Below are positions 1 through 64,000 of a DNA stretch of 64,000 nucleotides, piece by piece; position 1 is the stretch's first letter; each line of letters begins with the position of its first letter. The notes beneath the pieces were generated by a model. It did no database searches. It worked only from the letters and a program-made list of their open reading frames with translations, and was not told where the DNA came from. A program made the translations under genes and the position numbers. The DNA is taken from positions 122,032 through 186,031 of the forward strand of contig JAIXWK010000002.1 of NCBI GenBank assembly GCA_027491295.1. The letters are read 5' to 3'. Origin of the DNA: Microbacteriaceae bacterium. Its GTDB lineage: Bacteria > Actinomycetota > Actinomycetes > Actinomycetales > Microbacteriaceae.

Positions 1-3000
1 GTGGTGTCAAAGATCAAACCGGAGCGACCATCGGCAGCATCGCGCACGATGCTGATTCGGTCTGCAACGTTGTGCATCACACTTAGCTGAGCCGATGGGC
101 TAGAGCTAAATGCACCGTACTCAAACTTGAGTCGGTAGACCTCGGCAGATTGGGTAGGGGTCTCAACCACACCAACAAGAGCTAGCTGGTTGAAGGTCGC
201 AATACCGTTTACTACCGAAGCCGAAGAAGTCAGCAAGCCTCCACCTGAGCCGGATGCAATCACAGCAGACAGCGTTGTTCCGGTCTCGGTGGTGACAAGG
301 TTGTCGTCCTGGTCCAAAAGGCGAATGATCGGCTGAACCGAAAGCGCGTTACCGGTGCGAGTCAAACTTGGCGCGGTGCCGGAGCTTGGCTCCTGGTTGA
401 TAATCACCTTGGCAACAGGTCCAGGGAGAACTGCGAAGTCAGAGGTGGTGACTGCGCTCTGGCCAATTACTTCGAACTGGTAGTAGTAGCCCGATCGAGG
501 TTCTGCCTTCAGCGCCATGTTCGCAAAGGTAATCTCACCTGCGTTAGCGGTGAAGGCAAGTGCACTCTGTGTGATCAAGGTGCCACCGCGGTAGAGCTTG
601 GCAACCGCGGTAGAGGAGTTGTCAGACACAACCTTGTTACCAAACTCATCAAAGAGCGAGATAACTGGAGAGTAAGAAGGTGCGACTCTGGTCTTCACAT
701 CGGTGACGGTCCAGCTCAATGAGGTAGCAACCGCGTTACCTGCCAATAGCTGCACCGAGGTGACTGCGCTAATAGTTGTGCCAGCAGAGTTGATGCTGTA
801 GCTCAAGGTCACGATGCTCGATGCGGATCCAACCAGCTTTAGACCCGAGTAGCCTGCAACACCAGAGACAGCGCTCTGGGTTGTGCCGCCAGCAAGGTCT
901 GCGCCGTTTGCAGTGACAGTCACGACAAGCGAGCTGTTAGAGACCAGGTTGCCAGAGTCATCCAAGATGCGAAGCTGTGGCTGCGGAGTAAAGCTGAGTC
1001 CAACTCGGGTAGCAGATGGGTGAGCTGAGATCTCAAGCTGGCTTGGAGCACCGAAGGTCAGCGAGATCTGCTGTGAGGTGGAGATCACACCGGAGCTCGA
1101 GGTGCCCTCAGCGGTGAATACCAAGGTGTGGCTTCCCACTTGACCGCGGAGCTTGAGGTTGGAAGCAAAGCTTGCAATCGAGGTATGAGCGGATGCGGTC
1201 ACCGAACCAGAGAGTGTTGCAGTTGCAGCGCTGACTCGAATCACCATGCCGGAGGCAGATACCGCGTTACCGGAGACGTCACGAACGGTGATTGCAGGAG
1301 CCGTGGTGAAGAATTCACTGTTCACAAAGCCCTGAGCCTGTGTGGTTAGGTCAAGACTGTGCGCATCACCAAACAGCAGGGTGATCTGGTTCGAGGTCGA
1401 GATCGCATAAGGCGAAGCAATCGCAGCTGAGAGGTTCTTGTTTCCGACTAGGCCGGTGACCGCCACATTGCTGAAGGTTGCAATACCAGCTGTGGCAGCC
1501 AATGTGGTGGTTCCTGAGAGCACGGCACTAGAGACACTCAAGGTCACGTTCTGCGTCGACTGCGCACCGGTCGTGACCAGGTTGCCATCGGCATCCAAGA
1601 TCTTGGCAACGATGTTGGATGCGGTCAGCGCGTTCTTAGAGGTGGCAGGGCTTGAGAAGTCAATCGAGTTTGCAGCTCCGTGGGTGAGGGTGACCGAGAC
1701 CGTACTTGCAACCAAGCCCGTTGAACTAAATCCAATGCTGTAGCTACCAACAGCACCTGAGAGCATTAGCCCCGAGTAGTTAGCCACTCCTGAGCTAGCA
1801 AACCTGATTGCAGTTCCGGAAAGAGTCACACCACCAGTAGCCGCAGAGATCTGTGCTACAGAATCAGAAACTGGATTGCCTGCAGTATCGACCACGGTGA
1901 CCGCTATGTCGTTTAGGTTCGCTCGGTTTGCAACTGTCATCGACGTCGGGCTCACACTCAATGCATATGGACTACCGCCTACCACGGCAAACTGACTGGT
2001 GGTGATCGAGGTGGCATTAATTGGTGCGCCAGCATTGGTCGCGGTGAATCTCAATTGGGTGTTGCCAGCCTTAGCGGTTACCGCCAGGTTAGGAACATCA
2101 ATAAAGGAGCTACCCAAAGTGTTGGATGCGGTGGCACCGGCAATCGAAAGCACATTTGACGTCACCGCTGTGGCAGAGATAGTGGTGACCGAATCAAGAA
2201 CTGGGTTGCTATAGGTGTCCTGCACCTGCAAGCGAACAGCTGGGCTAAAGGTCAAACCGCTCTGAACGGTGTTTGGCATGTCGGTTACAACCACTAGCTT
2301 CGAGGCCGAAGCGTTGGTAACCGTGAACTGTGTAGATAGGAAGTCTGGCAGATTAGTTGCACTGATCTTCAATCGATAGGTTCCAGCCTCGGTCATTTTG
2401 AAGTCTTGATTGAAAGTTATCACTAGAGAGCCAGCAGGATAGTTGTAAATGCGTTCAACCTTCTTCACAACGGATGTGTCAGAAGCCAAGACAACCGAGA
2501 AAGTAAAGGTTCCATCAATACCTGGATTCGTCCGGTTGTTTGACGAGTCCAAGAATCCAAGCCTTGGGGCAGTCGGTTGGCCGACGCCCGCTGAAACAGT
2601 AGTCGGAACATAAGGCTGATTTAAGGTGTTCAAGACTTGAATTGCAACAGCAAAACCAGACATCAATTGGAACTGACTCGTGGTTGAGAAATGGTTTAGG
2701 TATTCGACCGAATCAACGCGCAATCTCACGTTCTGACCAGACAGACCAACAATCGCAATGTTGCTGAATGTTGCAATACCTTGCGAGAAGGAGGCTGATG
2801 TATTGCCGGTTAGGGAAACAGAGGTCCCAGCTCCAATCGACAGGATCGCAGAACCAGAGGAGAAGTTGCCGGTGGTGACCAGGTTGCCATCGATGTCAGT
2901 CATCTTTACAACTACTGGCTCAGAGATAGTTACTGCGACACTGGCCGAAGTTGGCTCCTTCACAAAGGCCATGTAGGTGGCGGTACCGTGAGTCAAAGAA

Positions 3001-6000
3001 ATTGCCTGGCTCACAGTTGCGATGCTGGATGCACTCGCTCCGGTCACGCTAAAGCTCAAGGTGTAGCTACGAACAAGGCCCTGCAGGCTGGTGCCAACGA
3101 AGGTTGCGACACCGGTTGAGGTGTTAACCGCCACCGTGCCATTCGAGATGGTGGCGCTCGGTGAGACGCTGAAGGAGATGTTGGCAGTGGTGCCGGTAAC
3201 GATGTTTCCCGCTGAGTCACGCAGTGCAATCTGAGGTTGGGTGGTGAAACCAATGCGGTTCGCTGCACCAGCTGCTGATCTCTCCAGACTCAACCTGGTG
3301 ACGTTACCGAAGTCGAGCGAGACGGAAACATTTGCACTGAGGGTGACAGGCAAGCTGACTTCTGCGGTTAAGGTCTTCGAACCAACAAGACCCTGCAGCG
3401 AGATGCCGGAGAAGGTGGCAACACCGGCGGACGCAGAGATGGCTGCCGTGCCGGACAGCGTGGCACCAGTTACCGATAGTCGAACAGTCTGAGTGGACTG
3501 AGCACCGGTGGTAACCAGGTTGCCATCGGCGTCGTAAATCTTTACCACCGGTTGCGAGCCAAGTGCTTGAGCATTCTTGGCGGTAGCTGAGGTGGTTATG
3601 GTGACGTAGTCAGCCGCACCGTGAGTGACCGTTATCGAGACAGTTGCCCCCACCAGTCCGGTTGAGTTCAAGCCAATACTGTAAGTTCCGGTCGTTCCAG
3701 ATACAGATAACGCGCTAAAGGTTGCAGTGCCATCCGAGGCGTATACCGTTGCGGTTCCGCTCAGGGTCGCACCTGTCAAGCTGGCATTGATCTGCGCGGT
3801 CGAGCTAGGAACCTGGTTTCCGGAACGGTCAAGAACCTTCACGCTGAAATTCGAAAGCAGGGTGCGGTTCGCAACGCTTATAGCCGTTGCGCTGACGCTC
3901 AACTGATATGGATCACCTGAAGTGATTCGGAAGGTCGAGCTTGGGTAAGTCTTAGCATTCACAGAAGTGCCAACGGATGCCGCAGTGAAGCGCAATTGCG
4001 CTGAACTACTAATGCCGCTGATGGCAAGGTCTGAGAAATCGATGATGGAATCACCAAGGGTGTTTTGCGCAACTCCACCAGCAATGCCAGAAACCGAACC
4101 TGCGATTGCCGAGACCGAGACGCTCACGGTCGAGTTCAGAACTGGGTTTCCGAACTGGTCCTGCAGCTGCAATCTAACTGCTGGGCTAAATGTGATTCCA
4201 GATTGGACGCTGGCTGGCATGTTCTGCAGGATCACCAGCTTGTCAGCTGCAGCGTTAGTGACCGTGAACTGCGAGGTGAATGCAGTTACTAGACCGCTTG
4301 TGCTGAAACGGAATTTGTAATCACCCACTTGCTGCACATAGAAATTGCTCTTCGGAATGATCACAAGAGTATCGCCTGCTGGAATCGTGAAGTTTCCGAT
4401 GGTGCGCTGGACGGTCGCTCCGTCCGATGCTGATACGACCGCAACTGAAATGGTGGTCACGTTGCTGGATGTTGCAAAGTTTCCATAGCGGTCCATGATT
4501 CGAATTTGGAAGTCATTTGATTGAGCCACGCCTGCTGATTTCGACGAGGCTGTGCCCTGATAGACATTTAGCTGATATGGAGCATTCGGAGAGAGGTAAA
4601 TATTGCTGGTGTAAAGGGAGTAATTAATTCCTGTTACACCGAATCCGATTCTGATGTTCCCGTAAGCACCGTTTGTAGCGGCCACATTATCAAAGGTCGC
4701 TGCTCCCGCCGATAGAGATACAGACAGCGTTCCCAAAAGATTAGAAGGATTGTTGTTTGCAGTTCCAAAAATTTCCATGGTCTTGGAAGAGTCGGGGCCA
4801 GTTGTAACTCGGTTACCGCGAGCGTCAATGACCTCTACGACAACAGAAGACATGGTTACACCTGCGGTTGCTTGGGTCGGTTGAGAAGCAACCCGCAGCG
4901 CAGTGGCTTGGCCATGAGTTAGATCGACTGCTTGGCTAATGCTCGCGACTGCAGAGCTGCTAGCGCCTTCAATTGCATAGCTAATGCTGTAGCTGCCGAC
5001 CACGCCTGAGATTGACAGCGCTGTGAATGTAGCGGTACCCGTGGTGGTGTTGACAGCAATCGTGGTTCCTGAGAGAGAAGCCGCTGGGTTAATGGTGGCC
5101 ACCACGTTGTGAGCCACGCCAGTCACTAGGTTGTTGGCGCTGTCGCGAAGCTTCAAAATCGGTTGGGTAGTTAGTGCAACACCATTGACAGCTCCAAGAC
5201 CTTCGGTTTCCAGAGTCAACTTGGCTGCTGCACCAACACCTAAGTCAACAACCGTGAGATCGGACATAGTAATTGGTGAATAGATTCTGGCGGTTACAGT
5301 CTTGCTGCCGGTGGAACCTTCGATGCCGATACCCGAGAAGGTGGCGATGCCCCCGGAGGCTGAAATGGCAGCGGTTCCAATCAATGCGCTAGGAGTTACC
5401 GAAAGCTGCACGGTCTGAGTGGACTCAGCGCCGGTTGTGACCAAGTTTCCGAAGGAATCCAAGATTCGGACAACTGGCTGACTGGTAAACGCTGTTCCGC
5501 TCTTTGCAGTTGCCGAGTTGGTCATGGCTATGGACGCAGCAGCTCCGTGAGTCAAGGTGATGGCCGATACCGAAGAAGAAACGGTGACGATTTGGTTGTC
5601 AGAGAGTCGCGTGTAGGCAACGGTGAAGGAGACAGAGATTGTGTCGCTCACGGATCCCGTGACAACTAGATCACTAAAGGTTGCAATGCCGTCATCATTC
5701 GCTCGAACCTGACGGCCCGCTGTGATGGCAGCTGTAGTTCCGGAAACCGTGGCAGAGACTGTGATGTTCTTGTGGTCACCGAGGACAATGCGGTTGCCGA
5801 AAGCATCCTCGACTGAGACTGTGAAGGAGAAGCCTGCCTGAGCCACAACTGATGTGGTGTCAGTGGCGGTAACGATTAGTCGACCTGGCTCACCTGCCAT
5901 GACGTTGTAGTTGCCAGAGGTGACAGTAAGAGTTGTATTGGCGTCAACTTGAACGTTGAGCGCAAAGTTGTATGTGCCGGTGCCAGCTAGCACTCGGATG

Positions 6001-6220
6001 GCGTTGTAGGTGATGTTTCCACCAACCCGGCTGGATGAGGTCAAACCGGTCACGGTTCCAGAACCTGAAGCGACGGTGGCGGATGCGGTGTATTGATATG
6101 CCAGACGGTTATTGCCATCTAGCACCTTGTTGTAGGCATCTCTAATAAGCACCTGAGGTGGCGGGTTGAAGGTAACCGCCAGGAACTCATTTGCCTGCTC
6201 AAGAGTTGGGCTGTTGGTTA
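1..6220 (-). repeat. Ig-like module array with six-module super-repeat
   Basis: At least 19 modules of about 100-115 residues, each marked by a D-x-x-GN-x-V motif (for example YDADGNLVTTG, RDSAGNIVTG, LDRSGNQVPSS). The motif codons fall near 6130, 5790, 5450, 5140, 4815, 4480, 4150, 3825, 3517, 3205, 2880, 2533, 2203, 1873, 1573, 1270, 950, 640 and 300. Module n resembles module n+6: 5450/3517/1573, 5140/3205/1270, 4150/2203 and so on, a higher-order period of about 1.93-1.94 kb (about 645 residues). Family resemblance is to bacterial Ig-like group 1/invasin-type modules. The array continues beyond the left edge. Confidence 0.8.
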
Positions 6221-9200
6221 GCGAGATTGCTCTACCAACACCGAAGACTGCGTTAGTTCCATCAACAACTGCTGGTGAGTAAGACACCGCAGAGGAATAG
6301 GTAACTGAGGCCGAAGCCGAAATCGCAACGTTTCCTGCCACTGAGTTTGAACCAGGAAGATTCACATTGCCACCGGCATCGATTGCCAGGTTGGCTGCTG
6401 TAAGCACCGCACCAGAGACCGCAGTCACATTGCCTGGGGTCACTAGCTTCAGGTTTGTGACCTTGGCAGAGGCAAATGTGGTGCTGGCCTCAATAGAGAT
6501 GTTGCCAGAAGTAGTGCTTCCGAGCTGCAAGGTAGTGGCACTCAAGAAGGTGGTGGCAGCGGCTGGGATTGCCAAAGTCGAGGTCGATGCCACACCTAGA
6601 ACAATGTTGCGACCCGATGATCTAGGTGAGATCTCAACGCGGCCGGAGTTCGTTGCAGAAACGTTTGCGCTGAGGCTGATGGTGTCGGAGATGATTGAGA
6701 TTCTCTTGCCAGAGCCAGTTGAAGTTACAGCCGAGCTGATCGAGACATTACCACCGCGCAGCGTGATGTCACCGGCAAGCACCTTGTCACCGCTGATGTA
6801 GATCTGGCCAGAGTTGGATGCCGAGCCAACCTCAAACAGCGAAGCCGAACTTGAAATCGCGAAGTTGCTTCCGATATTCATGGGTACTGGGAAGCTCGTG
6901 CTGTATGGAGCAACCCGCAGCGGACCGGCGGAGTTGAAGTTGAAGTAGGCCGCAAAGTTACTCCAAATGGTGTCCAACTGGAACAGGGCACCACCAGCTG
7001 CAGAGTTGTTGATAGATAGTCCGAACGAGGTGTAGTCGTTGTTGGATCCCCAAGCGCGAATAGTCACTGCATCGCTAGCGCTATTGCTGCTGTTCACCAC
7101 CACGGCATTCGGATTTGCTGGACTGGTCCAAGGTGCTACCCAGAATGAAGAATGGTAGCTGGCAGTTATTGCCCGGAACTGCGATGTGACATCCAGCTTG
7201 CCGGCATCCAGGTTGATGGTGGTTCCGTTACAGATCGCCACACCTGCCTGCAGCGCTGTTGTTGAGGTGTCACCTGTTGTTGATGAACCTCGCAGGACAA
7301 GGTTTCCGCCGCGGGTAGAAATCACATTGCTGACGCTCGCCGTGTTGGCGAAAACACATGGTCCTAGCGCAAGACCGGTTGAGGTAGTTCCGATGGCACC
7401 CGAGCCCATTGCGTTGCCACCAGGTAGTCCCGCATCTGAAGCATCGGCAGCGCCACCGCCCATGACAATGTCGCCACCGCCGGTCAAGGTACAAGTACTT
7501 GCAACGCTATTCCAACCGGTACACATCGAGTTGGTGGATTGAAGAGTTATGTTTCCGATTCCGTTGGCATCGGCGTCCGACCAAAGCACAAGATCACCAC
7601 CAGCGGTTCTGAGATCAACACCGGTTGCAGTTTGCACAAATCCATTGGCCTTGAAAGTTGCCCTGGCAGATGCGCTGGTTACGGTGATGTCAGCGCTGAT
7701 GGTGATGTCTTGACCGTAAACCGAAACAGGTCCGTTGATCGTGTAGGCATTGCCAACCACGATGTTGCTGGTGTTCTGACCGGAGCCGGTGCCCGGGTGG
7801 CCAATTTCCAAACCAGTGGCAGTCGAGGCAATGCTCAGGTTGGTCAAAATCGGCGAGGAGCTAAAGCTGACGCCAGTTCTCGACCTAAAGGAAACTGCGC
7901 CCGAAGTGGAGATAGGGGCTTGGTTGGCATTGAAGCTGTTTACTCGAATCTCAACGTTCGACGAAGAAGTCGAGATACGAACGGTCTTGCCGGTGCTTAG
8001 GGTGTACGTGCGGTCAGCGGAGCCAAGGTTGACGGCGTTATCGCCCGAACCATTTCTTCGGTTTAGGTACAGACCCCAAGCATCTGAGGCAGTGTTTCTG
8101 GTGGTTCCCTCAATACGAATGGTTCCTGACCTGGCCAATACGGATGCGTCCGAGAGCGCAACACCATCGGTGTAGGTGTTGAGGTCATTGGTATTTGAAG
8201 CACAGCCATCACCAATGATTTGAATACCACCGGAACCCTCATTTGCGATCAGCAGGTTTTGATAGTCGAAGGACTGCACACCACCACAAATACCGCTCGT
8301 GGCTCCTGAAGCATCGCCATGGATGACGATTGCATCGGATGCGCTGTTGGAACTCAAAACCGCAAGGTCACTTCCTGCAGCTCCGAACAAAACTGCCCGC
8401 TGGTAGCTAGTTCCTGCGCTGGCATCAATAGCACCGCGCATCTTTACCTTGCCGCTACCAGCATCAATGACACCTGAGATCATGGCAACGCCACCGCGCG
8501 AATTGCCAACCACAGTCGATGACTGTCCCGCGATGTTGATGTCTCCGCCACCCGAAAGAATCTGGATGGTGCGGGCCGAACCCCAGACACCGATGAGAAC
8601 ACCGTTGTCGTTTGCCACGCTGCCTCGACCAACTGCAAAGCCGTCGGGACGGCTATCTCCGGAGACTCGTGGGCCAAAGACTGCAGACGATCCGTTGTCC
8701 AAGCCACCCGCCATTGTGATGTCGCCACCATTGGTTTGCAATCTGGAAGATCCGGCAATGTAGATGCTTCCACCACTGGCTGCATTCGAATCAGCCCAGA
8801 AGGTTAGGTCTCCACCTTGGGTCGTGAAGTTTCTAGGGGCGTCATCGGTTGCGATATCGGAGAGTGCCTTTAGCAAGATCTCGCCTTGACCGGTGACTGC
8901 AAAGTTTCCTCGTGGATAAACATGACCACCGTAAACATCGATGTCACCGCTCACGGTGTGGTTACCGGTCAAAGTAATTGCACGCAGGGTATCTGCGGAC
9001 AGTGGGTCTTTACCAATAATCAGGTTTCGAATCCCATTGGTGCTAAAGGCCGGCGTGAAGTCCATACCGAAGACATTGCCGGTCTTCGGCAAAATCGTTA
9101 CGTCTCCAGAAGTTCGGAAGAAGTGCGATGCGTCATCAAAGTCAAACTCATTCATTAGGAAAGTGACGTTTGCACTGGACGTTGAGACGTAAGGGCTGCC

Positions 9201-12200
9201 GGAGACGCTGCCGTAATAGTTGTTACCAGCCGCGCCAGAGTCCATCTGCAGGTAGTTCACGTTGGCGGAAATAGTGATAGCGCCATTTCGGGATAGCAAA
9301 TAGTTGCGCATAATCGCGACGTCATAGGAACTAGCAGCCGGTGAGCTTCCATAGATGTCAATGCCGCCGCCAGTTGTTGCGGTCGAAGCGATGGTGATCC
9401 AGTTGAGGCTTCCGCCGCCAAACAGCCTAGTTCCCTGCTGGGTTCCTGCTGTCGTACCTGAAATCTTGATTGCTGGGCTGGCGGTACCGTGACTGACCAA
9501 AGTCAAAGGTCCGTTGTTGCCCGCCCAACTCTCATCGATAAATGCGAATCCATAGGTGCCGCCAGTGCCCGTTGAAACTGCATCAATGTCGATTCTTCCG
9601 GTACCCGTGAAAAATTCAGAGGTGTGATACAGCGCAATACCAAAGGTGGAACCCCTACCCTTCCAGATTAGATCGCCACCACCGGTAAAGAACCCGAGCG
9701 AGGACTGAAGCTGTAATCCTCTGTCAGTGTTGTATGTTGAGCCGTTTTGTGCATAGCCTGCCGGGAAGCCGTTCGAATCTGCCGTTGCTCCACCACCGAG
9801 AATGATGTCGCCGCCACCGGAGGTAGCGGTCTTGCTCTTAGCTCCGTTGTCGGTGGTCAACTGCACATAGTTTCCAAGCGTCATTCCACCAGCGCCTGAA
9901 CCGTCACCATCAGACCAGAGAACCAGGTCTCCCAGGTTAGTCTGCAAAACGGTGTGGCCAGCATCAGTTGTTCCCGAGCCATCCGGAATGTAGATATCGC
10001 CCTGGGCCTTGAGTAGGATTCGGCTACCGACACCGGTGGTCTTCAGATCCTTGTCGTTTGCCCAAATCAAATTCTTACCGTAAATCTCAACTGGACCTGA
10101 TGCGGTCACACTGCCGAGTGGATAGACATCGTAGGTAGCGGTGTTGATTAGGGAGTTTGAACCAACTAGGTAATTGGAAGCACCGCTTAGGTTGTGCCAG
10201 AGCTCTACATTCGATCCAAATGTGGTTGCAAATGGCTGAATCGAAACCGTACCGGAAGTGCTGATGGTTGCAGTGTTGGCATTTCCATGCAGACCATTGA
10301 CCAAGAAGCTGATGTTCGCGGCAGTGTTAGAAACCGATGTTGCTGATCTGGCACCCCAGGCTTGGGTGTAAGCCTGGTTGGTGTAACTCAGTACCGCATT
10401 AGAACTAAAGGTGATTGCACCATTTGCAGACAGCAGGTTGGTGGCTGCCAGGAAGGTTCCAATTGTGGTGGACAGAGATCCCAACCTGGAGTTGATGGAG
10501 ATTCCACCACCGGTGCTTGCCAGCGACTGAATGGTGGTTGGGTTGGCCGAGTTCTGCGTGTAAAGCCTGATTGCTTGGGTGGCGGTTCCAGAGATGGATG
10601 CAGAGATCGAGATCGCGGGAACGGCTGTTGCATGCGATGAGAAAAGTGCGCCTGCTTCTGACTCCGCAGAGATGAAATACTCGAAGGCTTCCACCGCAGC
10701 GGATGCTCTGCTGTCAATAAGTATTTGACCGTTACCGGTCACAAACTCATCTAAAGATTGGAAGTTGAAGGCGGACATTCCGGCATTCTTCGCAAATGCT
10801 CGAATAACCAGATCACCGCCACCGGTGAAGACATCGACGAACTTTCCAAATCCGACAGCAATGTCATTTAGCGATACTTCGTTTCGGAAACCAAAGTCAT
10901 AGGCATAACCAGCCGGACGGTTATTGCCGTCCGCTGCGCCACCTGCCATGTAGATGTTTCCGCCGCCGGAAACCGCACCATACGAATAGACACCATTCGC
11001 GGAGTTCACTCTGGTGTTGTGAGAGATCCATACCAAGCCCTCTTGGTTCGCATCAGAGTCTGACCAGAAGACAATGTCGGCGTTATTGGACTGGATGATC
11101 GAGAAGTCAGCGTCATTTGTTTGAGTCAGAGTTGTGGTGGCATTGTCAATATCAATCCACTGTCTAGCCCTAAGCATGACGGTGCTACCGGCCCTAGTGC
11201 TGATGAGGTCGTAACCCTTGTCCAAAGTAATTGCGTTACCGGCCACGGTAATGGTGCCGTCAGCGGTGACGTCTCCAGAAATCTTGATCGTCGTGCTCGC
11301 GGAATTAATGGTTGCGATGTTTCCAAACACGAAGTCACCCGAGGCAATGTTGAACTGAGTCTGCACATCGCCCGCGAAGTTGTTTCCGGCCGGCAAGATT
11401 GAAACGGTTCCAGAGGTGGAGATGGTCGACAACGAATTCGCTGTGGTGTCTAAGAGTTGAGCGCTGCGGATTGTGATGTTGGCGGATGAAGACACCACAT
11501 CGGTGCTCGACTTACCACCAAGGGCTCGAGATTCAGCAGAGTTCCAGTTGATTACCGCGCTAGTGGAGATGTCGATGGAGCCAGCTCGCGAGAGGATGTT
11601 CCAGCCCCAGATATAAAGTGTTTGGTTAGTAGCGGTCGGAGTGATTGCGGAGATGCTGATGCCGCCTCCGGTGGTCGCAATCGATGCCAGCGTGAACGGA
11701 TTGTTGGCATCGTTGTAGATGTTGTAACTGTTTCCGACAGTCCTAGTGGCAATCGAGATTGCCGGGGATATCGTTGCGGCTGAGATCCAGCTGCTGCTGT
11801 TCATTCTCATTCCGTTGGAGGCGGTGCCTTGATTCACAGTGACATCGATACGCCCGGTGCCCGACCAGATCAGCGAGCTTGGTTCGATTAGTGCTGCAGC
11901 AACAGCCTGGCTTTGCGAGACTGTGATGTCCACCAAGCCGCCGCCGGAGTAAATCTTTGAGTTGTCTTCGAGCCAAAGTGCGAACTGTCTACCGGAGACG
12001 TTAGCTCCTGGAACCGGACCGGTTGGGTGGCCATCCGCATCAACGGCAGAACCACCACCGATGGTGACTCGACCGCCGCCGCTTTCAGTCTTGCTGGCTG
12101 CACCGTTTGCGGTGTTTAGCTCTCCATAAATACCCAGAAGGAAGTAACCAGAACCGCCATCGTAGGCATTTGTCCACATCACGATGTCGCCATTGTTGGT

Positions 12201-15200
12201 TTGGATATCCGTGAACGTGGTGCTGTTACCGTCGGCCATATCGATCAGGGTCTTGGACCTAAAGACCAGATCCGCACCAGGTGCCGTATTGGTTAGCTTG
12301 ACACCATTGGAGATGTAGAAGCCATTACCAATAAACTCCGTCGGCAGGTTGAGCGTGGAGCTCGCAACTATGTCAATTGTGTTGCTGTTCGATGCCGAAC
12401 CCACTCGCAGGCCGGTTGGGTTTCCCGTGAACTTCAGATCGTCATCACCGCCGAATTTTGGCACGAAGTTAGTTGAGGCTGCCGAAGTTCTAAAGGCAGT
12501 GCCCTGCGGCTCAAGCACAATCTGACCACTGGTGCTGATTGTTGCCTCTAGGCCATGGCTAATGTGATCGGCACGAATAATCACTCCACCGGTAGCGGTG
12601 AATGATGTTCCATCGTTCCCACCCCAGATGCCATACTCAGCGGCACCAGAACCGACCTGTCTTCCCTCGATCAAAATTGCATCGGAAGCGGTCGAGAGCG
12701 AAGTTAGGTTAGTCGTTCCGCTCCAAGCGTTGAATTCCATAGTTCCGTCGGCATCAGTGCCGCCGGCGGTTGTTGTCTCACCAATCAGGTTTATCTTTCC
12801 GGTGCCGGAGAGAATCTCAGTTCCACCAACTATGGCGATTCCTGCGGCCCATGCGGCACCAGGGCTGGAATGCATGCGTCCGTAAACTCGGATGTTTCCG
12901 CCAGCGGAGTAAAGCTTTGCTCCACTGCTTCCAACGCCCATGGTGCCAAGCTGGACACCGGTGGTGTCGACCCCTCCAGTGGTGTTGTATGTCGAACCAC
13001 TGCCAGCCGCGGCTCCACCAGGTTGGGTTGGACTGGTTGTGCTTGCCAAGCCACCACCGATGACAATGTCTCCACCACCGGTGGTAGTGGTGCCACAAGT
13101 TCCAGCAGTGGAACATAGCGTTGCTCCACCTAGCAATCGGACGAAGCCGGCTGAGTTGTTGTCGCTATCCGCCCAAAGCACGATGTTTCCACCAGCGGTT
13201 CGAATCTGCCTAGAGGTAGACACTTGAATCTCGGCTGAGGCCCGCAAAAGAATTGTCGAACCTGCACCTGTGCTTTGAATGTTTTGGGATATCGATATAG
13301 ATGTGCCGTAGATGCTAATCGTGCCGCTGATGCTAAGCGGTGTGCTGATCTGCACCGAGCCGGTGCTCTGGTTCACAACCGAACTGCCTGAGAGCGTTCC
13401 AGGCTTTCCAATTCTCAAACTGCTGACACCAGTGGAAGGCTTAAAGCCAGAACCCAAGTTCAGAAGGGATTCGAAGCCACCGTTGTAAGGCTCAAATGCA
13501 ACCTCACCAGAGGTGCTGTAGACGACGTTGGCTTGGTTGGAAATCGAATCCGCCCTCACGACGATGTTTGCCGAAGAGGTGAGGGTTGATGTTGCACCGA
13601 AAATCATCGGGTCACTATTGAAGTTGATTACCGCAATGTCATTGCCGCTTCCAGAGCCCCTAGCCTCCACAACGATGGAGGAAGTGACGGCGTGGAAAAT
13701 CACGCTCTGGAAGCGCATGGCTGGAGCGTCGGTTTGGCTGTTGCGTCCCGAGACGTAAATTCCACCTTGGCCCTTGCTGGAGAAAATTACGTCGGTTGTT
13801 GTTGTGCCGCGCAAGAACGAAACACCAACCGAGTCGCCATTTGTTCCGGTCGAGAGACCGACTAGTGAAATGGCTTGGCTGTGGGAGCTGTAGCTTTCGA
13901 AAAGTGTCTGATTGCCGGGAACAGCCAAGTGTTCAAATGCGTGTGAGTTGTTACCGTCAGCACTAGTAGTCGATCTTGAGAAAGCCTCGAAAATCAGTCG
14001 ACCGTTTCCTGCCTTGAAGGTCATTTGCCCCAGCAGGTTGATGGCCATGCGCCTTGATGAGTCACCCTTGAACACCAAATCACCGCCACCCGAGTAGGCG
14101 GCAAAAGCATTCACCGCGTTGTCGGATCCCAGCTGAATGGCATCACCATTGTTCAGCCCCGCAGCACCGCGGGCATGACCATCAGGAAGCCCGTCACCAT
14201 TAGTGTCCGCACCGCCGGCCAGGTAGATATCTCCACCGCCTGTGATTGCAGTCGTGCTTCCCGCGACGGTGTTGAGAATGACACCGCTCTCCGCTCGAAT
14301 GTAACCGGCACCGTTGTTGTCCGAGTCGGACCAAAGAACTAAGTCGCCACTATTGAGCTGTATGTCGACATTCGCGGAAAGTGAGATGTTGCCGTTACCA
14401 CGAAGGGTGAGACTTGCTGTTGCACTCGTCACCACATCGTTTGCGACGTTGATGTTTCCGGAAGCAGAAATCACTGTCGAGAAGCTGGCCATGTGGCTAA
14501 CCAGATCTGAAGCCAGAATGTTGGTTGTTCCGGTTGCGGAGTTCGCATAGAACTCACCCTCAAAGAAGACTCCCTGGGTCGTCACGCCATTTGCAATATT
14601 TACGTTCGCAGGGAAAACGCTGGAAGACACGACCATAGTGGTTGCGATTGCGGCATCCGATGTGAAAACCAAGGTCTGGGCGGAGCTCACGGTGCTGGTG
14701 AAGCCAAGACCTGTGAACGTTGCGATTCCATTGACAGCATTGACAGTGAAGGATTGAGTGAGAGTTGATCCGTTGAACTGCAAAACACCGGCGGATGCCG
14801 TAACTCTCACCTGAGCGGTTGAGGAGATTCTGTTGCCTGCAAGATCGGTAAGTTGAATTTGAATTGGGTTAGCGAAAGCTCTGCCTGGGCGTGCTGCAAC
14901 TGGAGATTGAGTGAAGTCCAAGGTAGCGCCCCACGACAGCACTACAACTCCAGTTCCACCGTTACCACCCATCGAATCACTAGCCCAGTCACCACCGGCA
15001 CCACCACCACCGCCACCGGTGTAAAGACCTCCATTGGTTGCAACGACGAGGGCGCCAGCGCCACCACCACCTGCTCCACCTGCACCATGTGCGGTCGCAA
15101 TTCCATGGCGAGAACCACCACCACCACCGGCTAGCTGAATAGTGGCCCCGGTTATGGTCGTCGTTGCACCAGCACCACCGGCACCGGCTTGGGCGTCTGT

Positions 15201-18074
15201 TCCGGCAACACCAGGCTCGGTAGCGCCACCACCACCCGAGGTTCTCCAGTTGCCACCAATTGTTGTTCCACCACTGTTACCTTGGCCTGCTGTTCCAGCG
15301 CCGCCGACCCACTGATTTGTATCGTCACTGAGGCCACCACCACCACCACCAGAACCACCTGCAAGCGCTCGGGCGTCGGCTGCAGGAACAGCGGCTGCTT
15401 GGACAAGTGTCGCTCCTCGCCCACCACCATTCATGGTTATCGAACCCAGCCTTGAGGCTTGGCCATTGTTGGAGATTCGCTGAACGCCATTACTCAAATA
15501 GGTGTCAGTGCTAGCGCCAAACAATATTGATCCGTGGCCACCCTGTCCCACCACCACTCGAATCGCTTGCGGAGTCAATGTGAGTGACTGCGATTCGGTG
15601 AAGCCTCCGGCTCCACCACCACCACCGACCATGGCGCCACCACCACCGCCACCGCCAACGACAACGGCCTTGTATTTGGTCACACCGGATGGCAACGTGT
15701 AACCACCTGTTGCAGTTAGATAGCTTCGCTTGAAGGAACGGTAATTCTGGAGGGTGTGAGCGGAACCAGATTCAACTGTTAGACCCTCGGTGAAGTTGGC
15801 GGCTAGATAGCCTCCGGTAACTCCCGTGTTGAAGATTAGGTGGTTTCCGTTACCGGTTCTATCTCTTACAACTCCAGTCTCAAATTCATTGAAGTCGTAA
15901 TGAGCCTTCAAGGTGCCTGTCACGCCAGATGATGAATAGGTGTGCATCGAGGCTTGGACGTTTGCGGCATCCAGGGCAGTGGTCCACACCTTGACCTGAT
16001 CGATTGCACCGGAGACTTCAGGGTAGGCAAGGTCCCACTGTTGCGCTCCACCAATTGTGAATCGCGGGCCAATGGCACCCCAGGTAACCGCCTCGTCAAC
16101 CATCTTGATTCCATCGATGAATACTTCGACGTCGTTACCATTACGAACTAAAGCAATGTGGTACCAGCGATCCTGCAAGAACTTGAACGTGCCTAGGGTG
16201 TTGTTCGCGCCAGCACCGTAGGTGTAATGCAGGTAGCCATTGTTCAGCCAAAGAGAAGTTCGTTGAGCATAAGCCTGCGGGGTGTCCATCTGGGAAAAGA
16301 GTCCGCGATAGCCAGCTGCCACATCGTTGGCGTCCAGGTAGTACCAAGCCTCGTAAGTGAAGTTTCCAGACGCTGGAACAACTTGAGAATCGGTCCATGC
16401 GAAGCTCTCGGCAGCGTTGTTCTTATCCCAAGCTAGATCTTGATTTGGTGAGTAGCGCACGATGACGACTCCCGAACCACCATTCGCACCGGCGCTCCAA
16501 TAAGCACCGCCACCACCGGAACCGGTGTTTACTGCGCCTTCAGTCGGGGTGGTGTTGTTGGGTCCAGCCCCCGTGCCGCCGATGCTTGATCCGCCGTTGG
16601 AGCCTGTTCCATCTCGGTCAGCACCACCACCACCGGCAGCATAGAAAGTAGATGTGCCTGTGATGGAGCTGGACATTCCCGCACCACCTGCGCCTGAGAC
16701 TCGGAACGTTGAAGCATTTCCACCGGCACCTCCGGCACCACCACCACCGGAACCCGCCTGCGAGGCTGGGATGATAGTTCCACCGGCATTTCCGTATTCG
16801 ACACCCCCGGCATAAGTGGTGGCATCTGTTGCCTGAGTGCCGGTTGCACCGGCCTGGTTTGCATCTTGCTCAGAGTGACCACCACCGGAACCACCGGAGT
16901 ATCCAACGGCGCGATCGTAATTGCTGGGGTAACCATAGCCACCACCACCACCGCCACCGAGTGCTACAACCGAGCCCAATTCTGAGGTTTGTCCATTGAG
17001 ACCATGGTTGGTAACGCCAGAGACGTTTAGACCACCGCGACCACCTTGGCCAACTTTAATGTTGACCGTCGAACTCACCGATAGCGCTTGGAACTCTACG
17101 ACCCCACCACCGCCACCACCGCCACCGTCAGCGACTCCACCACCGCCACCACCGCCGGCGACTACAAGTGCGCGGAACGAGTTGGCATTGGTTGGAACTT
17201 TCCAGCTACCAATTCCTGGGAGGTAGGTTCTCGGGAAGGTGATCACAGTGTCGCCACCGGCCACATAGGTAGTGCGCTTTACGTCTTGGAAAATGATTGA
17301 GGATTTAGGAGAAAGATTGGCGGAACCGTAGCGATCGTGGACAACGTTTCCAGAACCCTGATTGAAATCCCAGTATGCAGCGGGTGTCGGGCTTGTTGGA
17401 CGGGTGTGCATGTCCGTCGACATAGCGACACCGCGATCTGCTTGCCAGAGACGAACCTCGTCAACCTGACCATCGAAGAATGCAGCGTTTGCACTATCGG
17501 CCATGTCATTTGCCCAAGCACCTATTCCAAAGTACTTGTTGTTTAAGCCACCGGAATTTACTCGACCACCGCGCGAGTGTACGTGCTGACCGTTCACGTA
17601 GAAGTGGACATCGGTTGCCGCCAGGACGAGCCCGATGTGGGTCCACTGACCCTGTCTAATAGAGATTCCCGTGTCGGTCAGACCGCCCGTCCAAGAGCTT
17701 CCGTCACCGGTGTAATACTGCCATTTGCCGTTGCGGCTAACGATTGCGAACTTGTGCTCCATGTTTATCAGCGCGCGGTCCGTTGAACCAGACGTCGCGG
17801 CAGCTGATCCTGGGTTCACCCAAGCTTGAATCGAGTAGACATTGGTTCCAGTGGGCTGGGGCAAGCTGCTGTATGTCGCACCCAAAATGTTTGCGCTAGA
17901 AGTTGATGAAAGCGTGGCCGCGAAATCGATCTCAGAAGCGGAACCGTCAGCCGAAGACTGAGCACTTAGGAAACTTGAGATAGCCATAGCTCCTGCGAGA
18001 AGCAATCCGATTGCAGCAAGCCCAAAGGAACGCAACCACTTGGTTGCCCCTCTGGTCAACTGCAGCTCGGTCAT
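1..18074 (-). CDS. Giant secreted repeat protein, probable adhesin (C-terminus outside window)
   Basis: One frame is open from the ATG at 18074 to the left edge, at least 6,024 codons without a stop. Residues 1-12 are polar and basic, 13-38 form a hydrophobic export segment (GLAAIGLLLAGAMAI) followed by small residues that could be a signal-peptidase site. Domain order by my translation: LamG/concanavalin-like domain (about 48-250), glycine-rich domain (about 270-540), second LamG (about 545-755), second glycine-rich domain (about 787-1049), one Ig-like module (1050-1145), beta-solenoid-like repeats (about 1150-3950), then an Ig-like array (about 3954 to the edge). LamG domains usually bind glycans or proteins; solenoids and Ig arrays usually act as stalks. 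Adhesion or cell-surface filament is inferred. The anchor (LPXTG, membrane segment or other) must lie beyond the window. A weak SD-like AGAGAG precedes the ATG. Numerous plus-strand ORFs over it are antisense shadows. Confidence 0.9.
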   Translation of the reverse strand, partial: MTELQLTRGATKWLRSFGLAAIGLLLAGAMAISSFLSAQSSADGSASEIDFAATLSSTSSANILGATYSSLPQPTGTNVYSIQAWVNPGSAAATSGSTDRALINMEHKFAIVSRNGKWQYYTGDGSSWTGGLTDTGISIRQGQWTHIGLVLAATDVHFYVNGQHVHSRGGRVNSGGLNNKYFGIGAWANDMADSANAAFFDGQVDEVRLWQADRGVAMSTDMHTRPTSPTPAAYWDFNQGSGNVVHDRYGSANLSPKSSIIFQDVKRTTYVAGGDTVITFPRTYLPGIGSWKVPTNANSFRALVVAGGGGGGGVADGGGGGGGGVVEFQALSVSSTVNIKVGQGGRGGLNVSGVTNHGLNGQTSELGSVVALGGGGGGGYGYPSNYDRAVGYSGGSGGGHSEQDANQAGATGTQATDATTYAGGVEYGNAGGTIIPASQAGSGGGGAGGAGGNASTFRVSGAGGAGMSSSITGTSTFYAAGGGGADRDGTGSNGGSSIGGTGAGPNNTTPTEGAVNTGSGGGGAYWSAGANGGSGVVIVRYSPNQDLAWDKNNAAESFAWTDSQVVPASGNFTYEAWYYLDANDVAAGYRGLFSQMDTPQAYAQRTSLWLNNGYLHYTYGAGANNTLGTFKFLQDRWYHIALVRNGNDVEVFIDGIKMVDEAVTWGAIGPRFTIGGAQQWDLAYPEVSGAIDQVKVWTTALDAANVQASMHTYSSSGVTGTLKAHYDFNEFETGVVRDRTGNGNHLIFNTGVTGGYLAANFTEGLTVESGSAHTLQNYRSFKRSYLTATGGYTLPSGVTKYKAVVVGGGGGGGAMVGGGGGAGGFTESQSLTLTPQAIRVVVGQGGHGSILFGASTDTYLSNGVQRISNNGQASRLGSITMNGGGRGATLVQAAAVPAADARALAGGSGGGGGGLSDDTNQWVGGAGTAGQGNSGGTTIGGNWRTSGGGGATEPGVAGTDAQAGAGGAGATTTITGATIQLAGGGGGSRHGIATAHGAGGAGGGGAGALVVATNGGLYTGGGGGGAGGDWASDSMGGNGGTGVVVLSWGATLDFTQSPVAARPGRAFANPIQIQLTDLAGNRISSTAQVRVTASAGVLQFNGSTLTQSFTVNAVNGIATFTGLGFTSTVSSAQTLVFTSDAAIATTMVVSSSVFPANVNIANGVTTQGVFFEGEFYANSATGTTNILASDLVSHMASFSTVISASGNINVANDVVTSATASLTLRGNGNISLSANVDIQLNSGDLVLWSDSDNNGAGYIRAESGVILNTVAGSTTAITGGGDIYLAGGADTNGDGLPDGHARGAAGLNNGDAIQLGSDNAVNAFAAYSGGGDLVFKGDSSRRMAINLLGQMTFKAGNGRLIFEAFSRSTTSADGNNSHAFEHLAVPGNQTLFESYSSHSQAISLVGLSTGTNGDSVGVSFLRGTTTTDVIFSSKGQGGIYVSGRNSQTDAPAMRFQSVIFHAVTSSIVVEARGSGSGNDIAVINFNSDPMIFGATSTLTSSANIVVRADSISNQANVVYSTSGEVAFEPYNGGFESLLNLGSGFKPSTGVSSLRIGKPGTLSGSSVVNQSTGSVQISTPLSISGTISIYGTSISISQNIQSTGAGSTILLRASAEIQVSTSRQIRTAGGNIVLWADSDNNSAGFVRLLGGATLCSTAGTCGTTTTGGGDIVIGGGLASTTSPTQPGGAAAGSGSTYNTTGGVDTTGVQLGTMGVGSSGAKLYSAGGNIRVYGRMHSSPGAAWAAGIAIVGGTEILSGTGKINLIGETTTAGGTDADGTMEFNAWSGTTNLTSLSTASDAILIEGRQVGSGAAEYGIWGGNDGTSFTATGGVIIRADHISHGLEATISTSGQIVLEPQGTAFRTSAASTNFVPKFGGDDDLKFTGNPTGLRVGSASNSNTIDIVASSTLNLPTEFIGNGFYISNGVKLTNTAPGADLVFRSKTLIDMADGNSTTFTDIQTNNGDIVMWTNAYDGGSGYFLLGIYGELNTANGAASKTESGGGRVTIGGGSAVDADGHPTGPVPGANVSGRQFALWLEDNSKIYSGGGLVDITVSQSQAVAAALIEPSSLIWSGTGRIDVTVNQGTASNGMRMNSSSWISAATISPAISIATRTVGNSYNIYNDANNPFTLASIATTGGGISISAITPTATNQTLYIWGWNILSRAGSIDISTSAVINWNSAESRALGGKSSTDVVSSSANITIRSAQLLDTTANSLSTISTSGTVSILPAGNNFAGDVQTQFNIASGDFVFGNIATINSASTTIKISGDVTADGTITVAGNAITLDKGYDLISTRAGSTVMLRARQWIDIDNATTTLTQTNDADFSIIQSNNADIVFWSDSDANQEGLVWISHNTRVNSANGVYSYGAVSGGGNIYMAGGAADGNNRPAGYAYDFGFRNEVSLNDIAVGFGKFVDVFTGGGDLVIRAFAKNAGMSAFNFQSLDEFVTGNGQILIDSRASAAVEAFEYFISAESEAGALFSSHATAVPAISISASISGTATQAIRLYTQNSANPTTIQSLASTGGGISINSRLGSLSTTIGTFLAATNLLSANGAITFSSNAVLSYTNQAYTQAWGARSATSVSNTAANISFLVNGLHGNANTATISTSGTVSIQPFATTFGSNVELWHNLSGASNYLVGSNSLINTATYDVYPLGSVTASGPVEIYGKNLIWANDKDLKTTGVGSRILLKAQGDIYIPDGSGTTDAGHTVLQTNLGDLVLWSDGDGSGAGGMTLGNYVQLTTDNGAKSKTATSGGGDIILGGGATADSNGFPAGYAQNGSTYNTDRGLQLQSSLGFFTGGGDLIWKGRGSTFGIALYHTSEFFTGTGRIDIDAVSTGTGGTYGFAFIDESWAGNNGPLTLVSHGTASPAIKISGTTAGTQQGTRLFGGGSLNWITIASTATTGGGIDIYGSSPAASSYDVAIMRNYLLSRNGAITISANVNYLQMDSGAAGNNYYGSVSGSPYVSTSSANVTFLMNEFDFDDASHFFRTSGDVTILPKTGNVFGMDFTPAFSTNGIRNLIIGKDPLSADTLRAITLTGNHTVSGDIDVYGGHVYPRGNFAVTGQGEILLKALSDIATDDAPRNFTTQGGDLTFWADSNAASGGSIYIAGSSRLQTNGGDITMAGGLDNGSSAVFGPRVSGDSRPDGFAVGRGSVANDNGVLIGVWGSARTIQILSGGGDINIAGQSSTVVGNSRGGVAMISGVIDAGSGKVKMRGAIDASAGTSYQRAVLFGAAGSDLAVLSSNSASDAIVIHGDASGATSGICGGVQSFDYQNLLIANEGSGGIQIIGDGCASNTNDLNTYTDGVALSDASVLARSGTIRIEGTTRNTASDAWGLYLNRRNGSGDNAVNLGSADRTYTLSTGKTVRISTSSSNVEIRVNSFNANQAPISTSGAVSFRSRTGVSFSSSPILTNLSIASTATGLEIGHPGTGSGQNTSNIVVGNAYTINGPVSVYGQDITISADITVTSASARATFKANGFVQTATGVDLRTAGGDLVLWSDADANGIGNITLQSTNSMCTGWNSVASTCTLTGGGDIVMGGGAADASDAGLPGGNAMGSGAIGTTSTGLALGPCVFANTASVSNVISTRGGNLVLRGSSTTGDTSTTALQAGVAICNGTTINLDAGKLDVTSQFRAITASYHSSFWVAPWTSPANPNAVVVNSSNSASDAVTIRAWGSNNDYTSFGLSINNSAAGGALFQLDTIWSNFAAYFNFNSAGPLRVAPYSTSFPVPMNIGSNFAISSSASLFEVGSASNSGQIYISGDKVLAGDITLRGGNVSISSAVTSTGSGKRISIISDTISLSANVSATNSGRVEISPRSSGRNIVLGVASTSTLAIPAAATTFLSATTLQLGSTTSGNISIEASTTFASAKVTNLKLVTPGNVTAVSGAVLTAANLAIDAGGNVNLPGSNSVAGNVAISASASVTYSSAVSYSPAVVDGTNAVFGVGRAISLTNSPTLEQANEFLAVTFNPPPQVLIRDAYNKVLDGNNRLAYQYTASATVASGSGTVTGLTSSSRVGGNITYNAIRVLAGTGTYNFALNVQVDANTTLTVTSGNYNVMAGEPGRLIVTATDTTSVVAQAGFSFTVSVEDAFGNRIVLGDHKNITVSATVSGTTAAITAGRQVRANDDGIATFSDLVVTGSVSDTISVSFTVAYTRLSDNQIVTVSSSVSAITLTHGAAASIAMTNSATAKSGTAFTSQPVVRILDSFGNLVTTGAESTQTVQLSVTPSALIGTAAISASGGIATFSGIGIEGSTGSKTVTARIYSPITMSDLTVVDLGVGAAAKLTLETEGLGAVNGVALTTQPILKLRDSANNLVTGVAHNVVATINPAASLSGTTIAVNTTTGTATFTALSISGVVGSYSISYAIEGASSSAVASISQAVDLTHGQATALRVASQPTQATAGVTMSSVVVEVIDARGNRVTTGPDSSKTMEIFGTANNNPSNLLGTLSVSLSAGAATFDNVAATNGAYGNIRIGFGVTGINYSLYTSNIYLSPNAPYQLNVYQGTASSKSAGVAQSNDFQIRIMDRYGNFATSSNVTTISVAVVSASDGATVQRTIGNFTIPAGDTLVIIPKSNFYVQQVGDYKFRFSTSGLVTAFTSQFTVTNAAADKLVILQNMPASVQSGITFSPAVRLQLQDQFGNPVLNSTVSVSVSAIAGSVSGIAGGVAQNTLGDSIIDFSDLAISGISSSAQLRFTAASVGTSVNAKTYPSSTFRITSGDPYQLSVSATAISVANRTLLSNFSVKVLDRSGNQVPSSTAQINASLTGATLSGTATVYASDGTATFSALSVSGTTGTYSIGLNSTGLVGATVSITVTHGAADYVTITTSATAKNAQALGSQPVVKIYDADGNLVTTGAQSTQTVRLSVTGATLSGTAAISASAGVATFSGISLQGLVGSKTLTAEVSLPVTLSANVSVSLDFGNVTRLSLERSAAGAANRIGFTTQPQIALRDSAGNIVTGTTANISFSVSPSATISNGTVAVNTSTGVATFVGTSLQGLVRSYTLSFSVTGASASSIATVSQAISLTHGTATYMAFVKEPTSASVAVTISEPVVVKMTDIDGNLVTTGNFSSGSAILSIGAGTSVSLTGNTSASFSQGIATFSNIAIVGLSGQNVRLRVDSVEYLNHFSTTSQFQLMSGFAVAIQVLNTLNQPYVPTTVSAGVGQPTAPRLGFLDSSNNRTNPGIDGTFTFSVVLASDTSVVKKVERIYNYPAGSLVITFNQDFKMTEAGTYRLKISATNLPDFLSTQFTVTNASASKLVVVTDMPNTVQSGLTFSPAVRLQVQDTYSNPVLDSVTTISATAVTSNVLSIAGATASNTLGSSFIDVPNLAVTAKAGNTQLRFTATNAGAPINATSITTSQFAVVGGSPYALSVSPTSMTVANRANLNDIAVTVVDTAGNPVSDSVAQISAATGGVTLSGTAIRFASSGVANYSGLMLSGAVGSYSIGFSSTGLVASTVSVTLTHGAANSIDFSSPATSKNALTASNIVAKILDADGNLVTTGAQSTQNVTLSVSSAVLSGTTTLAATAGIATFSNVAVTGLVGNKNLSAAIASPYAISTSNQITLLFGDAHSLDLTTQAQGFVNSEFFTTAPAITVRDVSGNAVSASGMVIRVSAATATLSGSVTASAHTSIASFASNLKLRGQVGSHTLVFTAEGTSSSGVISTSQQISLTFGAPSQLEISAHPSATRVGLSFTPQPQLRILDDSGNLVSNSSLVVTVTANGADLAGGTTQSAVSGVAGYSGLKLVGSASSIVTLSYSINSAGTTISAVTSVQLLAGNAVATSLSWTVTDVKTRVAPSYSPVISLFDEFGNKVVSDNSSTAVAKLYRGGTLITQSALAFTANAGEITFANMALKAEPRSGYYYQFEVIGQSAVTTSDFAVLPGPVAKVIINQEPSSGTAPSLTRTGNALSVQPIIRLLDQDDNLVTTETGTTLSAVIASGSGGGLLTSSASVVNGIATFNQLALVGVVETPTQSAEVYRLKFEYGAFSSSPSAQLSVMHNVADRISIVRDAADGRSGLIFDT
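6250..14630 (-). repeat. Beta-solenoid-like region, seven ~1.1-kb blocks
   Basis: About 2,800 residues of the giant protein. Three signature motifs recur in fixed order. (a) [LI]-V-[LFM]-W-[ST]-D-x-D-type. (b) GGGDI-x-[LMI]-[AG]-GG, at about 14215, 13050, 12050, 10945, 9795, 8705 and 7450. (c) [ST]-TSG-x-V-x-[IF]-x-P. Motif-b spacings are about 1165, 1000, 1105, 1150, 1090 and 1255 bp, i.e. blocks of roughly 330-420 residues. After motif b most blocks have an Asp/Asn/Gly/Pro-rich loop such as DTNGDGLPDG, DADGHPTG, DSNGFPAG or DASDAGLPGG, resembling calcium-binding loops. The strand-turn pattern (SGTVSI, ANITF, GSIDIS) is typical of parallel beta-helices of filamentous-haemagglutinin type; the fold itself is inferred. 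Confidence 0.75.
14930..15715 (-). repeat. Glycine-rich domain 2 (poly-Gly runs)
   Basis: Second copy of the glycine-rich type in the giant protein, about residues 787-1049. It again follows a LamG domain and again opens with a strand motif (KYKAVVVGGGGGGGG), then VVGQGGHG and many GGGGG runs. The LamG plus Gly-rich pair therefore occurs twice in tandem. The second copy ends at GGTGVVVLSW and passes into one Ig-like module (TDLAGNRIS). Confidence 0.8.
16490..17175 (-). repeat. Glycine-rich domain 1 (poly-Gly runs)
   Basis: Part of the giant protein, about residues 300-529. Runs of GGN codons appear on the plus strand as CCACCACCGCC-type tracts. The segment opens after a beta-strand-like lead (FRALVVAGGGGGGG) and has GQGGRGG and GGSGGG turns. 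This matches the general pattern of bacterial glycine-rich domains that follow a short 'W-x-V-P' strand motif (here GSWKVP). It lies directly after the first LamG domain. Confidence 0.8.
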
Positions 18075-18123
18075 AATCTCTCTCGTTTTCGGGCACGGCA
18101 AAGCACACCCTTTAGGCCCTTCA

Positions 18124-18129
18124 ATTTTA
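18124..18129 (-). promoter_or_regulatory. Candidate -10 of the giant gene
   Basis: Read on the minus strand this is TAAAAT, fitting the TAnnnT actinobacterial -10, about 50 nt upstream of the ATG at 18074. No convincing -35 is visible. It is the best hexamer in the 141-bp gap, so this is only a candidate. Confidence 0.3.
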
Positions 18130-18178
18130 GGCAGGGGGTATGGGCCGACATCCGCGTAGATACGGGTATCCGAAGCTG

Positions 18179-18194
18179 TTTTGACACGTCAAAA
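18179..18194. promoter_or_regulatory. Perfect 16-bp inverted repeat upstream of the giant gene
   Basis: TTTTGAC-AC-GTCAAAA has perfect 7-bp arms. It lies in the 141-bp gap between the upstream secreted-protein gene and the giant gene. A second dyad, GATAC-GG-GTATC, lies at 18159-18170. Both look like regulator binding sites rather than terminators: the stem is AT-rich and no T-run follows on either strand. Confidence 0.45.
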
Positions 18195-18215
18195 AGCGGC
18201 GTTTTTAGGAGTTTT

Positions 18216-18794
18216 TTAGCGAACCAAAACCATGGCTGATTCGACCAGTTGCCCAGCGACAAAAACCTTCACTTCAACCAGGCGATTACTGCCCACCCGG
18301 GTGAGGTTCGCGGTGAAGTTATTGGTCAAAAGCGATACTTCGCGGAACCTATTGCCTACCTGAATCGAGAGCTTCTGTCCGGAGAGATTCTTGGTGTATA
18401 CGGCGACGTAACCCAAGAAGGAGCCGATGGTTACCTTGGTGTCTTTTTCGGTCTCCAAAGAGACGATTTCGATCTGGAATGAAGATTTAGTGTTGCCGCT
18501 ATTAGAGACCAGGGTGATTGTGACGTCCCCTGGGTTCGTGCCCAGTGGGATGCGGATTGCGATCAGGGTATTGGAGGATGCCTGGAAGGTGGTTGGCAGA
18601 TCGTCTATCAAGACCTGCTCGACCTTTTTGAAGTCCCAACCTGCGACTCTAATCACACTGTCGGCACTGGCTTGAGAACCTTCTATCGCAGGCGATGCCT
18701 TCGGGGCTAGGTGGATGTTTACTGCTTGAGCGGGATAGGCAAAGCTCACTAGCAGCATGGCTGCGATGGCTGCGAATACCTTCTTTTGTCCCAT
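18216..18794 (-). CDS. Small secreted protein, possible IPT/TIG-like domain
   Basis: 192 residues with a clear signal peptide (KKVFAAIAAMLLVSFAYPAQA, cleavage likely after AQA near residue 24). The mature part is beta-rich, with a segment like an IPT/TIG Ig-fold (SVIRVAGWDF, then IPLGTNPGDVTITLVSNSG), then a second beta-rich half of unknown kind. No catalytic motif is visible. It lies 141 bp upstream of the giant gene on the same strand and could be a partner of it, but this rests on position alone. The ATG at 18794 is preceded by TAGGCT at 18803-18808 on the minus strand with an 8-nt spacer, so it may be leaderless. Confidence 0.75.
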   Translation of the reverse strand: MGQKKVFAAIAAMLLVSFAYPAQAVNIHLAPKASPAIEGSQASADSVIRVAGWDFKKVEQVLIDDLPTTFQASSNTLIAIRIPLGTNPGDVTITLVSNSGNTKSSFQIEIVSLETEKDTKVTIGSFLGYVAVYTKNLSGQKLSIQVGNRFREVSLLTNNFTANLTRVGSNRLVEVKVFVAGQLVESAMVLVR

Positions 18795-18844
18795 TTGGGT
18801 TCAGCCTATAAAGCGCGTGCAGTTATAGCTTTTGGAACCACAGG

Positions 18845-18877
18845 GAAAAGAAAATCCCCCAGGTAAACCTGGGGGAT
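18845..18877 (-). terminator. rplJL intrinsic terminator
   Basis: On the minus strand ATCCCCCAGG-TTTA-CCTGGGGGAT forms a perfect 10-bp GC-rich stem (18854-18877), followed by TTTTCTTTT. It sits 20 bp after the rplL stop codon. Confidence 0.9.
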
Positions 18878-18897
18878 CAATCTTTGCTTTGGGGAGA

Positions 18898-19281
18898 TTA
18901 CTTTAGGGTAACCTTGCCGCCGGCAGCTTCTAGCTTTGCCTTGGCGTCCTCAGCGGTCTCCTTCTTGGCACCCTCAAGGATGGTTGCAGGTGCACCATCA
19001 ACTAGAGCCTTTGCCTCACCTAGACCTAGGTTGGTGATTGCACGAACCTCCTTGATGACCTGGATCTTCTGGTCACCAGCGGACTCTAGTACAACGTCGA
19101 ACTCGGTCTTCTCTTCTGCAGCCTCAGCAGGTGCAGCAGCACCGCCAGCAGCAGCAACTGCAACTGGTGCAGCAGCAGAAACTTCGAATACCTCTTCGAA
19201 CTTCTTTACGAACTCAGAAAGCTCGATCAGGGTTAGCTCCTTGAAAGCCTCAATGAGCTGGTCGGCAGATAGCTTTGCCAT
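18898..19281 (-). CDS. rplL: 50S ribosomal protein L7/L12
   Basis: 127 residues, the normal length for the bacterial L7/L12 stalk protein. The N-terminal dimerisation helix region ([24 protein letters not shown]) leads into an Ala/Gly-rich hinge at about residues 35-55 ([20 protein letters not shown]). The C-terminal domain follows, with [24 protein letters not shown] and [13 protein letters not shown], the surface that recruits translational GTPases. It is 30 bp downstream of rplJ and ends in a strong terminator, so rplJ-rplL form one transcript controlled by the upstream L10-type leader. Confidence 0.98.
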
Positions 19282-19311
19282 TTGTGTCTCCTATTGGTTT
19301 GTTGACGATTA

Positions 19312-19824
19312 TTAGTTGGACTCTTGCTTTTGACGCAACGCGTCGACAACGCGAACGGTTCCCGAAGGAAGTGCGTTGAAGGTGTAGGCAGCCTTGAACA
19401 GCGAGGCCTTTAGAGCACCAGCGGCCTTGGCCAGTAGTACTTCGCGAGTCTCGAGGTCCGCAAGCTTCTTAACATCTGCAGCAGAAAGAGCGACGCCATC
19501 CATGACACCGGTCTTTACCACTAGCAGCGGGTTAGCCTTTGCGAAGTCCTTCAGTGCCTTTGCTACGGAAACTGCGTCTCCGTGAACGAATGCCAATGCA
19601 GATGGTCCAAAAAGCTGACCTTCGAAAGCAGATACTCCTGCTTCCTTTGCTGCGATTGTTAGAAGGGTGTTCTTTGCAACTACGTAGGTTGCGTCATTAG
19701 CCAATGCGCGACGCAGCTCCTTGAGCTGAGTCACTGTGAGTCCGCGGTATTCAGTAAGGATTACTGCACTCGAGCTAGAGAACTTGTCCTTTAGCTCGGC
19801 GACCGTAGCCTTCTTGTCTGCCAT
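19312..19824 (-). CDS. rplJ: 50S ribosomal protein L10
   Basis: 170 residues, normal for L10, which anchors L7/L12 dimers to 23S rRNA. The N-terminal rRNA-binding domain shows the family pattern (VAELKDKFSSSSAVILTEYRGLTVTQLKELR, then YVVAKNTL), and the C-terminal helix (LLAKAAGALKASLFKAAYTFNALP) is the L12-binding part. L10 bound to L12 normally represses its own operon through the mRNA leader, and a matching leader is present at 19861-19966. Confidence 0.98.
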   Translation of the reverse strand: MADKKATVAELKDKFSSSSAVILTEYRGLTVTQLKELRRALANDATYVVAKNTLLTIAAKEAGVSAFEGQLFGPSALAFVHGDAVSVAKALKDFAKANPLLVVKTGVMDGVALSAADVKKLADLETREVLLAKAAGALKASLFKAAYTFNALPSGTVRVVDALRQKQESN

Positions 19825-19860
19825 GGCACTCCTTGTTTGTGTTGGTGCCGGTCAGTTCTT

Positions 19861-19966
19861 AAAAGAAAAAGCTCCGAACGCAGAGTAAACGTTCAGAGCA
19901 AAAAAGCTTCTTACATTCACCTGCGCTGGCCTTCACTTTCGTGAACCTTAATCAACGCAGGTGAAT
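19861..19966 (-). ncRNA. L10-type mRNA leader with attenuator
   Basis: On the minus strand, 5' to 3', a perfect 11-bp stem (ATTCACCTGCG at 19966-19956 pairing with CGCAGGTGAAT at 19925-19915) encloses a smaller TTCAC/GTGAA hairpin (19945-19932). An intrinsic terminator follows: GCTCTGAACG (19899-19890) pairs with CGTTCGGAGC (19880-19871), one G-U pair, then TTTTTCTTTT (19870-19861). This arrangement matches the L10 leader of ribosomal protein operons, where L10(L12)4 binding and attenuation control rplJL. Assignment is by structure and position only. Confidence 0.8.
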
Positions 19967-19986
19967 CTAGAAACTAATTTCTTTGA

Positions 19987-21819
19987 TTACCTTTGACGAA
20001 ACCGGCGGTCTTTGGCTGCGTATAGCTTATTTCCAGAGCTGCGCTCGCGCAAGTTCTTTTTTACCGCTGACTTGTTGGTGGTCTCGAAACGAGAGTCACC
20101 AAAGTCCAAGGAATCAACAATCGGTGGTGGGGCAATCGGCCCTGCAAGATCGGTGATCACCTTGTCGCCCGGGGTTACGTGAACGAACTTGGCCTGACGC
20201 TCAGCGCGCTCTAGTAGTCCCTCAACCTTGCGGGTTCTGCCCAGCGGTACTAGCGAAACCACAGTTCCGGAGCGACCGGCACGGCCGGTGCGACCTGCGC
20301 GGTGTAGATAGGTCTTGTATTCCTCTGGGAGGTCAAGCTGGATGACCAACTTGACATCGTCAACGTGAATACCGCGAGCTGCAACGTCGGTTGCAATCAT
20401 CACGCGAGCTGCTCCGTGAGTGAAGCGCTCTAGGTTCTTGGTGCGCTGCGCCTGGTTTAGGTCACCGTGTAGACGAGCGGTTGAAACACCGGCATCGTTT
20501 AGTGACTGAGATAGTGCCTCAGCGGTTGCCTTGGTGCGAACGAACACGATTGACTTACCCTCGCCCTGAACTAGGCGGTGGAAGATCTGTGAGCGGTCTC
20601 TTGGCTCCATGGTCAAAACGATGTGGTCGATGTCCGAAGACTCGTTTACCTCACCCGGTACCTCGTAAACATAAGGGTTAGGCATAAAGCGCTTGACCAG
20701 GTTTGCAACCTGCTTGTCCAGGGTTGCAGAGAACAGTAGCTTCTGGGAATCTCCAGTTGCCTCCAAGATACGAGTTACCGGCTCAACAAAGCCAAGCTCA
20801 CACATGTGGTCAGCCTCATCGATAACAATGCGCTCGACACCGGAAAGATCAACTAGGCCCTGAGCCATTAGGTCCTCTAGGCGGCCAGGGGTGGCAATTG
20901 CAATGTCAACACCGCGCTTTAGAGCCTGCTCCTGACGGTACTGAGGAACACCTCCGTAAATAGTGGTGGTGAAAAAGCCAACGCTCTTTGCAAGCTGTGA
21001 CAGGGTGCGGTCGATCTGCTCTGCAAGCTCACGAGTTGGAGCAAGAACTAGCGCACGAGGCTTACGAGCTTCGCGAGGCTGGTTACCGGCTGCTGCCAGC
21101 ATTGCCACCAGTGGCACACCGAATGCGATGGTCTTACCGCTACCGGTCTTACCGCGACCTAGGACATCCTGTCCAGCCATTGCAACCGGAATGGTTGCTG
21201 CCTGGATTGGGAAAGGTGTCGCTGCACCCATCTTGGCAAGTTCCTGGGTCAGACGCTCTGGAAGATCCATCTCCTGGAAGGTTGCGAAAGTAGCTGCATC
21301 GGTTGCGCTCTCAAGACGCTCTAGCTTGACGTCCTGTGAGAAGGTCTTGCCGGTTGAGCTCTTGGCACGAGCGCCATCGAAGCTGCGGTTGCGGTCGTTG
21401 TCGCGAGCTACGCGATCTGGACGCTCTGAGAAAGTCTTGCGGGCTGGGTCAAAGTCACGACCACCGGTGCGAGGCTTGCGGTCACCATCAAAGTCACGGG
21501 CAGCACGAGGCTTACGATCAGCGTCGTAGTCTGGACGCGCGGTGCGAGGCTTGCGGTCAGCGTCGTAATCTGGACGAGCGGTACGTGGCTTGCGGTCAGC
21601 GTCGTAGTCTGGACGCGCGGTGCGAGGCTTGCGATCTACCTCAACAATGCGCTCGGACTTTGGAACGTAGTCACCCTTGTTAGACGCATAGCCCTTACGG
21701 CCATCACGCTTAGCTGGGGACTCACTGCGTGCAGAATCCCACTTCGGGGCTACTGCTCTTTTTTTGCCAGCGGCAGCTGGCCTGGGCGCGCGCGAAGGCG
21801 TCGAAAAATCTTTTGGCAT
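19987..21819 (-). CDS. DEAD-box ATP-dependent RNA helicase
   Basis: 610 residues. Core motifs in order: Q-motif region (TPFPIQAATIP, about 201-211), Walker A/motif I (GRGKTGSGKT, 221-230), PTRELAEQ (261-268), TPGR (310-313), DEAD (334-337), SAT (364-366), then HGDLNQAQR, ATDVAARGIHVDD and HRAGRTGRAGR in the second RecA lobe. A basic N-terminal extension of about 165 residues carries 13-residue DRKPRTARPDYDA-type repeats (62-125), and a basic tail follows the core; both probably bind RNA. Such helicases unwind structured RNA in ribosome assembly, mRNA decay or cold adaptation. It lies upstream of rplJL. Its 5' leader has two hairpins, one holding the SD. Confidence 0.95.
   Translation of the reverse strand: MPKDFSTPSRAPRPAAAGKKRAVAPKWDSARSESPAKRDGRKGYASNKGDYVPKSERIVEVDRKPRTARPDYDADRKPRTARPDYDADRKPRTARPDYDADRKPRAARDFDGDRKPRTGGRDFDPARKTFSERPDRVARDNDRNRSFDGARAKSSTGKTFSQDVKLERLESATDAATFATFQEMDLPERLTQELAKMGAATPFPIQAATIPVAMAGQDVLGRGKTGSGKTIAFGVPLVAMLAAAGNQPREARKPRALVLAPTRELAEQIDRTLSQLAKSVGFFTTTIYGGVPQYRQEQALKRGVDIAIATPGRLEDLMAQGLVDLSGVERIVIDEADHMCELGFVEPVTRILEATGDSQKLLFSATLDKQVANLVKRFMPNPYVYEVPGEVNESSDIDHIVLTMEPRDRSQIFHRLVQGEGKSIVFVRTKATAEALSQSLNDAGVSTARLHGDLNQAQRTKNLERFTHGAARVMIATDVAARGIHVDDVKLVIQLDLPEEYKTYLHRAGRTGRAGRSGTVVSLVPLGRTRKVEGLLERAERQAKFVHVTPGDKVITDLAGPIAPPPIVDSLDFGDSRFETTNKSAVKKNLRERSSGNKLYAAKDRRFRQR
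21445..21636 (-). repeat. 39-bp tandem repeat in helicase N-terminus
   Basis: Three perfect protein copies of DRKPRTARPDYDA (residues 62-100, 21520-21636) are followed by two diverged copies (DRKPRAARDFDG and DRKPRTGGRDFDP). Near-identity at DNA level suggests recent slippage expansion, so copy number may vary between strains. Confidence 0.9.
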
Positions 21820-21828
21820 TTTGAGGAT

Positions 21829-21894
21829 TCCTTAGGGACGTGCCTAAGGACGGTTTCCTCTAGCACTACGAATTCCAAGCCTAGGCGCTAGAGG
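21829..21894 (-). promoter_or_regulatory. Structured 5' leader of the helicase mRNA
   Basis: On the minus strand CCTCTAGC (21894-21887) pairs with GCTAGAGG (21864-21857), a perfect 8-bp stem. Then CCTTAGG (21849-21843) pairs with CCTAAGG (21836-21830), a perfect 7-bp stem with a 6-nt loop. The AAGGA Shine-Dalgarno, about 9 nt before the ATG at 21819, is inside the second stem. Opening it would be needed for translation, which suggests autoregulation or temperature sensing. No U-tract follows, so neither stem looks like a terminator. Confidence 0.55.
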
Positions 21895-21914
21895 CCAAAA
21901 AAGATAGAACCAAA

Positions 21915-22166
21915 TTAGCTAACGAGGCCGCGGAGCTTTAGCTCAGCGTGCAAAATGGCATCGCTTGGCTCGACCAAGTGAGTGCCGTCAGCAAAGCGAA
22001 TCACCGGGATATTGGTTCGTCCCGAGATCTCCTTCGAGCGATCCGCTGCTGCTGCATCTTCCGCAACGTCGTGCATCTCGTACTCAACACCAAGGGTGTT
22101 TAGAAGTGACTTAGACCTTCTGCAGTCGCTGCACCAGTCTGCTCCGTAGAACTCAATTTCTGCCAT
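21915..22166 (-). CDS. Glutaredoxin-like/mycoredoxin-type protein
   Basis: 83 residues with a thioredoxin fold. The redox motif is C12-S-D-C15 (DWCSDCRR), followed by the cis-proline region TNIPVIRF (about 51-58) and a DGTHLVEPS segment typical of glutaredoxins. Actinobacterial mycoredoxins reduce mycothiol-mixed disulfides and usually carry CPYC or CGYC-like motifs, so CSDC is a variant. It is 3 bp downstream of the HAD gene, probably in the same transcript. Substrate unknown. Confidence 0.85.
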   Translation of the reverse strand: MAEIEFYGADWCSDCRRSKSLLNTLGVEYEMHDVAEDAAAADRSKEISGRTNIPVIRFADGTHLVEPSDAILHAELKLRGLVS

Positions 22167-22169
22167 TTT

Positions 22170-22811
22170 TTACCTCAACCTAATCGAATCTGGAATTACT
22201 AACTCGCCATCCACAAAGGTAATTCCCTTGAGAGAGCGAACCACTATGTCTGCCTCAGTGTCCATTGCATGTTCGGTGACACCAACGAGCAGTCCTGCGC
22301 CTGCTTCTAGGCCTGCGAGTATTCCGGAAGCGGCATCTTCAAACACCACACAGTCGGATATATCGAACCCTAGATTGGCAGCACCCTTGAGGTATGGCTC
22401 CGGGTGTGGTTTGCCGTTTTCAACATCCCACGCGGTCACTAGCTCGCTTGGGATTGGGATACCGGCAGCGCTAAGTCTGGCTCGTGCAAGATTTGGATTG
22501 GCACTTGTAACCACGGTCCAAACGCCTTGTTTTAGGGAGGTTAGAAATGCAACCGAGCCTTCTAGTGGAACAGTTAGGTGAGCAAGGTCCTGCTCGAGCT
22601 TGTTGATGTAGTCATCTGCCTCTTTGAAGCGCTGCTCCCCCACCATCTGCAAAACCAGATCCTGCGCACGCCGACCGTGGTGCTCTGAGGTGAGTTCAAA
22701 ACCCGGGTGATACTTCTCCCCCCACTGCCGCCAAGCGCTAATTGCGCCCGGCATGGAGTCGACTAAGACGCCATCGTTGTCAAAAAGCAGTCCCTTGTAA
22801 TAACTACGCAC
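22170..22811 (-). CDS. HAD-superfamily sugar-phosphatase-like hydrolase
   Basis: 213 residues with the four HAD motifs: I (FDNDGVLVDS, nucleophile D11 and D13), II (VVTSANP), III with lysine (GKPHPEPYLKGA) and IV (VVFEDAASGILAG). The helical cap between motifs I and II and the GKPxPE signature place it with the beta-phosphoglucomutase/2-deoxyglucose-6-phosphatase-like subfamily. It probably dephosphorylates a small sugar phosphate. Its start overlaps the end of the upstream membrane-protein gene by 8 bp, which suggests translational coupling. Confidence 0.9.
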   Translation of the reverse strand: MRSYYKGLLFDNDGVLVDSMPGAISAWRQWGEKYHPGFELTSEHHGRRAQDLVLQMVGEQRFKEADDYINKLEQDLAHLTVPLEGSVAFLTSLKQGVWTVVTSANPNLARARLSAAGIPIPSELVTAWDVENGKPHPEPYLKGAANLGFDISDCVVFEDAASGILAGLEAGAGLLVGVTEHAMDTEADIVVRSLKGITFVDGELVIPDSIRLR

Positions 22812-23826
22812 TCTTGACTGGGTTTCTCGAGATCATGGTTCGGTAGACACCGAAGGTTGCCAGGAACAGCAGGACAAGAGCTGGAAGCAGTTTCTCCAAT
22901 GCCCAGGTCAGTGAGATTGGATTTACGAATGGCTGCTGCGAATTAGGGTCTCCCTCGACCCACTCTGGCCACTCGCGCAGTGCCTCAATTGCTGCAAATC
23001 CAAAGACGAAAGCCATGATGGTCACCACTGCTCCGAAGACAATCGAGAGCACGAGGTTTAGGTTCACTGCCGCGGTTCCGGTTCTTCTCGGCTTTGGCTC
23101 AAGCGGCTTGGATGACCTTGCCTCAGCAGCAAAGCGGGTTCCGATAATGATTGAGGTTGCGATGATCGCCTGAATTATTACCCAGATCCAAACATCCAGT
23201 GTGGTGCGGGTGGTGTCATAAACCACCAGGCCAAAGATGATTGCGATTGCGGTACCAATAATTGGTGAGGCGTATGCCAGTCCAACTGCTCGCTGCAATC
23301 TTGCTCGCTCCTCATCGCGCTCCTCAGGCGAGATGTCCGGAGCATCCTTGCGGAATACAAATGCGAACAGGATAAGCACCACCACAAGTGCGGTAGCCAG
23401 GATAATTGGCACATAGACACCAAAGATGCGCACCCATGGCGGGGTGTCTCTGGAATCGTAGTTATTGAATGCACCTAGGAAGTTACCGATTGCAAATACC
23501 GCTCCTGCGACAAGCGACAGGATCACAAACAGGTTGTTGAAGCGGTGAGCGCTAAGCGCCAGCGGAGAATCATTTTCCACCCGGAGTGCAAGCGCGATGC
23601 GCTGACCGAGCAGCGATGCAATTGCGACTCCGGCGATACCCAAAAGAAGCAGATAGACGCTCCACTGCAGGGTGATTTCGTAGGGGAGTTGAACTCCGTT
23701 TTTGTCATAGGTTGGGTAGGCGCGTTGGAGGTCTACGTATTGGGCCAGCATCATCATGGCCCAGAGGAAAGCGACTCCGATTAGTGGAAGCTGTATTGCG
23801 CGTTTTGCGGTTCTAGTTTCACTCAT
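22804..23826 (-). CDS. Polytopic membrane protein of unknown function
   Basis: 340 residues with about seven hydrophobic segments, near 12-30, 53-72, 92-115, 134-156, 193-213, 215-232, 255-280 and 310-330. A charged cytoplasmic stretch (DISPEERDEERARLQRAVG) separates the halves. I do not recognise a family with confidence; a DUF5671-like membrane domain is a weak possibility. The ATG lies exactly 6 nt after a TAGGCT -10 (minus strand 23838-23833), so the mRNA is probably leaderless. It is divergent from the PfkB kinase gene and overlaps the HAD gene downstream. Confidence 0.7.
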   Translation of the reverse strand: MSETRTAKRAIQLPLIGVAFLWAMMMLAQYVDLQRAYPTYDKNGVQLPYEITLQWSVYLLLLGIAGVAIASLLGQRIALALRVENDSPLALSAHRFNNLFVILSLVAGAVFAIGNFLGAFNNYDSRDTPPWVRIFGVYVPIILATALVVVLILFAFVFRKDAPDISPEERDEERARLQRAVGLAYASPIIGTAIAIIFGLVVYDTTRTTLDVWIWVIIQAIIATSIIIGTRFAAEARSSKPLEPKPRRTGTAAVNLNLVLSIVFGAVVTIMAFVFGFAAIEALREWPEWVEGDPNSQQPFVNPISLTWALEKLLPALVLLFLATFGVYRTMISRNPVKSA

Positions 23827-23848
23827 AGCTACAGCCTAGACTTACCGC
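23827..23848. promoter_or_regulatory. Overlapping divergent leaderless promoters
   Basis: Plus strand: TAGACT at 23837-23842, 6-nt spacer, ATG at 23849. Minus strand: TAGGCT at 23838-23833, 6-nt spacer, ATG at 23826. The two -10 hexamers share two base pairs, so RNA polymerase cannot occupy both at once. Confidence 0.75.
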
Positions 23849-24826
23849 ATGATTCTAGTGATTGGTGAGGCTCTGATTGACCTAATCGGCGCAGCCGATA
23901 GCTCTGGTCAATACCAAGCTGTGGTTGGTGGAGCAAACGCCAACGTCGCTTTGGCCTTGGCTCGGCGCGGGGTTGAGCAAAGGTTTTTAGGCCGAATCTC
24001 ATCCGATGGCTTTGGCCAGCAGATTCGCGAGCGCTTGAGTTCTAACGGTGTAAACCTGGATTACAGCATCAATGCAAAAGAGCAGACAACGCTTGCGGTA
24101 GCAACCATTGGCGACGGCGGATCAGCCAGCTACAGCTTCTACGTTGATGGCACCGCGGACTGGGGCTGGACCGATTCAGAGCTTCCAAATGCCGTCGAGC
24201 TTGCGTCCCTTGATACCAAAGCAGTGCAGTTTGGTTGTTTGGCGATGGCTATTGCTCCAGGTGGTTTGGTGCTGGAGAAGTGGCTAAAAGAGCTTTACGC
24301 CACAAACCAAATGACATTGAGTCACGATCTCAACATTCGCTCCGCCCTCGGATTTGAGCGCGAGAGTGAACTTGCTCGCGTGCAAAGAATTAATGCCCAC
24401 AGCCACATCATCAAGGCATCGGATGCTGATATCGAGTGGCTGTATGACCTTCCCGTTGGTGCGAACATCGATGAGATTGCACTTTCGTGGAGCCAGGGTG
24501 GCAAGTTGGTTGTGATTACCCGCGGTGGCGATGGCGCCATGCTGTATCTCAACGGAAACAAGCTTCACGCCAAAGCTCCAAAGATCAACCTGGTTGACAC
24601 CGTTGGTGCAGGTGACACCTTTATGGCGAACCTTTTGGCTGAGCTTGATCTAGTGGGCGCTCTGGGTGATGAACCGATTTCTAGGCTTGCAAATCTAGCT
24701 GCGGCTCAATTGCAAACTGCTGCTGAGGTTGCGGCTATTGCAGCCGGAATTGTTTGTGAGCGAAAGGGCTGTGAGCCACCGACCCTTGCGGAGACTACTG
24801 CTCGAGTTGCAGCCCAAGCGCGATAG
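23849..24826 (+). CDS. PfkB-family carbohydrate kinase (fructokinase-like)
   Basis: 325 residues. The N-terminal ribokinase-fold signature (VIGEALIDLI, then VGGANANVALALARRG) and the C-terminal ATP/anion-hole motif DTVGAGDTFMANLLAEL with its catalytic Asp are both intact. The closest pattern is fructokinase: ATP-dependent phosphorylation of fructose or a similar sugar in the cytoplasm. Substrate cannot be fixed from sequence. It is probably leaderless (TAGACT-N6-ATG). Its 3' end overlaps the convergent histidine kinase gene by 32 bp. Confidence 0.9.
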   Translation: MILVIGEALIDLIGAADSSGQYQAVVGGANANVALALARRGVEQRFLGRISSDGFGQQIRERLSSNGVNLDYSINAKEQTTLAVATIGDGGSASYSFYVDGTADWGWTDSELPNAVELASLDTKAVQFGCLAMAIAPGGLVLEKWLKELYATNQMTLSHDLNIRSALGFERESELARVQRINAHSHIIKASDADIEWLYDLPVGANIDEIALSWSQGGKLVVITRGGDGAMLYLNGNKLHAKAPKINLVDTVGAGDTFMANLLAELDLVGALGDEPISRLANLAAAQLQTAAEVAAIAAGIVCERKGCEPPTLAETTARVAAQAR

Positions 24827-26537
24827 CTGCGGTGAACCTTACGCCGGCTCTGGTTTTGTAGAGCTTGTGGCTGTGGGTAAGTTCGGCCATAACGCTGGAT
24901 CCAAGCCCCTGCTGGCCAGTAACGATCTCGGAGCTATCGTTATCAACGATTAGATCAACCAGCTGGCCGTTTTTGGTAATGCTCACGTTGATGTTCTTAG
25001 CCTTGCCGTGCTTTATGGCATTTGTAATTGCCTCGCGCAATACCTCGACGGTGCTTCTAGCCAAGCTTTGCTGTTGATCTAAAACGGCTTGGGCGTCCGG
25101 TTGGATTAGGTAGTCAATTTCGCAGGTGTCTTCCCAAACCTCGGCAATGTCTTCAATGATTTGGCTGAAGCTCTCTCCCTCAAGGTATTCAGTCTGGCCA
25201 AGTCGTGAGATGGCCTTATCGACCGCATCCCTCACTTTTTCTAGATCTGAGATGGATGGTTGATCGATCTTGGATAGCTGCAATGCGGTGGCATGCAAGG
25301 TGGCCTGCACGCTTCCGTGCAGCTCGGTTGCCAACATCTTCTGATCAAGCCATACCTGCTGGCGAAGCTGTGAGTTTAGAAGTCGGAGCTCCTCAACTAT
25401 GCCTCTTAGCTGAGCCTGTGAGATGTCGGACTGATTCTGAGCTACCGCCATCAAATAGATGCTCGGGTAGGCGATTGAGAAGAACACCGTTGACTGCACC
25501 AAGAAAGCCGCCGGCAGTGAAAGTGTGTCCCAGAAAGTAAATGGCCAGGCGGTAAGCCCGATTAGCGCACCGGCAGGGATAGATACCAAGAAACCAAACC
25601 AGGTTGGGTGATCAAGGTTCACCGTTATTGCTTTCACACCGTAGGTGATCAATCCAAACCAGCTGGTTAGCACCAGGGCCGTTACCAGTCCCTGCAGTGG
25701 ATTGCTCGAGGCGGAGAGCATCGAGAACCCCAACACAAAAGCGGTCAGGGCGGTCCAGCCAACCGGCAAGGTGTTGCCCAGGGTGGTTCGCTTTGGAAGC
25801 GTTAGGCGGCCTAGTTTTGTAAAGAACGGCGCGGCTGAGGTAAGCGTTGGCGGATCAAAGCGCATCGCCAGTTCGTGGCTCAGCGGTCTCACCACGTCCT
25901 CGTTGAGTCCACGCAAGGCCCTCACGATGGCAGATGCGTCTTTGGAGAGCCGGGCGTCGCTTAGGTGCTTGGAAATTTCCCAGAGCGAAGGGGTGATCAT
26001 CTCTCTGATTCTTGCTCTTTGGGCTAGCCGCAAACGGTCAATTTCCTGGGCAAACTCGAGCCTGGATTGAGTCAGGGAGTACTGCTCACGTCGTAGCTCC
26101 TGGTCTATCTCTTTCTGCGCAAGGTACGAAGCAACCAAGGTATTGAACACCATGTAGACCGCGGTCACATAAATCGGAGCCGCAAACAAGCGGAACCAAA
26201 TATCACTGGCTGGCATCACGCCCAACAAGGTTCCGACGTTGAAGACAGTTACTCCACGAACTACACCGGCCAGCAGCAAAATGACTAGGTTGGCCGGCGC
26301 TTTTGCCTTGCCAAAGACTCTGGAGTAGGCCTGGCCTAAAAGTTCGATTGTCAAAACGGTCGCTGCAAAACCAGCTACCACCACCACGAACCAGCTGATT
26401 GGATCGCCACCTAGGCGACCATAGTCGTTGATTAGCCCGGTTATCACAGCAGGCAGCGCGAAGAAAAGGTGAGATCTCCAATTCAGTGCATGCTTCCCCC
26501 CGAGAGCACTCCATGGAGAAACGGCTTGTTGAACCAA
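24795..26537 (-). CDS. Membrane sensor histidine kinase (NarL/DesK class)
   Basis: 580 residues. Two groups of hydrophobic helices flank a coiled segment (LRREQYSLTQSRLEFAQEIDRLRLAQRARIR is partly heptad-like). The kinase half has the HisKA_3 phosphoacceptor His407 in ELHGSVQATLHA, an N-box (REAITNAIKHG) and a G-box (GLGSSVMAEL). The start is taken as the TTG at 26537, 3 bp after the response-regulator stop, with AGGG upstream; a later start is possible. It is paired with the upstream LuxR-type regulator. The signal is unknown; there is no large extracellular domain, so it may sense the membrane itself. Confidence 0.9.
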   Translation of the reverse strand: MVQQAVSPWSALGGKHALNWRSHLFFALPAVITGLINDYGRLGGDPISWFVVVVAGFAATVLTIELLGQAYSRVFGKAKAPANLVILLLAGVVRGVTVFNVGTLLGVMPASDIWFRLFAAPIYVTAVYMVFNTLVASYLAQKEIDQELRREQYSLTQSRLEFAQEIDRLRLAQRARIREMITPSLWEISKHLSDARLSKDASAIVRALRGLNEDVVRPLSHELAMRFDPPTLTSAAPFFTKLGRLTLPKRTTLGNTLPVGWTALTAFVLGFSMLSASSNPLQGLVTALVLTSWFGLITYGVKAITVNLDHPTWFGFLVSIPAGALIGLTAWPFTFWDTLSLPAAFLVQSTVFFSIAYPSIYLMAVAQNQSDISQAQLRGIVEELRLLNSQLRQQVWLDQKMLATELHGSVQATLHATALQLSKIDQPSISDLEKVRDAVDKAISRLGQTEYLEGESFSQIIEDIAEVWEDTCEIDYLIQPDAQAVLDQQQSLARSTVEVLREAITNAIKHGKAKNINVSITKNGQLVDLIVDNDSSEIVTGQQGLGSSVMAELTHSHKLYKTRAGVRFTAAIALGLQLEQ

Positions 26538-26540
26538 GTA

Positions 26541-27194
26541 TTAGCCCTGTTCTTTTAGCTGGTGATACTTGCTAGCTGCCTCAACCCTGGGGTTACCGTC
26601 TTTTGGATCGATGGCCATTAGTTCAAAGATTCGAGTGAGCATGCCCTCAACGGCCCTGACGGTGGTGCCGCGAAGCTCAGCGATCTGCGCGTTGGTCTTT
26701 CCCTCGCTCAGTAGCTGCAACGTCTCAACCTGACGACGAGAAAGTGCCGAGAAAGGACGGTTGCTTGCTAGATCGTGGCGGTATTCCTTGGTGATGGAAT
26801 CTTTGAGCACGGCCTCGATTGCATCGACTAGCTCCTGGCCATTCTGGATTGCACCCTTTCGCAGGTATGCCTGGTTGGACTTCACCATCGAAGCGTCTTT
26901 TTTGCCAAAGCGTGGGTCTGGCAGATTGGTGAGGTAAACAATGCCAACCGCGTGCGCGGCTGGGCTTAGTGAATCAACCAGTTCAAATCCATTAGGGCCT
27001 GGCCCCAGTTCAATGTCCACCACAATGGCATCAGGGTCGATGGACTTCATTGCGCGCTTGGCATCTGCCGCGTTGGCAGCTGTGGTGACGACAAAACCGG
27101 CTGATTCAACAGCTCTAGCCAAGAGGTCTCTCATTAGCGGTTCGTTTTCAACCACTAGAACGTGGCGGTAGGCCTTTGGGTCTGACTTTGGCAT
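26541..27194 (-). CDS. LuxR/NarL-family response regulator
   Basis: 217 residues from the ATG at 27194, chosen because CGGGAG precedes it by about 6 nt; a longer in-frame ORF starts at 27281 but adds a non-conserved stretch. The receiver domain shows VVENEPLMRDLL and the phosphoacceptor D60 in IVVDIELG. A helix-turn-helix C-terminus follows (FSALSRRQVETLQLLSEGKTNAQIAELRGTT split as LuxR-type recognition helix region). It is expressed ahead of its cognate kinase. It is divergent from the nuclease gene at 27291, a possible target. Confidence 0.9.
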   Translation of the reverse strand: MPKSDPKAYRHVLVVENEPLMRDLLARAVESAGFVVTTAANAADAKRAMKSIDPDAIVVDIELGPGPNGFELVDSLSPAAHAVGIVYLTNLPDPRFGKKDASMVKSNQAYLRKGAIQNGQELVDAIEAVLKDSITKEYRHDLASNRPFSALSRRQVETLQLLSEGKTNAQIAELRGTTVRAVEGMLTRIFELMAIDPKDGNPRVEAASKYHQLKEQG

Positions 27195-27290
27195 CTGGCT
27201 CCCGTTGTGAATGTAAGCAAGCATAATCCGAGCACGGGTATCCGCACATATCAACCGAATAATGTCACAACCCTGGGGCAAACTCTAGGC

Positions 27291-28859
27291 ATGCGAAAAA
27301 CTTCTTCCGGACTTAGTTTCGACTCTCGAGACCTTATGCGATCACAATGCTCACACTGCACTCAAGTTTCTGTAGCGCGCGAGTTAGAGGTCAAAGGGCT
27401 TCGCGAGTTGATCGAGCAGTTCTACGTAAAGCCGGACAGCCTTGCAATTCGCTACGGCATGAAATTCGAGAGCGCCTTGGAGCAGGAGCTTTTGCAAAAC
27501 CTGGGTGAACTGGTTCAAGCCCCCAAGCCCCAAACCCTTGAGGCAACCCTGGAGCTGATGCAGCAGGGCGTGCCGGTGATATACCAGGGTGTCCTCAAAG
27601 GTGGTTCTGGGGAGCTTCAGTTCTCAGGACGTCCAGACTTTCTGATTCGCGGTGACTACCGGTTCGAATTCTCCGACGCCGGGCTGACCGCGATCCAGAG
27701 TGGTCAGTGGACCGGAGGCTATGCAGCCTGGGATGCCAAGTTATCCAGCACTGCAAAACCCGACTATCAGATTCAGGTCGGACTTTACGTCGACGTGCTC
27801 AAAGAATTGGGGCTTGAAGCACCGGTGGAGCACGGCTTGATTTTGGGAAATCGCGAGTTTGCAAGATTCGCGGCCGATGCGGTGATCGCCCAGATGATTG
27901 CAAAACGTTCCGCCTATCAAGACAGCGTTCTAGCGCTGATTCAAAAGAATCCAAAGACCCTTGCGGACCTAGGTCCATTGGTTTGTGAGGCATCGAGCTA
28001 CTGCGAGATGTGTGAGTACCCGGCGCTGTGCCGACACATGAGATTTGAGAACAACCACCTACAGCTGGTTGCAGGAATCAAGAAGGCACATATAGAGGCA
28101 CTTGGCCAGCTGGGCATTCACACCATTCGCCAACTGGCAGAACTTGATTCTGGGACCGACAAGCACCCCGCTGAGGTCATTAGGAAGCTGGCACTGCAGG
28201 CCAGGTTGCAGCAAAACTTCTTTGATACCGGCGAGCGCTCCCAGGTTGTAACCGACCCTGAACTGTTGGCGGAGCTGCCAGAACCAAACCCAGGGGATCT
28301 ATTTTTTGACCTCGAGGGCTTCACGTTCTTTGGCGAGCCTGGCGGTTTGGAATACCTCTGGGGTTGGGTCGATGCCAAGGGGGATTTCTTCCACCACTGG
28401 GCGGATGATCGCCAAGGTGAAGAGCAGGCGTACGAGGCATTTATGCAGACCGTTTTACTCAATCGCAAGCGCTACCCGGAGAGTCGGATCTACCACTACG
28501 CGCACTATGAGAAGACTGCGCTTAAGAAGCTAGCCGCAAGAACAGGCAAGTTTGAGTATGAGGTTATGCAGCTGATTGAGAACGGGATCTTTGTTGACCT
28601 TTACCGAGTGGTCGAGAACACTCTGGTGATCTCCGAGGAGCGTTACAGCATCAAAAACCTCGAGAACTTCTACGAGTTTGATCGCTCATCGGACGTCAAA
28701 GAGGCGATGGGCTCAATGGAGTTCTACGACCAGTACCTAAGCACTTTGGCTCAGGATGCGACTGCCGCGGAAAAGCTAAAGCGCCAGGTGATTGCATACA
28801 ACCGAGACGATTGCGCAAGCACACTGGCGCTTTATAAGTGGCTTAGAAACCTTACATAA
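27291..28859 (+). CDS. TM0106-type RecB-like nuclease with RNase H-like domain
   Basis: 522 residues from the ATG at 27291; a longer frame starts at 27207 but overlaps the divergent regulator's leader and is not conserved-looking. The N-terminal half is PD-(D/E)XK-like (GRPDFLIR, then AAWDAKLS) with Cys pairs (SQCSHC near the start, [10 protein letters not shown] near 242-251) that may bind an iron-sulfur cluster or zinc. The C-terminal half has an RNase H-like/exonuclease pattern ([10 protein letters not shown] and [16 protein letters not shown]). A DNA-repair or processing role is inferred from the family. It overlaps the rplA stop region by 8 bp, tail to tail. Confidence 0.85.
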
Positions 28860-29544
28860 AGGTTGCGGTGTCCAAAGGAATGCCAGGACCGAAAGTGGTC
28901 GCTACGGCACCCTTTAGAAGGTACTTACCCTTTGAGGTAGAAGGCTTTAGACGAACAACCTCATCCATTGCGGCGTTTAGGTTCTCAGTTAGCTGAACCT
29001 GAGTGAAGCTTGCCTTACCAATGATGAAGTGAAGGTTGGACTGCTTGTCAATGCGGAAGTCGATCTTTCCACCCTTGATGTCAGTAACGGCCTTAGCGGT
29101 GTCCATGGTTACGGTTCCGGTCTTTGGGTTAGGCATTAGGTTACGAGGACCTAGAACCTTACCTAGACGACCAACCTTGCCCATTAGGTCTGGGGTTGCA
29201 ACTGCGTAGTCGAAGTCGACCCAGCCAGCCTCAACCTTGGCGATTAGCTCATCGCCACCGACCTCGTCGGCTCCAGCCTCACGAGCTGCGTCTGCTGCGG
29301 CACCATTTGCAAACACGATTACTCGGGCTACTTTTCCAGTTCCGTGAGGGAGAGATACCGTGCCACGGATCATCTGGTCAGCCTTACGAGGGTCCACTCC
29401 AAGCTTGAGTGCAACCTCGATGGTTGAGTTGGTCTTCTTACCTGCGGTGTCGATCGCAAGTGCGGCAGCCTCTTCTGCGTTGTAGAGCTTGCCTTCTTGG
29501 ATCTTTGCTGCGGCCTCGTTATAGGCCTTTGAGCGCTTTGCCAT
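28852..29544 (-). CDS. rplA: 50S ribosomal protein L1
   Basis: 230 residues from the ATG at 29544 ([15 protein letters not shown]), preceded by AAAGGA at about 8 nt; an in-frame start at 29565 adds seven residues and is less likely. The sequence shows L1 landmarks: [47 protein letters not shown] and [14 protein letters not shown]1 binds 23S rRNA at the mobile stalk and often represses the L11 operon by binding its mRNA. It lies downstream of rplK. Confidence 0.97.
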
Positions 29545-29565
29545 TCTGCTTTTCCTTTCGGTCAC

Positions 29566-29604
29566 AGTCCGTGGTTCTAAGGGGCGCTAACCCCTCCCAC
29601 GACT
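29566..29604 (-). promoter_or_regulatory. Possible L1-binding hairpin between rplK and rplA
   Basis: On the minus strand AGTCGTGGGAGGGG pairs with CCCC then CCACGGACT, giving a two-part stem around TTAGCG. L1 autoregulation through an mRNA mimic of its rRNA site is known for this operon in other bacteria. Here only the hairpin and its position support it. Confidence 0.4.
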
Positions 29605-29625
29605 ATTTATGTTTGGTTATTGGGT

Positions 29626-30057
29626 TTATAGCTCGGTGGTGATGCCCATTGAGCGGGCAGTTCCAGCGATGATCTTTGCTGCTGCTTCGACGTCGTTAGC
29701 GTTTAGGTCGCTCATCTTCGCCTCTGCAATCTTCAACACCTGGTCACGGGATAGCTTTGCAACCTTCACGGTGTGAGGGGTTGCGCTTCCCTTCTGAACT
29801 CCAGCTGCCTTCTTGATTAGCTCAGCGGCAGGAGGGGTCTTCAGAATGAAGGTGAATGAACGGTCTTCGTAAACGGTGATCTCAACCGGTACTACGTTGC
29901 CACGCTGGTCAGCGGTAGCTGCGTTGTACTGGGTGCAGAACTCCATGATGTTTACACCGTGCTGACCTAGAGCAGGTCCGATAGGTGGAGCTGGGTTAGC
30001 AGCGCCAGCCTGGATCTGAAGCTTGATCAGACCGGTGACTTTCTTCTTGGGTGCCAT
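29626..30057 (-). CDS. rplK: 50S ribosomal protein L11
   Basis: 143 residues, the usual L11 length. The start [40 protein letters not shown] includes the proline-rich [10 protein letters not shown] linker region, and the C-terminal rRNA-binding domain ends in [19 protein letters not shown]11 forms the stalk base with 23S rRNA and takes part in GTPase activation and RelA signalling. The gene order secE-nusG-rplK-rplA is the classical one. Confidence 0.98.
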
Positions 30058-30078
30058 GTTGTTTTCTTTTCTCTCTTA

Positions 30079-30912
30079 TTAGTTCAGTGGTCCGACTTGG
30101 TCAAAAGACAGCTCCACTGGAGTCTCACGCTCGAATAGCGAAACTAGAACGGTGATCTTGCCAGAGGCTGGGTTGATCTCCGAAATTGTGCCTGGAAGGC
30201 CAGCGAATGAGCCGTCCTTGATCATGATGGATTCGCCAACCGAGAAGTCGATCTTTACTGGGATCGTTCTGCCCTTGGCCTTGCCGCCGGATGAAATTGC
30301 AGCCTTAGCGCTCTTGACCTCTTCGGTTTCCTCAGGAGTGAATAGCGGCTTTAGCATTTCAAAAGCCTCGTTTGGACGAAGTGGAGTTGGGTGCTGGCTA
30401 TTGCCAACGAAACCTGTAACCGCAGGAGTGTGGCGCACTAGCGACCAGGTGTCCTCGGTCATTTCCATACGGACTAGAACGTATCCAGGGATACGCACCT
30501 TGGAAACTAGCTTGCGCTGACCGTTCTTGATCTCGATGGTCTCTTCCATTGGGACCTCGATCTGGAAGACCTGGTCACCGCCGGCCAAAGCTGCTCGACG
30601 AACTTCGATGTTTTGCTTTACGCGACGCTCGTAACCTGCGTAGGAGTGGATAACAAACCACTTACCGTCCTGCTCGCGAAGTTCCTGACGGAACTTGCGG
30701 TACGGGTCATCCTCGGCTGCTGCTGCATCGGCTGCAACAACCTCTGCCTCGGAAGGAACCTCTTCGATTTGGAAACCGTCGAGCTCGTGCTCTGCCTCAA
30801 CCTCTGCGAGGTCTAGGTCGTCCTCGTCTAGGTCGGTGTTCTCGTTCACTGTGTCCTCGGACTGAGCCATTGGCTCAGTTTCCTCGGTGTCGCTGAAGTT
30901 TAGGTCTGACAC
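30079..30912 (-). CDS. nusG: Transcription elongation/antitermination factor NusG
   Basis: 277 residues from the GTG at 30912 (MSDLNFSDTEETEP), which has AGAGGA just upstream and follows the secE stop by about 10 bp; a longer ORF from 30948 would overlap secE. Residues 1 to about 90 are a strongly acidic low-complexity extension, as in other actinobacteria. The NGN domain follows (GKWFVIHSYAGYERRVKQNIEVR, then VRMEMTEDTWSLVRHTPAVTGFVG). A C-terminal KOW domain (GESIMIKDGSFAGLPGTI) follows. NusG links RNA polymerase with Rho or S10. Confidence 0.96.
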   Translation of the reverse strand: MSDLNFSDTEETEPMAQSEDTVNENTDLDEDDLDLAEVEAEHELDGFQIEEVPSEAEVVAADAAAAEDDPYRKFRQELREQDGKWFVIHSYAGYERRVKQNIEVRRAALAGGDQVFQIEVPMEETIEIKNGQRKLVSKVRIPGYVLVRMEMTEDTWSLVRHTPAVTGFVGNSQHPTPLRPNEAFEMLKPLFTPEETEEVKSAKAAISSGGKAKGRTIPVKIDFSVGESIMIKDGSFAGLPGTISEINPASGKITVLVSLFERETPVELSFDQVGPLN

Positions 30913-30922
30913 AAATTCCTCT

Positions 30923-31186
30923 TTATCCTGCAAATACGAAGGTGACAACGTTGTAGAAGACCCAGTCCAGGCCGCTGATGATTGCCATCACTACCGCCAC
31001 GAAACCAAGCACTACACCGGTGTAGTTGATTAGCTCTTTGCGGGTAGGTCTGGTGACCTTCCCAAGCTCTGCAACCACCTGACGGAAAAACAGCGATCCG
31101 CGCTGAAGCGGGTTCTTGGTCTTAGCCTTTTCCGCTTTCGCGGCTTCAACTAAGTCTTCAGAGGCGTTCTGTGTCTCTTCTGACAT
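30923..31186 (-). CDS. secE: Preprotein translocase subunit SecE
   Basis: 87 residues: an acidic N-terminal tail, an amphipathic helix with the family pattern (RQVVAELGKVTRPTRKELINYT) and a single membrane helix (GVVLGFVAVVMAIISGLDWVFYNV). SecE clamps the SecY channel in the inner membrane. It lies between tRNA-Trp and nusG, the common arrangement. Confidence 0.96.
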   Translation of the reverse strand: MSEETQNASEDLVEAAKAEKAKTKNPLQRGSLFFRQVVAELGKVTRPTRKELINYTGVVLGFVAVVMAIISGLDWVFYNVVTFVFAG

Positions 31187-31208
31187 TTGTCATCCTTCTT
31201 TGTTAGCG

Positions 31209-31281
31209 CAGGGCGGACAGGACTCGAACCTGCAACTTGCGGTTTTGGAGACCGCTGCTCTACCAATTGAACTACCGCCCT
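31209..31281 (-). tRNA. trnW: tRNA-Trp (anticodon CCA)
   Basis: On the minus strand AGGGCGG pairs with CCGCCCT, discriminator G. The anticodon stem-loop is CGGTCTCCAAAACCG with CCA in the loop, and the T-arm carries GGTTCGAGTCC. No CCA tail is encoded. It is upstream of secE. Confidence 0.97.
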
Positions 31282-31479
31282 AACGTTGCCATCTACATCA
31301 ACCTGAACAGACACGAGGCTTGGTTTCAAGTGTCACCTGAGAAAGGCAGACTTCTAGATTGAATCTATTAGTTTGATTTTTCGCCAGATTAGTTTGGGCA
31401 GATGTCAACTTGAAAGAGTTTAGGGGTAAAGACGGGGATATGCAACGGGAATTCTGGCCTGAAACCTGCGAAACCTAAG

Positions 31480-31485
31480 TATTCT
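31480..31485 (+). promoter_or_regulatory. -10 element of the aminotransferase gene (leaderless)
   Basis: TATTCT followed by a 7-nt spacer and the ATG at 31493. No Shine-Dalgarno is present in between, so the transcript should start at or within a base of the start codon. Confidence 0.6.
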
Positions 31486-31492
31486 TTTAGGC

Positions 31493-32692
31493 ATGTCCGC
31501 AAACCGTATTTCTCAAAGAATCGCTGCCATCGCAGAGAGTGCAACGCTCAAAGTTGATGCCAAGGCCAAAGCTCTCAAGGCCGAGGGCAAGGATGTCATT
31601 TCCTTCGCCGCCGGAGAGCCAGATTTCGCCACCCCGCAGCACATCGTCGAGGCAGCTGTTCTAGCAGTTCGCGACCCTAAGAATCACCGCTACACCCCGG
31701 CAGCTGGTCTGCCAGAACTTCGCGAGGCAATCGTTGAGAAGACCAAGCGTGACTCGGGTACCGAAGTCACTGCGGCGCAGGTAATCGTCACCAACGGTGG
31801 CAAGCAGGCCGTTTACCAGGCATTTGCAGTGATCTTGGACCCGCAGGATGAGGTCTTGGTTCCAACCCCTTACTGGACCACCTACCCGGAGGCAATCAAA
31901 CTTGCCGGTGGCAAGCAGGTCGACGTATTCGCTGGTAGCGACCAGGACTACAAGGTCACGGTTGCTCAGCTAGAGGCTGCTTACACCCCGAAGACCAAGG
32001 CACTTTTGCTTTGCTCACCATCCAACCCAACGGGTGCGGTTTACACCAAAGAAGAGATCTTGGCGATTGGCCAGTGGGTAGCTTCCAAGCCAAACCTCTG
32101 GGTGGTATCGGATGAGATTTACCAAAACCTGACCTATGACGGCCTTTACGCCTACTCGATCACCGAGTTGGTTCCAGAGCTTGCTGACCGCACCATCATG
32201 GTCAACGGTGTTGCCAAGACATACGCGATGACCGGTTGGCGCTTGGGTTGGATGGTTGCCCCACTGGATGCAGCCAAGGCTGCTGCAAACCTGCAGTCGC
32301 ACCTATCTTCAAACGTTTCCAACATCTCCCAGCGGGCAGCACTTGCTGCTCTGACCGGCGACCAGCAGCCGGTGCAGGAGATGCTCGCAGCATTTGATCG
32401 TCGCAGACAGCTTGCGGTTTCCGAGATGAACAAGGTTCAAGGTGTTATTACCCCAACCCCAAAGGGTGCCTTCTACATCTACAGCGATGTCTCCGGTCTT
32501 TTGGGTAAGAACTGGGGTGGCAAGCAGATCAACAGCTCGCTGGAACTTTGTGACTACGCGCTTGATGCGGCCGAGGTTGCGATGGTTCCGGGTGAAGCCT
32601 TTGGACCTTCGGGTTATGTTCGCCTCAGCTACGCACTGGGCGATGACCAATTGGTTGCGGGCATTCAGCGCTTGCAGCGCCTGTTTAGCTAA
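31493..32692 (+). CDS. Aspartate aminotransferase, class I/II PLP-dependent
   Basis: 399 residues, full length for the fold-type I aspartate aminotransferase of the 1-beta group. Landmarks: [13 protein letters not shown] at the N-terminus, [21 protein letters not shown] and the PLP-lysine segment [17 protein letters not shown], with the final conserved arginine in GYVRLSYA. It transfers amino groups between aspartate and 2-oxoglutarate; other substrates such as prephenate cannot be excluded. It ends in a 4-bp stop overlap with convergent murB. Confidence 0.93.
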
Positions 32693-33741
32693 AAGCCAAT
32701 CAGGTTAGGTTCTGGCACAAGGTTTATGCCCCAGGTTGCGGCTACCCGCTCCTGAATAAACCTTGCAAGTTCAATGATTTCTTTGGACTTAGCTCCCCCG
32801 CCATTTGTGATCGCGAGGGCATGCTTATCGCTGACCTTGGCCTTTGATCCAGGCAGCGCGTAGCCCTTTGGGATGCCGGAGTTTTCAATCAACCAACCAG
32901 CGGAAAGCTTGAATTTCTCGCCATCGTCCATCGACCACTTTTGCATGTCCTGAGGGAATTCCAAGGCCTTGATTTTTGAGACCACTGGGTTGGTGAAGAA
33001 GCTACCGCAGCTCACACTCGATGGGTCAGATGCCTGAACCACCATGCCCTTGGATGTGCGGAGTTCAATCACAGTGTCGCGAACCACCTGCAGTGGCAAC
33101 TGCGATCCGTAAGGTTCACCGAGGTGATTTGTGATCTGACCCGATGCCATCGGAATGCTCAATCCGCCAAGCTTTTGCAGCTCAAACTCAACCCAGCCAA
33201 TCACACCGCGAAGGCCATGCTTGAGAGCGCTGTCGCGGTATGAAAACTCAAAGAATTCGGCAGGCTTTACCTCGACCTCAAAGGTCTCAAAGTCCAAGAA
33301 TTCGATGTGCTTGATGGTCTCGGAAACCTCTTGGCCGTAGCCGCCAACATTCTGAACTGGAGTTGCTCCAACACTTCCTGGGATGCCGCTCATGGCCTCG
33401 ATACCGGCGTAGCCGTGCTCAACTGCCCAGGCTACAAATTCGTCCCAGCCTTCGCCGGCTTGCACCCGGACGGTGACCGAGGTCTCAGATTCGCTGACGA
33501 TTTCTTTGCCGAGATTAGCAACCAGAATCACATCGAGACTGGAGATGTCATCGGCGAAAACGGTGTTAGAGCCGCCGGCCAAAATTTGGTAATTCGACTC
33601 TTCATTCCAAGCCTCAAGCACCGTCTCGTAAAGCTCTTTTGTGCTCTCGCATTTGGTTAGAGATTTTGGCTTTCCACCAACTTGCATCGTGGTGTATTTG
33701 GCCATTACCTCAATGGGGACCTGACTCAAAACTGCACCCAA
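32689..33741 (-). CDS. murB: UDP-N-acetylenolpyruvoylglucosamine reductase
   Basis: 350 residues. The FAD-binding domain shows [25 protein letters not shown] and [23 protein letters not shown]. The catalytic serine lies in [11 protein letters not shown] and the C-terminal Glu region is E-rich (VPEPNLIGF). MurB makes UDP-MurNAc for peptidoglycan with NADPH. The start overlaps the HadB-like gene by 16 bp, so it is probably translated from the same mRNA as the two dehydratase genes. Confidence 0.95.
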
Positions 33742-34142
33742 GCCTGGGACTTGCCCAATACGGTGTTCTCTTCAAACGTGGTGGTTAGGTCAACTCGAGC
33801 ACGCTTAGTTTCTTCCTCCAAAGCGCCAATGGTTGCTGTCACACTCAAAGCGGCGTGACCCTTGGCTGGAACCACAACAGGCTTGGTGAATCTAACTCCG
33901 TAGTCCACAACCTGACCTGCGTCACCGACCCAAGAAACCACCGGCTGGATTGAGATACCCATGGTCAACATTCCGTGGGCCAGAACACCTGGCAAGCCAA
34001 CCGCCTGAGCAATGTCATCGCGGTAGTGAATGGTGTTGAAATCCCCTGATGCGCCGGCATAGCGAACCAGTGAGTCACGCGTGATCTTGTAATCCTGCTG
34101 GGCAACAACATCGCCAACGGTTAGCTCTTCAAATTTAGGCAT
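33726..34142 (-). CDS. MaoC-family (R)-hydroxyacyl dehydratase, HadB-like
   Basis: 138 residues with a hotdog fold. The hydratase-2 motif is intact: GDFNTIHYRDDIAQAVGLPGV then AHGMLTMG, holding the catalytic Asp and His. In mycobacteria HadB pairs with HadA as the catalytic subunit of a fatty-acid elongation dehydratase; the same pair beside murB is common in actinobacteria, including those without mycolic acids. Substrate here is unknown. It overlaps the upstream HadA-like gene by one base. Confidence 0.88.
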   Translation of the reverse strand: MPKFEELTVGDVVAQQDYKITRDSLVRYAGASGDFNTIHYRDDIAQAVGLPGVLAHGMLTMGISIQPVVSWVGDAGQVVDYGVRFTKPVVVPAKGHAALSVTATIGALEEETKRARVDLTTTFEENTVLGKSQAWVQF

Positions 34143-34579
34143 TACTCTCCCCTCACAACCAGGGTTGAAATTGCGGTGCAGACCAACTTGTCTGCGGCAT
34201 CAAAAATCTCGGTCTCAAAGGTAACCATGTGGTTTCCACCGAGGCTCTTCACGCTGGCAACAGTGAGCTCGGAAGTGAGTTCATCGCCGGCAATGATTGG
34301 GCGCTGGTAAACAAAGCGCTGGTCACCATGAACCACCCGGGAGAAGTCAATCTTGGCCTCAGGATCAGACAGCACGAGCGTAAGGCTCTGCTCCTGGATC
34401 ACAACTGGGAAGGTTGGTGGCACAACTAGGTCTGCATAACCCTTGGATTGCGCGAATCCCAGGTCCTGAGATTCCTTTGCTGCCATGACAGCTTTTGCGA
34501 ATTCGCGCACCTTCTCTCGACCCACCAAATAGCTGGAGGTCCTGGGGTAGCGCTTGCCTTGAATGTCCGGATTCACCAT
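34142..34579 (-). CDS. MaoC N-terminal-like dehydratase subunit, HadA-like
   Basis: 145 residues with a hotdog fold (YLVGREKVREFAKAV, VVPPTFPVVIQ, HGDQRFVYQRPIIAGDELTSELTV). It lacks the D/H catalytic motif seen in its partner, as expected of the stabilising subunit. It is the first gene of hadA-hadB-murB. The ATG lies exactly 6 nt after TAGCCT (minus strand 34591-34586), so it is probably leaderless. Confidence 0.86.
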   Translation of the reverse strand: MVNPDIQGKRYPRTSSYLVGREKVREFAKAVMAAKESQDLGFAQSKGYADLVVPPTFPVVIQEQSLTLVLSDPEAKIDFSRVVHGDQRFVYQRPIIAGDELTSELTVASVKSLGGNHMVTFETEIFDAADKLVCTAISTLVVRGE

Positions 34580-34595
34580 AGGATAAGGCTAGTCT
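34580..34595. promoter_or_regulatory. Divergent -10 elements for hadA-like gene and P450
   Basis: Minus strand TAGCCT (34591-34586) with a 6-nt spacer to the ATG at 34579. Plus strand TAGTCT at 34590-34595, which would give a short 5' UTR carrying GAGGTGAAG before the P450 ATG. The two hexamers overlap by two bases. Confidence 0.55.
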
Positions 34596-34623
34596 CAATG
34601 CTCTTTTCTCGAGGTGAAGAACA

Positions 34624-35658
34624 ATGAAGTCATTTACCGATGAGCCGAATAAAGCAATTCTCGGCTACAACGCTGTTCGCGATGCAGCGAAAGATTGGGA
34701 GCAGTACTCCTCAAATCTGCAGGGCGATCGTGACGTCAGGGATTACCCGCAACTTCCGCTAGAGGTGGACCCTCCAGCCCACACCTCCTATCGCCATGCC
34801 ATTCAGTCGCTGTTTCTTCGCCCGAAGCTAGAAGAGCTAAAACCTAAGTTTGAGGACCTTGCCAAAGACCTGCTTGAAAAGCTCGGCGGCAGGGGTGAGA
34901 TAGATGTCTACACCGAAATTTCTCTGCCCTATGTGGTTGGTTGCCTAACCTTGATTTACAACCGTCCGCAGGATTTTGATGAGTGGATCTCCTGGGGGCC
35001 AGATGTTTGGACTGCAGAGTCACCGACCAGATCCGGCAAGACCCTGCACGGCTATTTGGCAAGGGTGTTTGAAGAAGAACCCAAGGATGATGTCTGGGGC
35101 TTTATCAGATCTACCAGGCCACTTGGAGAGCCCCTAACCGAGGCTGAGTTCAGAGGCTATGCCAGCGTGCTTTTGGCCGGCGGTCGTGACACTGTTATCA
35201 AACTTATTTCAGGCTTGGTTTGGCACCTTCTAAATAAGCCTGAGGACCTTGCCGCTCTCAAAGAAGACCCTTCGCTAGAGCGCTCAATCATCAATGAGCT
35301 GCTTAGATTTCTAACGCCCCTGCCGGCAATCGAAAGAATCAAAACCGACGAGACTTCAGAGGCTGAGCCGGTTTACCATCGGTTGCACTTTGCTTCTGCA
35401 AACTATGACGAATCGATTTGGGAAGCTCCGGATCAGGTCAACATCTACCGAGGCAAGCAACCGCATCTAGCCTTCGGCTACGGCCCTCACGCATGCATTG
35501 GAATGAATCTTGCCGAGTACGAGGCCAGAGCCTTCATCACCAGTTTTTTGACGGTTGTCGACAAGCTAAAGCTCAGTAACTTCGAGCTGATTTGGGATGA
35601 GATTTCGGGCACCAAATTCTTGGCTGACCTGAGAAATGTCAGGGTATTGATGTGGTAG
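34624..35658 (+). CDS. Cytochrome P450, short form
   Basis: 344 residues, about 50-60 shorter than typical bacterial P450s; the N-terminal A-helix/beta-1 part is missing and the protein begins at the B-helix-like LGYNAVRDAAKD. The rest is intact: DPPAHTSYR, the I-helix motif LLAGGRDT, ExxR as NELLR and the haem-binding FGYGPHACIG with Cys291 as thiolate ligand. The ATG has a good SD (GAGGTGAAG), so this start looks real. Substrate and redox partner are unknown, although an FprA-type reductase is encoded at 51538-52893. Its final TGG-TAG overlaps the opposite-strand tRNA-Met 3' end. Confidence 0.88.
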   Translation: MKSFTDEPNKAILGYNAVRDAAKDWEQYSSNLQGDRDVRDYPQLPLEVDPPAHTSYRHAIQSLFLRPKLEELKPKFEDLAKDLLEKLGGRGEIDVYTEISLPYVVGCLTLIYNRPQDFDEWISWGPDVWTAESPTRSGKTLHGYLARVFEEEPKDDVWGFIRSTRPLGEPLTEAEFRGYASVLLAGGRDTVIKLISGLVWHLLNKPEDLAALKEDPSLERSIINELLRFLTPLPAIERIKTDETSEAEPVYHRLHFASANYDESIWEAPDQVNIYRGKQPHLAFGYGPHACIGMNLAEYEARAFITSFLTVVDKLKLSNFELIWDEISGTKFLADLRNVRVLMW

Positions 35659-35729
35659 CTGAGGCGGGGCACGATCCCGCGACCTCACGATTATGAGTCG
35701 TGCGCTCTAACCAACTGAGCTACTCAGCC
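35653..35729 (-). tRNA. trnM: tRNA-Met (anticodon CAT), CCA encoded
   Basis: On the minus strand GGCTGAG pairs with CTCAGCT (one G-U), discriminator A, then an encoded CCA. The anticodon arm is CACGACTCATAATCGTG with CAT in the loop. It is most like elongator tRNA-Met; a lysidine-modified Ile tRNA also has CAT and cannot be ruled out. The mature end lies within the P450 stop region on the other strand. Confidence 0.92.
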
Positions 35730-35761
35730 TCGAACTGCAGCGAATAAACCCACTGTCGATC

Positions 35762-35834
<73 letters not shown>

Positions 35835-35904
35835 GTTAGCCTAAAAGGCAACCGCACAAGATTAGCACTAGCGGTGGGCGCTAGGCAAACGACAAATTTA
35901 GAAT

Positions 35905-37122
35905 CTAATTTCCCAACTTGGTTGACACTTCCGAGACCATCTGACTCCAGATGTCTTTTGGTTGCCCTTCTAATCCAAGAAGCTTCACCTGAGCGATACC
36001 GAGCGGACCCCAGACATGCTGCATTAGAGCTGCATCTGGGATACCAACGCTGGACTTCGAAGCTTCCATAAATCCGCGCATCACTGGATCCTGGATAGAG
36101 CCCTCAAAGGCACTGGTCACCGGCTGTCGCCCGGTTGTTTCAAAGATCAATTGCTGGGCGGAGTCCGAGGCCAAGAGTTCTAGCAAAGCGCTGGCCTGAT
36201 CAGGATGTTTGGATTTGCTGTTTAGGAAAAAGGCTCTTGATGCCCCAAATGGTGAGGCGGTTTCTCCGCCAGCCGAAGGCATCGGAAAGGCCGTCAGATT
36301 GAAGGTCGCTCGCTCTTTGATTGCCGGCACCGACCACATGCCGGTATACCAGCAGGGAGTCTGCTCGGTGGCAAAGAATTCGGTTGCAGCGGTGTAGTCA
36401 AGCTGTGGGAAATCTACCGAGTTACCCCTGAGCCAAGAGGCGAACTTCAACCCGGGTTCTCCACCAAGTGCAAGTTCGGTTCCGTAGTCACCGGTCTCTG
36501 ATTTTTGGAAAAGCTCCACCCCGAAGGAGGACTGAACTGCCTGAATCAAATACGGGTCGCCACCTGGGTTGATAGGAAGTTTGACCTGCTTGGCAATCAG
36601 GTCTTCCCAGTTATTCGGCGCATTGCCGACTCGGTCGGCATTACAAATAAGAGCTGCATTCTCAGTTGCGTATGGCAGGCCGTAGTTCACCGCGGACCTT
36701 ACGAAAACCTGAGATACCGAATCAAAAGGGTCAAGTGAATAAAGCGGGACCTGGGCAATAGCGCCGCTTGCCGCCCAAGTCGAAACCCACTCGTTGGAAC
36801 CAACAACCAGGTCCGGGCCGGTTGGTGCTTGAGCTGGGAACTCAGTCTCCAGCGCATAGAAATCCTTGACGACAACATCAAGGTTGTTACCGGTGTCTTT
36901 TTTGAACTGCTCGGCAAAAACTGCAAAGCTCTCGCTCAGCTCTTGGTCAATCCAAACTTGAACAGTGATTCCCGCGCTAGGGGCTGCCTCAGTTGGGGAG
37001 GGAGTTGCGGATGGGGTCGCTGATACACAGCCGGCTAAGGCAAGTACGGCGGCAAGACCAACCAAAATGCGCAATTTCAACCCCAAGTTCTTAGGTCTCA
37101 ATAATCGCAGGTAATCCAGCAA
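35905..37122 (-). CDS. Sugar-binding lipoprotein of maltose-type ABC importer
   Basis: Up to 405 residues. A signal peptide ends in the lipobox LALAGC (Cys32 from the TTG at 37122), followed by a Ser/Pro/Thr linker. The mature part matches MalE-like solute-binding proteins (VQVWIDQELSESFAVFAEQFKK, PDLVVGSNEW, PYATENAALICN). Only TTG starts are available, so the exact N-terminus is uncertain; the TTG 12 codons downstream would give a more usual signal length. It is last in malE-malF-malG order, the second binding protein of this operon. Confidence 0.85.
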   Translation of the reverse strand: MLDYLRLLRPKNLGLKLRILVGLAAVLALAGCVSATPSATPSPTEAAPSAGITVQVWIDQELSESFAVFAEQFKKDTGNNLDVVVKDFYALETEFPAQAPTGPDLVVGSNEWVSTWAASGAIAQVPLYSLDPFDSVSQVFVRSAVNYGLPYATENAALICNADRVGNAPNNWEDLIAKQVKLPINPGGDPYLIQAVQSSFGVELFQKSETGDYGTELALGGEPGLKFASWLRGNSVDFPQLDYTAATEFFATEQTPCWYTGMWSVPAIKERATFNLTAFPMPSAGGETASPFGASRAFFLNSKSKHPDQASALLELLASDSAQQLIFETTGRQPVTSAFEGSIQDPVMRGFMEASKSSVGIPDAALMQHVWGPLGIAQVKLLGLEGQPKDIWSQMVSEVSTKLGN

Positions 37123-37130
37123 CTAAGGCG

Positions 37131-37985
37131 TTAGCCCTTCACGGAACCAGAAACTAGACCACCGATGATGTAACGCTGAGCAAATAGGAACAGTGCGACC
37201 AGCGGCACAGAGGCAAGGATCGAACCTGCGGCAAACGGTCCCCAGTTGGCACCGAACTGCGCACCCACGAAGGACTGCAAACCAACGGCAACAGTTCTTA
37301 GGTTCACGTCTTGCAGGAACAGGCTTGCAAGCACAAACTCGTTGAAGGTTCCGATGAAGGACAGCAGGGCTGTAACCGCAAGAACAGGAGCGGATAGCGG
37401 GACGAAGATCTGCCAGAAGATCTGGAATGGTGTCGCACCATCGATCTTGGCTGCCTCATCCAATTCCATTGGAATCGAGTCAATGAAGCCCTTGAGCAAC
37501 CAAGCATTCACGCCCATTGATCCACCGAGGTAGATAAGAAGCAATCCACCGTGACTACCGAGACCGATGGCCGGGAAGATTGTGTAGATGCGTTCCATCA
37601 TCACGTAGATGGCGGCAAGGGCAAGGAACGCCGGGAACACCTGAATCAAAAGCAGGGTCTGCAAGCCAGTTTTGCGACCCTTGAAGCGAAGCCTTGAGAA
37701 TGCAAATGCCGAGAACGCTCCAACCACAATGGACAGGATGGCGTTCAGTGCAGCCAGATATGACGAGTTCCAAATCCAGGTCATGAACGGAATCGTTGGC
37801 GAGGTAAACAGCGTCTCGTAGTTCACCCAGCTAAAGCGCTGCGGCAAAAGGGTTGAAGAAGCCAAGCCACCGGCTGGGTCGAAGGAGCTGATGATTACCA
37901 CGTAGATCGGGAAGATCGAAAACAGAATCAATGCCCAGGCGTAGATGTGACGCCAAGCCGCGGATCTAATGTTTGTACGCTTCAT
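37131..37985 (-). CDS. malG: Maltose-type ABC transporter permease MalG
   Basis: 284 residues, six membrane helices. The EAA loop that docks the ATPase is clear (LDEAAKIDGATPFQIFWQIFVPLSAP), and the C-terminus ends YIIGGLVSGSVKG as in MalG. It forms the transmembrane channel with MalF. It directly follows malF with no gap. No ATPase gene is present, so the importer must borrow a MsmX-type ATPase encoded elsewhere. Confidence 0.93.
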   Translation of the reverse strand: MKRTNIRSAAWRHIYAWALILFSIFPIYVVIISSFDPAGGLASSTLLPQRFSWVNYETLFTSPTIPFMTWIWNSSYLAALNAILSIVVGAFSAFAFSRLRFKGRKTGLQTLLLIQVFPAFLALAAIYVMMERIYTIFPAIGLGSHGGLLLIYLGGSMGVNAWLLKGFIDSIPMELDEAAKIDGATPFQIFWQIFVPLSAPVLAVTALLSFIGTFNEFVLASLFLQDVNLRTVAVGLQSFVGAQFGANWGPFAAGSILASVPLVALFLFAQRYIIGGLVSGSVKG

Positions 37986-39539
37986 TTAAATCACCGATTC
38001 CAATACCTTCGAGCGTCTCAGGCTCCAAAGCGATAGCCCACCGACGATAAAGAACATGATCACGCTGATCGCTGAGGCCAAACCGAGGTTCTGCTCGGCA
38101 GAACCAAAAGCGGTCTTGTAGGCGTAGGTAATCAAGATGTCAGTGGCACCGGCCGTCTCACCCGCCAGCACATTTATCGGACCACCGTTGGTAAGTAGAT
38201 AAACAATGTTGAAGTTGTTGAAGTTGAACGCGAAGGACGCAATCAACAGTGGCGAAAGGATCTGAAGCAACAGTGGCAGCTTGATTCTCGCCATGATCTG
38301 AGCCGGGCTAGCGCCATCGATTGACGCCGCTTCTTCCAGCTCGCCAGGAAGTGCCTGAAGTGCACCCGAGGAGATTAGATAGAAGTATGGGAAACCTAGC
38401 CACAAGTTCACAATAATGATCACCAGCTTGGCCAAGGTCGCATCGTTGTACCAGTCGATCTGCTGGCCTAGCAGCTGGTTCACCGCGCCGAAATCTCGGT
38501 TGAACATACCGTTCCAAATCAGGATCGACATAAAGCTTGGGATTGCGTAGGGCAAGATCAAAATCGATTTGTAGAAACGCTTGAATCTAAGCGGCTTATC
38601 CATTGCGATTGCAAGGGCTAGCCCTGCCGCAAACATGGTTGCCACCGTGATCAGCGCGAACGAGAAGGTCCAGATAAAGACGTTAACAAACGGACCGCGA
38701 ATCACCGGATCGGTTAGCAAACCAACGTAATTCTCCAGTGGGCTAAATGCTCTCCAGCCTGGGAAGAGCTTCTCCTCGGGATTGGCCTTGTTTACAAAGT
38801 TTCCCTCGCCGTTATCGACATAGGTGATGTCGTTAACCGAGTCATAGAGTTCGCCGCTTGAGCCATCCAGGGTGAAGGCTTGGATCATCAAAAGGGCAGC
38901 ATCCAAAGACTCTGGGCGAATGAACTTACCCTCGCCCATGTCGAAGCGGAGGTCGATGATGTCTGCCTCTAGGGTCGCAGCCTCATCAAAGCCGATTGGT
39001 TCAAAGCCCTCAAAGCCAACCGCGGTGCCGTATTCATCAAGCTGGACCTGGTCAGGGCCCAACTCGGTTGCAACTCCATTTGCTCCAAGGTATGGAGTCA
39101 TGGTCATCTGATCGGTCAAAAGTGCTGATACTTCGCCTTCGTAGCGACCCAAGGTCATATAGAAGGCGGTGAAACTTTCATCCGGAACATATCCGGTTTC
39201 ATAAATCTGAGTTAGTGCTTCTTCGCGGCTAATTTCATTTCCAGTTTTGTAGACAAACCCCGACATCAAGACCGTGTACAAAATGGGTGTTACGACAAAG
39301 ATTGCGAGTAGCACTATTCCTGGGAGTAGGAACTTTAGCGGCACTAGGCCCTTTGAGCTGTAGACCACAAATGATGCGATCAAGACCAGGGCTAGAACGC
39401 CACCGATTAGATTCTCACCGGCTAGAAAAGCAACGAACATCATGTAGCCGAGTCCGGATGCGAACAGCGACATGAAGATGATCTTGGCCACCAGTGGGCC
39501 TAGTCTCACAGGCTTGGAGTCTTGCTTTATCTTTGCCAT
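37986..39539 (-). CDS. malF: Maltose-type ABC transporter permease MalF
   Basis: 517 residues from the ATG at 39539 (MAKIKQDSKP); a TTG five codons earlier is possible. Eight or so membrane helices with the EAA loop LEEAASIDGASPAQIMARIKLPLL. Between the third and fourth helices is a large extracellular insertion (about residues 95-285, GNEISREEALTQIYETGYV onward) matching the P2 loop of enterobacterial MalF, which contacts the binding protein. That loop supports maltose/maltodextrin specificity over generic sugar permeases. It lies between the soluble-type binding protein and malG. Confidence 0.93.
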   Translation of the reverse strand: MAKIKQDSKPVRLGPLVAKIIFMSLFASGLGYMMFVAFLAGENLIGGVLALVLIASFVVYSSKGLVPLKFLLPGIVLLAIFVVTPILYTVLMSGFVYKTGNEISREEALTQIYETGYVPDESFTAFYMTLGRYEGEVSALLTDQMTMTPYLGANGVATELGPDQVQLDEYGTAVGFEGFEPIGFDEAATLEADIIDLRFDMGEGKFIRPESLDAALLMIQAFTLDGSSGELYDSVNDITYVDNGEGNFVNKANPEEKLFPGWRAFSPLENYVGLLTDPVIRGPFVNVFIWTFSFALITVATMFAAGLALAIAMDKPLRFKRFYKSILILPYAIPSFMSILIWNGMFNRDFGAVNQLLGQQIDWYNDATLAKLVIIIVNLWLGFPYFYLISSGALQALPGELEEAASIDGASPAQIMARIKLPLLLQILSPLLIASFAFNFNNFNIVYLLTNGGPINVLAGETAGATDILITYAYKTAFGSAEQNLGLASAISVIMFFIVGGLSLWSLRRSKVLESVI

Positions 39540-39559
39540 TTTTACTGCTTCCAAAGTGA

Positions 39560-39591
39560 TGGGGGCTGGTTCCCTAAGGATCCAACCCCCA
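39560..39591 (-). other. Intercistronic stem-loop between binding protein and malF
   Basis: On the minus-strand RNA GGGGGUUGG-A-UCC pairs with GGA-A-CCAGCCCCC around UUAG: about 13 pairs with one G-U and one A-A mismatch. There is no U-tract after it, so it is more likely an mRNA-stabilising element or partial attenuator than a full terminator. It would let the binding protein be made in excess over the permeases, as seen between malE and malF in E. coli. Confidence 0.55.
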
Positions 39592-39610
39592 CACTTTTAA
39601 TTGGTTTTAC

Positions 39611-40852
39611 CTACTTTGATGCGTTAGCGAAGTTCTTCTGCAGAATCACTGCTGCTGCATCCAAGGTGGCGTCGACAGAGTCACCCTTAACCAACATGTT
39701 GGTCAAAGCTGAACCTACGGTGTCGTACCAGTTAGAGCCACCGGTCTTGTCGTCCAACCATGCGCTGAACTGAGGGGTACCGGTACCAGCTGCGGTTGCG
39801 ATGCCCTTGGTAGCGGCGTTCTTCACTGCGGCTGCTGCCTTGGTGTTGGCTGGTGGGCGGTCGCCGGCAGCGTACATCTGTAGCTGACCAGCAGAAGATG
39901 CCATCCAGTCGATAACTAGCTTCTTAGCACCTAGCTCGACACCGTGGGTGCGAGCGTAAGAGGTTACCCAAGCGCCCGAGTAGTTAACCCACTGAGCACC
40001 CTTAGAAGAGGCGGTTAGGCCAGGAACTGCGCCAAGGGTGAACTTGACACCTGATGCATTAATGCCATCTAGGTTCCAAGCACCAGTGTTAGCAGCAAGC
40101 ATCTTGCCAGCCTTGTACTCGTCTGCACAGCCGTCCCACTTAAAGAAGCCGTTCGACTTGCCATCAGCGCCAACTAGGTACTTCTTGACGTTTGCCTTGA
40201 AGGCAGCGCTGTTGATTAGAACCTTGTTTGCATCTGGGTTGTTGCTGGTGAAGCCATAAGCTCCGCCACCAAGTGCGGTAAGGATTGGGTGAGCGCCCCA
40301 AACACCTTCAAATGCACAGATACCACCGGTAACCTTGCCGGCTGCCTTCTGGGTCTTGTATAGCTCGAACATTGCGTCGATGGTCGTTGGAGCTGATGCA
40401 CCGAATGCGGTGTTCCAGAACATAGCGGTGGTGTCAACATCTAGAGGTACACCGTAGGTGCGACCCTTGTATGACAGCGCTTGCTTTCCACCGGAAGGAA
40501 TCTCGCTCTGTGCGGCCTTCGAGTAAAGAAGTGGAAGAACCTTACCGCTCTTAGCAGCAGCGTTGAACGATGCTGGACCGGTTAGAACATCTGGACCACC
40601 AGCGGCAGTTGCCTTGTCCCAAGCGCTCTGTAGAGCGGTTAGAGATGCAAAGAACTTGACCTTGATGACGTATCCAGGTGCGATGGTGGTGTTTCCATCG
40701 ATCAGGCTCTTTAGCTGTGGGCCACGAGTCTCGTCTGCCCAAACGGTGATGGTCTTTGGAGCAGCCTGAGCTGGTAGAAGACCTGCACCCAATAGTGAAG
40801 CGGTGGCGATGACTGCGGCCGCAGCCTTAAAGCCACGTGAGGTGAACTTCAT
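39611..40852 (-). CDS. malE: Maltose/maltodextrin-binding protein, MalE-like
   Basis: 413 residues. The signal peptide (AAVIATASLLGAGLLPAQA, cleavage likely after AQA) has no lipobox, unlike most Gram-positive MalE proteins. The mature part is MalE-like: TITVWADETRGPQLKSLID, GVPLDVDTTAMFWN, AANTGAWNLDGI and LVIDWMASSAGQLQMY. The ATG at 40852 has AAAGGTAACC as SD. It is first in the uptake operon, downstream of three LacI-type operators and a 16-bp palindrome. Because it lacks a lipid anchor, how it is retained is unclear; the downstream lipoprotein may serve that role. Confidence 0.9.
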   Translation of the reverse strand: MKFTSRGFKAAAAVIATASLLGAGLLPAQAAPKTITVWADETRGPQLKSLIDGNTTIAPGYVIKVKFFASLTALQSAWDKATAAGGPDVLTGPASFNAAAKSGKVLPLLYSKAAQSEIPSGGKQALSYKGRTYGVPLDVDTTAMFWNTAFGASAPTTIDAMFELYKTQKAAGKVTGGICAFEGVWGAHPILTALGGGAYGFTSNNPDANKVLINSAAFKANVKKYLVGADGKSNGFFKWDGCADEYKAGKMLAANTGAWNLDGINASGVKFTLGAVPGLTASSKGAQWVNYSGAWVTSYARTHGVELGAKKLVIDWMASSAGQLQMYAAGDRPPANTKAAAAVKNAATKGIATAAGTGTPQFSAWLDDKTGGSNWYDTVGSALTNMLVKGDSVDATLDAAAVILQKNFANASK

Positions 40853-40875
40853 TGGTTACCTTTCGTTGATAAAAA

Positions 40876-40891
40876 TTTGCGGTACCGCAAA
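40876..40891. promoter_or_regulatory. Perfect 16-bp palindrome before malE
   Basis: TTTGCGGTACCGCAAA is a perfect dyad, 24 bp upstream of the malE start, close to its SD. It differs from the TGTAA-N4-TTACA sites next to it, so it may bind another regulator or form a hairpin in the 5' UTR. Confidence 0.55.
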
Positions 40892-40931
40892 CAACTACTA
40901 GTGAACTCTTGGTAAACGACTCGGTCAAATC

Positions 40932-40945
40932 TGCAATCGCTTACA
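40932..40945. promoter_or_regulatory. LacI-type operator O1
   Basis: TGCAATCGCTTACA, one mismatch from TGTAA-N4-TTACA symmetry. First of three similar sites between malE and the divergent alpha-glucosidase gene. Confidence 0.6.
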
Positions 40946-40998
40946 TAGATAACAAGTTCATAACAGGCCCTATTTTTAGGGAAGAAGCTGCATTTTCT

Positions 40999-41012
40999 TG
41001 AAAACGCTTACA
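40999..41012. promoter_or_regulatory. LacI-type operator O2
   Basis: TGAAAACGCTTACA, with one arm mismatch and a CG at the centre. It is 67 bp from O1 and 32 bp from O3. Confidence 0.55.
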
Positions 41013-41030
41013 AGGCAGTCGTTTAGCAAC

Positions 41031-41044
41031 TGTAATCGTTTACA
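41031..41044. promoter_or_regulatory. LacI-type operator O3
   Basis: TGTAATCGTTTACA has perfect TGTAA/TTACA arms. It ends 51 bp before the -10 of the alpha-glucosidase gene. The same arms occur at the promoter of the LacI-family gene at 47635-47648. Confidence 0.7.
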
Positions 41045-41095
41045 GACCAATCGCGACTCGCTCTAGAGCCTCTAGAACAGCGCCCAACTAGGTCA

Positions 41096-41101
41096 TAAGC
41101 T
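41096..41101 (+). promoter_or_regulatory. -10 of alpha-glucosidase gene (leaderless)
   Basis: TAAGCT, a 6-nt spacer and then the ATG at 41108, with no Shine-Dalgarno. Confidence 0.6.
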
Positions 41102-41107
41102 CTGCCT

Positions 41108-42766
41108 ATGTCTGAAAACTTGCTAGTTCCATCCTCCCCAGGTAAAGAGTGGTGGCGCTCTGCCGTCATCTACCAGATCTACCCACGCTCCTTCGCTGAC
41201 GGCGATGGCGATGGCATCGGTGATCTAAACGGAATCACCCAGCGCATGGGTGAGCTGCAGGAACTTGGCATTGACGCGATTTGGTTCTCACCGTTTTTCA
41301 AGTCCCCGCAGAAGGACGCCGGTTACGACGTTTCCGATTACAAGGACATCGATCCACTATTTGGAACCTTGGCTGATTTTGATGCGATGTTGGCTAAGGC
41401 CAGCGCAATGGGCATTCGCGTAATTGTTGACCTAGTTCCAAACCACTCCTCTGACCAGCACCCACTTTTCCAGGCGGCACTCAAAGCCGGCAAGGGTTCA
41501 AAAGAGCGCGCGATGTATATGTTCCGCGAGGGCAAGGGTAAGAAGGGTGAGCTCCCTCCAAACAACTGGGAGTCAGTATTCGGAGGTCCTGCCTGGACCC
41601 AGATCGAAGATGGCCAGTGGTACCTGCACATCTTCGATTCCTCACAGCCTGACTTTGATTGGGATAACCCGAAGGTCATCGAAGAGTTCGAATCAATACT
41701 TCGCTTTTGGCTAGATCGCGGCGTTGCCGGTTTCCGCATCGACGTTGCCCACGGCCTTGTAAAAGAGCCTGGTTTGCCAGATGTGGTTGAGAACAACTCG
41801 ACCATGACAGGTATCAGTGATGAGCTCAAGGACTACCAGCACCCGTTCTGGGGTCAGCCTGGAGTTCACGAGATCAACAGGAAGTTCCGCAAGGTTCTCG
41901 ATGAGTACGAAGACCGTGCGATGTGCGGTGAGGCTTGGCTTTCAACCATCCCAAAGATGGCGCAGTGGGTCAGACCTGGCGAGTATCACCAGACCTTCAA
42001 CTTTGGCTACCTTGGCTGCCCATGGGACAGAGATGAACTTCGCGATGTAGTTGACGAGTCCCTCGCTGCTTTTGGTGGCGTAGGAGCTCCTAGCACCTGG
42101 GTGCTTTCTAACCACGACACCATTCGCCACGTGACCCGAATGGCTTACGACACTATTCCAAAGCAGGGCGATGGAATCGGACCAGACTACCCGCAGCCAG
42201 ATGAGGCTCGCGGTCAGCGCGTAGCTCGTGCAGCCAGCGCATTCATGCTCGGCCTTCCAGGTGGCGCATACATCTACCAGGGTGAGGAGCTTGGACTTCC
42301 AGAGCACACCACCTTGGAGGGTAAGTACCGTCAAGACCCGACCTACTTCCGCACCAAGGGTGAGCGAGTTGGTCGCGATGGTTGCCGCGTTCCAATTCCA
42401 TGGGAGGCAGATGCACCAGCACTTGGCTTCAACTCCACAGGTGAGGCTTGGTTGCCACAGCCTTCTAACTACAAGATCTACGCCCGAGCATCGCAGCGCG
42501 GTGTTGCAGGTTCCACCCTCGAGCTATACAAGCGCTTGATCAAGGTTCGCAAGGACCACAATCTTGGTCACGGCAACCTGAAGTGGGCCGACGAGCACGC
42601 TGGAAAAAACTCGCTTGCCTACATCAACAACGGTGTCTTGGTGCTGGCTAACTTCACCGGAAGTGCAATCTCGCTTCCAAAGGGTGAGCTGCTGGCAACC
42701 ACTCAGCACGACCTAACCATCGAGGAGGTACTAGAGCACGACCAGGTTGCCTGGATAAAGCTCTAG
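41108..42766 (+). CDS. GH13 alpha-glucosidase (oligo-1,6/maltase type)
   Basis: 552 residues. The GH13 conserved regions are present: DLVPNHSS, GFRIDVAHG with nucleophile D212, CGEAWL with acid/base E275, and LSNHDTIRH with the transition-state Asp. The N-terminus (WWRSAVIYQIYPRSFADGDGDGIGDLNGI) carries the calcium-binding-loop pattern of this subfamily. It hydrolyses terminal alpha-glucosidic bonds in maltose, isomaltose or sucrose-like substrates in the cytoplasm (no signal peptide). It is divergent from the importer operon, sharing its operators. Exact substrate cannot be told from sequence. Confidence 0.93.
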   Translation: MSENLLVPSSPGKEWWRSAVIYQIYPRSFADGDGDGIGDLNGITQRMGELQELGIDAIWFSPFFKSPQKDAGYDVSDYKDIDPLFGTLADFDAMLAKASAMGIRVIVDLVPNHSSDQHPLFQAALKAGKGSKERAMYMFREGKGKKGELPPNNWESVFGGPAWTQIEDGQWYLHIFDSSQPDFDWDNPKVIEEFESILRFWLDRGVAGFRIDVAHGLVKEPGLPDVVENNSTMTGISDELKDYQHPFWGQPGVHEINRKFRKVLDEYEDRAMCGEAWLSTIPKMAQWVRPGEYHQTFNFGYLGCPWDRDELRDVVDESLAAFGGVGAPSTWVLSNHDTIRHVTRMAYDTIPKQGDGIGPDYPQPDEARGQRVARAASAFMLGLPGGAYIYQGEELGLPEHTTLEGKYRQDPTYFRTKGERVGRDGCRVPIPWEADAPALGFNSTGEAWLPQPSNYKIYARASQRGVAGSTLELYKRLIKVRKDHNLGHGNLKWADEHAGKNSLAYINNGVLVLANFTGSAISLPKGELLATTQHDLTIEEVLEHDQVAWIKL

Positions 42767-42768
42767 TC

Positions 42769-42846
42769 ATGCCGTTACACCTAAGCCAAGAAGGTGCTCA
42801 ATGGTGGCGCTCAGGTGTCATCTACACAGCTTGGGTTTTGGTCTAG
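42769..42846 (+). pseudogene. Remnant of a GH13 gene N-terminus
   Basis: A 25-codon reading frame two bases after the alpha-glucosidase stop. Its middle, QWWRSGVIYT, matches EWWRSAVIYQ of the complete enzyme, with 11 identical bases (TGGTGGCGCTC) and then GTCATCTAC in common. After VIY the frame leaves the family sequence and ends at TAG. I read it as the 5' stub of a duplicated or deleted GH13 gene. Confidence 0.65.
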
Positions 42847-44945
42847 CCAAACTTAGGGGCGGTTAGCTTCTTTCTTGGCCACCAGAACTTGTCTCCGGTC
42901 ATAAAGGCGAGCGCCGGAACCACAACGGTTCTCACCAGCAAGGTGTCAAGTAGCACACCGATGCAGACGATGATTCCGATCTGGTACAGCGCGATCAGTG
43001 GCAATACTCCAAGCACCGCGAACACCGCAGCCAGCAAAATACCTGCCGAGGTAATGACACCACCGGTTGCGCTTAGAGCGCGAACCATGCCCTCACGGGT
43101 ACCGTGCTTCACAGCCTCCTCCTGGGCCCTGGAGACCAGGAAGATGTTGTAGTCAACACCAAGGGCCACCAGGAACAAGAACGAGTACAGGAACACGCTC
43201 AGGTCCAGCGCAGGCAACCCGAGGAGCTGCTCGAAGATCAACCAGCTGGCACCCATGGATGCGAAGAAAGATGCCACCACAGTGGTGAGCAGCAGGATCG
43301 GCGCAAGTAGTGAGCGAAGTAGCATTACCAAGACCAAGAACACCAAGATCAAGATCAGTGGGATAACTAGAATCTGGTCGTTCTCGTAGGCGGTCTTCAC
43401 GTCCAGTGTCTCTGCATCTAGGCCACCAACCAAAGCATTCGCTGAGTCCAAAGTTGCAAGCTCGGTACGAAGGTCGCGAATCGACTGGTAAGCCTCCTCT
43501 GAACCAGCAGTTGCATCAAGTACAACGCTCAAGGCAACGATCTCACCGTCGGTGTCGCCGATGGTTACTTCGGCAACACCTGGGACGCTCTTTGCGATCT
43601 CTGCAGCATCTGCCTCAAAGCCCTTGTCCACAATCACAGTGGTTGGAGAGGTAGCGCCGGCTGGGAAGGCATCACCAAGGATTTCCTGGCCGTAAACAGC
43701 ATCTGGCTTCTCGCGGAACTGCTCGGTTGATGCAAGACCAACCTGAATACCGCTGGCACCAATTGCCAAACCAGCCAAAATCAAAACACCAACCGAGGAG
43801 ATGATTGCTGGACGCTTGCTAACTGCGCGACCAAGCTTGCCCCATAGGCCGTTGAGGCTCTTGTTCACGCCGCCAAAGCGTGGCACGAATGGCCAGAACA
43901 AACCGCGACCGAATACCACTAGCGCAGCAGGTAGAACTGCCAGCGCAGCAATCATCGCAATCACGATTCCAACTGCACAAACCAAACCAAGGGTTCGGTT
44001 GCCACCAAGTTCGGCAAGGGTCAGGGTTAGTAGGGCCAAGGTAACTGTTGAACCAGAGGCGATGATCGCGGGACCTGCACCCCTGATTGCCTTTGCCATT
44101 GCAACGTGACGGTCCTGCTCAAGCAATAGCTCTTCACGGTAGCGAGCGATGATCAAAAGCGCGTAGTTGGTTCCGGCACCAAACACCAGCACCGACAGAA
44201 TTCCTGTTACCGAACCATCCGGAACCATGCCAAACAAAGTTGCCATCTGGCGACCAAGCTGACCAGCCATACCATCGGCGACACCAACCACGATAAGTGG
44301 AACTAGCCATAGCACTGGGGAGCGGTAGGTAATCAGAAGTAGAACCGCAACCACAATCACGGTTGAAAGCAAAAGCGTAAAGTCAGCTCCTGCGAAGACG
44401 TTGTTTAGGTCAGCCTGGAAACCCTCAGGACCGGTTAGGTAAACCTCGAAGCCTGCTGGCATGCCCTCGGCTGCTAGTTCACGAAGTTCGGTTACACGCT
44501 CGGTAACAACCTCTACCTCATCGGATTTCTCAAGTGGGACGGTAACGACGGCAACCTTGCCGTCTTCCGAGATCTGGGCTGGTGGCACAAACGGCTCACC
44601 CATGACCTCAAGGTTGGTGATCTCCAAGAACTTCTCGTTCACGCCACCGGCAAGCATCTGGGTGGCCGGGTCAAAACTTCCCTGCAGCCACAAGACCTCA
44701 TCTTCGGTGAACTTGGCCTCAGACTTGTAGACCAATACCGCTGCGGTTGCATCAGAACCAGGAAGACCCTCTAGCGCCTTGTTCACCAATGCAGTCTCAG
44801 AAGTGTCTGGCAAACCATTGGTAGGTGCGGTTTCGGTGGTGGTGGCACTCAGTGGGCCAAAAGCCAAACCAGCAAAGATTAGACCGATAAGCAAAGTGAC
44901 CCATGCGGTCTTTTTGCCAGTGATGAAGTTGATTAGCGCGTTCAT
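42843..44945 (-). CDS. MMPL-family RND-type membrane transporter
   Basis: 700 residues in two repeated halves, each with an extracellular loop and a group of helices (about 12 in all). Motifs include FGAGTNYALLIIARYREEL in the first half and LGVDYNIFLVSRAQEEAVKHGTREGM in the second, the paired GxxxDY-like sites that carry protons in MmpL proteins. It probably exports a lipid or hydrophobic compound using the proton gradient. It is downstream of the MFS gene on the same strand. Substrate unknown. Confidence 0.9.
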   Translation of the reverse strand: MNALINFITGKKTAWVTLLIGLIFAGLAFGPLSATTTETAPTNGLPDTSETALVNKALEGLPGSDATAAVLVYKSEAKFTEDEVLWLQGSFDPATQMLAGGVNEKFLEITNLEVMGEPFVPPAQISEDGKVAVVTVPLEKSDEVEVVTERVTELRELAAEGMPAGFEVYLTGPEGFQADLNNVFAGADFTLLLSTVIVVAVLLLITYRSPVLWLVPLIVVGVADGMAGQLGRQMATLFGMVPDGSVTGILSVLVFGAGTNYALLIIARYREELLLEQDRHVAMAKAIRGAGPAIIASGSTVTLALLTLTLAELGGNRTLGLVCAVGIVIAMIAALAVLPAALVVFGRGLFWPFVPRFGGVNKSLNGLWGKLGRAVSKRPAIISSVGVLILAGLAIGASGIQVGLASTEQFREKPDAVYGQEILGDAFPAGATSPTTVIVDKGFEADAAEIAKSVPGVAEVTIGDTDGEIVALSVVLDATAGSEEAYQSIRDLRTELATLDSANALVGGLDAETLDVKTAYENDQILVIPLILILVFLVLVMLLRSLLAPILLLTTVVASFFASMGASWLIFEQLLGLPALDLSVFLYSFLFLVALGVDYNIFLVSRAQEEAVKHGTREGMVRALSATGGVITSAGILLAAVFAVLGVLPLIALYQIGIIVCIGVLLDTLLVRTVVVPALAFMTGDKFWWPRKKLTAPKFG

Positions 44946-45036
44946 GTTTTCTCCAGACGTAACTCAAGGTAAAACCTAGCGGTTGAGAAAAAAGTTCCCG
45001 CGGTGCCTAACCGATGATGCTCTGTTATCGAGGTTG

Positions 45037-46317
45037 CTACTCGGTCTCGGTGGCAGGACCGGTAGAAGCATGTGCTGCCGCAATCGCTCGCTTACCTCCT
45101 GGCAGCAAGACTGCCATTGTGGCAATGACCACAGTTGCTGCACCGGTCACAATCAACAAAAGCTCAACCGAGACCACATCGGCCAAAGGACCCAGTACCG
45201 CCATGCCAATCGGCATCGCCAAGGACATCACAATGCCAACAAAACCAAATACTCGACCCTGGCGCTCTGGCTCGACTGTTTCCTGAAGCAGAGTGAAAGC
45301 CGAGGTTGAGAAGGCTGGAACCGTCAAACCGATCAGGAAGAACAGTGCATAAAACACGATCAGGTTTGTTGTGAATCCCATCGCAATAGCCATAACACCA
45401 AAAGCAATTGAGGTTCCAATAATCGTCGATAGGCGATCCAGCTTCGATGCCAACACCGCAATCAGGGCACCTCCCAGCACCATGCCAACGCCGAACGACA
45501 GTTCAAGCACGGTCAGCATCCAGACCTCATCACCGAAGGTTCTAACCAACATCAATGGAGAGAGGTTTGAAGGAGCAACAATCAATAGGAAAACGATTGC
45601 GAAGATAACCAAGACCCAACGAACCAGGTCGTGAGTGAAGGTGTACTGGATGCCGTCTTTGAGATCTGCGAAGTAGGAAGGCTTATCGAGACTTGCTGCG
45701 CGAGCCAAGGTTGGAACCTTCACAGTTGCCAGTAGCGCAACGCCGATCACGGCAGTTACAACGTCAATAAACAAGATGCCGGTCAGTGACATGGTCGCGT
45801 AAACACCTGCGGCAGCAACGGGAGCAAGAATCGTAAGTGATGACTGCACGCTGCTGTTGATGCCGTTCACGCGCATCAACTGATCACCTGGAACTAGCTG
45901 TGGCAAAAGTGCTGAAACTGCAGGCATCTGAACACCAGCACCGATAGACCTAACTGCCATAACAACAAAGATCAACCACAAATCATCAACACCCGAGAGC
46001 ATCAAAAGCGCAAGGCCCAGGGTCGCAAGTGCAATGGCTGCGTCAGAGAAAATGATCATCAACTTGCGATTTACCCGATCTGCCCAAACTCCCCCAAAAA
46101 TCGACACAATCGCCTGCGGCAAGAAGCCAAACACAGCCGCGAGAGCAAGGACCACGCCCGACTTAGTTGTCAAAGTCAGGTGCCAAAGAATTGCGTACTG
46201 CACCAACATCGAACCAAACATGGTGACGGTCTGCCCCACCAAAAAGACCGATACCCGCTTCTTCCAACCCTCAAATGAGACGGTGATGGCGGATGCAGCG
46301 TCTTGGGTTTGTGACAT
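45037..46317 (-). CDS. MFS transporter, drug-efflux type
   Basis: 426 residues with 12 predicted helices. Landmarks are VSVFLVGQTVTMFGSMLVQYAILWHLT at the N-terminus and the loop-2 signature GVWADRVNRKLMI. This fits the MFS_3/enterobactin- or macrolide-exporter group. It probably exports a small molecule by proton antiport. It lies 91 bp upstream of the MMPL gene, so the two may be one export operon. Substrate is not inferable. Confidence 0.87.
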   Translation of the reverse strand: MSQTQDAASAITVSFEGWKKRVSVFLVGQTVTMFGSMLVQYAILWHLTLTTKSGVVLALAAVFGFLPQAIVSIFGGVWADRVNRKLMIIFSDAAIALATLGLALLMLSGVDDLWLIFVVMAVRSIGAGVQMPAVSALLPQLVPGDQLMRVNGINSSVQSSLTILAPVAAAGVYATMSLTGILFIDVVTAVIGVALLATVKVPTLARAASLDKPSYFADLKDGIQYTFTHDLVRWVLVIFAIVFLLIVAPSNLSPLMLVRTFGDEVWMLTVLELSFGVGMVLGGALIAVLASKLDRLSTIIGTSIAFGVMAIAMGFTTNLIVFYALFFLIGLTVPAFSTSAFTLLQETVEPERQGRVFGFVGIVMSLAMPIGMAVLGPLADVVSVELLLIVTGAATVVIATMAVLLPGGKRAIAAAHASTGPATETE

Positions 46318-46386
46318 GGGTTCCTTATGTTTTACAGCCTTGGTGAAACAAGGCTTAGGTAGAAAAGCCTAATCTTCCAAGAAGTA

Positions 46387-46414
46387 AAAACCCACTCCCG
46401 AAGGAGTGGGTTTT
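46387..46414. terminator. Bidirectional intrinsic terminator
   Basis: AAAACCCACTCC-CGAA-GGAGTGGGTTTT is a perfect 12-bp stem with a tetraloop, ending in a T-run on both strands. It serves the membrane-protein gene ending at 46447 on the minus strand. Confidence 0.9.
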
Positions 46415-46446
46415 CGTTGCTACTTTGAACTTAGAGCCCGTCAGCT

Positions 46447-46884
46447 TTACCTCTTAGCCTTAGGCATTGAGAACCACAGCGCAATCACACACAGCGGGAA
46501 AAGGATGTAACTCCCGATTTCGCCCGGTGGGGTCGATGCGATCTCAACCGGCTTGATTAGCCCCACAAGAATTCGACCGCCCCAATCCAAGGTCTGGAAT
46601 AACAGAGCCAGCGGCACCAGGTGACGCTGCTTGAAAATGATTACCCACATCAGCCCAGCTAGTAGTAGCTGAGAGAAGCCCCACTGACCAAACATGGCGA
46701 TGATGTTGTTGCCACCTTCTACCTCGACATCCATACCGGCGATGCTGCCAGCACCTCCGTCGGGAAGGAAGATGTGGGCCAGGCTACGACCGGTTGCGAC
46801 AGTAGTGAGCACAACTAGGAAAAGAAATGAGAGGCGACTGCCGCGATATTCGTTTGCGTCTGAGTGACGATTGAAAATTTTCAT
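46447..46884 (-). CDS. Small four-helix membrane protein, unknown
   Basis: 145 residues with hydrophobic segments at about 18-36, 62-82, 89-108 and 122-140. It lacks recognisable motifs; the pattern (RSLAHIFLPDGGAGSIAGM, then LLFQTLDWGGRILVG) is unlike transporters I know. The ATG lies 6 nt after TAGATT (minus strand 46896-46891), so it is probably leaderless and singly transcribed, ending at the terminator at 46387. Confidence 0.7.
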   Translation of the reverse strand: MKIFNRHSDANEYRGSRLSFLFLVVLTTVATGRSLAHIFLPDGGAGSIAGMDVEVEGGNNIIAMFGQWGFSQLLLAGLMWVIIFKQRHLVPLALLFQTLDWGGRILVGLIKPVEIASTPPGEIGSYILFPLCVIALWFSMPKAKR

Positions 46885-46890
46885 TTCAAT

Positions 46891-46896
46891 AATCTA
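46891..46896 (-). promoter_or_regulatory. -10 of the four-helix membrane protein gene (leaderless)
   Basis: TAGATT on the minus strand, a 6-nt spacer and then the ATG at 46884. Confidence 0.55.
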
Positions 46897-46946
46897 GAGG
46901 ATTTTGAACACTAAACAAGCGGTTATCCGTATATTTTACGAATTAG

Positions 46947-47390
46947 TTACTCATGCTCCACGGGAAACCGGTCTCGATCGGTGCTTACAGATTCATAGCC
47001 ATGGGGTAGTGGCACGCCAGCGCTGTCCAAGCCCACAAAGACAATGCGCTCCACGGTCAAAATATTCTTCTTGGTAACCATGTTGCGAACCTCTGCTCGC
47101 ATCGTGATTGAAGTGGTGCCAAATTTCGTTGGAACCAGGCCCATTTCAATTAGGTCACCCTCGATTGCAGAGGCAATGAAGTTGATCTCGGACATGAACT
47201 TTGTCACGACTCGGCGATTGCCCAATTGCAAGATTGCGTGAATAGTGGCTTCCTCATCAATCCAACGCAAGAGACTTCCGCCAAAAAGAGTTCCATTGGC
47301 ATTCAGGTCCTCGGGGCGCACCCATTTGCGCGTGGTGAATTCGATTTCTGACAAAGCTGGGATCCATTCAAAAAGCGGGCAGTTCCCCAA
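46947..47390 (-). CDS. Acyl-CoA thioesterase, hotdog fold (YciA-like)
   Basis: 147 residues. The family pattern is clear: NANGTLFGGSLLRWIDEEATIHAI with the catalytic Asp/Glu region, then KFMSEINFIASAIEGDLIEM. Such enzymes hydrolyse acyl-CoAs to free acids and CoA. The start is a TTG at 47390, 8 nt after a possible TATTCT -10; a later start before IEFTTRKWVRP is possible. Acyl preference is unknown. Confidence 0.85.
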   Translation of the reverse strand: MGNCPLFEWIPALSEIEFTTRKWVRPEDLNANGTLFGGSLLRWIDEEATIHAILQLGNRRVVTKFMSEINFIASAIEGDLIEMGLVPTKFGTTSITMRAEVRNMVTKKNILTVERIVFVGLDSAGVPLPHGYESVSTDRDRFPVEHE

Positions 47391-47454
47391 GTTTATTTAG
47401 AATAAAACACCCGCGGGGGTTCACTTTTTGCCGATGCATGTCTTTTAGAAAGTA

Positions 47455-47482
47455 AAAACCCACCCGTGGAGGGGTGGGTTTT
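47455..47482 (-). terminator. Terminator after tRNA-Tyr
   Basis: AAAACCCACCC and GGGTGGGTTTT form an 11-bp stem around GTGGAG, with T-runs on both sides. It begins 3 bp beyond the tRNA-Tyr 3' end. It closely resembles the one at 46387. Confidence 0.88.
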
Positions 47483-47484
47483 CG

Positions 47485-47566
47485 TGGCTAGTGAGGGATT
47501 CGAACCCCCGAAGGCTGAGCCAGCTGATTTACAGTCAGTTCCCTTTGGCCACTTGGGTAACTAGCC
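47485..47566 (-). tRNA. trnY: tRNA-Tyr (anticodon GTA)
   Basis: On the minus strand GGCTAGT pairs with ACTAGCC, discriminator A. The anticodon arm has ACTGTAAAT with GTA in the loop. The 82-nt length reflects the long variable arm of class II tRNAs (GGCTCAGCC). No encoded CCA. Confidence 0.95.
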
Positions 47567-47634
47567 AGATGCGTTTTTTATCACGCGATGCAAAAGAATA
47601 GCCCATTTTTCCTGCTCTAACTAGCGGCAAAGAT

Positions 47635-47648
47635 TGTAAAGCTTTACA
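47635..47648. promoter_or_regulatory. Operator of the LacI-family gene (autoregulation)
   Basis: TGTAAAGCTTTACA is a perfect 14-bp palindrome. It overlaps the likely -10 TACAGT at 47645-47650, which is 8 nt before the ATG at 47659. Its arms equal those of operator O3 near the alpha-glucosidase gene. Confidence 0.75.
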
Positions 47649-47658
47649 GTTTCTACTT

Positions 47659-48687
47659 ATGGTCGGAATTATCGAGGTCGCAGAGCGCGCAGGTGTCTCA
47701 ACTGCAACTGTCTCTAGAGCGCTAAATGGCAAAAGCCACGTCTCAGCTCGCGCACGCGAGAAAGTGCTCAAAGCCGCGCAGGAACTGGGCTATGTGGCAT
47801 CATCCTCTGCCTACACCCTGGCCACCGGTCGCTCCAAGAACATCGGCGTTGTGATGCCATACATTGACCGTTGGTTTTTCTCCGCGGTATTGGATGGAGC
47901 TGTAAACGCTCTGGTGAACCGTGGCTACGATGTAACGCTTTACAGTCTCTCGGGTGGACCTGCTTCCCGTAAGCGAGTTTTTGAGGATTTAGTGCTGCGC
48001 AAGCGCGTCGATGGCGTGCTAACGGTTGCCGTGAAGCTCTCTGAATCCGAGCTCAAGCGACTGAGCGAACTGCGAAAGCCGATCGTTGGTATTGGTGGTC
48101 CAATTCCTGGGGCCCGTTCAATCTCGATTGATGATGAGGGTGCTGGTCGCCTTGCAACCCAGCACTTGATTTCCCTTGGTCACCGAAAGGTGGGCATGAT
48201 CTCCGGAACACCTGCCACCGAGATGGACTTCCACCAGCCATACCTTCGTCGCACCGGCTACCAAGAAGCACTGCTTGATGCGAATCTAGACTTTGACCCG
48301 CAGTGGGTTGCTGAGGCTGACTTCACCGTTAGCGGTGGCTATGTTGCAGCCAAGCAAATGCTTGGGGATCCAAGAAATGCGCCTACCGCTATCTACTGTG
48401 CATCTGACGAGATGGGCTTTGGTGCAATCCAGGCAGCTCGCGACCTAGGTCTAAGGGTTCCCCAGGACATCAGCGTTATCGCGATGGATGGACACCCGAT
48501 GGGTGAGTTCTATGGACTTTCCACCATCGACCAGCAAACCAATGCTCAGGGAGCTAGAGGTGCTGACATGTTGGTGGATATCCTGGAGGCCAGTGATGAC
48601 AAGCTACTAAACAACGTTGAGCAGCTCACCACCTGGCCTATTGATTTGGTGGTGCGTTCTTCAACGGCGAGACAAGCCACTAGCTAG
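47659..48687 (+). CDS. LacI-family transcriptional regulator, likely alpha-glucoside regulator
   Basis: 342 residues. The N-terminal helix-turn-helix is complete ([25 protein letters not shown]), followed by the hinge ([22 protein letters not shown]) and a periplasmic-binding-protein-like sugar-sensing domain ([53 protein letters not shown]). Its own promoter and the malE/alpha-glucosidase region carry TGTAA-N4-TTACA sites, so it is the best candidate controller of that system. The ligand is unknown. Confidence 0.92.
47931..47944. promoter_or_regulatory. Intragenic LacI-type operator match
   Basis: TGTAACGCTTTACA inside the LacI-family coding region has perfect TGTAA/TTACA arms. It could act as a secondary operator for looping or roadblock with the promoter operator about 296 bp upstream, or be chance. 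Confidence 0.4.
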
Positions 48688-48690
48688 AAT
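48685..48690 (+). promoter_or_regulatory. -10 of the YajQ-family gene (leaderless)
   Basis: TAGAAT, 7-nt spacer, ATG at 48698. Its first bases form the LacI gene's stop codon region. Confidence 0.55.
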
Positions 48691-48697
48691 TTGCCTC

Positions 48698-49186
48698 ATG
48701 GCTGATTCCTCATTTGACGTAGTTTCTAAAGTTGACCACCAAGAGGCGGACAACGCCCTAAACCAAGCTTCCAAGGAAGTCGAGCAGCGCTACGACTTCA
48801 AGGGCACCGACGCCTCCATTGAGTGGAGCGGCGAAAAGGTAATGATCAAGGCCAACTCGCAAGACCGCGCTCTTGCGGTGCTGGATGTATTTGAGACCAA
48901 GCTGATCAAGCGCGGCATCTCACTCAAGTCTTTAGATTCTGGAGAGCCATACCCGTCGGGTAAAGAGTTCCGCATCGAGTGCAGCCTGAAAAACGGTATT
49001 GACCAAGAGAACGCAAAAAAGATTTCCAAGATCATTCGCGATCAGGGACCTAAGAGCGTAAAGGCTCAGATCCAGGGCGATGAGCTACGTGTTAGCTCGA
49101 AGTCAAGAGATGACCTGCAGGACACCATGTCGCTACTTCGTGGATCAGACCTTGAGGTTGACCTTCAGTTCACTAACTTCCGTTAG
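48698..49186 (+). CDS. YajQ-family nucleotide-binding protein
   Basis: 162 residues from the ATG at 48698 ([24 protein letters not shown]), the conserved start; a longer frame from 48617 runs into the LacI gene. The YajQ pattern is strong: [62 protein letters not shown]. Members bind nucleotides, and in some bacteria cyclic-di-GMP. Function here is unknown. It overlaps manA by 4 bp, tail to tail. Confidence 0.93.
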
Positions 49187-50262
49187 CCAAGCGCGATAAA
49201 GCCGGTTCCGTTACCGGTGACCGAGAACAATCTGGCATCCGCCATAAATGCTGCTTTGCCGCGGCCAATAGTTAGCGTCTCGTCTTTACTGGTTGAGATG
49301 GTTAGCTCCCCCTGGGTGCAGACCACAATGCCGGTGTTTGGAAGATCAAGGTCCATCAGCATCACGCTGGAACTTGGCTCTACCCGATAGACCTTGAAGT
49401 CCTCTGCCGCAGTTGGATACTCCCAAATGCCCTGGCTTAGTTTTTTGACCGCAATCTTTGGCTCGGCCAATTCGCTGTAGTCCAAGACTCTAAGTAGCTC
49501 CCGAACATCCACGGTTTTTGAAGTCAATCCCCCGCGCAGCACGTTATCGCTACTGGCCATCACCTCAACACCCAAACCCTCAAGGTAGGCGTGGATGTTG
49601 CCGGCCGGAAGATACAAACCCTCACCTGGTGAAAGCGCTACTAAATTCATGAATACCGAGACCAAGATCCCTAAGTCCTGACCGTAAAGCTGGAACAGCT
49701 GCTCGATAAGGCGATCGCGCTTGCGACCAAGCACCGCTGCATTGGCAACCAGCGTGAGGATTAGCTCCGGATCGGATTCATACACCCACTGCATGGCCGC
49801 CTGATAACCGCCAAGGGCAAACACTTCTGCAAGCGGGGTAAAGCCTGCGTTGGATTTTGCTAGCTCCTCAAGATCGCCCTGCATTTCAGCAACTGGCCTA
49901 AAGCCACACAGTGCGCGGAAGTCAGTGATTGCAACGATCAGCTCAGGCTTGTGATTGGCATCTGAGTAGGAGGGGTGGTGGTTTAGAAACTGTCGTTCCG
50001 CTAGTTCCTTAGTTGGATGCGCCTGAATAGATAGCGGATTTGCGGCGGCCAAGAACTTCACCAGGTAACCGAGTTGTCCATAGCGATCTGCGAGATTCCC
50101 ACCGGTTGAATCTAAGACTTTTGCAGGTGCAGTTGGATGGGTGCCGAACCACTGCTCCGCAATTGGATACTCGGGCTCTTCTATCCCCAGCAGATCAGAG
50201 AGCAGTGGACTTGATCCCCAGGCATAGTTCATTGGGTTATTGCCAATTGCATAAAGGGTCAT
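49183..50262 (-). CDS. manA: Mannose-6-phosphate isomerase, class I
   Basis: 359 residues. Zinc-site and active-site segments are present: [40 protein letters not shown] and [33 protein letters not shown]. It interconverts mannose 6-phosphate and fructose 6-phosphate, feeding mannose to glycolysis or GDP-mannose synthesis. It is 3 bp downstream of the MFS gene, probably co-transcribed with it. Confidence 0.95.
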
Positions 50263-50265
50263 CGA

Positions 50266-51537
50266 TTACCTGCGCTCTTCCTCTATGACAATCACAGGCA
50301 TCGGCGAGGTTGGCGGAGAAACAGAGCCAAGCTCTGTTTGCTTGGCCCGCTGGGCAAACTGATGGGCGATGAGTCCTGAGGCGATGGCCATGGTAATCGG
50401 GAAGAAGAATGCGAGGGACAGACCTACACCCTCCGCTAGAGCACCCATGAGAGTTTTTGCCATCACCGACATGATCGAGCTCATCAGCGAAAGCCTGGAC
50501 ACCGCCCACGCCGTCGAAACTCCTGGGATGTGACCGGCGGCAGATATGAAGGTCGGGGCTCCCGTAGCAAGACCCAGGCCGGCAAGAAACCACAGCAGCA
50601 TGGTGGCAACAAGAGCTAGGGTGCTGGAGGTGTCAGCCAATAGCGGTGCAAAGATTGCAGCTAGCGCTAGGACTCCAGCCGCCAAAAAAGCACCGCGGGA
50701 TGCGATTAGATTCGGGTGGTACTTCTCCGCCAGCCTGGTCATCGAGAGGCGCCCGATAATCATGCCGATCATAAATGTGGCAAACGGTAGCGACCTAAGC
50801 GCTAATTCAACGTTCAAAATATCTCTGGCAAAAACAGCTGCCCAGTCGATGACGGCGACCTCTGGAAAGACGATGCCGATAAGTCCTAGGGACAACCAAA
50901 CCAGTTGGACCGGGATGTGGAAGAACTTGCGCTTTACGACCCCGGCACGCTCTTCTAGGTGACCGTCTTCGGTTGGGGATAGCAGCCAGCGCAATGCGAA
51001 CTCAAAGACAATCACGTTCAAAACTGCAACGATGAGCAGGTACTGCTCGAGATCCAAGAACAGAGTCGACAGGCCACCGGTCATCGCCGCTGCCACCGCA
51101 CCTATGCTCCAGCCGGCGTGGAAGCGAGCAATTACGTTTTTCTTGATCTGCTTCTGCAGCAGCACCGAGTGAGAGTTGACGGATACACCGAGGATCGAGA
51201 TGAAGAAGTTGAAACCAATGTTTAGGAAGAACCAGATAAAAGGGTTGGAAGTCAGTCCCAGCAGAACTAAAAATATCGCACTTAGGTAGTTACCGTATCG
51301 AATAAGGGTCCTCGGGCCAAAGCGCATAATCAAACGCGAAACAAAAAACAGCGGGACAATCGAGCCCACCACGCCAAACCCAATGATGGTTCCCCAGGTT
51401 GCGAACGAAACACCTAAGCGGTCGATGAATTCCGGAACCCAGGCCACCGAGCTCAGTGCGATGTGACCGGTGAAGGCAAAGGTGATAAGCATCGCAATTT
51501 GTGCCTTGCGAAGTCGCTTACCGGAAAGCTTTTCCAA
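50266..51537 (-). CDS. MFS transporter, FucP/YbjJ-like
   Basis: 423 residues with 12 helices. The start MEKLSGKRLRKAQIAMLITFAFTGHIALSSVAWVPEFIDRLG, with PLFFVSRLIMRFGPRTLIRYG in the loop-2 region, resembles the YbjJ/FucP-type MFS group. The start codon is TTG, straight after the FprA stop. Sugar or metabolite transport is plausible because manA follows, but the substrate is not inferable. Confidence 0.82.
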   Translation of the reverse strand: MEKLSGKRLRKAQIAMLITFAFTGHIALSSVAWVPEFIDRLGVSFATWGTIIGFGVVGSIVPLFFVSRLIMRFGPRTLIRYGNYLSAIFLVLLGLTSNPFIWFFLNIGFNFFISILGVSVNSHSVLLQKQIKKNVIARFHAGWSIGAVAAAMTGGLSTLFLDLEQYLLIVAVLNVIVFEFALRWLLSPTEDGHLEERAGVVKRKFFHIPVQLVWLSLGLIGIVFPEVAVIDWAAVFARDILNVELALRSLPFATFMIGMIIGRLSMTRLAEKYHPNLIASRGAFLAAGVLALAAIFAPLLADTSSTLALVATMLLWFLAGLGLATGAPTFISAAGHIPGVSTAWAVSRLSLMSSIMSVMAKTLMGALAEGVGLSLAFFFPITMAIASGLIAHQFAQRAKQTELGSVSPPTSPMPVIVIEEERR

Positions 51538-52893
51538 CTACTTGGAGCCTTCAATAATCGAGGAGATTTCCTCGCGATCAAACAGCTTCTTGCGCTCGCG
51601 CCCGTCCTGAGCACCAAGGGCAAGCTCCTTGGCATCAAGGGTTAGCCAGTCTTTCCACTCTAGGTACTTCACGCCGCGAGCATCCAGGGTTGCCAAAATC
51701 TCAGCCTCGGCAGGCTTACCCGGCTGCCACCACATTGCTCTATCTGCAATGACGTGCGAGATGGTCTCAATGGCATCCGCCTTAGTGTGACCAATTAGTC
51801 CCACCGGGCCACGTTTAATCCAACCGGTGCAGTAAACACCTGGGATCTGTTGACCTTCGCCGTCTAGTACTCGGCCCTCGTTGTTTTGAATCACGCCGTA
51901 CTTAGAGTCAAAAGGAATCTCAACGACCGGTGTCCCAAAGTAACCAACCGCTCGGTAAACCGCCTGAATCGGGAAGGTTTCAAACTCATCAATTGGAGTT
52001 ACGTTTCCAGTGCCATCCAACTTGGTGCGCTGAACCCTGAGGCCAACAACCTTGCCGTCTTCGCCTAGAACCTCAACCGGGGCAGAGAAGAAGTGCAGGT
52101 GCAACCTGCGGTCCTCAGAAGCCTGTGGGTTCGCTCGCAAATCTTCCAGGGTCTTCACCATCACGCGAACCTGGTTGTTGCTGTCGATAGCTGCCTGAGA
52201 TCCGTCGTCGTATTGGAAGTCCTCGTCGTAAACGATCGACTGCACGCCTTCGATGTGAAGTGCCTCGCGAAGTTCTAGCGGGCTGAACTTCACCTGAGCT
52301 GGTCCGCGTCTTCCAAAGACATGGACATCGGTCACCGGAGATGCCTTGAGGCCTTCGTAGACGTGATCTGGGATGTCGGTGGAAAGCAGGTCATCCGGAC
52401 GCTTGATCAGCATTCGAGCGACGTCGAGTGCGACGTTACCGTTTCCGATAACCGCAATCTGCTTGGCATCTAGTGGCCAGGAGCGAGGGAAGTCGGGGTG
52501 TGCGTCATACCAGTTCACAAAGTCAGCAGCGCCGTAGGAACCATCAAGCTCAACACCTGGGATTTTTAGGTCGGCATCTTGAATAGCGCCGGTGGCAAAG
52601 ATCACTGCGTTGTAGTGCTGTTTTAGGTCAGCGAGAGTGATGTCGGTGCCGTACTTTACATTTCCGAAAAAGCGAATGTCTCCTCGGTCCAGCACCTCAT
52701 AGAGAGCACGAATGATGCCCTTGATTCTTGGGTGGTCAGGAGCAACTCCGTAACGAACCAAACCGTAGGGGGCTGGCAATAGGTCAAATAGGTCGATTGA
52801 GACCTCAAAGTCACGCTCTGCCTTGAGGATTAGGTCCGATGCGTAAATGCCGGCCGGTCCCGCCCCGATTACCGCCAAACGTAGTTTTGCCAA
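51538..52893 (-). CDS. fprA: Ferredoxin-NADP reductase, FprA-type
   Basis: 451 residues, homologous to adrenodoxin reductase. Two Rossmann motifs are present: FAD site VIGAGPAGIYASDLILK (residues 7-23) and NADP site VIGNGNVALDVARML. Also VRYGVAPDHPRIKGI and VYCTGWIKRGPVGLIGHTKADA. It passes electrons between NADPH and ferredoxin, and could supply the P450 at 34624. It lies 10 bp downstream of the prenyl synthase, in the menG-led operon. Confidence 0.94.
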   Translation of the reverse strand: MAKLRLAVIGAGPAGIYASDLILKAERDFEVSIDLFDLLPAPYGLVRYGVAPDHPRIKGIIRALYEVLDRGDIRFFGNVKYGTDITLADLKQHYNAVIFATGAIQDADLKIPGVELDGSYGAADFVNWYDAHPDFPRSWPLDAKQIAVIGNGNVALDVARMLIKRPDDLLSTDIPDHVYEGLKASPVTDVHVFGRRGPAQVKFSPLELREALHIEGVQSIVYDEDFQYDDGSQAAIDSNNQVRVMVKTLEDLRANPQASEDRRLHLHFFSAPVEVLGEDGKVVGLRVQRTKLDGTGNVTPIDEFETFPIQAVYRAVGYFGTPVVEIPFDSKYGVIQNNEGRVLDGEGQQIPGVYCTGWIKRGPVGLIGHTKADAIETISHVIADRAMWWQPGKPAEAEILATLDARGVKYLEWKDWLTLDAKELALGAQDGRERKKLFDREEISSIIEGSK

Positions 52894-52903
52894 TTACTTT
52901 CCT

Positions 52904-53902
52904 CTAACCTTGCCGATCAACAACTGCGTCGGCAAATGCAATCAATGCCGACTTCACGCTCGAAGCTGGAAGTGGACCTAGGGCAGCCTTGGCCCGATCC
53001 GCCCAGCCATTGGTAATGCTTAGTGACTCAGCCATTACCTTGTGAGAGCGCAATTTACTCAACACGTCTTTTAGGTCTGCTTCTTCCAAGCCGCCCGAGA
53101 TTTTTGCCAACAGTGCTTGGGAATCTGCATCCTGGTGGTTAGCCAAAAGCAATACCGGCAGGGTTGGGACTCCAGCCAACAGGTCAGTTCCGGCAACCTT
53201 GCCGGACTGGTCCTTGGTGCTTTGAATATCGATGATGTCGTCAATTAGCTGGAAGGCGACTCCAATGCTCTCGCCGAACTGCTTGAGCGGCTCTTGGTAT
53301 TCAGCAGGTGCACCAGATACCAAAGCACCGATTTGTGCGGAGAGCGCAATTAGCGAACCGGTCTTATCGCGCAATACCTCGTAGTAGTGCTCGATGATGT
53401 CCTGACCATCCTGCGGTCCGATGGTTTCGTGCAGCTGACCAAGCACCAATTGCTCAAAGACCTTGGCTTGAAGCTTTAGCGAGTCATCACCCAAACCAGA
53501 GACGATGTTGGATGCCCTGGCAAATAAAAGGTCACCGGTGAGGATTGCAACGTTGTTGCCCCAAACCATGTGAGCGGTGTCAACACCTCTGCGCTTTGAG
53601 GCCTGGTCCATAACGTCATCGTGATACAGCGTTGCCAGGTGAGTGATCTCCATCACTACCGCAGCATCCAGCACCTCCTCCTCATTGGGGTCACCAAGGT
53701 GTGAGGTCAAGAGCGTGAGCACAGGACGCAGTCGCTTGCCGCCGGCGGCAGAAAGGTGGCTGGACATCTCATTTACCAGTGACTCGGTGTGGGAGGTTGC
53801 CTCTGCGATGCGCTTTTCGACGATTGCCATGCGGGTCTCTAGGTCGGCAATCAGGGCTTTATCGGAAACCAATCTGAGCTGGCTCGGTAGTGAAACCTTC
53901 AT
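52904..53902 (-). CDS. Polyprenyl diphosphate synthase (menaquinone side chain)
   Basis: 332 residues. The two Asp-rich motifs are present: HDDVMDQASKRRG (first DDxxD) and LIDDIIDIQ (second). Chain-length region precedes them. It condenses isopentenyl diphosphate into a long prenyl chain, most likely the menaquinone tail since it is coupled to menG by an ATGA overlap. Final chain length cannot be read safely. Confidence 0.93.
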   Translation of the reverse strand: MKVSLPSQLRLVSDKALIADLETRMAIVEKRIAEATSHTESLVNEMSSHLSAAGGKRLRPVLTLLTSHLGDPNEEEVLDAAVVMEITHLATLYHDDVMDQASKRRGVDTAHMVWGNNVAILTGDLLFARASNIVSGLGDDSLKLQAKVFEQLVLGQLHETIGPQDGQDIIEHYYEVLRDKTGSLIALSAQIGALVSGAPAEYQEPLKQFGESIGVAFQLIDDIIDIQSTKDQSGKVAGTDLLAGVPTLPVLLLANHQDADSQALLAKISGGLEEADLKDVLSKLRSHKVMAESLSITNGWADRAKAALGPLPASSVKSALIAFADAVVDRQG

Positions 53903-54588
53903 CGCTTCACCGCCTTGTGAATTGCAACAATGCCGAGCGAGAGGTTCTTGAAACCAACCTCGCTAAAGCCAACATTTGCAATGTCCTGAGCCAACTGCTT
54001 CTGCTTAGGCCAAGCCTGAATGGAGTCGGAGAGGTAGTCGTAAGCCTCTGGGCTCTTGGAGAAAAGACCGGAGATCTTCGGCAGGATGTTCTTGAGGTAA
54101 AAGCGGTAAAAAGCTCCAAACGGCCCTGACACGTGAGAGAACTCGCAGACAACCAAGCGTCCGCCAGGCTTTAGCACTCGCAAGAATTCACCCAATGCGA
54201 CCTTGTGGTCCTGGACATTGCGCAATCCAAAGCTCATGGTCACGACATCAAACTCGGCGTCTTGGAAGGGAAGCTTCATCGCGTCTGCAAAAACAAACTC
54301 CAGCTTTGGATGCTTCTTTTTTCCAACCTCGAGCATCCCCTTGGAGAAATCGGCTGCGACGACGCGAACGCCTTCCGATAGAAATGCCATTGAGCTGGTG
54401 CCGGTGCCGGCTGCGATATCCAAAACCTGTTCGCCAGATTTGGCATTTACTGCCTTGGCAACCTTTCCGCGCCAAAGGCGGGATTGCCCAAAGGAAAGTA
54501 GGTCATTGGTTTTGTCGTAAGAATCTGCGACCGAATCAAACATCGCCGATACGGCTTGCGGTTGTTTGGATAGGTCAGCCTTGCTCAC
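53899..54588 (-). CDS. menG: Demethylmenaquinone methyltransferase
   Basis: 229 residues. The UbiE/MenG family pattern is clear: VAEMFDSVADSYDKTNDLLSFGQSRLWR-like opening, the SAM motif VLDIAAGTGTSSM and MSFGLRNVQDHKVALGEFLRVLKPGG. It methylates demethylmenaquinone in the last step of the pathway. The GTG start at 54588 follows TAGACT-N6, so it is probably leaderless. It begins the menG-prenyl synthase-fprA-MFS-manA run. Confidence 0.95.
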   Translation of the reverse strand: MSKADLSKQPQAVSAMFDSVADSYDKTNDLLSFGQSRLWRGKVAKAVNAKSGEQVLDIAAGTGTSSMAFLSEGVRVVAADFSKGMLEVGKKKHPKLEFVFADAMKLPFQDAEFDVVTMSFGLRNVQDHKVALGEFLRVLKPGGRLVVCEFSHVSGPFGAFYRFYLKNILPKISGLFSKSPEAYDYLSDSIQAWPKQKQLAQDIANVGFSEVGFKNLSLGIVAIHKAVKR

Positions 54589-54594
54589 CCGTAG

Positions 54595-54600
54595 AGTCTA
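54595..54600 (-). promoter_or_regulatory. -10 of menG (leaderless), overlapping upstream stop codon
   Basis: TAGACT on the minus strand, 6-nt spacer, GTG at 54588. The TAG of this hexamer is also the stop codon of the upstream small protein gene. Confidence 0.65.
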
Positions 54601-54906
54601 ATCTTTATCCTCGCGCTTGGAACCCCGAGCGAAGGTGTAAATCACTAAGCCGATTGATCCAACTCCAAGGGCCAGCACCAACGGGGTGGTTGCCAGCACA
54701 AATGTGTCCGCTGGAGTTTGCCTGGTGATCACAATTTCGGAGACGTTGATCGGATCTGCCTTTGGTGCGGTGCCGTCTGGGCTGTGAACCTGTGGGCCAA
54801 TTACTTGCTCTTGAGACTCTGACTCTTCACCCTCTTCATCGGCAAAAGCTGCCAGTGGGAACAAGATCATCGGGAGTGCGAGGAATACCGCGACAGCTTT
54901 TCGCAT
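54598..54906 (-). CDS. Small exported, membrane-anchored protein, unknown
   Basis: 102 residues from the ATG at 54906, preceded by the SD GGTGAGGAG; a GTG at 54918 would use the SD itself as codons and is unlikely. Signal peptide (KAVAVFLALPMILFPLAAFA), acidic stretch (DEEGEESESQEQ), a short extracellular part and a C-terminal membrane helix (PLVLALGVGSIGLVIYTFA) with a basic end. No motif is recognised. It is divergent from menF and upstream of menG. Confidence 0.7.
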   Translation of the reverse strand: MRKAVAVFLALPMILFPLAAFADEEGEESESQEQVIGPQVHSPDGTAPKADPINVSEIVITRQTPADTFVLATTPLVLALGVGSIGLVIYTFARGSKREDKD

Positions 54907-55005
54907 TGGACTCCTCACCTAGACTTAATCTCAAGGATAGATAGTGCCCGTGTTCAACCCCAGCTTTCGCTGATGCTCACAGCCAACTCTTAGTAAAGGA
55001 TCACA

Positions 55006-56196
55006 ATGCCGCTCAAGGTGACGTCACGTCTAATTGAGCTGGCTAGCATCCCAACCGGCGACTTTCTTTTTGCCAGAAGCAACCAAACTTTGGTTGGTCA
55101 GGGAACTGCGCTAAGACTTTCCGCCACCGGCCCAGATCGCATTTCTACCCTTGCCGCAATGTGGCGCAAGGCTTGCGCTGAGGCCGAGATCCAAGACAAC
55201 GTAAGGCTCCCCGGTAGTTCGCTGGTTGCCTTTAGCTCCATCAGCTTTTCGGGGAACTCCAAGACCGAGAGCGTCTTGATTGTCCCAAGAAGGCTTTACG
55301 TCATTCGCCCAGAGGCCAGCTTTGTAATCGAAGTCGAGGGCGAAGATGCCACCCCATCCAAGACATCAACCCCGACCCAGTTCCACACCGGGCGGCTAAG
55401 TGCCGCAGGGTTTGAAGCTGCGGTTTCTAACGCAATCACCAAAATCCAACAGAGCGACCTCAGGAAGGTCGTGCTTTCTCGTGACCTTGAGATGGTTTTG
55501 GATTCCCAACCTGATTTGACCACCCCGCTTGCAAGACTGCGCTCTCGCTACCCAGATTGCTGGACCTACAAGGTTGAGGGTGTCTTTGGGGCATCGCCTG
55601 AGCTACTGCTGCGAGCAGATCGCGGTGAAGTGTCTGCAAGAGTGCTAGCAGGAACCGCCGGACGAGGAACCGACCCGGATGTTGATCGTGCGATTGCAGA
55701 TGGGCTTTCACACTCAATCAAGAACAATCACGAGCACGGCTATGCCGTGCAGTCCATGGTCTCCGAGTTAGAGCCATTTTGCGATTGGGTTGAGGCCGAT
55801 GCCCAACCGTTCTCGCTAGCCCTGCCAGATCTTTGGCACCTAGCAACCGATGTTCGAGGAAAGCTCAAGCCAGCGATCAGCCTGCTCGATGTAATTGCTC
55901 GCCTGCACCCAACCGCAGCAGTTGCCGGCACCCCGAGAGACCTAGCGATTTCTGTGATTGAAGAATTAGAGCCCTATGACCGCGGTGGCTATGCCGGACC
56001 GGTTGGCTGGGTTTCCGCCGATGGTTCTGGGGAACTTGCAATTGCCCTACGCGGAGGAATCATTGAGAGTTTTGAAGACAAGGTAGTTGTGAGAGCGATT
56101 GCCGGCTGCGGAATTGTTGCAGAGTCTGACCCTCAGGCCGAGCTTGCGGAAACCGATCTAAAGTTCCGCGCGGTTCGCTACGCCTTCGAACACTAG
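55006..56196 (+). CDS. menF: Isochorismate synthase
   Basis: 396 residues of the chorismate-binding family. Landmarks: KVVLSRDLEMVL, WTYKVEGVFGASPELLLRAD, VLAGTAGRG, SIKNNHEHGYAVQSMV, LHPTAAVAGTPRDLA and YAGPVGWVSADGSGELAIALRGG. It converts chorismate to isochorismate, the first step toward menaquinone. The ATG has AAAGGAT as SD. EntC-type siderophore synthases share the fold, but the men setting decides. Its TAG overlaps menD's TAG (CTAG). Confidence 0.93.
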   Translation: MPLKVTSRLIELASIPTGDFLFARSNQTLVGQGTALRLSATGPDRISTLAAMWRKACAEAEIQDNVRLPGSSLVAFSSISFSGNSKTESVLIVPRRLYVIRPEASFVIEVEGEDATPSKTSTPTQFHTGRLSAAGFEAAVSNAITKIQQSDLRKVVLSRDLEMVLDSQPDLTTPLARLRSRYPDCWTYKVEGVFGASPELLLRADRGEVSARVLAGTAGRGTDPDVDRAIADGLSHSIKNNHEHGYAVQSMVSELEPFCDWVEADAQPFSLALPDLWHLATDVRGKLKPAISLLDVIARLHPTAAVAGTPRDLAISVIEELEPYDRGGYAGPVGWVSADGSGELAIALRGGIIESFEDKVVVRAIAGCGIVAESDPQAELAETDLKFRAVRYAFEH

Positions 56197-57704
56197 AGCT
56201 GGTAGTCGATAAGCAGCTGTCCTGAGCTCTGCATGGCTTGATTTAGCTCCTGAATAGAACTCACCGCCAAATACTCCCAGCCGTAGGCACTTGCCAGAGC
56301 TTTGAGGTCAACGTTCTGCGGGGTCAGGAAAAGTCTTTCCAGAGTTGCCTGCGGCAATAGCTGAGCAACTTCGAGTTTTTTGAAAATCTCGCCGCCGTTG
56401 TCGTTGCCGACAATCACCTGAATGTCTAAGCCCTTAATTCCTGAGAGATTTAGCCCACTGGCATCGTGCAGCAGGGTGAGATCACCGAGTAGCACTCTGG
56501 TCTTCTTACCGTTTTGAGCAAGGCCAATCGCAGTTGAAACCGTGCCGTCGATACCGGAAAGACCTCTGTTGGCAAAAACCGGAATCTCCTTTGCTGGAAG
56601 CACCCGATCAGCCTCACGAATAATCTGCGAAGCTCCAAAAAGTAGCTGCTCACTTGGCTTTGTCGCATCCCAAACCGCCTTGGCTAAGTCGCCGCGCTTT
56701 GAAGCAAAAACATCCTGATTGAACCAAGAGTCGACCCAGGATTGCTCTGCGCTTCCCATTGGGATTAGCTCATCGGCATAACCCAAGGCATTTCCACTTG
56801 GGTCAAAGTGGCCGTGGGTTTTGCTCTCACAAACCCAGACCTTGGAGTTTGCAATCAAGCGCTGAACTGGCCTAGAAAGAGTTGGCTTTCCAAAGACAAA
56901 CACCTGATCAACCGCCCCACCAAGTTCACCGCTGAGCGCTCCGATGTAATCGATAACTGCCTGCTTGGAGTAGCGAGCGCCGGAGGTCGGCTCTGCCAAA
57001 AGTGGCAGGTTCGCCATAGTTGCGAACTCGACGGCTTTGGATCCAGCGCCAGCGCCTGCAATAACCACAGCGCGGTCCGAAATAACCACCTCGAGGCTTG
57101 AGGTTTCTGAAGTTAGTGGATGCAGTGAGATCTCCCCAACTGCGATTTCGCTGGCGTTAGGAGTTAGGTCGCTTAGCGGCTCTTGGAATTGCAGGTTTAG
57201 CTGCACTGGACCTGGGTTCTCTCCGGTGGCCAGCTCCATGGCTTCGATGGCGAGCGCTCTTGGATCAAACTCTCCAAGCTCTGGCACGCTGACGTCGATG
57301 CAGCGAATCACCGCATCGGCGAAGATACCCACCTGGTTGGTGGTTTGGTTGGCTCCCTTGCCACGCAACCTGGCTGGTCGGTCTGCGGTTAGCAAAATCA
57401 TTGGTACACCGCTGTGGTGGGCTTCAAGAACCGCTGGGTGCAGGTTTGCCACCGCTGTGCCGCTGGTGGTAATCAACACCGAAGGCTGACCCGTTGCCAG
57501 TGCCCTACCAAGTGCGACAAAGCCCATTGATCTTTCATCCAGGCGAATTGTTAGGTCGGCAAGGTTTTTTGTGGCAAGTTGATCCGCAGCAATTGCTAAG
57601 GCCTGTGATCTTGCTCCCGGAGCTAGGTAGAGGTGCTTTGCACCGGCAGCGACCAGAGTCGCCAATAGCTCAGCTGCGAATGATTGGGAGCTTAGGTTTG
57701 TCAC
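56193..57704 (-). CDS. menD: SEPHCHC synthase (2-oxoglutarate-dependent, ThDP)
   Basis: 503 residues, slightly shorter than common MenD. The N-terminal ThDP half has HLYLAPGARSQALAIA and DERSMGFVALGRALATGQPSVLITTSGTAVANL; the C-terminal half has NRGLSGIDGTVSTAIGLA and the ThDP/Mg site GDLTLLHDASGL...VGNDNGGEIF. It adds succinic semialdehyde from 2-oxoglutarate to isochorismate. The GTG start overlaps the PLD-N protein stop by 4 bp (GTGA), indicating coupling. Confidence 0.94.
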   Translation of the reverse strand: MTNLSSQSFAAELLATLVAAGAKHLYLAPGARSQALAIAADQLATKNLADLTIRLDERSMGFVALGRALATGQPSVLITTSGTAVANLHPAVLEAHHSGVPMILLTADRPARLRGKGANQTTNQVGIFADAVIRCIDVSVPELGEFDPRALAIEAMELATGENPGPVQLNLQFQEPLSDLTPNASEIAVGEISLHPLTSETSSLEVVISDRAVVIAGAGAGSKAVEFATMANLPLLAEPTSGARYSKQAVIDYIGALSGELGGAVDQVFVFGKPTLSRPVQRLIANSKVWVCESKTHGHFDPSGNALGYADELIPMGSAEQSWVDSWFNQDVFASKRGDLAKAVWDATKPSEQLLFGASQIIREADRVLPAKEIPVFANRGLSGIDGTVSTAIGLAQNGKKTRVLLGDLTLLHDASGLNLSGIKGLDIQVIVGNDNGGEIFKKLEVAQLLPQATLERLFLTPQNVDLKALASAYGWEYLAVSSIQELNQAMQSSGQLLIDYQL

Positions 57705-58000
57705 TTCTGGTCGTCTTCGTCTTTCTTTAGCTTGCGCTGCAGATCACGAAGGAAGTTTGGATCATCGTCGGGTGCGACATAGCGTTTGTTCTTTTGACCA
57801 CCCTGCGGACCCTTACCCAGCGGTCTTCCAACCATCAGGTACAAAAGGCCACCGAAGAATGGGATTACCAAGCACAAAAGCACCCATACCCACTTAGGCA
57901 AAAGCCTTACTTCGCTCTTGTTTGCCGCGGCGGCAAAAACGGTGGTGAAAACCGTGAAGATCACCAAAAATACGATCGAGGCAATTGCCAGTCTTGTCAT
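57701..58000 (-). CDS. Small PLDc_N-domain membrane protein
   Basis: 99 residues, two membrane helices (IASIVFLVIFTVFTTVFAAA and VWVLLCLVIPFFGGLLYLMVGRPLG). The second segment with W-x-L-x-x-x-x-x-P-F-x-G-x-x-x-Y and the GRP end is the phospholipase D N-terminal domain signature found alone in many actinobacterial proteins. A charged tail follows (DDDPNFLRDLQRKLKKDEDDQK). Function is unknown; it lies upstream of and coupled to menD. A TAGGGT hexamer 7 nt before the ATG may be its -10. Confidence 0.85.
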   Translation of the reverse strand: MTRLAIASIVFLVIFTVFTTVFAAAANKSEVRLLPKWVWVLLCLVIPFFGGLLYLMVGRPLGKGPQGGQKNKRYVAPDDDPNFLRDLQRKLKKDEDDQK

Positions 58001-58026
58001 ACCATCAACCCTAATTCAGACTCGCC

Positions 58027-58032
58027 TAGACT
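58027..58032 (+). promoter_or_regulatory. -10 of the DUF4229 gene (leaderless)
   Basis: TAGACT, 7-nt spacer, GTG at 58040, with no Shine-Dalgarno between. Confidence 0.55.
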
Positions 58033-58039
58033 TGTAACC

Positions 58040-58333
58040 GTGAAGAACCCTTGGCTTGGCTACACCCTGCTCCGATTGGGCATGTTCTTCGGTATTTTTG
58101 CCGTGTTCATGCTTTTGAATTTCGGCCCAGTGTTCTCAACAGTTTTCGCGGCCGCTATTTCCTTCGCGCTCTCACTTATGTTTTTAGACAAGCAGCGCGA
58201 TGCCCTAAGTGCCTCGGTTGCCAAGAAGCTTTCGCGTGATGCCAGCGGCAGCTACCAGGACGACGAGGGTGATCTAGAGAACGACGTTTTGGATTCAGAA
58301 CGAAACAACAAAAAGCCCGAGGCCGACAAGTAA
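58040..58333 (+). CDS. DUF4229-type small membrane protein
   Basis: 97 residues from the GTG at 58040; a longer in-frame ORF from 57794 runs through the opposite gene and is rejected. Two helices (LGYTLLRLGMFFGIFAVFMLLNF and VFAAAISFALSLMFL) followed by KQRDALSASVAKKL, the DUF4229 pattern, then an acidic tail. This family often lies beside menA, as here. Function unknown. Its last 39 bp overlap the 3' end of convergent menA. Confidence 0.85.
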   Translation: MKNPWLGYTLLRLGMFFGIFAVFMLLNFGPVFSTVFAAAISFALSLMFLDKQRDALSASVAKKLSRDASGSYQDDEGDLENDVLDSERNNKKPEADK

Positions 58334-59170
58334 CCCAAAGCCAAGGCCCGCAAAGCTAGTTAGCTTTAGCGCTGAGATGTAGTCCTTCGGACCCTTACCC
58401 TTCACTCCAGCAAGCAGCGCAGGGAAAACCAGCATCAGGTTGGCAAGCCCGATAATGGTCGCAGGGTAGATGGCAGCCAAAAACAGGTTGAAGATCACCG
58501 GCAAAACCAAAAGAAGCGCAAAGAGCACCTTTGATGCACGCACTCCGATTCGAACCGAGAGGGTGTTCTTACCACTTTGGCGATCGGTCTCAACATCGCG
58601 AATGTTGTTCACCAACAAAACGGCTGTGGCATAAAAGCCAAAGTTGACACCCAGCAAAATCGCCATCGGATCAACCTTAAGGATTTGAATGTAGGCAGTT
58701 CCAACGGTGGCAATCAGGCCAAAGAAAGTAAATACCGCAATTTCTCCAAGACCGGCATAACCATAGGGAGACTTACCCCCGGTGTAATACCAGGCCGCAA
58801 CAATGCAGAGAAGTCCAACGGCAATTAGCCACCACTGTCCAGTAAGCAAAACAATGGCCAGTCCAGCAAGAGCAGCCAGACCAAAAGTGAGAGCAGCTGC
58901 AAGTTTCACAGCCTGTGGGCGAACCAATCCAGAACCGGTTAGTCGAAGTGGGCCAACTCGATTCGCATCTGTACCGCGAATACCATCCGAATAGTCGTTC
59001 GCGTAGTTCACGCCGATCTGCAATAGCAGAGCCACCAGCAGTGCCAACAGGGCAAGCAGCGGATCAAAACGATCAACCAGGTCTGCGCTCGCGGAACCAA
59101 GCACGATTGGTGCTACGGCAAGCGGCAGGGTTCTAACCCTCGCTCCGGTGATCCAGTTTTTAATCGACAT
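58295..59170 (-). CDS. menA: 1,4-dihydroxy-2-naphthoate polyprenyltransferase
   Basis: 291 residues from the ATG at 59170 (MSIKNWITGARVRTLPLAVAP); an in-frame TTG three codons earlier is possible. A UbiA-family enzyme with about eight or nine helices. Its first Asp-rich prenyl-diphosphate site is NYANDYSDGIRGTD and the second is NNIRDVETDRQSGK. It joins the prenyl chain to DHNA at the membrane. It lies 12 bp downstream of menE. Confidence 0.94.
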   Translation of the reverse strand: MSIKNWITGARVRTLPLAVAPIVLGSASADLVDRFDPLLALLALLVALLLQIGVNYANDYSDGIRGTDANRVGPLRLTGSGLVRPQAVKLAAALTFGLAALAGLAIVLLTGQWWLIAVGLLCIVAAWYYTGGKSPYGYAGLGEIAVFTFFGLIATVGTAYIQILKVDPMAILLGVNFGFYATAVLLVNNIRDVETDRQSGKNTLSVRIGVRASKVLFALLLVLPVIFNLFLAAIYPATIIGLANLMLVFPALLAGVKGKGPKDYISALKLTSFAGLGFGLLVGLGLFVVSF

Positions 59171-59182
59171 AACCCACAAATG

Positions 59183-60262
59183 CTATTCGCTCAAAAGCTT
59201 TGCGATTGCCATAAGGTCGGCTTTGCCACTGACCAGCCTTGGAAGCTCAGGAACTAACAGCACTCGATGTGGCTTGGCAGCCACTGAGAGCTCCTCCAAG
59301 ACAGCGAAGTCAACCGCTGGATCGCCAACATAGACCAGGCCGACAGATTCTCCCCAGCTGGTTGCAATAGCTACGGCTGCAACCTCTTTGACGCCGGAAA
59401 TCTGTAGCGCTTTTGCCTCGATGGCCTCAAGCGATACCTTGTGACCTCCGGAGATGATTACTCGGTCGGCACGACCGGTGACATAGAGCTTGCCGTCACG
59501 AATCTCGCCTAGGTCGCTGGTTAGAAACTCCTTGGGCAATCCATTTGCCAATACAGCACCTGAGATGGCAATTCGACCGTCGCGAATGTTCACTGACACT
59601 CCAGATAGTGGGACTGAGTCATAGACGCAGCCGCCGGCAGTCTCGCTCATGCCGTAGGAGATGACTATGTTCACCCCTAGCGATCGCAGCTGCTCTACGA
59701 CCGACTGTTCCGGCATCTGTCCGCCAACCAAAATCGCATCAAAGCGACGAAGTAGCGAAAGCGAATAGTCATCGGTCTTGGCTGCCTCCAGCAGCCTTGC
59801 AAGCTGAGCCGGCACCAAGGATGTGAAGCGCTTGGTCTCAGTCATCAAAGATGCCGCCCTAAAAAATGCATCCGCCGTGAATGGCAATTGGGTATTCATG
59901 ATCACCGGCTGGGTGTCGGCAATAACCGAGCGAATAAGCACGTTTATGCCGGCGATGAACTTGGTTGGTAGTGCCAATAACCACTGGCCCCCACCGCCCA
60001 GTCGTTCCGCAGAAGCTTGAGCGGATGCCCTCATGGCAGCCTCAGAGAGTTCGATGCGCTTGGGGGTTCCGGTCGAGCCCGAGCTCTCAACAATTAGCGC
60101 AACATCGCTTGGGACTTCGTTTGGAAAACCGTTGACCTCAGGCATTAGTCCGTTGAGCTCAGGATCGGTTATGAAAAGTGCGATCTTGCCATCCAGCAAT
60201 TCGACGCAGCTGGCTAGTGCACGAAAAGTGTCATTGGCAGGAATCAGGCGAAGCGGTTTCAT
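59183..60262 (-). CDS. menE: o-Succinylbenzoate-CoA ligase
   Basis: 359 residues, shorter than the ~450-500 of many MenE enzymes but usual for actinobacteria. ANL-superfamily motifs: P-loop VESSGSTGTPKRIELS, YGMSETAGG and the C-terminal YVTGRADRVIISGGHKVSLEAIE hinge. It activates o-succinylbenzoate to its CoA ester with ATP. It overlaps menB by one base (TAATG), so translation is coupled. Confidence 0.93.
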   Translation of the reverse strand: MKPLRLIPANDTFRALASCVELLDGKIALFITDPELNGLMPEVNGFPNEVPSDVALIVESSGSTGTPKRIELSEAAMRASAQASAERLGGGGQWLLALPTKFIAGINVLIRSVIADTQPVIMNTQLPFTADAFFRAASLMTETKRFTSLVPAQLARLLEAAKTDDYSLSLLRRFDAILVGGQMPEQSVVEQLRSLGVNIVISYGMSETAGGCVYDSVPLSGVSVNIRDGRIAISGAVLANGLPKEFLTSDLGEIRDGKLYVTGRADRVIISGGHKVSLEAIEAKALQISGVKEVAAVAIATSWGESVGLVYVGDPAVDFAVLEELSVAAKPHRVLLVPELPRLVSGKADLMAIAKLLSE

Positions 60263-61146
60263 TAGTAGTGCCAGGGGGTGTCAGACCAGTCTGGCTTTCG
60301 CTTCTCCAAGAATGCGTTCTTGCCCTCGGCTGCCTCTTCGGTGCCGTAGGCCAAACGAGTTGCCTCGCCTGCAAATAACTGCTGTCCAACTAGGCCATCA
60401 TCAACCGCGTTGAAGGCATACTTCAGCATTCGAATCGCCGTTGGGGACTTGGCCAAAATATCCTCAGCCCACTCAAGAGCAGTGGTCTCTAACTTGTCGT
60501 GATCGGCAACCGCGTTCACAACACCCATTTCATAGGCACGCTGAGCGTCGTATTCGCGACCTAGGAAGAAGATCTCACGAGCAAACTTTTGCCCGGTTTG
60601 ACGAGCTAGGTAGGCACTGCCGTAACCGGCATCGAAGGAACCAACATCGGCATCGGTCTGCTTGAAGCGAGCGTGCTGACGCGATGCAATCGAGAGATCG
60701 CAAACCACATTCAGCGAGTGCCCGCCGCCTGCCGCCCAGCCAGAAACCAAAGCGATAACCACCTTTGGCATAAAACGAATCAAGCGCTGCACCTCAAGAA
60801 TGTGCAGTCGACCGGCAGTTCCAGGTCCGTACTCGTAACCGCTGTCGCCTCGAACTCTTTGGTCGCCACCGGAGCAAAACGACCAGACGCCGTCCTTTGG
60901 AGAAGGCCCGTTTCCGGTGAGCAGCACAACGCCAACATCGCTAGTAGCCCTTGCGTGCTCAAGGGTTTGGTAGAGCTCGTCTACGGTCTGTGGTCTAAAA
61001 GCATTTCTAACTTCTGGGCGCGAAAAGCCGATTCGAACCACCCCGAGGGTGTTGTGACGGTGGTAGCTGACGTCGGTCAGCTCCTCAAAACCGGCAACGG
61101 AATGCCAAAGGTTCTGATCAAAGGTCTCGGAAATCGAATTTGCCAT
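60262..61146 (-). CDS. menB: 1,4-dihydroxy-2-naphthoyl-CoA synthase
   Basis: 294 residues of the crotonase family. Landmarks: SFCSGGDQRVRGDSGYEYG (active-site and MenB-specific loop), GWAAGGGHSLNVVCDLSIAS, VGSFDAGYGSAYLARQTGQKFAREIFFLGR and the C-terminal KPDWSDTPWHY close to the MenB consensus RKPDFSKFPR/W. It closes the second ring of the naphthoquinone. The ATG lies 6 nt after TAGTCT, so it is probably leaderless; its -10 overlaps that of menC. Confidence 0.96.
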   Translation of the reverse strand: MANSISETFDQNLWHSVAGFEELTDVSYHRHNTLGVVRIGFSRPEVRNAFRPQTVDELYQTLEHARATSDVGVVLLTGNGPSPKDGVWSFCSGGDQRVRGDSGYEYGPGTAGRLHILEVQRLIRFMPKVVIALVSGWAAGGGHSLNVVCDLSIASRQHARFKQTDADVGSFDAGYGSAYLARQTGQKFAREIFFLGREYDAQRAYEMGVVNAVADHDKLETTALEWAEDILAKSPTAIRMLKYAFNAVDDGLVGQQLFAGEATRLAYGTEEAAEGKNAFLEKRKPDWSDTPWHY

Positions 61147-61163
61147 GCAATTAGACTAATCGG
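61147..61163. promoter_or_regulatory. Shared -10 palindrome for divergent menB and menC
   Basis: The 9-bp TTAGACTAA at 61151-61159 is nearly symmetric. Plus strand: TAGACT (61152-61157), 6-nt spacer, GTG of menC at 61164. Minus strand: TAGTCT (61158-61153), 6-nt spacer, ATG of menB at 61146. Five of six bases of each -10 are shared, and the 17-bp gap between the two start codons holds everything. Confidence 0.8.
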
Positions 61164-62138
61164 GTGTACGGGGAGAAAATAGCCCAAGTCAGCGTTGTGA
61201 GCATCCCAATGCTGACCAAATTTCGCGGCCTCAGCCACCGCGAGGCACTAATTTTCAAGGGCACTAAGCGCTGGGCTGAGTTCTCCCCCTTTATCGAATA
61301 CTCAGACCAAGAGGCCAGCACCTGGCTGGCCGCCGCCGTGAGCTTTGCAAACCAAGACCTACCAAAACTTCACAGAGACACTGTTGGCGTCAATGCCACT
61401 CTGCCTGCCGTAAGCCCAGACCAGGTCGAAGAAGTACTAAGCAAATTTGGTGAATTCTCAACCGTCAAGATCAAGGTTGCTGAAACTGGGCAAACGCTAA
61501 TCGATGACATTGCCAGGGTCCTGAAGGTCACCTCAAGCTATCCAGATGTCAGGATCAGACTGGATGCCAACGGCAACTTCTCCCCTGAAAAAGCGCTCGA
61601 ACTTTTGGCACAAATCCCACTTGACCGACTTGATTACTTTGAGCAGCCCTGCGCCAGCATCAACGAATTGGTGGAACTTAGAAGAGCAATCAAACACTTG
61701 GGTCTGAAGGTTCTGATCGCTGCCGATGAATCAATCCGGAAGGCAAGCGATCCGCTCGAGGTTGCCGAAAGACAAGCCGCAGACATTGTGATGCTCAAGG
61801 TGCAGCCTTTAGGCGGCATTGCGCGCAGCCTAGAAATCGCAAGGCAAACCGGTTTGCGCGCAGTGGTTAGCTCAGCACTTGAAACCAGCATTGGCCTATC
61901 CCAGGGCGCCTACCTCGCGGCAGCACTACCTGAGCTGGACTTCGACTGCGGTCTTGGAACCCTGAGTCTTATGGAGTCAGACATCACACTCGAGCCGCTT
62001 ACGCCAGTGGCCGGAAGAATCACCCCGCGTGAGATTCAGCCGGATGCAGCTCTATTGCAGAAATACCAGGCCAGCCCCGAGCGCACCAAGTGGTGGCTCG
62101 AGCGACTAGAGCGTTGCTTTGACCTTCTAGAGCCCTGA
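61164..62138 (+). CDS. menC: o-Succinylbenzoate synthase
   Basis: 324 residues of the enolase superfamily. Catalytic landmarks: the K-x-K pair in VKIKVAETG, metal ligands in LDANGNFS, YFEQPC and ADESI, and the final acid/base Lys in MLKVQPLGG. It dehydrates SHCHC to o-succinylbenzoate. The start is GTG, probably leaderless, so the other ATG-like starts are not needed. Its end overlaps ccsB by 12 bp. Confidence 0.94.
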   Translation: MYGEKIAQVSVVSIPMLTKFRGLSHREALIFKGTKRWAEFSPFIEYSDQEASTWLAAAVSFANQDLPKLHRDTVGVNATLPAVSPDQVEEVLSKFGEFSTVKIKVAETGQTLIDDIARVLKVTSSYPDVRIRLDANGNFSPEKALELLAQIPLDRLDYFEQPCASINELVELRRAIKHLGLKVLIAADESIRKASDPLEVAERQAADIVMLKVQPLGGIARSLEIARQTGLRAVVSSALETSIGLSQGAYLAAALPELDFDCGLGTLSLMESDITLEPLTPVAGRITPREIQPDAALLQKYQASPERTKWWLERLERCFDLLEP

Positions 62139-63002
62139 GTAAACGTGCAGTCCCTTGAAAAACTGGTTCACGATAGTGAAGTTGAAGATGATCGCAAGGA
62201 ATGCCACTAGCCCAAGCCAAGCTGCTCGCTTGCCGTTCCAGCCTCTGGTCGCCATCGCGTGTAGGTATCCGGCGTAAAGGGTCCAGATGATGAAGGTCCA
62301 AACCTCCTTGGTGTCCCAACCCCAGTAGCGGTGCCAGGCTCGCTCTGCCCAGATCGCTCCTGCAATCAAGGTAAAGCTCCAGAGCACAAAGCCAACCACG
62401 TTGAAGCGGTATGCCAATCTCTCTAGCTGCTCAAGCGCTGGGAAGAGCTCCATTAGGCGCTTTGCGAAGTTGCTGGCTTTCACCAGGTATGCAATGTGGA
62501 GACCTGCGGCAATTGCAAAGAATGAGGTTGCGAGAATGGCAACCACGACGTGGATTACCAACCAGTAGCTCTGCAGTGCCGGCATCAAGGTCTTGACCTC
62601 AACGTAGAAGAGCGAAACCGCAGCAAACAAAGTGACCAGAACAAAGCCGGTCACAAAGGTTGCGATAAAGCGAACGTCTTTGATCTTCAAAGAAGTCAGG
62701 TAAACCAAAAGAATCAGTAGCGCGGATGAGATCGAGAACTCATACATGTTTGCCCATGGCACACGGCCCGCGGCAACACCTCGCAGCACAACACCGATTC
62801 CCAACACCACGGTGCCGACGGCGGTAACGATGAAGGCGATCTTTTCAATGTTAGAAAGCTTGGCTCGCTCCTCTGGAGTCTGACCCAATAGCTTTGATAG
62901 CTGAAGCGAGAACAGCACCAGCGCAAGAGCTATGAACGCCATCGCAGCCGAGACAAATAGCAGCGAGATCTGGGATAGCGGCTCATTTAGAACAATCGTC
63001 AT
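62127..63002 (-). CDS. ccsB: Cytochrome c biogenesis protein CcsB (System II)
   Basis: 291 residues with about eight helices. The haem-handling tryptophan-rich segment is clear (WAERAWHRYWGWDTKEVWTFIIWTLYAGYLHA), and conserved His residues lie in VIHVVVAILATS and near MYEFSISSALLIL. With ResB it moves haem across the membrane and attaches it to apocytochromes c. It overlaps resB by ATGA. Confidence 0.94.
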   Translation of the reverse strand: MTIVLNEPLSQISLLFVSAAMAFIALALVLFSLQLSKLLGQTPEERAKLSNIEKIAFIVTAVGTVVLGIGVVLRGVAAGRVPWANMYEFSISSALLILLVYLTSLKIKDVRFIATFVTGFVLVTLFAAVSLFYVEVKTLMPALQSYWLVIHVVVAILATSFFAIAAGLHIAYLVKASNFAKRLMELFPALEQLERLAYRFNVVGFVLWSFTLIAGAIWAERAWHRYWGWDTKEVWTFIIWTLYAGYLHAMATRGWNGKRAAWLGLVAFLAIIFNFTIVNQFFKGLHVYSGL

Positions 63003-64000
63003 TTACTTCCAACCTTGGATTCAATTGCATTGCGGATTTCGACCAACACCTCTTCGAGCCTTGGATCATCGCTGCGAGCCAGAGCAGCAAGCTCTATTGT
63101 CCCATCTTGATTGCGCCTCACCCAAATTCGGCGACGCGGGGTCATTAGCGATAGCCCCATTGAGAAAATTGCCAGCAGGGCAAACAGCAATACCCAAATA
63201 CCACCGGGGTTGTAAGCAACATCCAGTGAGGCAAATCGCAGTAGCCCGTCGAATCTGACCTTGCCCAATTGTTTAGGCAGCTCCACCGTCTCGCCAATAC
63301 GAAGCTGGATCGGATCGTTTGGTCCATCCCTTGATGCCACGACCTCTAGGTTTTCGGTGTCCAGCGCAAAGACGTTTTTAGGAACGCCTTCATCAAGCCC
63401 TAGGTCTCCGGAGTAGACATTCATGGTCATAAGTGGATCGATTGGGTCCGGATAAATCGAGGTGTACGCCCCTGATTCCAACTGCTCGGCGGTTGGGTAG
63501 AAGAAGGCGATGATTCCTACCTGTTCTGGAAGCGCATCCGGAACCTTGATAACACCGAGCGAGGTCATATTCGAATCCTGCGGCAAGAACACGCTCGGTC
63601 CAGAAAATGCAACATTCCCCTCGCCATCAAAGACGGTGACCACTGGAGCAAAGCCGTTACCGGTTAGATAAATGCTGGCCCCTGGGGCCTCCAACGGGTA
63701 GTTGACTCTCACCTCAGAGGACTTGCCCTCCGAGGTAACACTTGCGATGAAGTCGATTGGTTGACCTAGGTTGTTCGGGTTCTGCAGGTCATAAAGCACC
63801 TGGAAATCATCAAGTCGAACGCTGAAGGGCTCAAGTTGCGCTTCGTCAAAGAACGGACCCGGTGAGAATGAGTCGTAGCTTGCCAAGTTGTTCACGAAGC
63901 TATCGCCAACCACCAAAACTCTTTGCCCGCTAAAGCTCAAACCGCCACCAACGCCAACCGCGATTAGAACTCCAATTAGCGAGAAGTGGAAAACAAGATT
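62999..64000 (-). CDS. resB: Cytochrome c biogenesis protein ResB (N-terminus outside window)
   Basis: The frame runs open to the right edge, at least 334 codons; the TTG at 63940 is internal, because upstream in-frame residues VFHFSLIGVLIAVGVGGG form the next membrane helix and match ResB. Landmarks: a large extracytoplasmic beta-rich part (VRLDDFQVLYDLQNPNNLGQPIDF), a last helix (GGIWVLLFALLAIFSMGLSLM) and RRRIWVR. It is the partner of CcsB in haem delivery. Confidence 0.93.
   Translation of the reverse strand, partial: NLVFHFSLIGVLIAVGVGGGLSFSGQRVLVVGDSFVNNLASYDSFSPGPFFDEAQLEPFSVRLDDFQVLYDLQNPNNLGQPIDFIASVTSEGKSSEVRVNYPLEAPGASIYLTGNGFAPVVTVFDGEGNVAFSGPSVFLPQDSNMTSLGVIKVPDALPEQVGIIAFFYPTAEQLESGAYTSIYPDPIDPLMTMNVYSGDLGLDEGVPKNVFALDTENLEVVASRDGPNDPIQLRIGETVELPKQLGKVRFDGLLRFASLDVAYNPGGIWVLLFALLAIFSMGLSLMTPRRRIWVRRNQDGTIELAALARSDDPRLEEVLVEIRNAIESKVGSK

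Follow-up and report, generated by a model that had tools for sequence, protein, structure and literature searches.

A predicted 825-kDa surface fibre encoded at an optional locus of a small Microbacteriaceae genome, with a divergent outer half and apparently exchanged C-terminal anchors

The window, a stretch of 64,000 nucleotides, corresponds to C1:122032-186031 of a Microbacteriaceae genome of 1,446,827 bases (G000; three contigs, 98.8% complete), and has 51-56% GC across its sub-windows; the small genome and this base composition are consistent with freshwater 'Luna'-type Microbacteriaceae. Its left part is filled by a minus-strand open reading frame starting at an ATG at position 18074 (C1:140105). 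A preliminary description had reported in this first 18 kb a single gene of more than 6,000 codons, free of in-frame stops down to position 1; the frame is confirmed, and the gene is real and larger than stated. Upon addition of 20 kb of the same contig (L003) to the left of the window, the stop codon was located at C1:115710-115712, 6.3 kb outside (6,321 bases left of position 1), and the complete frame counts 8,131 codons and zero internal stops. The encoded protein has a mass of 825 kDa and a pI of 5.06. Within the window the frame is open over 3..18101, and a TTG at 18101 could also serve as the start (giving 8,140 aa); from the ATG onward the relatives G018 and G017 share the sequence, the G018 frame being likewise open slightly further upstream. 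The five remaining frames over the locus contain 234-475 stops, and their longest open run does not exceed 186 codons. A chance frame was rejected, its probability given the base composition being about 10^-138, and start-to-stop giants of 7,075-10,946 aa being present in six further genomes. The 3' ends of the gene and of a ZIP-transporter gene converging on it overlap by four bases (ZIP assigned by Pfam).

From the N- to the C-terminus the protein is made up by a signal-like segment, two LamG/Gly-rich pairs, one Ig-like domain, seven solenoid blocks and 26 Ig-like domains (Table 1), followed by a Cys-paired stalk featuring Fn3 matches (aa 6790-7570), a Pro/Thr-rich linker (aa 7570-7682; 29% Pro, 17% Thr) and a multi-pass membrane domain of roughly 450 aa (aa 7680-8131). 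Stalk, linker and membrane domain emerged from the flanking sequence, where the preliminary description had proposed to look for the C-terminus; its list of tandem LamG plus Gly-rich pairs, a seven-block solenoid and Ig super-repeats holds, with two LamG and two Gly_rich_2 domains, seven solenoid blocks and an Ig super-repeat of ~645 aa. Both LamG and both Gly_rich_2 domains exceed the Pfam cut-offs. The extent of the solenoid depends on the seed used, either seven blocks at aa 1110-3709, or eight including a partial one, and the HMM match of the first block begins inside the lone Ig-like domain, at aa 1110. Six Ig domains make up the super-repeat, copies at aa 4201 and aa 4843 being 49% identical over 277 columns; one more Ig-HMM match, at aa 7242-7347, shares residues with an Fn3 match and is left out of the Ig count. 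The protein has 22 Cys residues, 14 of them at aa 6822-7531 in close pairs. Another large Gly_rich_2 protein is encoded at one end of the same contig (G000:C1:1-2378, L037), and is ended by the contig edge after 792 aa.

Table 1. Coordinates, in the window, of the giant gene, its domains and its upstream neighbours
Feature	Position	Strand	Basis or remark
In-window portion of giant gene, 6,024 codons	1..18074	-	continues to C1:115710
Putative signal peptide, aa 1-43	17946..18074	-	by eye
LamG domain 1 (Laminin_G_3)	17442..17873	-	Pfam
Gly_rich_2 domain 1	16452..17207	-	Pfam
LamG domain 2	15954..16400	-	Pfam
Gly_rich_2 domain 2	14931..15701	-	Pfam
Lone Ig-like domain separating tip from solenoid, aa 1055-1160	14595..14912	-	HMM
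Solenoid, seven ~385-aa blocks and partial eighth, aa 1161-3827	6594..14594	-	HMM
In-window part of 26 tandem Ig-like domains (aa 3957-6786, ~108 aa each)	1..6206	-	HMM
Small TIG-domain gene, 192 aa, upstream of giant	18216..18794	-	90% identical in G018
Slot flank: rplL 18898-19281, rplJ 19312-19824, DEAD-box helicase 19987-21819	18898..21819	-	conserved

The internal repeats were found by windowed searches and HMMs; a blastp self-comparison of the giant at E 1e-6 listed none. Pfam detected nothing in the solenoid pieces at E 0.01. Searches of the blocks against families gave only unrelated single-member matches at E 0.13 or worse, against PDB sequences a single match at E 0.95, and against NCBIfam no convincing match. 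The solenoid sequence matches none of the known beta-helix families (FHA-type exported proteins); that the blocks form a beta-helix is a guess made from composition. In the Ig array Pfam places Glyco_hydro2_C5 over the cut-off (44 bits) and Invasin_D3 below it. The architecture matched no named family model, in keeping with the preliminary description, whose author knew this domain combination from none.

The giant gene resides in a slot flanked by ZIP/nrdAB on one side and rplJL/DEAD-helicase on the other. The slot was surveyed by locating the DEAD-box helicase and nrdB in 22 genomes of the genus, 11 of which carry both genes on the same contig (the identities of nrdA, nrdB and purA were tested with Pfam). 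The two genes are 24-50 kb apart in four of the 11 genomes (G000, 27.3; G018, 24.1; G007, 49.6; G011, 26.5 kb), and 2.1-2.8 kb apart in the other seven (G002, 2.8; G016, 2.6; G008, G009, G012, G014 and G015, 2.1 kb). The content of the short interval was read in G002, G009, G014 and G016: ZIP directly adjoins rplL/rplJ in G009 and G014, a TIG-like gene lies between ZIP and rplL/rplJ in G002, and no ZIP match was found in the G016 interval. In G017 and G004 the C-terminal domain of the giant lies beside nrdB, on contigs missing the helicase. Relatives of the first 1,666 residues of the giant were detected in seven of the 22 genomes, G000 included. The giant gene is optional within the genus, and this speaks against its being kept by the lineage as a whole. 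The giants read whole are intact, G003 excepted, in which giant genes are split into several frames (G003:C2:709000-747778 and C3:1-2000); sequencing error in this draft genome seems likelier than decay.

Domains were counted by running HMMs derived from the G000 giant on 12 large proteins picked from the loci. Eight proteins feature both solenoid (5-11 matches) and Ig repeats (21-54 matches); the other four, 2,071-3,381 aa long and including a G000 paralogue adjacent to purA, have the membrane domain only. The giant of the window is not singular, its plan being common to eight giants spanning seven genomes and two genera. In the genus of the window the giants measure 8,131 aa in G000, 7,075 aa in G018 (7,084 from the earlier start), 8,388 and 7,346 aa in G007 and 7,342 aa in G011; in genus g11, 7,965 aa in G031, 10,946 aa in G245 and 9,066 aa in G358. 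The two G007 giants are arranged in tandem in the same slot (G007:C1:1177872-1225191), and fill ~47 kb of a 1.46-Mb genome. A 291-aa ORF beside the G011 giant (G011:C1:1603868-1604743, L031) matches the C-terminus of G007_8388 (41% over 236 columns), and is possibly the remnant of a second giant.

The giants can be further distinguished by their C-termini. Five end with the multi-pass domain. G007_8388, G007_7346 and the G011 giant end with Fn3, an acidic or Ser/Gly-rich linker, a single hydrophobic helix and a basic tail, as read by eye; a TIG match lies near the C-terminus of both G007 giants, in one over and in the other under the Pfam cut-off, and Pfam listed none in the G011 giant. G007_7346 can be aligned to the G000 giant both N-terminally and across the Fn3 region, identity at aa 6601-7500 being 54-57%. 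Since a protein homologous to the G000 giant carries the other anchor, anchors are, judging from these alignments, exchanged between otherwise homologous fibres. The most distinctive features of the giant, the exchangeable anchor and the diverged outer half (see below), could not have been read from the window alone.

Used as a protein query, the membrane domain matched in eight of 59 genomes, G000 included. A search with a nine-row alignment, confined to one phylum, covered overlapping samples of genomes: at the level of the family it found the domain in 20 of 398 (9 of 85 genera), of the order in one of 347 (G000 alone), of the class in 16 of 394 and of the phylum in 6 of 296, every count including G000. 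The matching genomes measure 1.0-3.1 Mb. Short exact peptide patterns, run over contigs of named genomes, hit three loci, all from close relatives; the nearest named record carrying the domain is JAIYCT010000002, a pond MAG labelled Microbacteriaceae. In the giants the domain is the extreme C-terminus; among 35 ORFs with a match, 32 are complete at the 3' end, and in all 32 no more than 13 residues separate the match from the C-terminus. Frames containing most of the domain in the class's other orders are 555-1,147 aa long, one being 2,377 aa; shorter ones contain fragments of it. The paralogue of 2,071 aa mentioned above (G000:C1:368830-375045, L023) has the same membrane domain (59% identical) and Big_5 domains; paralogues of 2,283 and 2,040 aa lie near the same purA gene in G007 and G019, respectively.

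In an alignment of 31 sequences, the most distant being 26% identical to the first, there are 12 invariant columns, of which eight are charged (D109, R114, D161, R210, R213, R226, D229, R290). AlphaFold2 predicts from these sequences an all-helical membrane domain (pLDDT 77.7, pTM 0.77); an earlier model from nine sequences was poor (pLDDT 57.5), and the 31-sequence model was used for the fold search. Loop charges gave contradictory readings of the topology, and the number of passes is left unstated. Foldseek found no PDB structure at E 0.001 (best E 0.26, TM 0.14), and the best hit in PDB sequences had E 0.09; lack of a PDB match is not proof of a new fold. Over the 31 members Pfam reported no consistent family, none being matched by more than three members, and NCBIfam had no match for the piece carrying the domain. 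Identity with Amj was discarded, the match (E 0.0095, in one of 31 sequences) looking like chance. Both the multi-pass domain and the 385-aa solenoid repeat seem to represent families that no model covers yet.

G018, the closest relative, is collinear with G000 on both sides of the giant. Forty-four of 48 G000 proteins of at least 150 aa were matched in 84 kb of G018, the four unmatched ones lying at the window end, beyond the compared G018 stretch. Leaving aside the giant and the TIG gene, 42 flanking proteins are 92-100% identical in the two genomes (median 97.8%). The giant, profiled in steps of 250 aa, is 37-62% identical at aa 1-1000, 61-72% at aa 1001-1750, 91% at aa 1751-2000 and 76-79% at aa 2001-2500; identity is 50-54% again at aa 2501-3000, aa 3001-3500 are mostly unaligned, and values of 69%, 91% and 75% were found at aa 3501-3750, 3751-4250 and 4251-4750, respectively. 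Residues 4751-5500 are mostly absent from G018; identity reaches 92-98% at aa 5501-7500, in the membrane-proximal Ig array and stalk, and is 69% for the linker window and 87-96% for the membrane domain. The G018 tip retains two LamG and two Gly_rich_2 domains. HMMs counted 27 Ig and 8 solenoid matches in G000 vs. 21 and 7 in G018; the missing six Ig domains and one solenoid block explain nearly all of the 1,056-residue length gap, and block loss fits the repeated nature of these regions. In G017 the helicase, rplJ and rplL are 96-97% identical, and the TIG gene 85%; the same contig carries the N-terminal 307 residues of a giant, whose identity is 48% with G000 and 68% with G018, hence a third allele. 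The first 45 aa are 78-91% identical pairwise among the three genomes. The comparison of the tip comprises one well-covered pair and this 307-aa fragment of a third genome.

Synonymous divergence and omega were computed between G000 and G018 in 17 windows of 500 codons, 15 of which were computable. In the giant, dS is 1.7-2.6 at aa 1-1500, 0.75 at aa 1501-2000, 2.6-2.8 at aa 2001-3000, 0.88-1.55 from aa 3501 to ~4815, 0.2-0.46 at aa 5501-7500 and 0.53-0.54 in the last two windows, the values near saturation being rough estimates, as are the corresponding omega values. Among 11 flanking genes tested, dS is 0.08-0.30 in ten, and 0.64 in the TIG gene. Over the distal 4,800 residues dS (0.75-2.8) is thus above the flanks in every computable window; linker (69% identity), membrane domain (dS ~0.5) and TIG gene are above the flanks too. 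Omega is 0.06-0.26 in the 15 computable windows of the giant, and 0.03-0.10 in ten of the 11 flanking genes, rplJ reaching 0.30. The preliminary description had taken the upkeep of so long a gene in a lineage of compact genomes as a sign of strong selection. Constraint on the sequence is borne out by the omega values, though these exceed those of most flanking genes tested; with a short slot in seven of the 11 genomes having both flanks on one contig and N-terminal relatives in a minority of the genus, selection retains the giant gene in some lineages only.

High dS coupled to low omega favours allele replacement over fast change in place, and points, from the comparison of sequences, to an outer half replaced by old, constrained alleles; old alleles under balancing selection, not recently exchanged, could be an alternative. 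Positive selection on point mutations is not supported as the chief source of divergence in the tip, dS being saturated and omega, where computable, at most 0.26 in a pairwise test that is blind to single sites. Divergence extends beyond the tip, as in the low-identity stretch at aa 2501-3000, and tip exchange may therefore be exchange of the whole outer half.

The giant has the hallmarks of giant surface proteins, a known kind (surveyed in PMC11573180): a single frame exceeding 5,000 aa, extracellular-type repeats, a putative export signal and a membrane anchor, the surface location being predicted. We regard it as probable that the single 825-kDa protein works as a membrane-anchored adhesive surface fibre with a recombining lectin tip. 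Sec would export the N-terminus first and the multi-pass domain would stay in the membrane, which would leave the LamG tip outermost, farthest from the cell, with the Pro/Thr linker spanning the wall. Usual dimensions are ~4 nm per Ig domain and 0.48 nm per beta-helix rung of ~22 residues; applied to the giant, they give a shaft that would set the tip roughly 150-200 nm off the cell. The tip may bind glycans of particles, algae or other cells, in what is presumably a freshwater habitat. LamG folds are not always lectins. Natural transformation and homologous recombination would bring in divergent alleles, which shifts in the targets of binding or recognition would maintain. Rhodoluna lacicola, a Microbacteriaceae species with a genome of 1.43 Mbp and 51.5% GC (PMC4156110), and Aurantimicrobium photophilum are described as naturally transformable, with gene replacement by double homologous recombination (PMC11577799); similar competence would supply the means of allele exchange. 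A membrane anchor is expected in G000 since the sortase family PF04203 has no match in this genome, three of 14 control genomes being positive. Sortase anchoring was rejected on this ground, and because the C-terminus is multi-pass and not an LPXTG-helix-charged tail. Against the adhesive fibre, the slot is too short for a giant in at least seven relatives.

The same fibre might serve mainly to bar phages, protists and other cells, changes in the tip evading recognition. This second reading is doubtful, yet the main rival. Ebh, SraP and SasG, giant surface proteins of S. aureus, are reported to prevent other surface proteins from mediating adhesion (PMC6548404), defence against grazing as well as swimming is cited for SwmB of Synechococcus (PMC4949707), and tip divergence and presence/absence of the gene suit evasion as much as binding. 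A passive shield would however have no need of a conserved LamG and Gly-rich tip, and G000 and G018 keep the same four domains even though about half of the sequence differs.

Somewhat less credible still is a reading, compatible with either use of the fibre, in which the multi-pass domain is the active part (a sensor, a transporter or an export platform), and the fibre its antenna. The eight charged residues among the 12 invariant columns argue for it, as do the presence of a multi-pass domain where three sister giants have one hydrophobic helix, and its occurrence on short proteins; a related stretch precedes an NHL propeller in two genomes of the distant actinobacterial family f104 (L080, G1282:C6; L081, G1300:C25). 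The same three giants weigh against it, for they show that the fibre does not need the multi-pass domain, and similarity to solved structures is missing at the threshold given above. The gene might also be a recently acquired mobile or decaying island gene, serving no kept function, as presence/absence at a fixed slot could suggest; frames intact in seven genomes, omega no higher than 0.26 wherever computable, a host-like GC3 (0.571 vs. 0.553 in the DEAD-box helicase), and the lack of transposase or integrase in a Pfam search of the seven genes neighbouring the giant make this very improbable. An artefact of assembly or MAG reconstruction, the preliminary description having named assembly errors and frameshifts as threats to the single gene, can practically be dismissed: at least some relatives are MAGs and frames are broken at the giant locus of G003, but overlapping sequence stretches across the gene agree, and intact, syntenic homologues occur in separate genomes.

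Known systems resemble the adhesive fibre in part. SwmB of marine Synechococcus WH8102 (10,791 aa), a giant exported protein, likewise comes from a small planktonic bacterium (PMC4949707). It differs from the G000 giant in phylum and envelope. We know of no multi-pass C-terminus in SwmB. Ebh and Embp of staphylococci (~1.1 and 1 MDa) are giant surface proteins of Gram-positives, Embp being formed by tandem repeats (PMC6548404, PMC7587433). The Embp repeats are alpha-helical F/FG repeats, whereas the G000 giant is made of Ig-like and solenoid repeats with a multi-pass C-terminus; no Ebh/Embp helical repeat model was listed by Pfam or NCBIfam at E 0.01 for nine overlapping pieces of the giant. 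Proteins of the LPXTG/sortase type have a signal peptide, repeats and a Pro-rich wall-spanning linker; the giant shares with them the signal-like start, the repeats and the linker, and differs in the lack of a sortase match and in the 450-aa multi-pass end. Genomic island 1 of Haloquadratum walsbyi, with halomucin 2, encodes syntenic large surface proteins strongly divergent between strains, hmu2 homologues being 30-75% similar; it is archaeal and multi-gene, and the available text of that report describes no fibre of the giant's plan (PMC4535781). The open-licence texts available, including PMC4156110, PMC12422013 and PMC11039613, nowhere mention that this bacterial group has giant proteins. 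As far as searched, architecture, solenoid repeat, multi-pass domain family, anchor exchange, and a slot either full or empty with replaced outer parts are new.

Describing the multi-pass and solenoid families would improve the annotation of large uncharacterised proteins. Ultramicrobacteria are stock examples of genome streamlining; despite this, one apparent surface-protein gene takes 1.7% of a 1.45-Mb genome. The locus is a natural comparison, with zero, one or two giants per slot, differing in the outer parts and conserved at the base, and makes testable the benefit of long surface structures to small planktonic bacteria in attachment or in escape from grazing or phages. It is tentatively suggested, with more doubt than confidence, that the membrane domain founds a new family of multi-pass platforms, active via the invariant charges and displaying interchangeable extracellular parts, from ~560 aa to the 10,946-aa fibre; the giants would be the largest loads, their outer parts exchanged by natural transformation. 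So far the family has been found only in Actinomycetota whose genomes do not exceed 3.1 Mb, the search of other phyla consisting of short exact peptide patterns. Such platforms, if real, could sense, energise or export the fibre.

The small TIG gene upstream of the giant could have been what is left of the C-terminus of a lost giant, TIG domains being found at the end of the G007 giants. The idea was dropped, as the similarity is marginal (47 aa, E 0.003), the gene has by eye a signal-like start of its own, and a relative resides in the short slot of G002. The last ~80 residues of the 192-aa protein resemble, by eye, the C-termini of larger proteins of the genus (in G001, G003 and G011), and are perhaps another shared C-terminal module.
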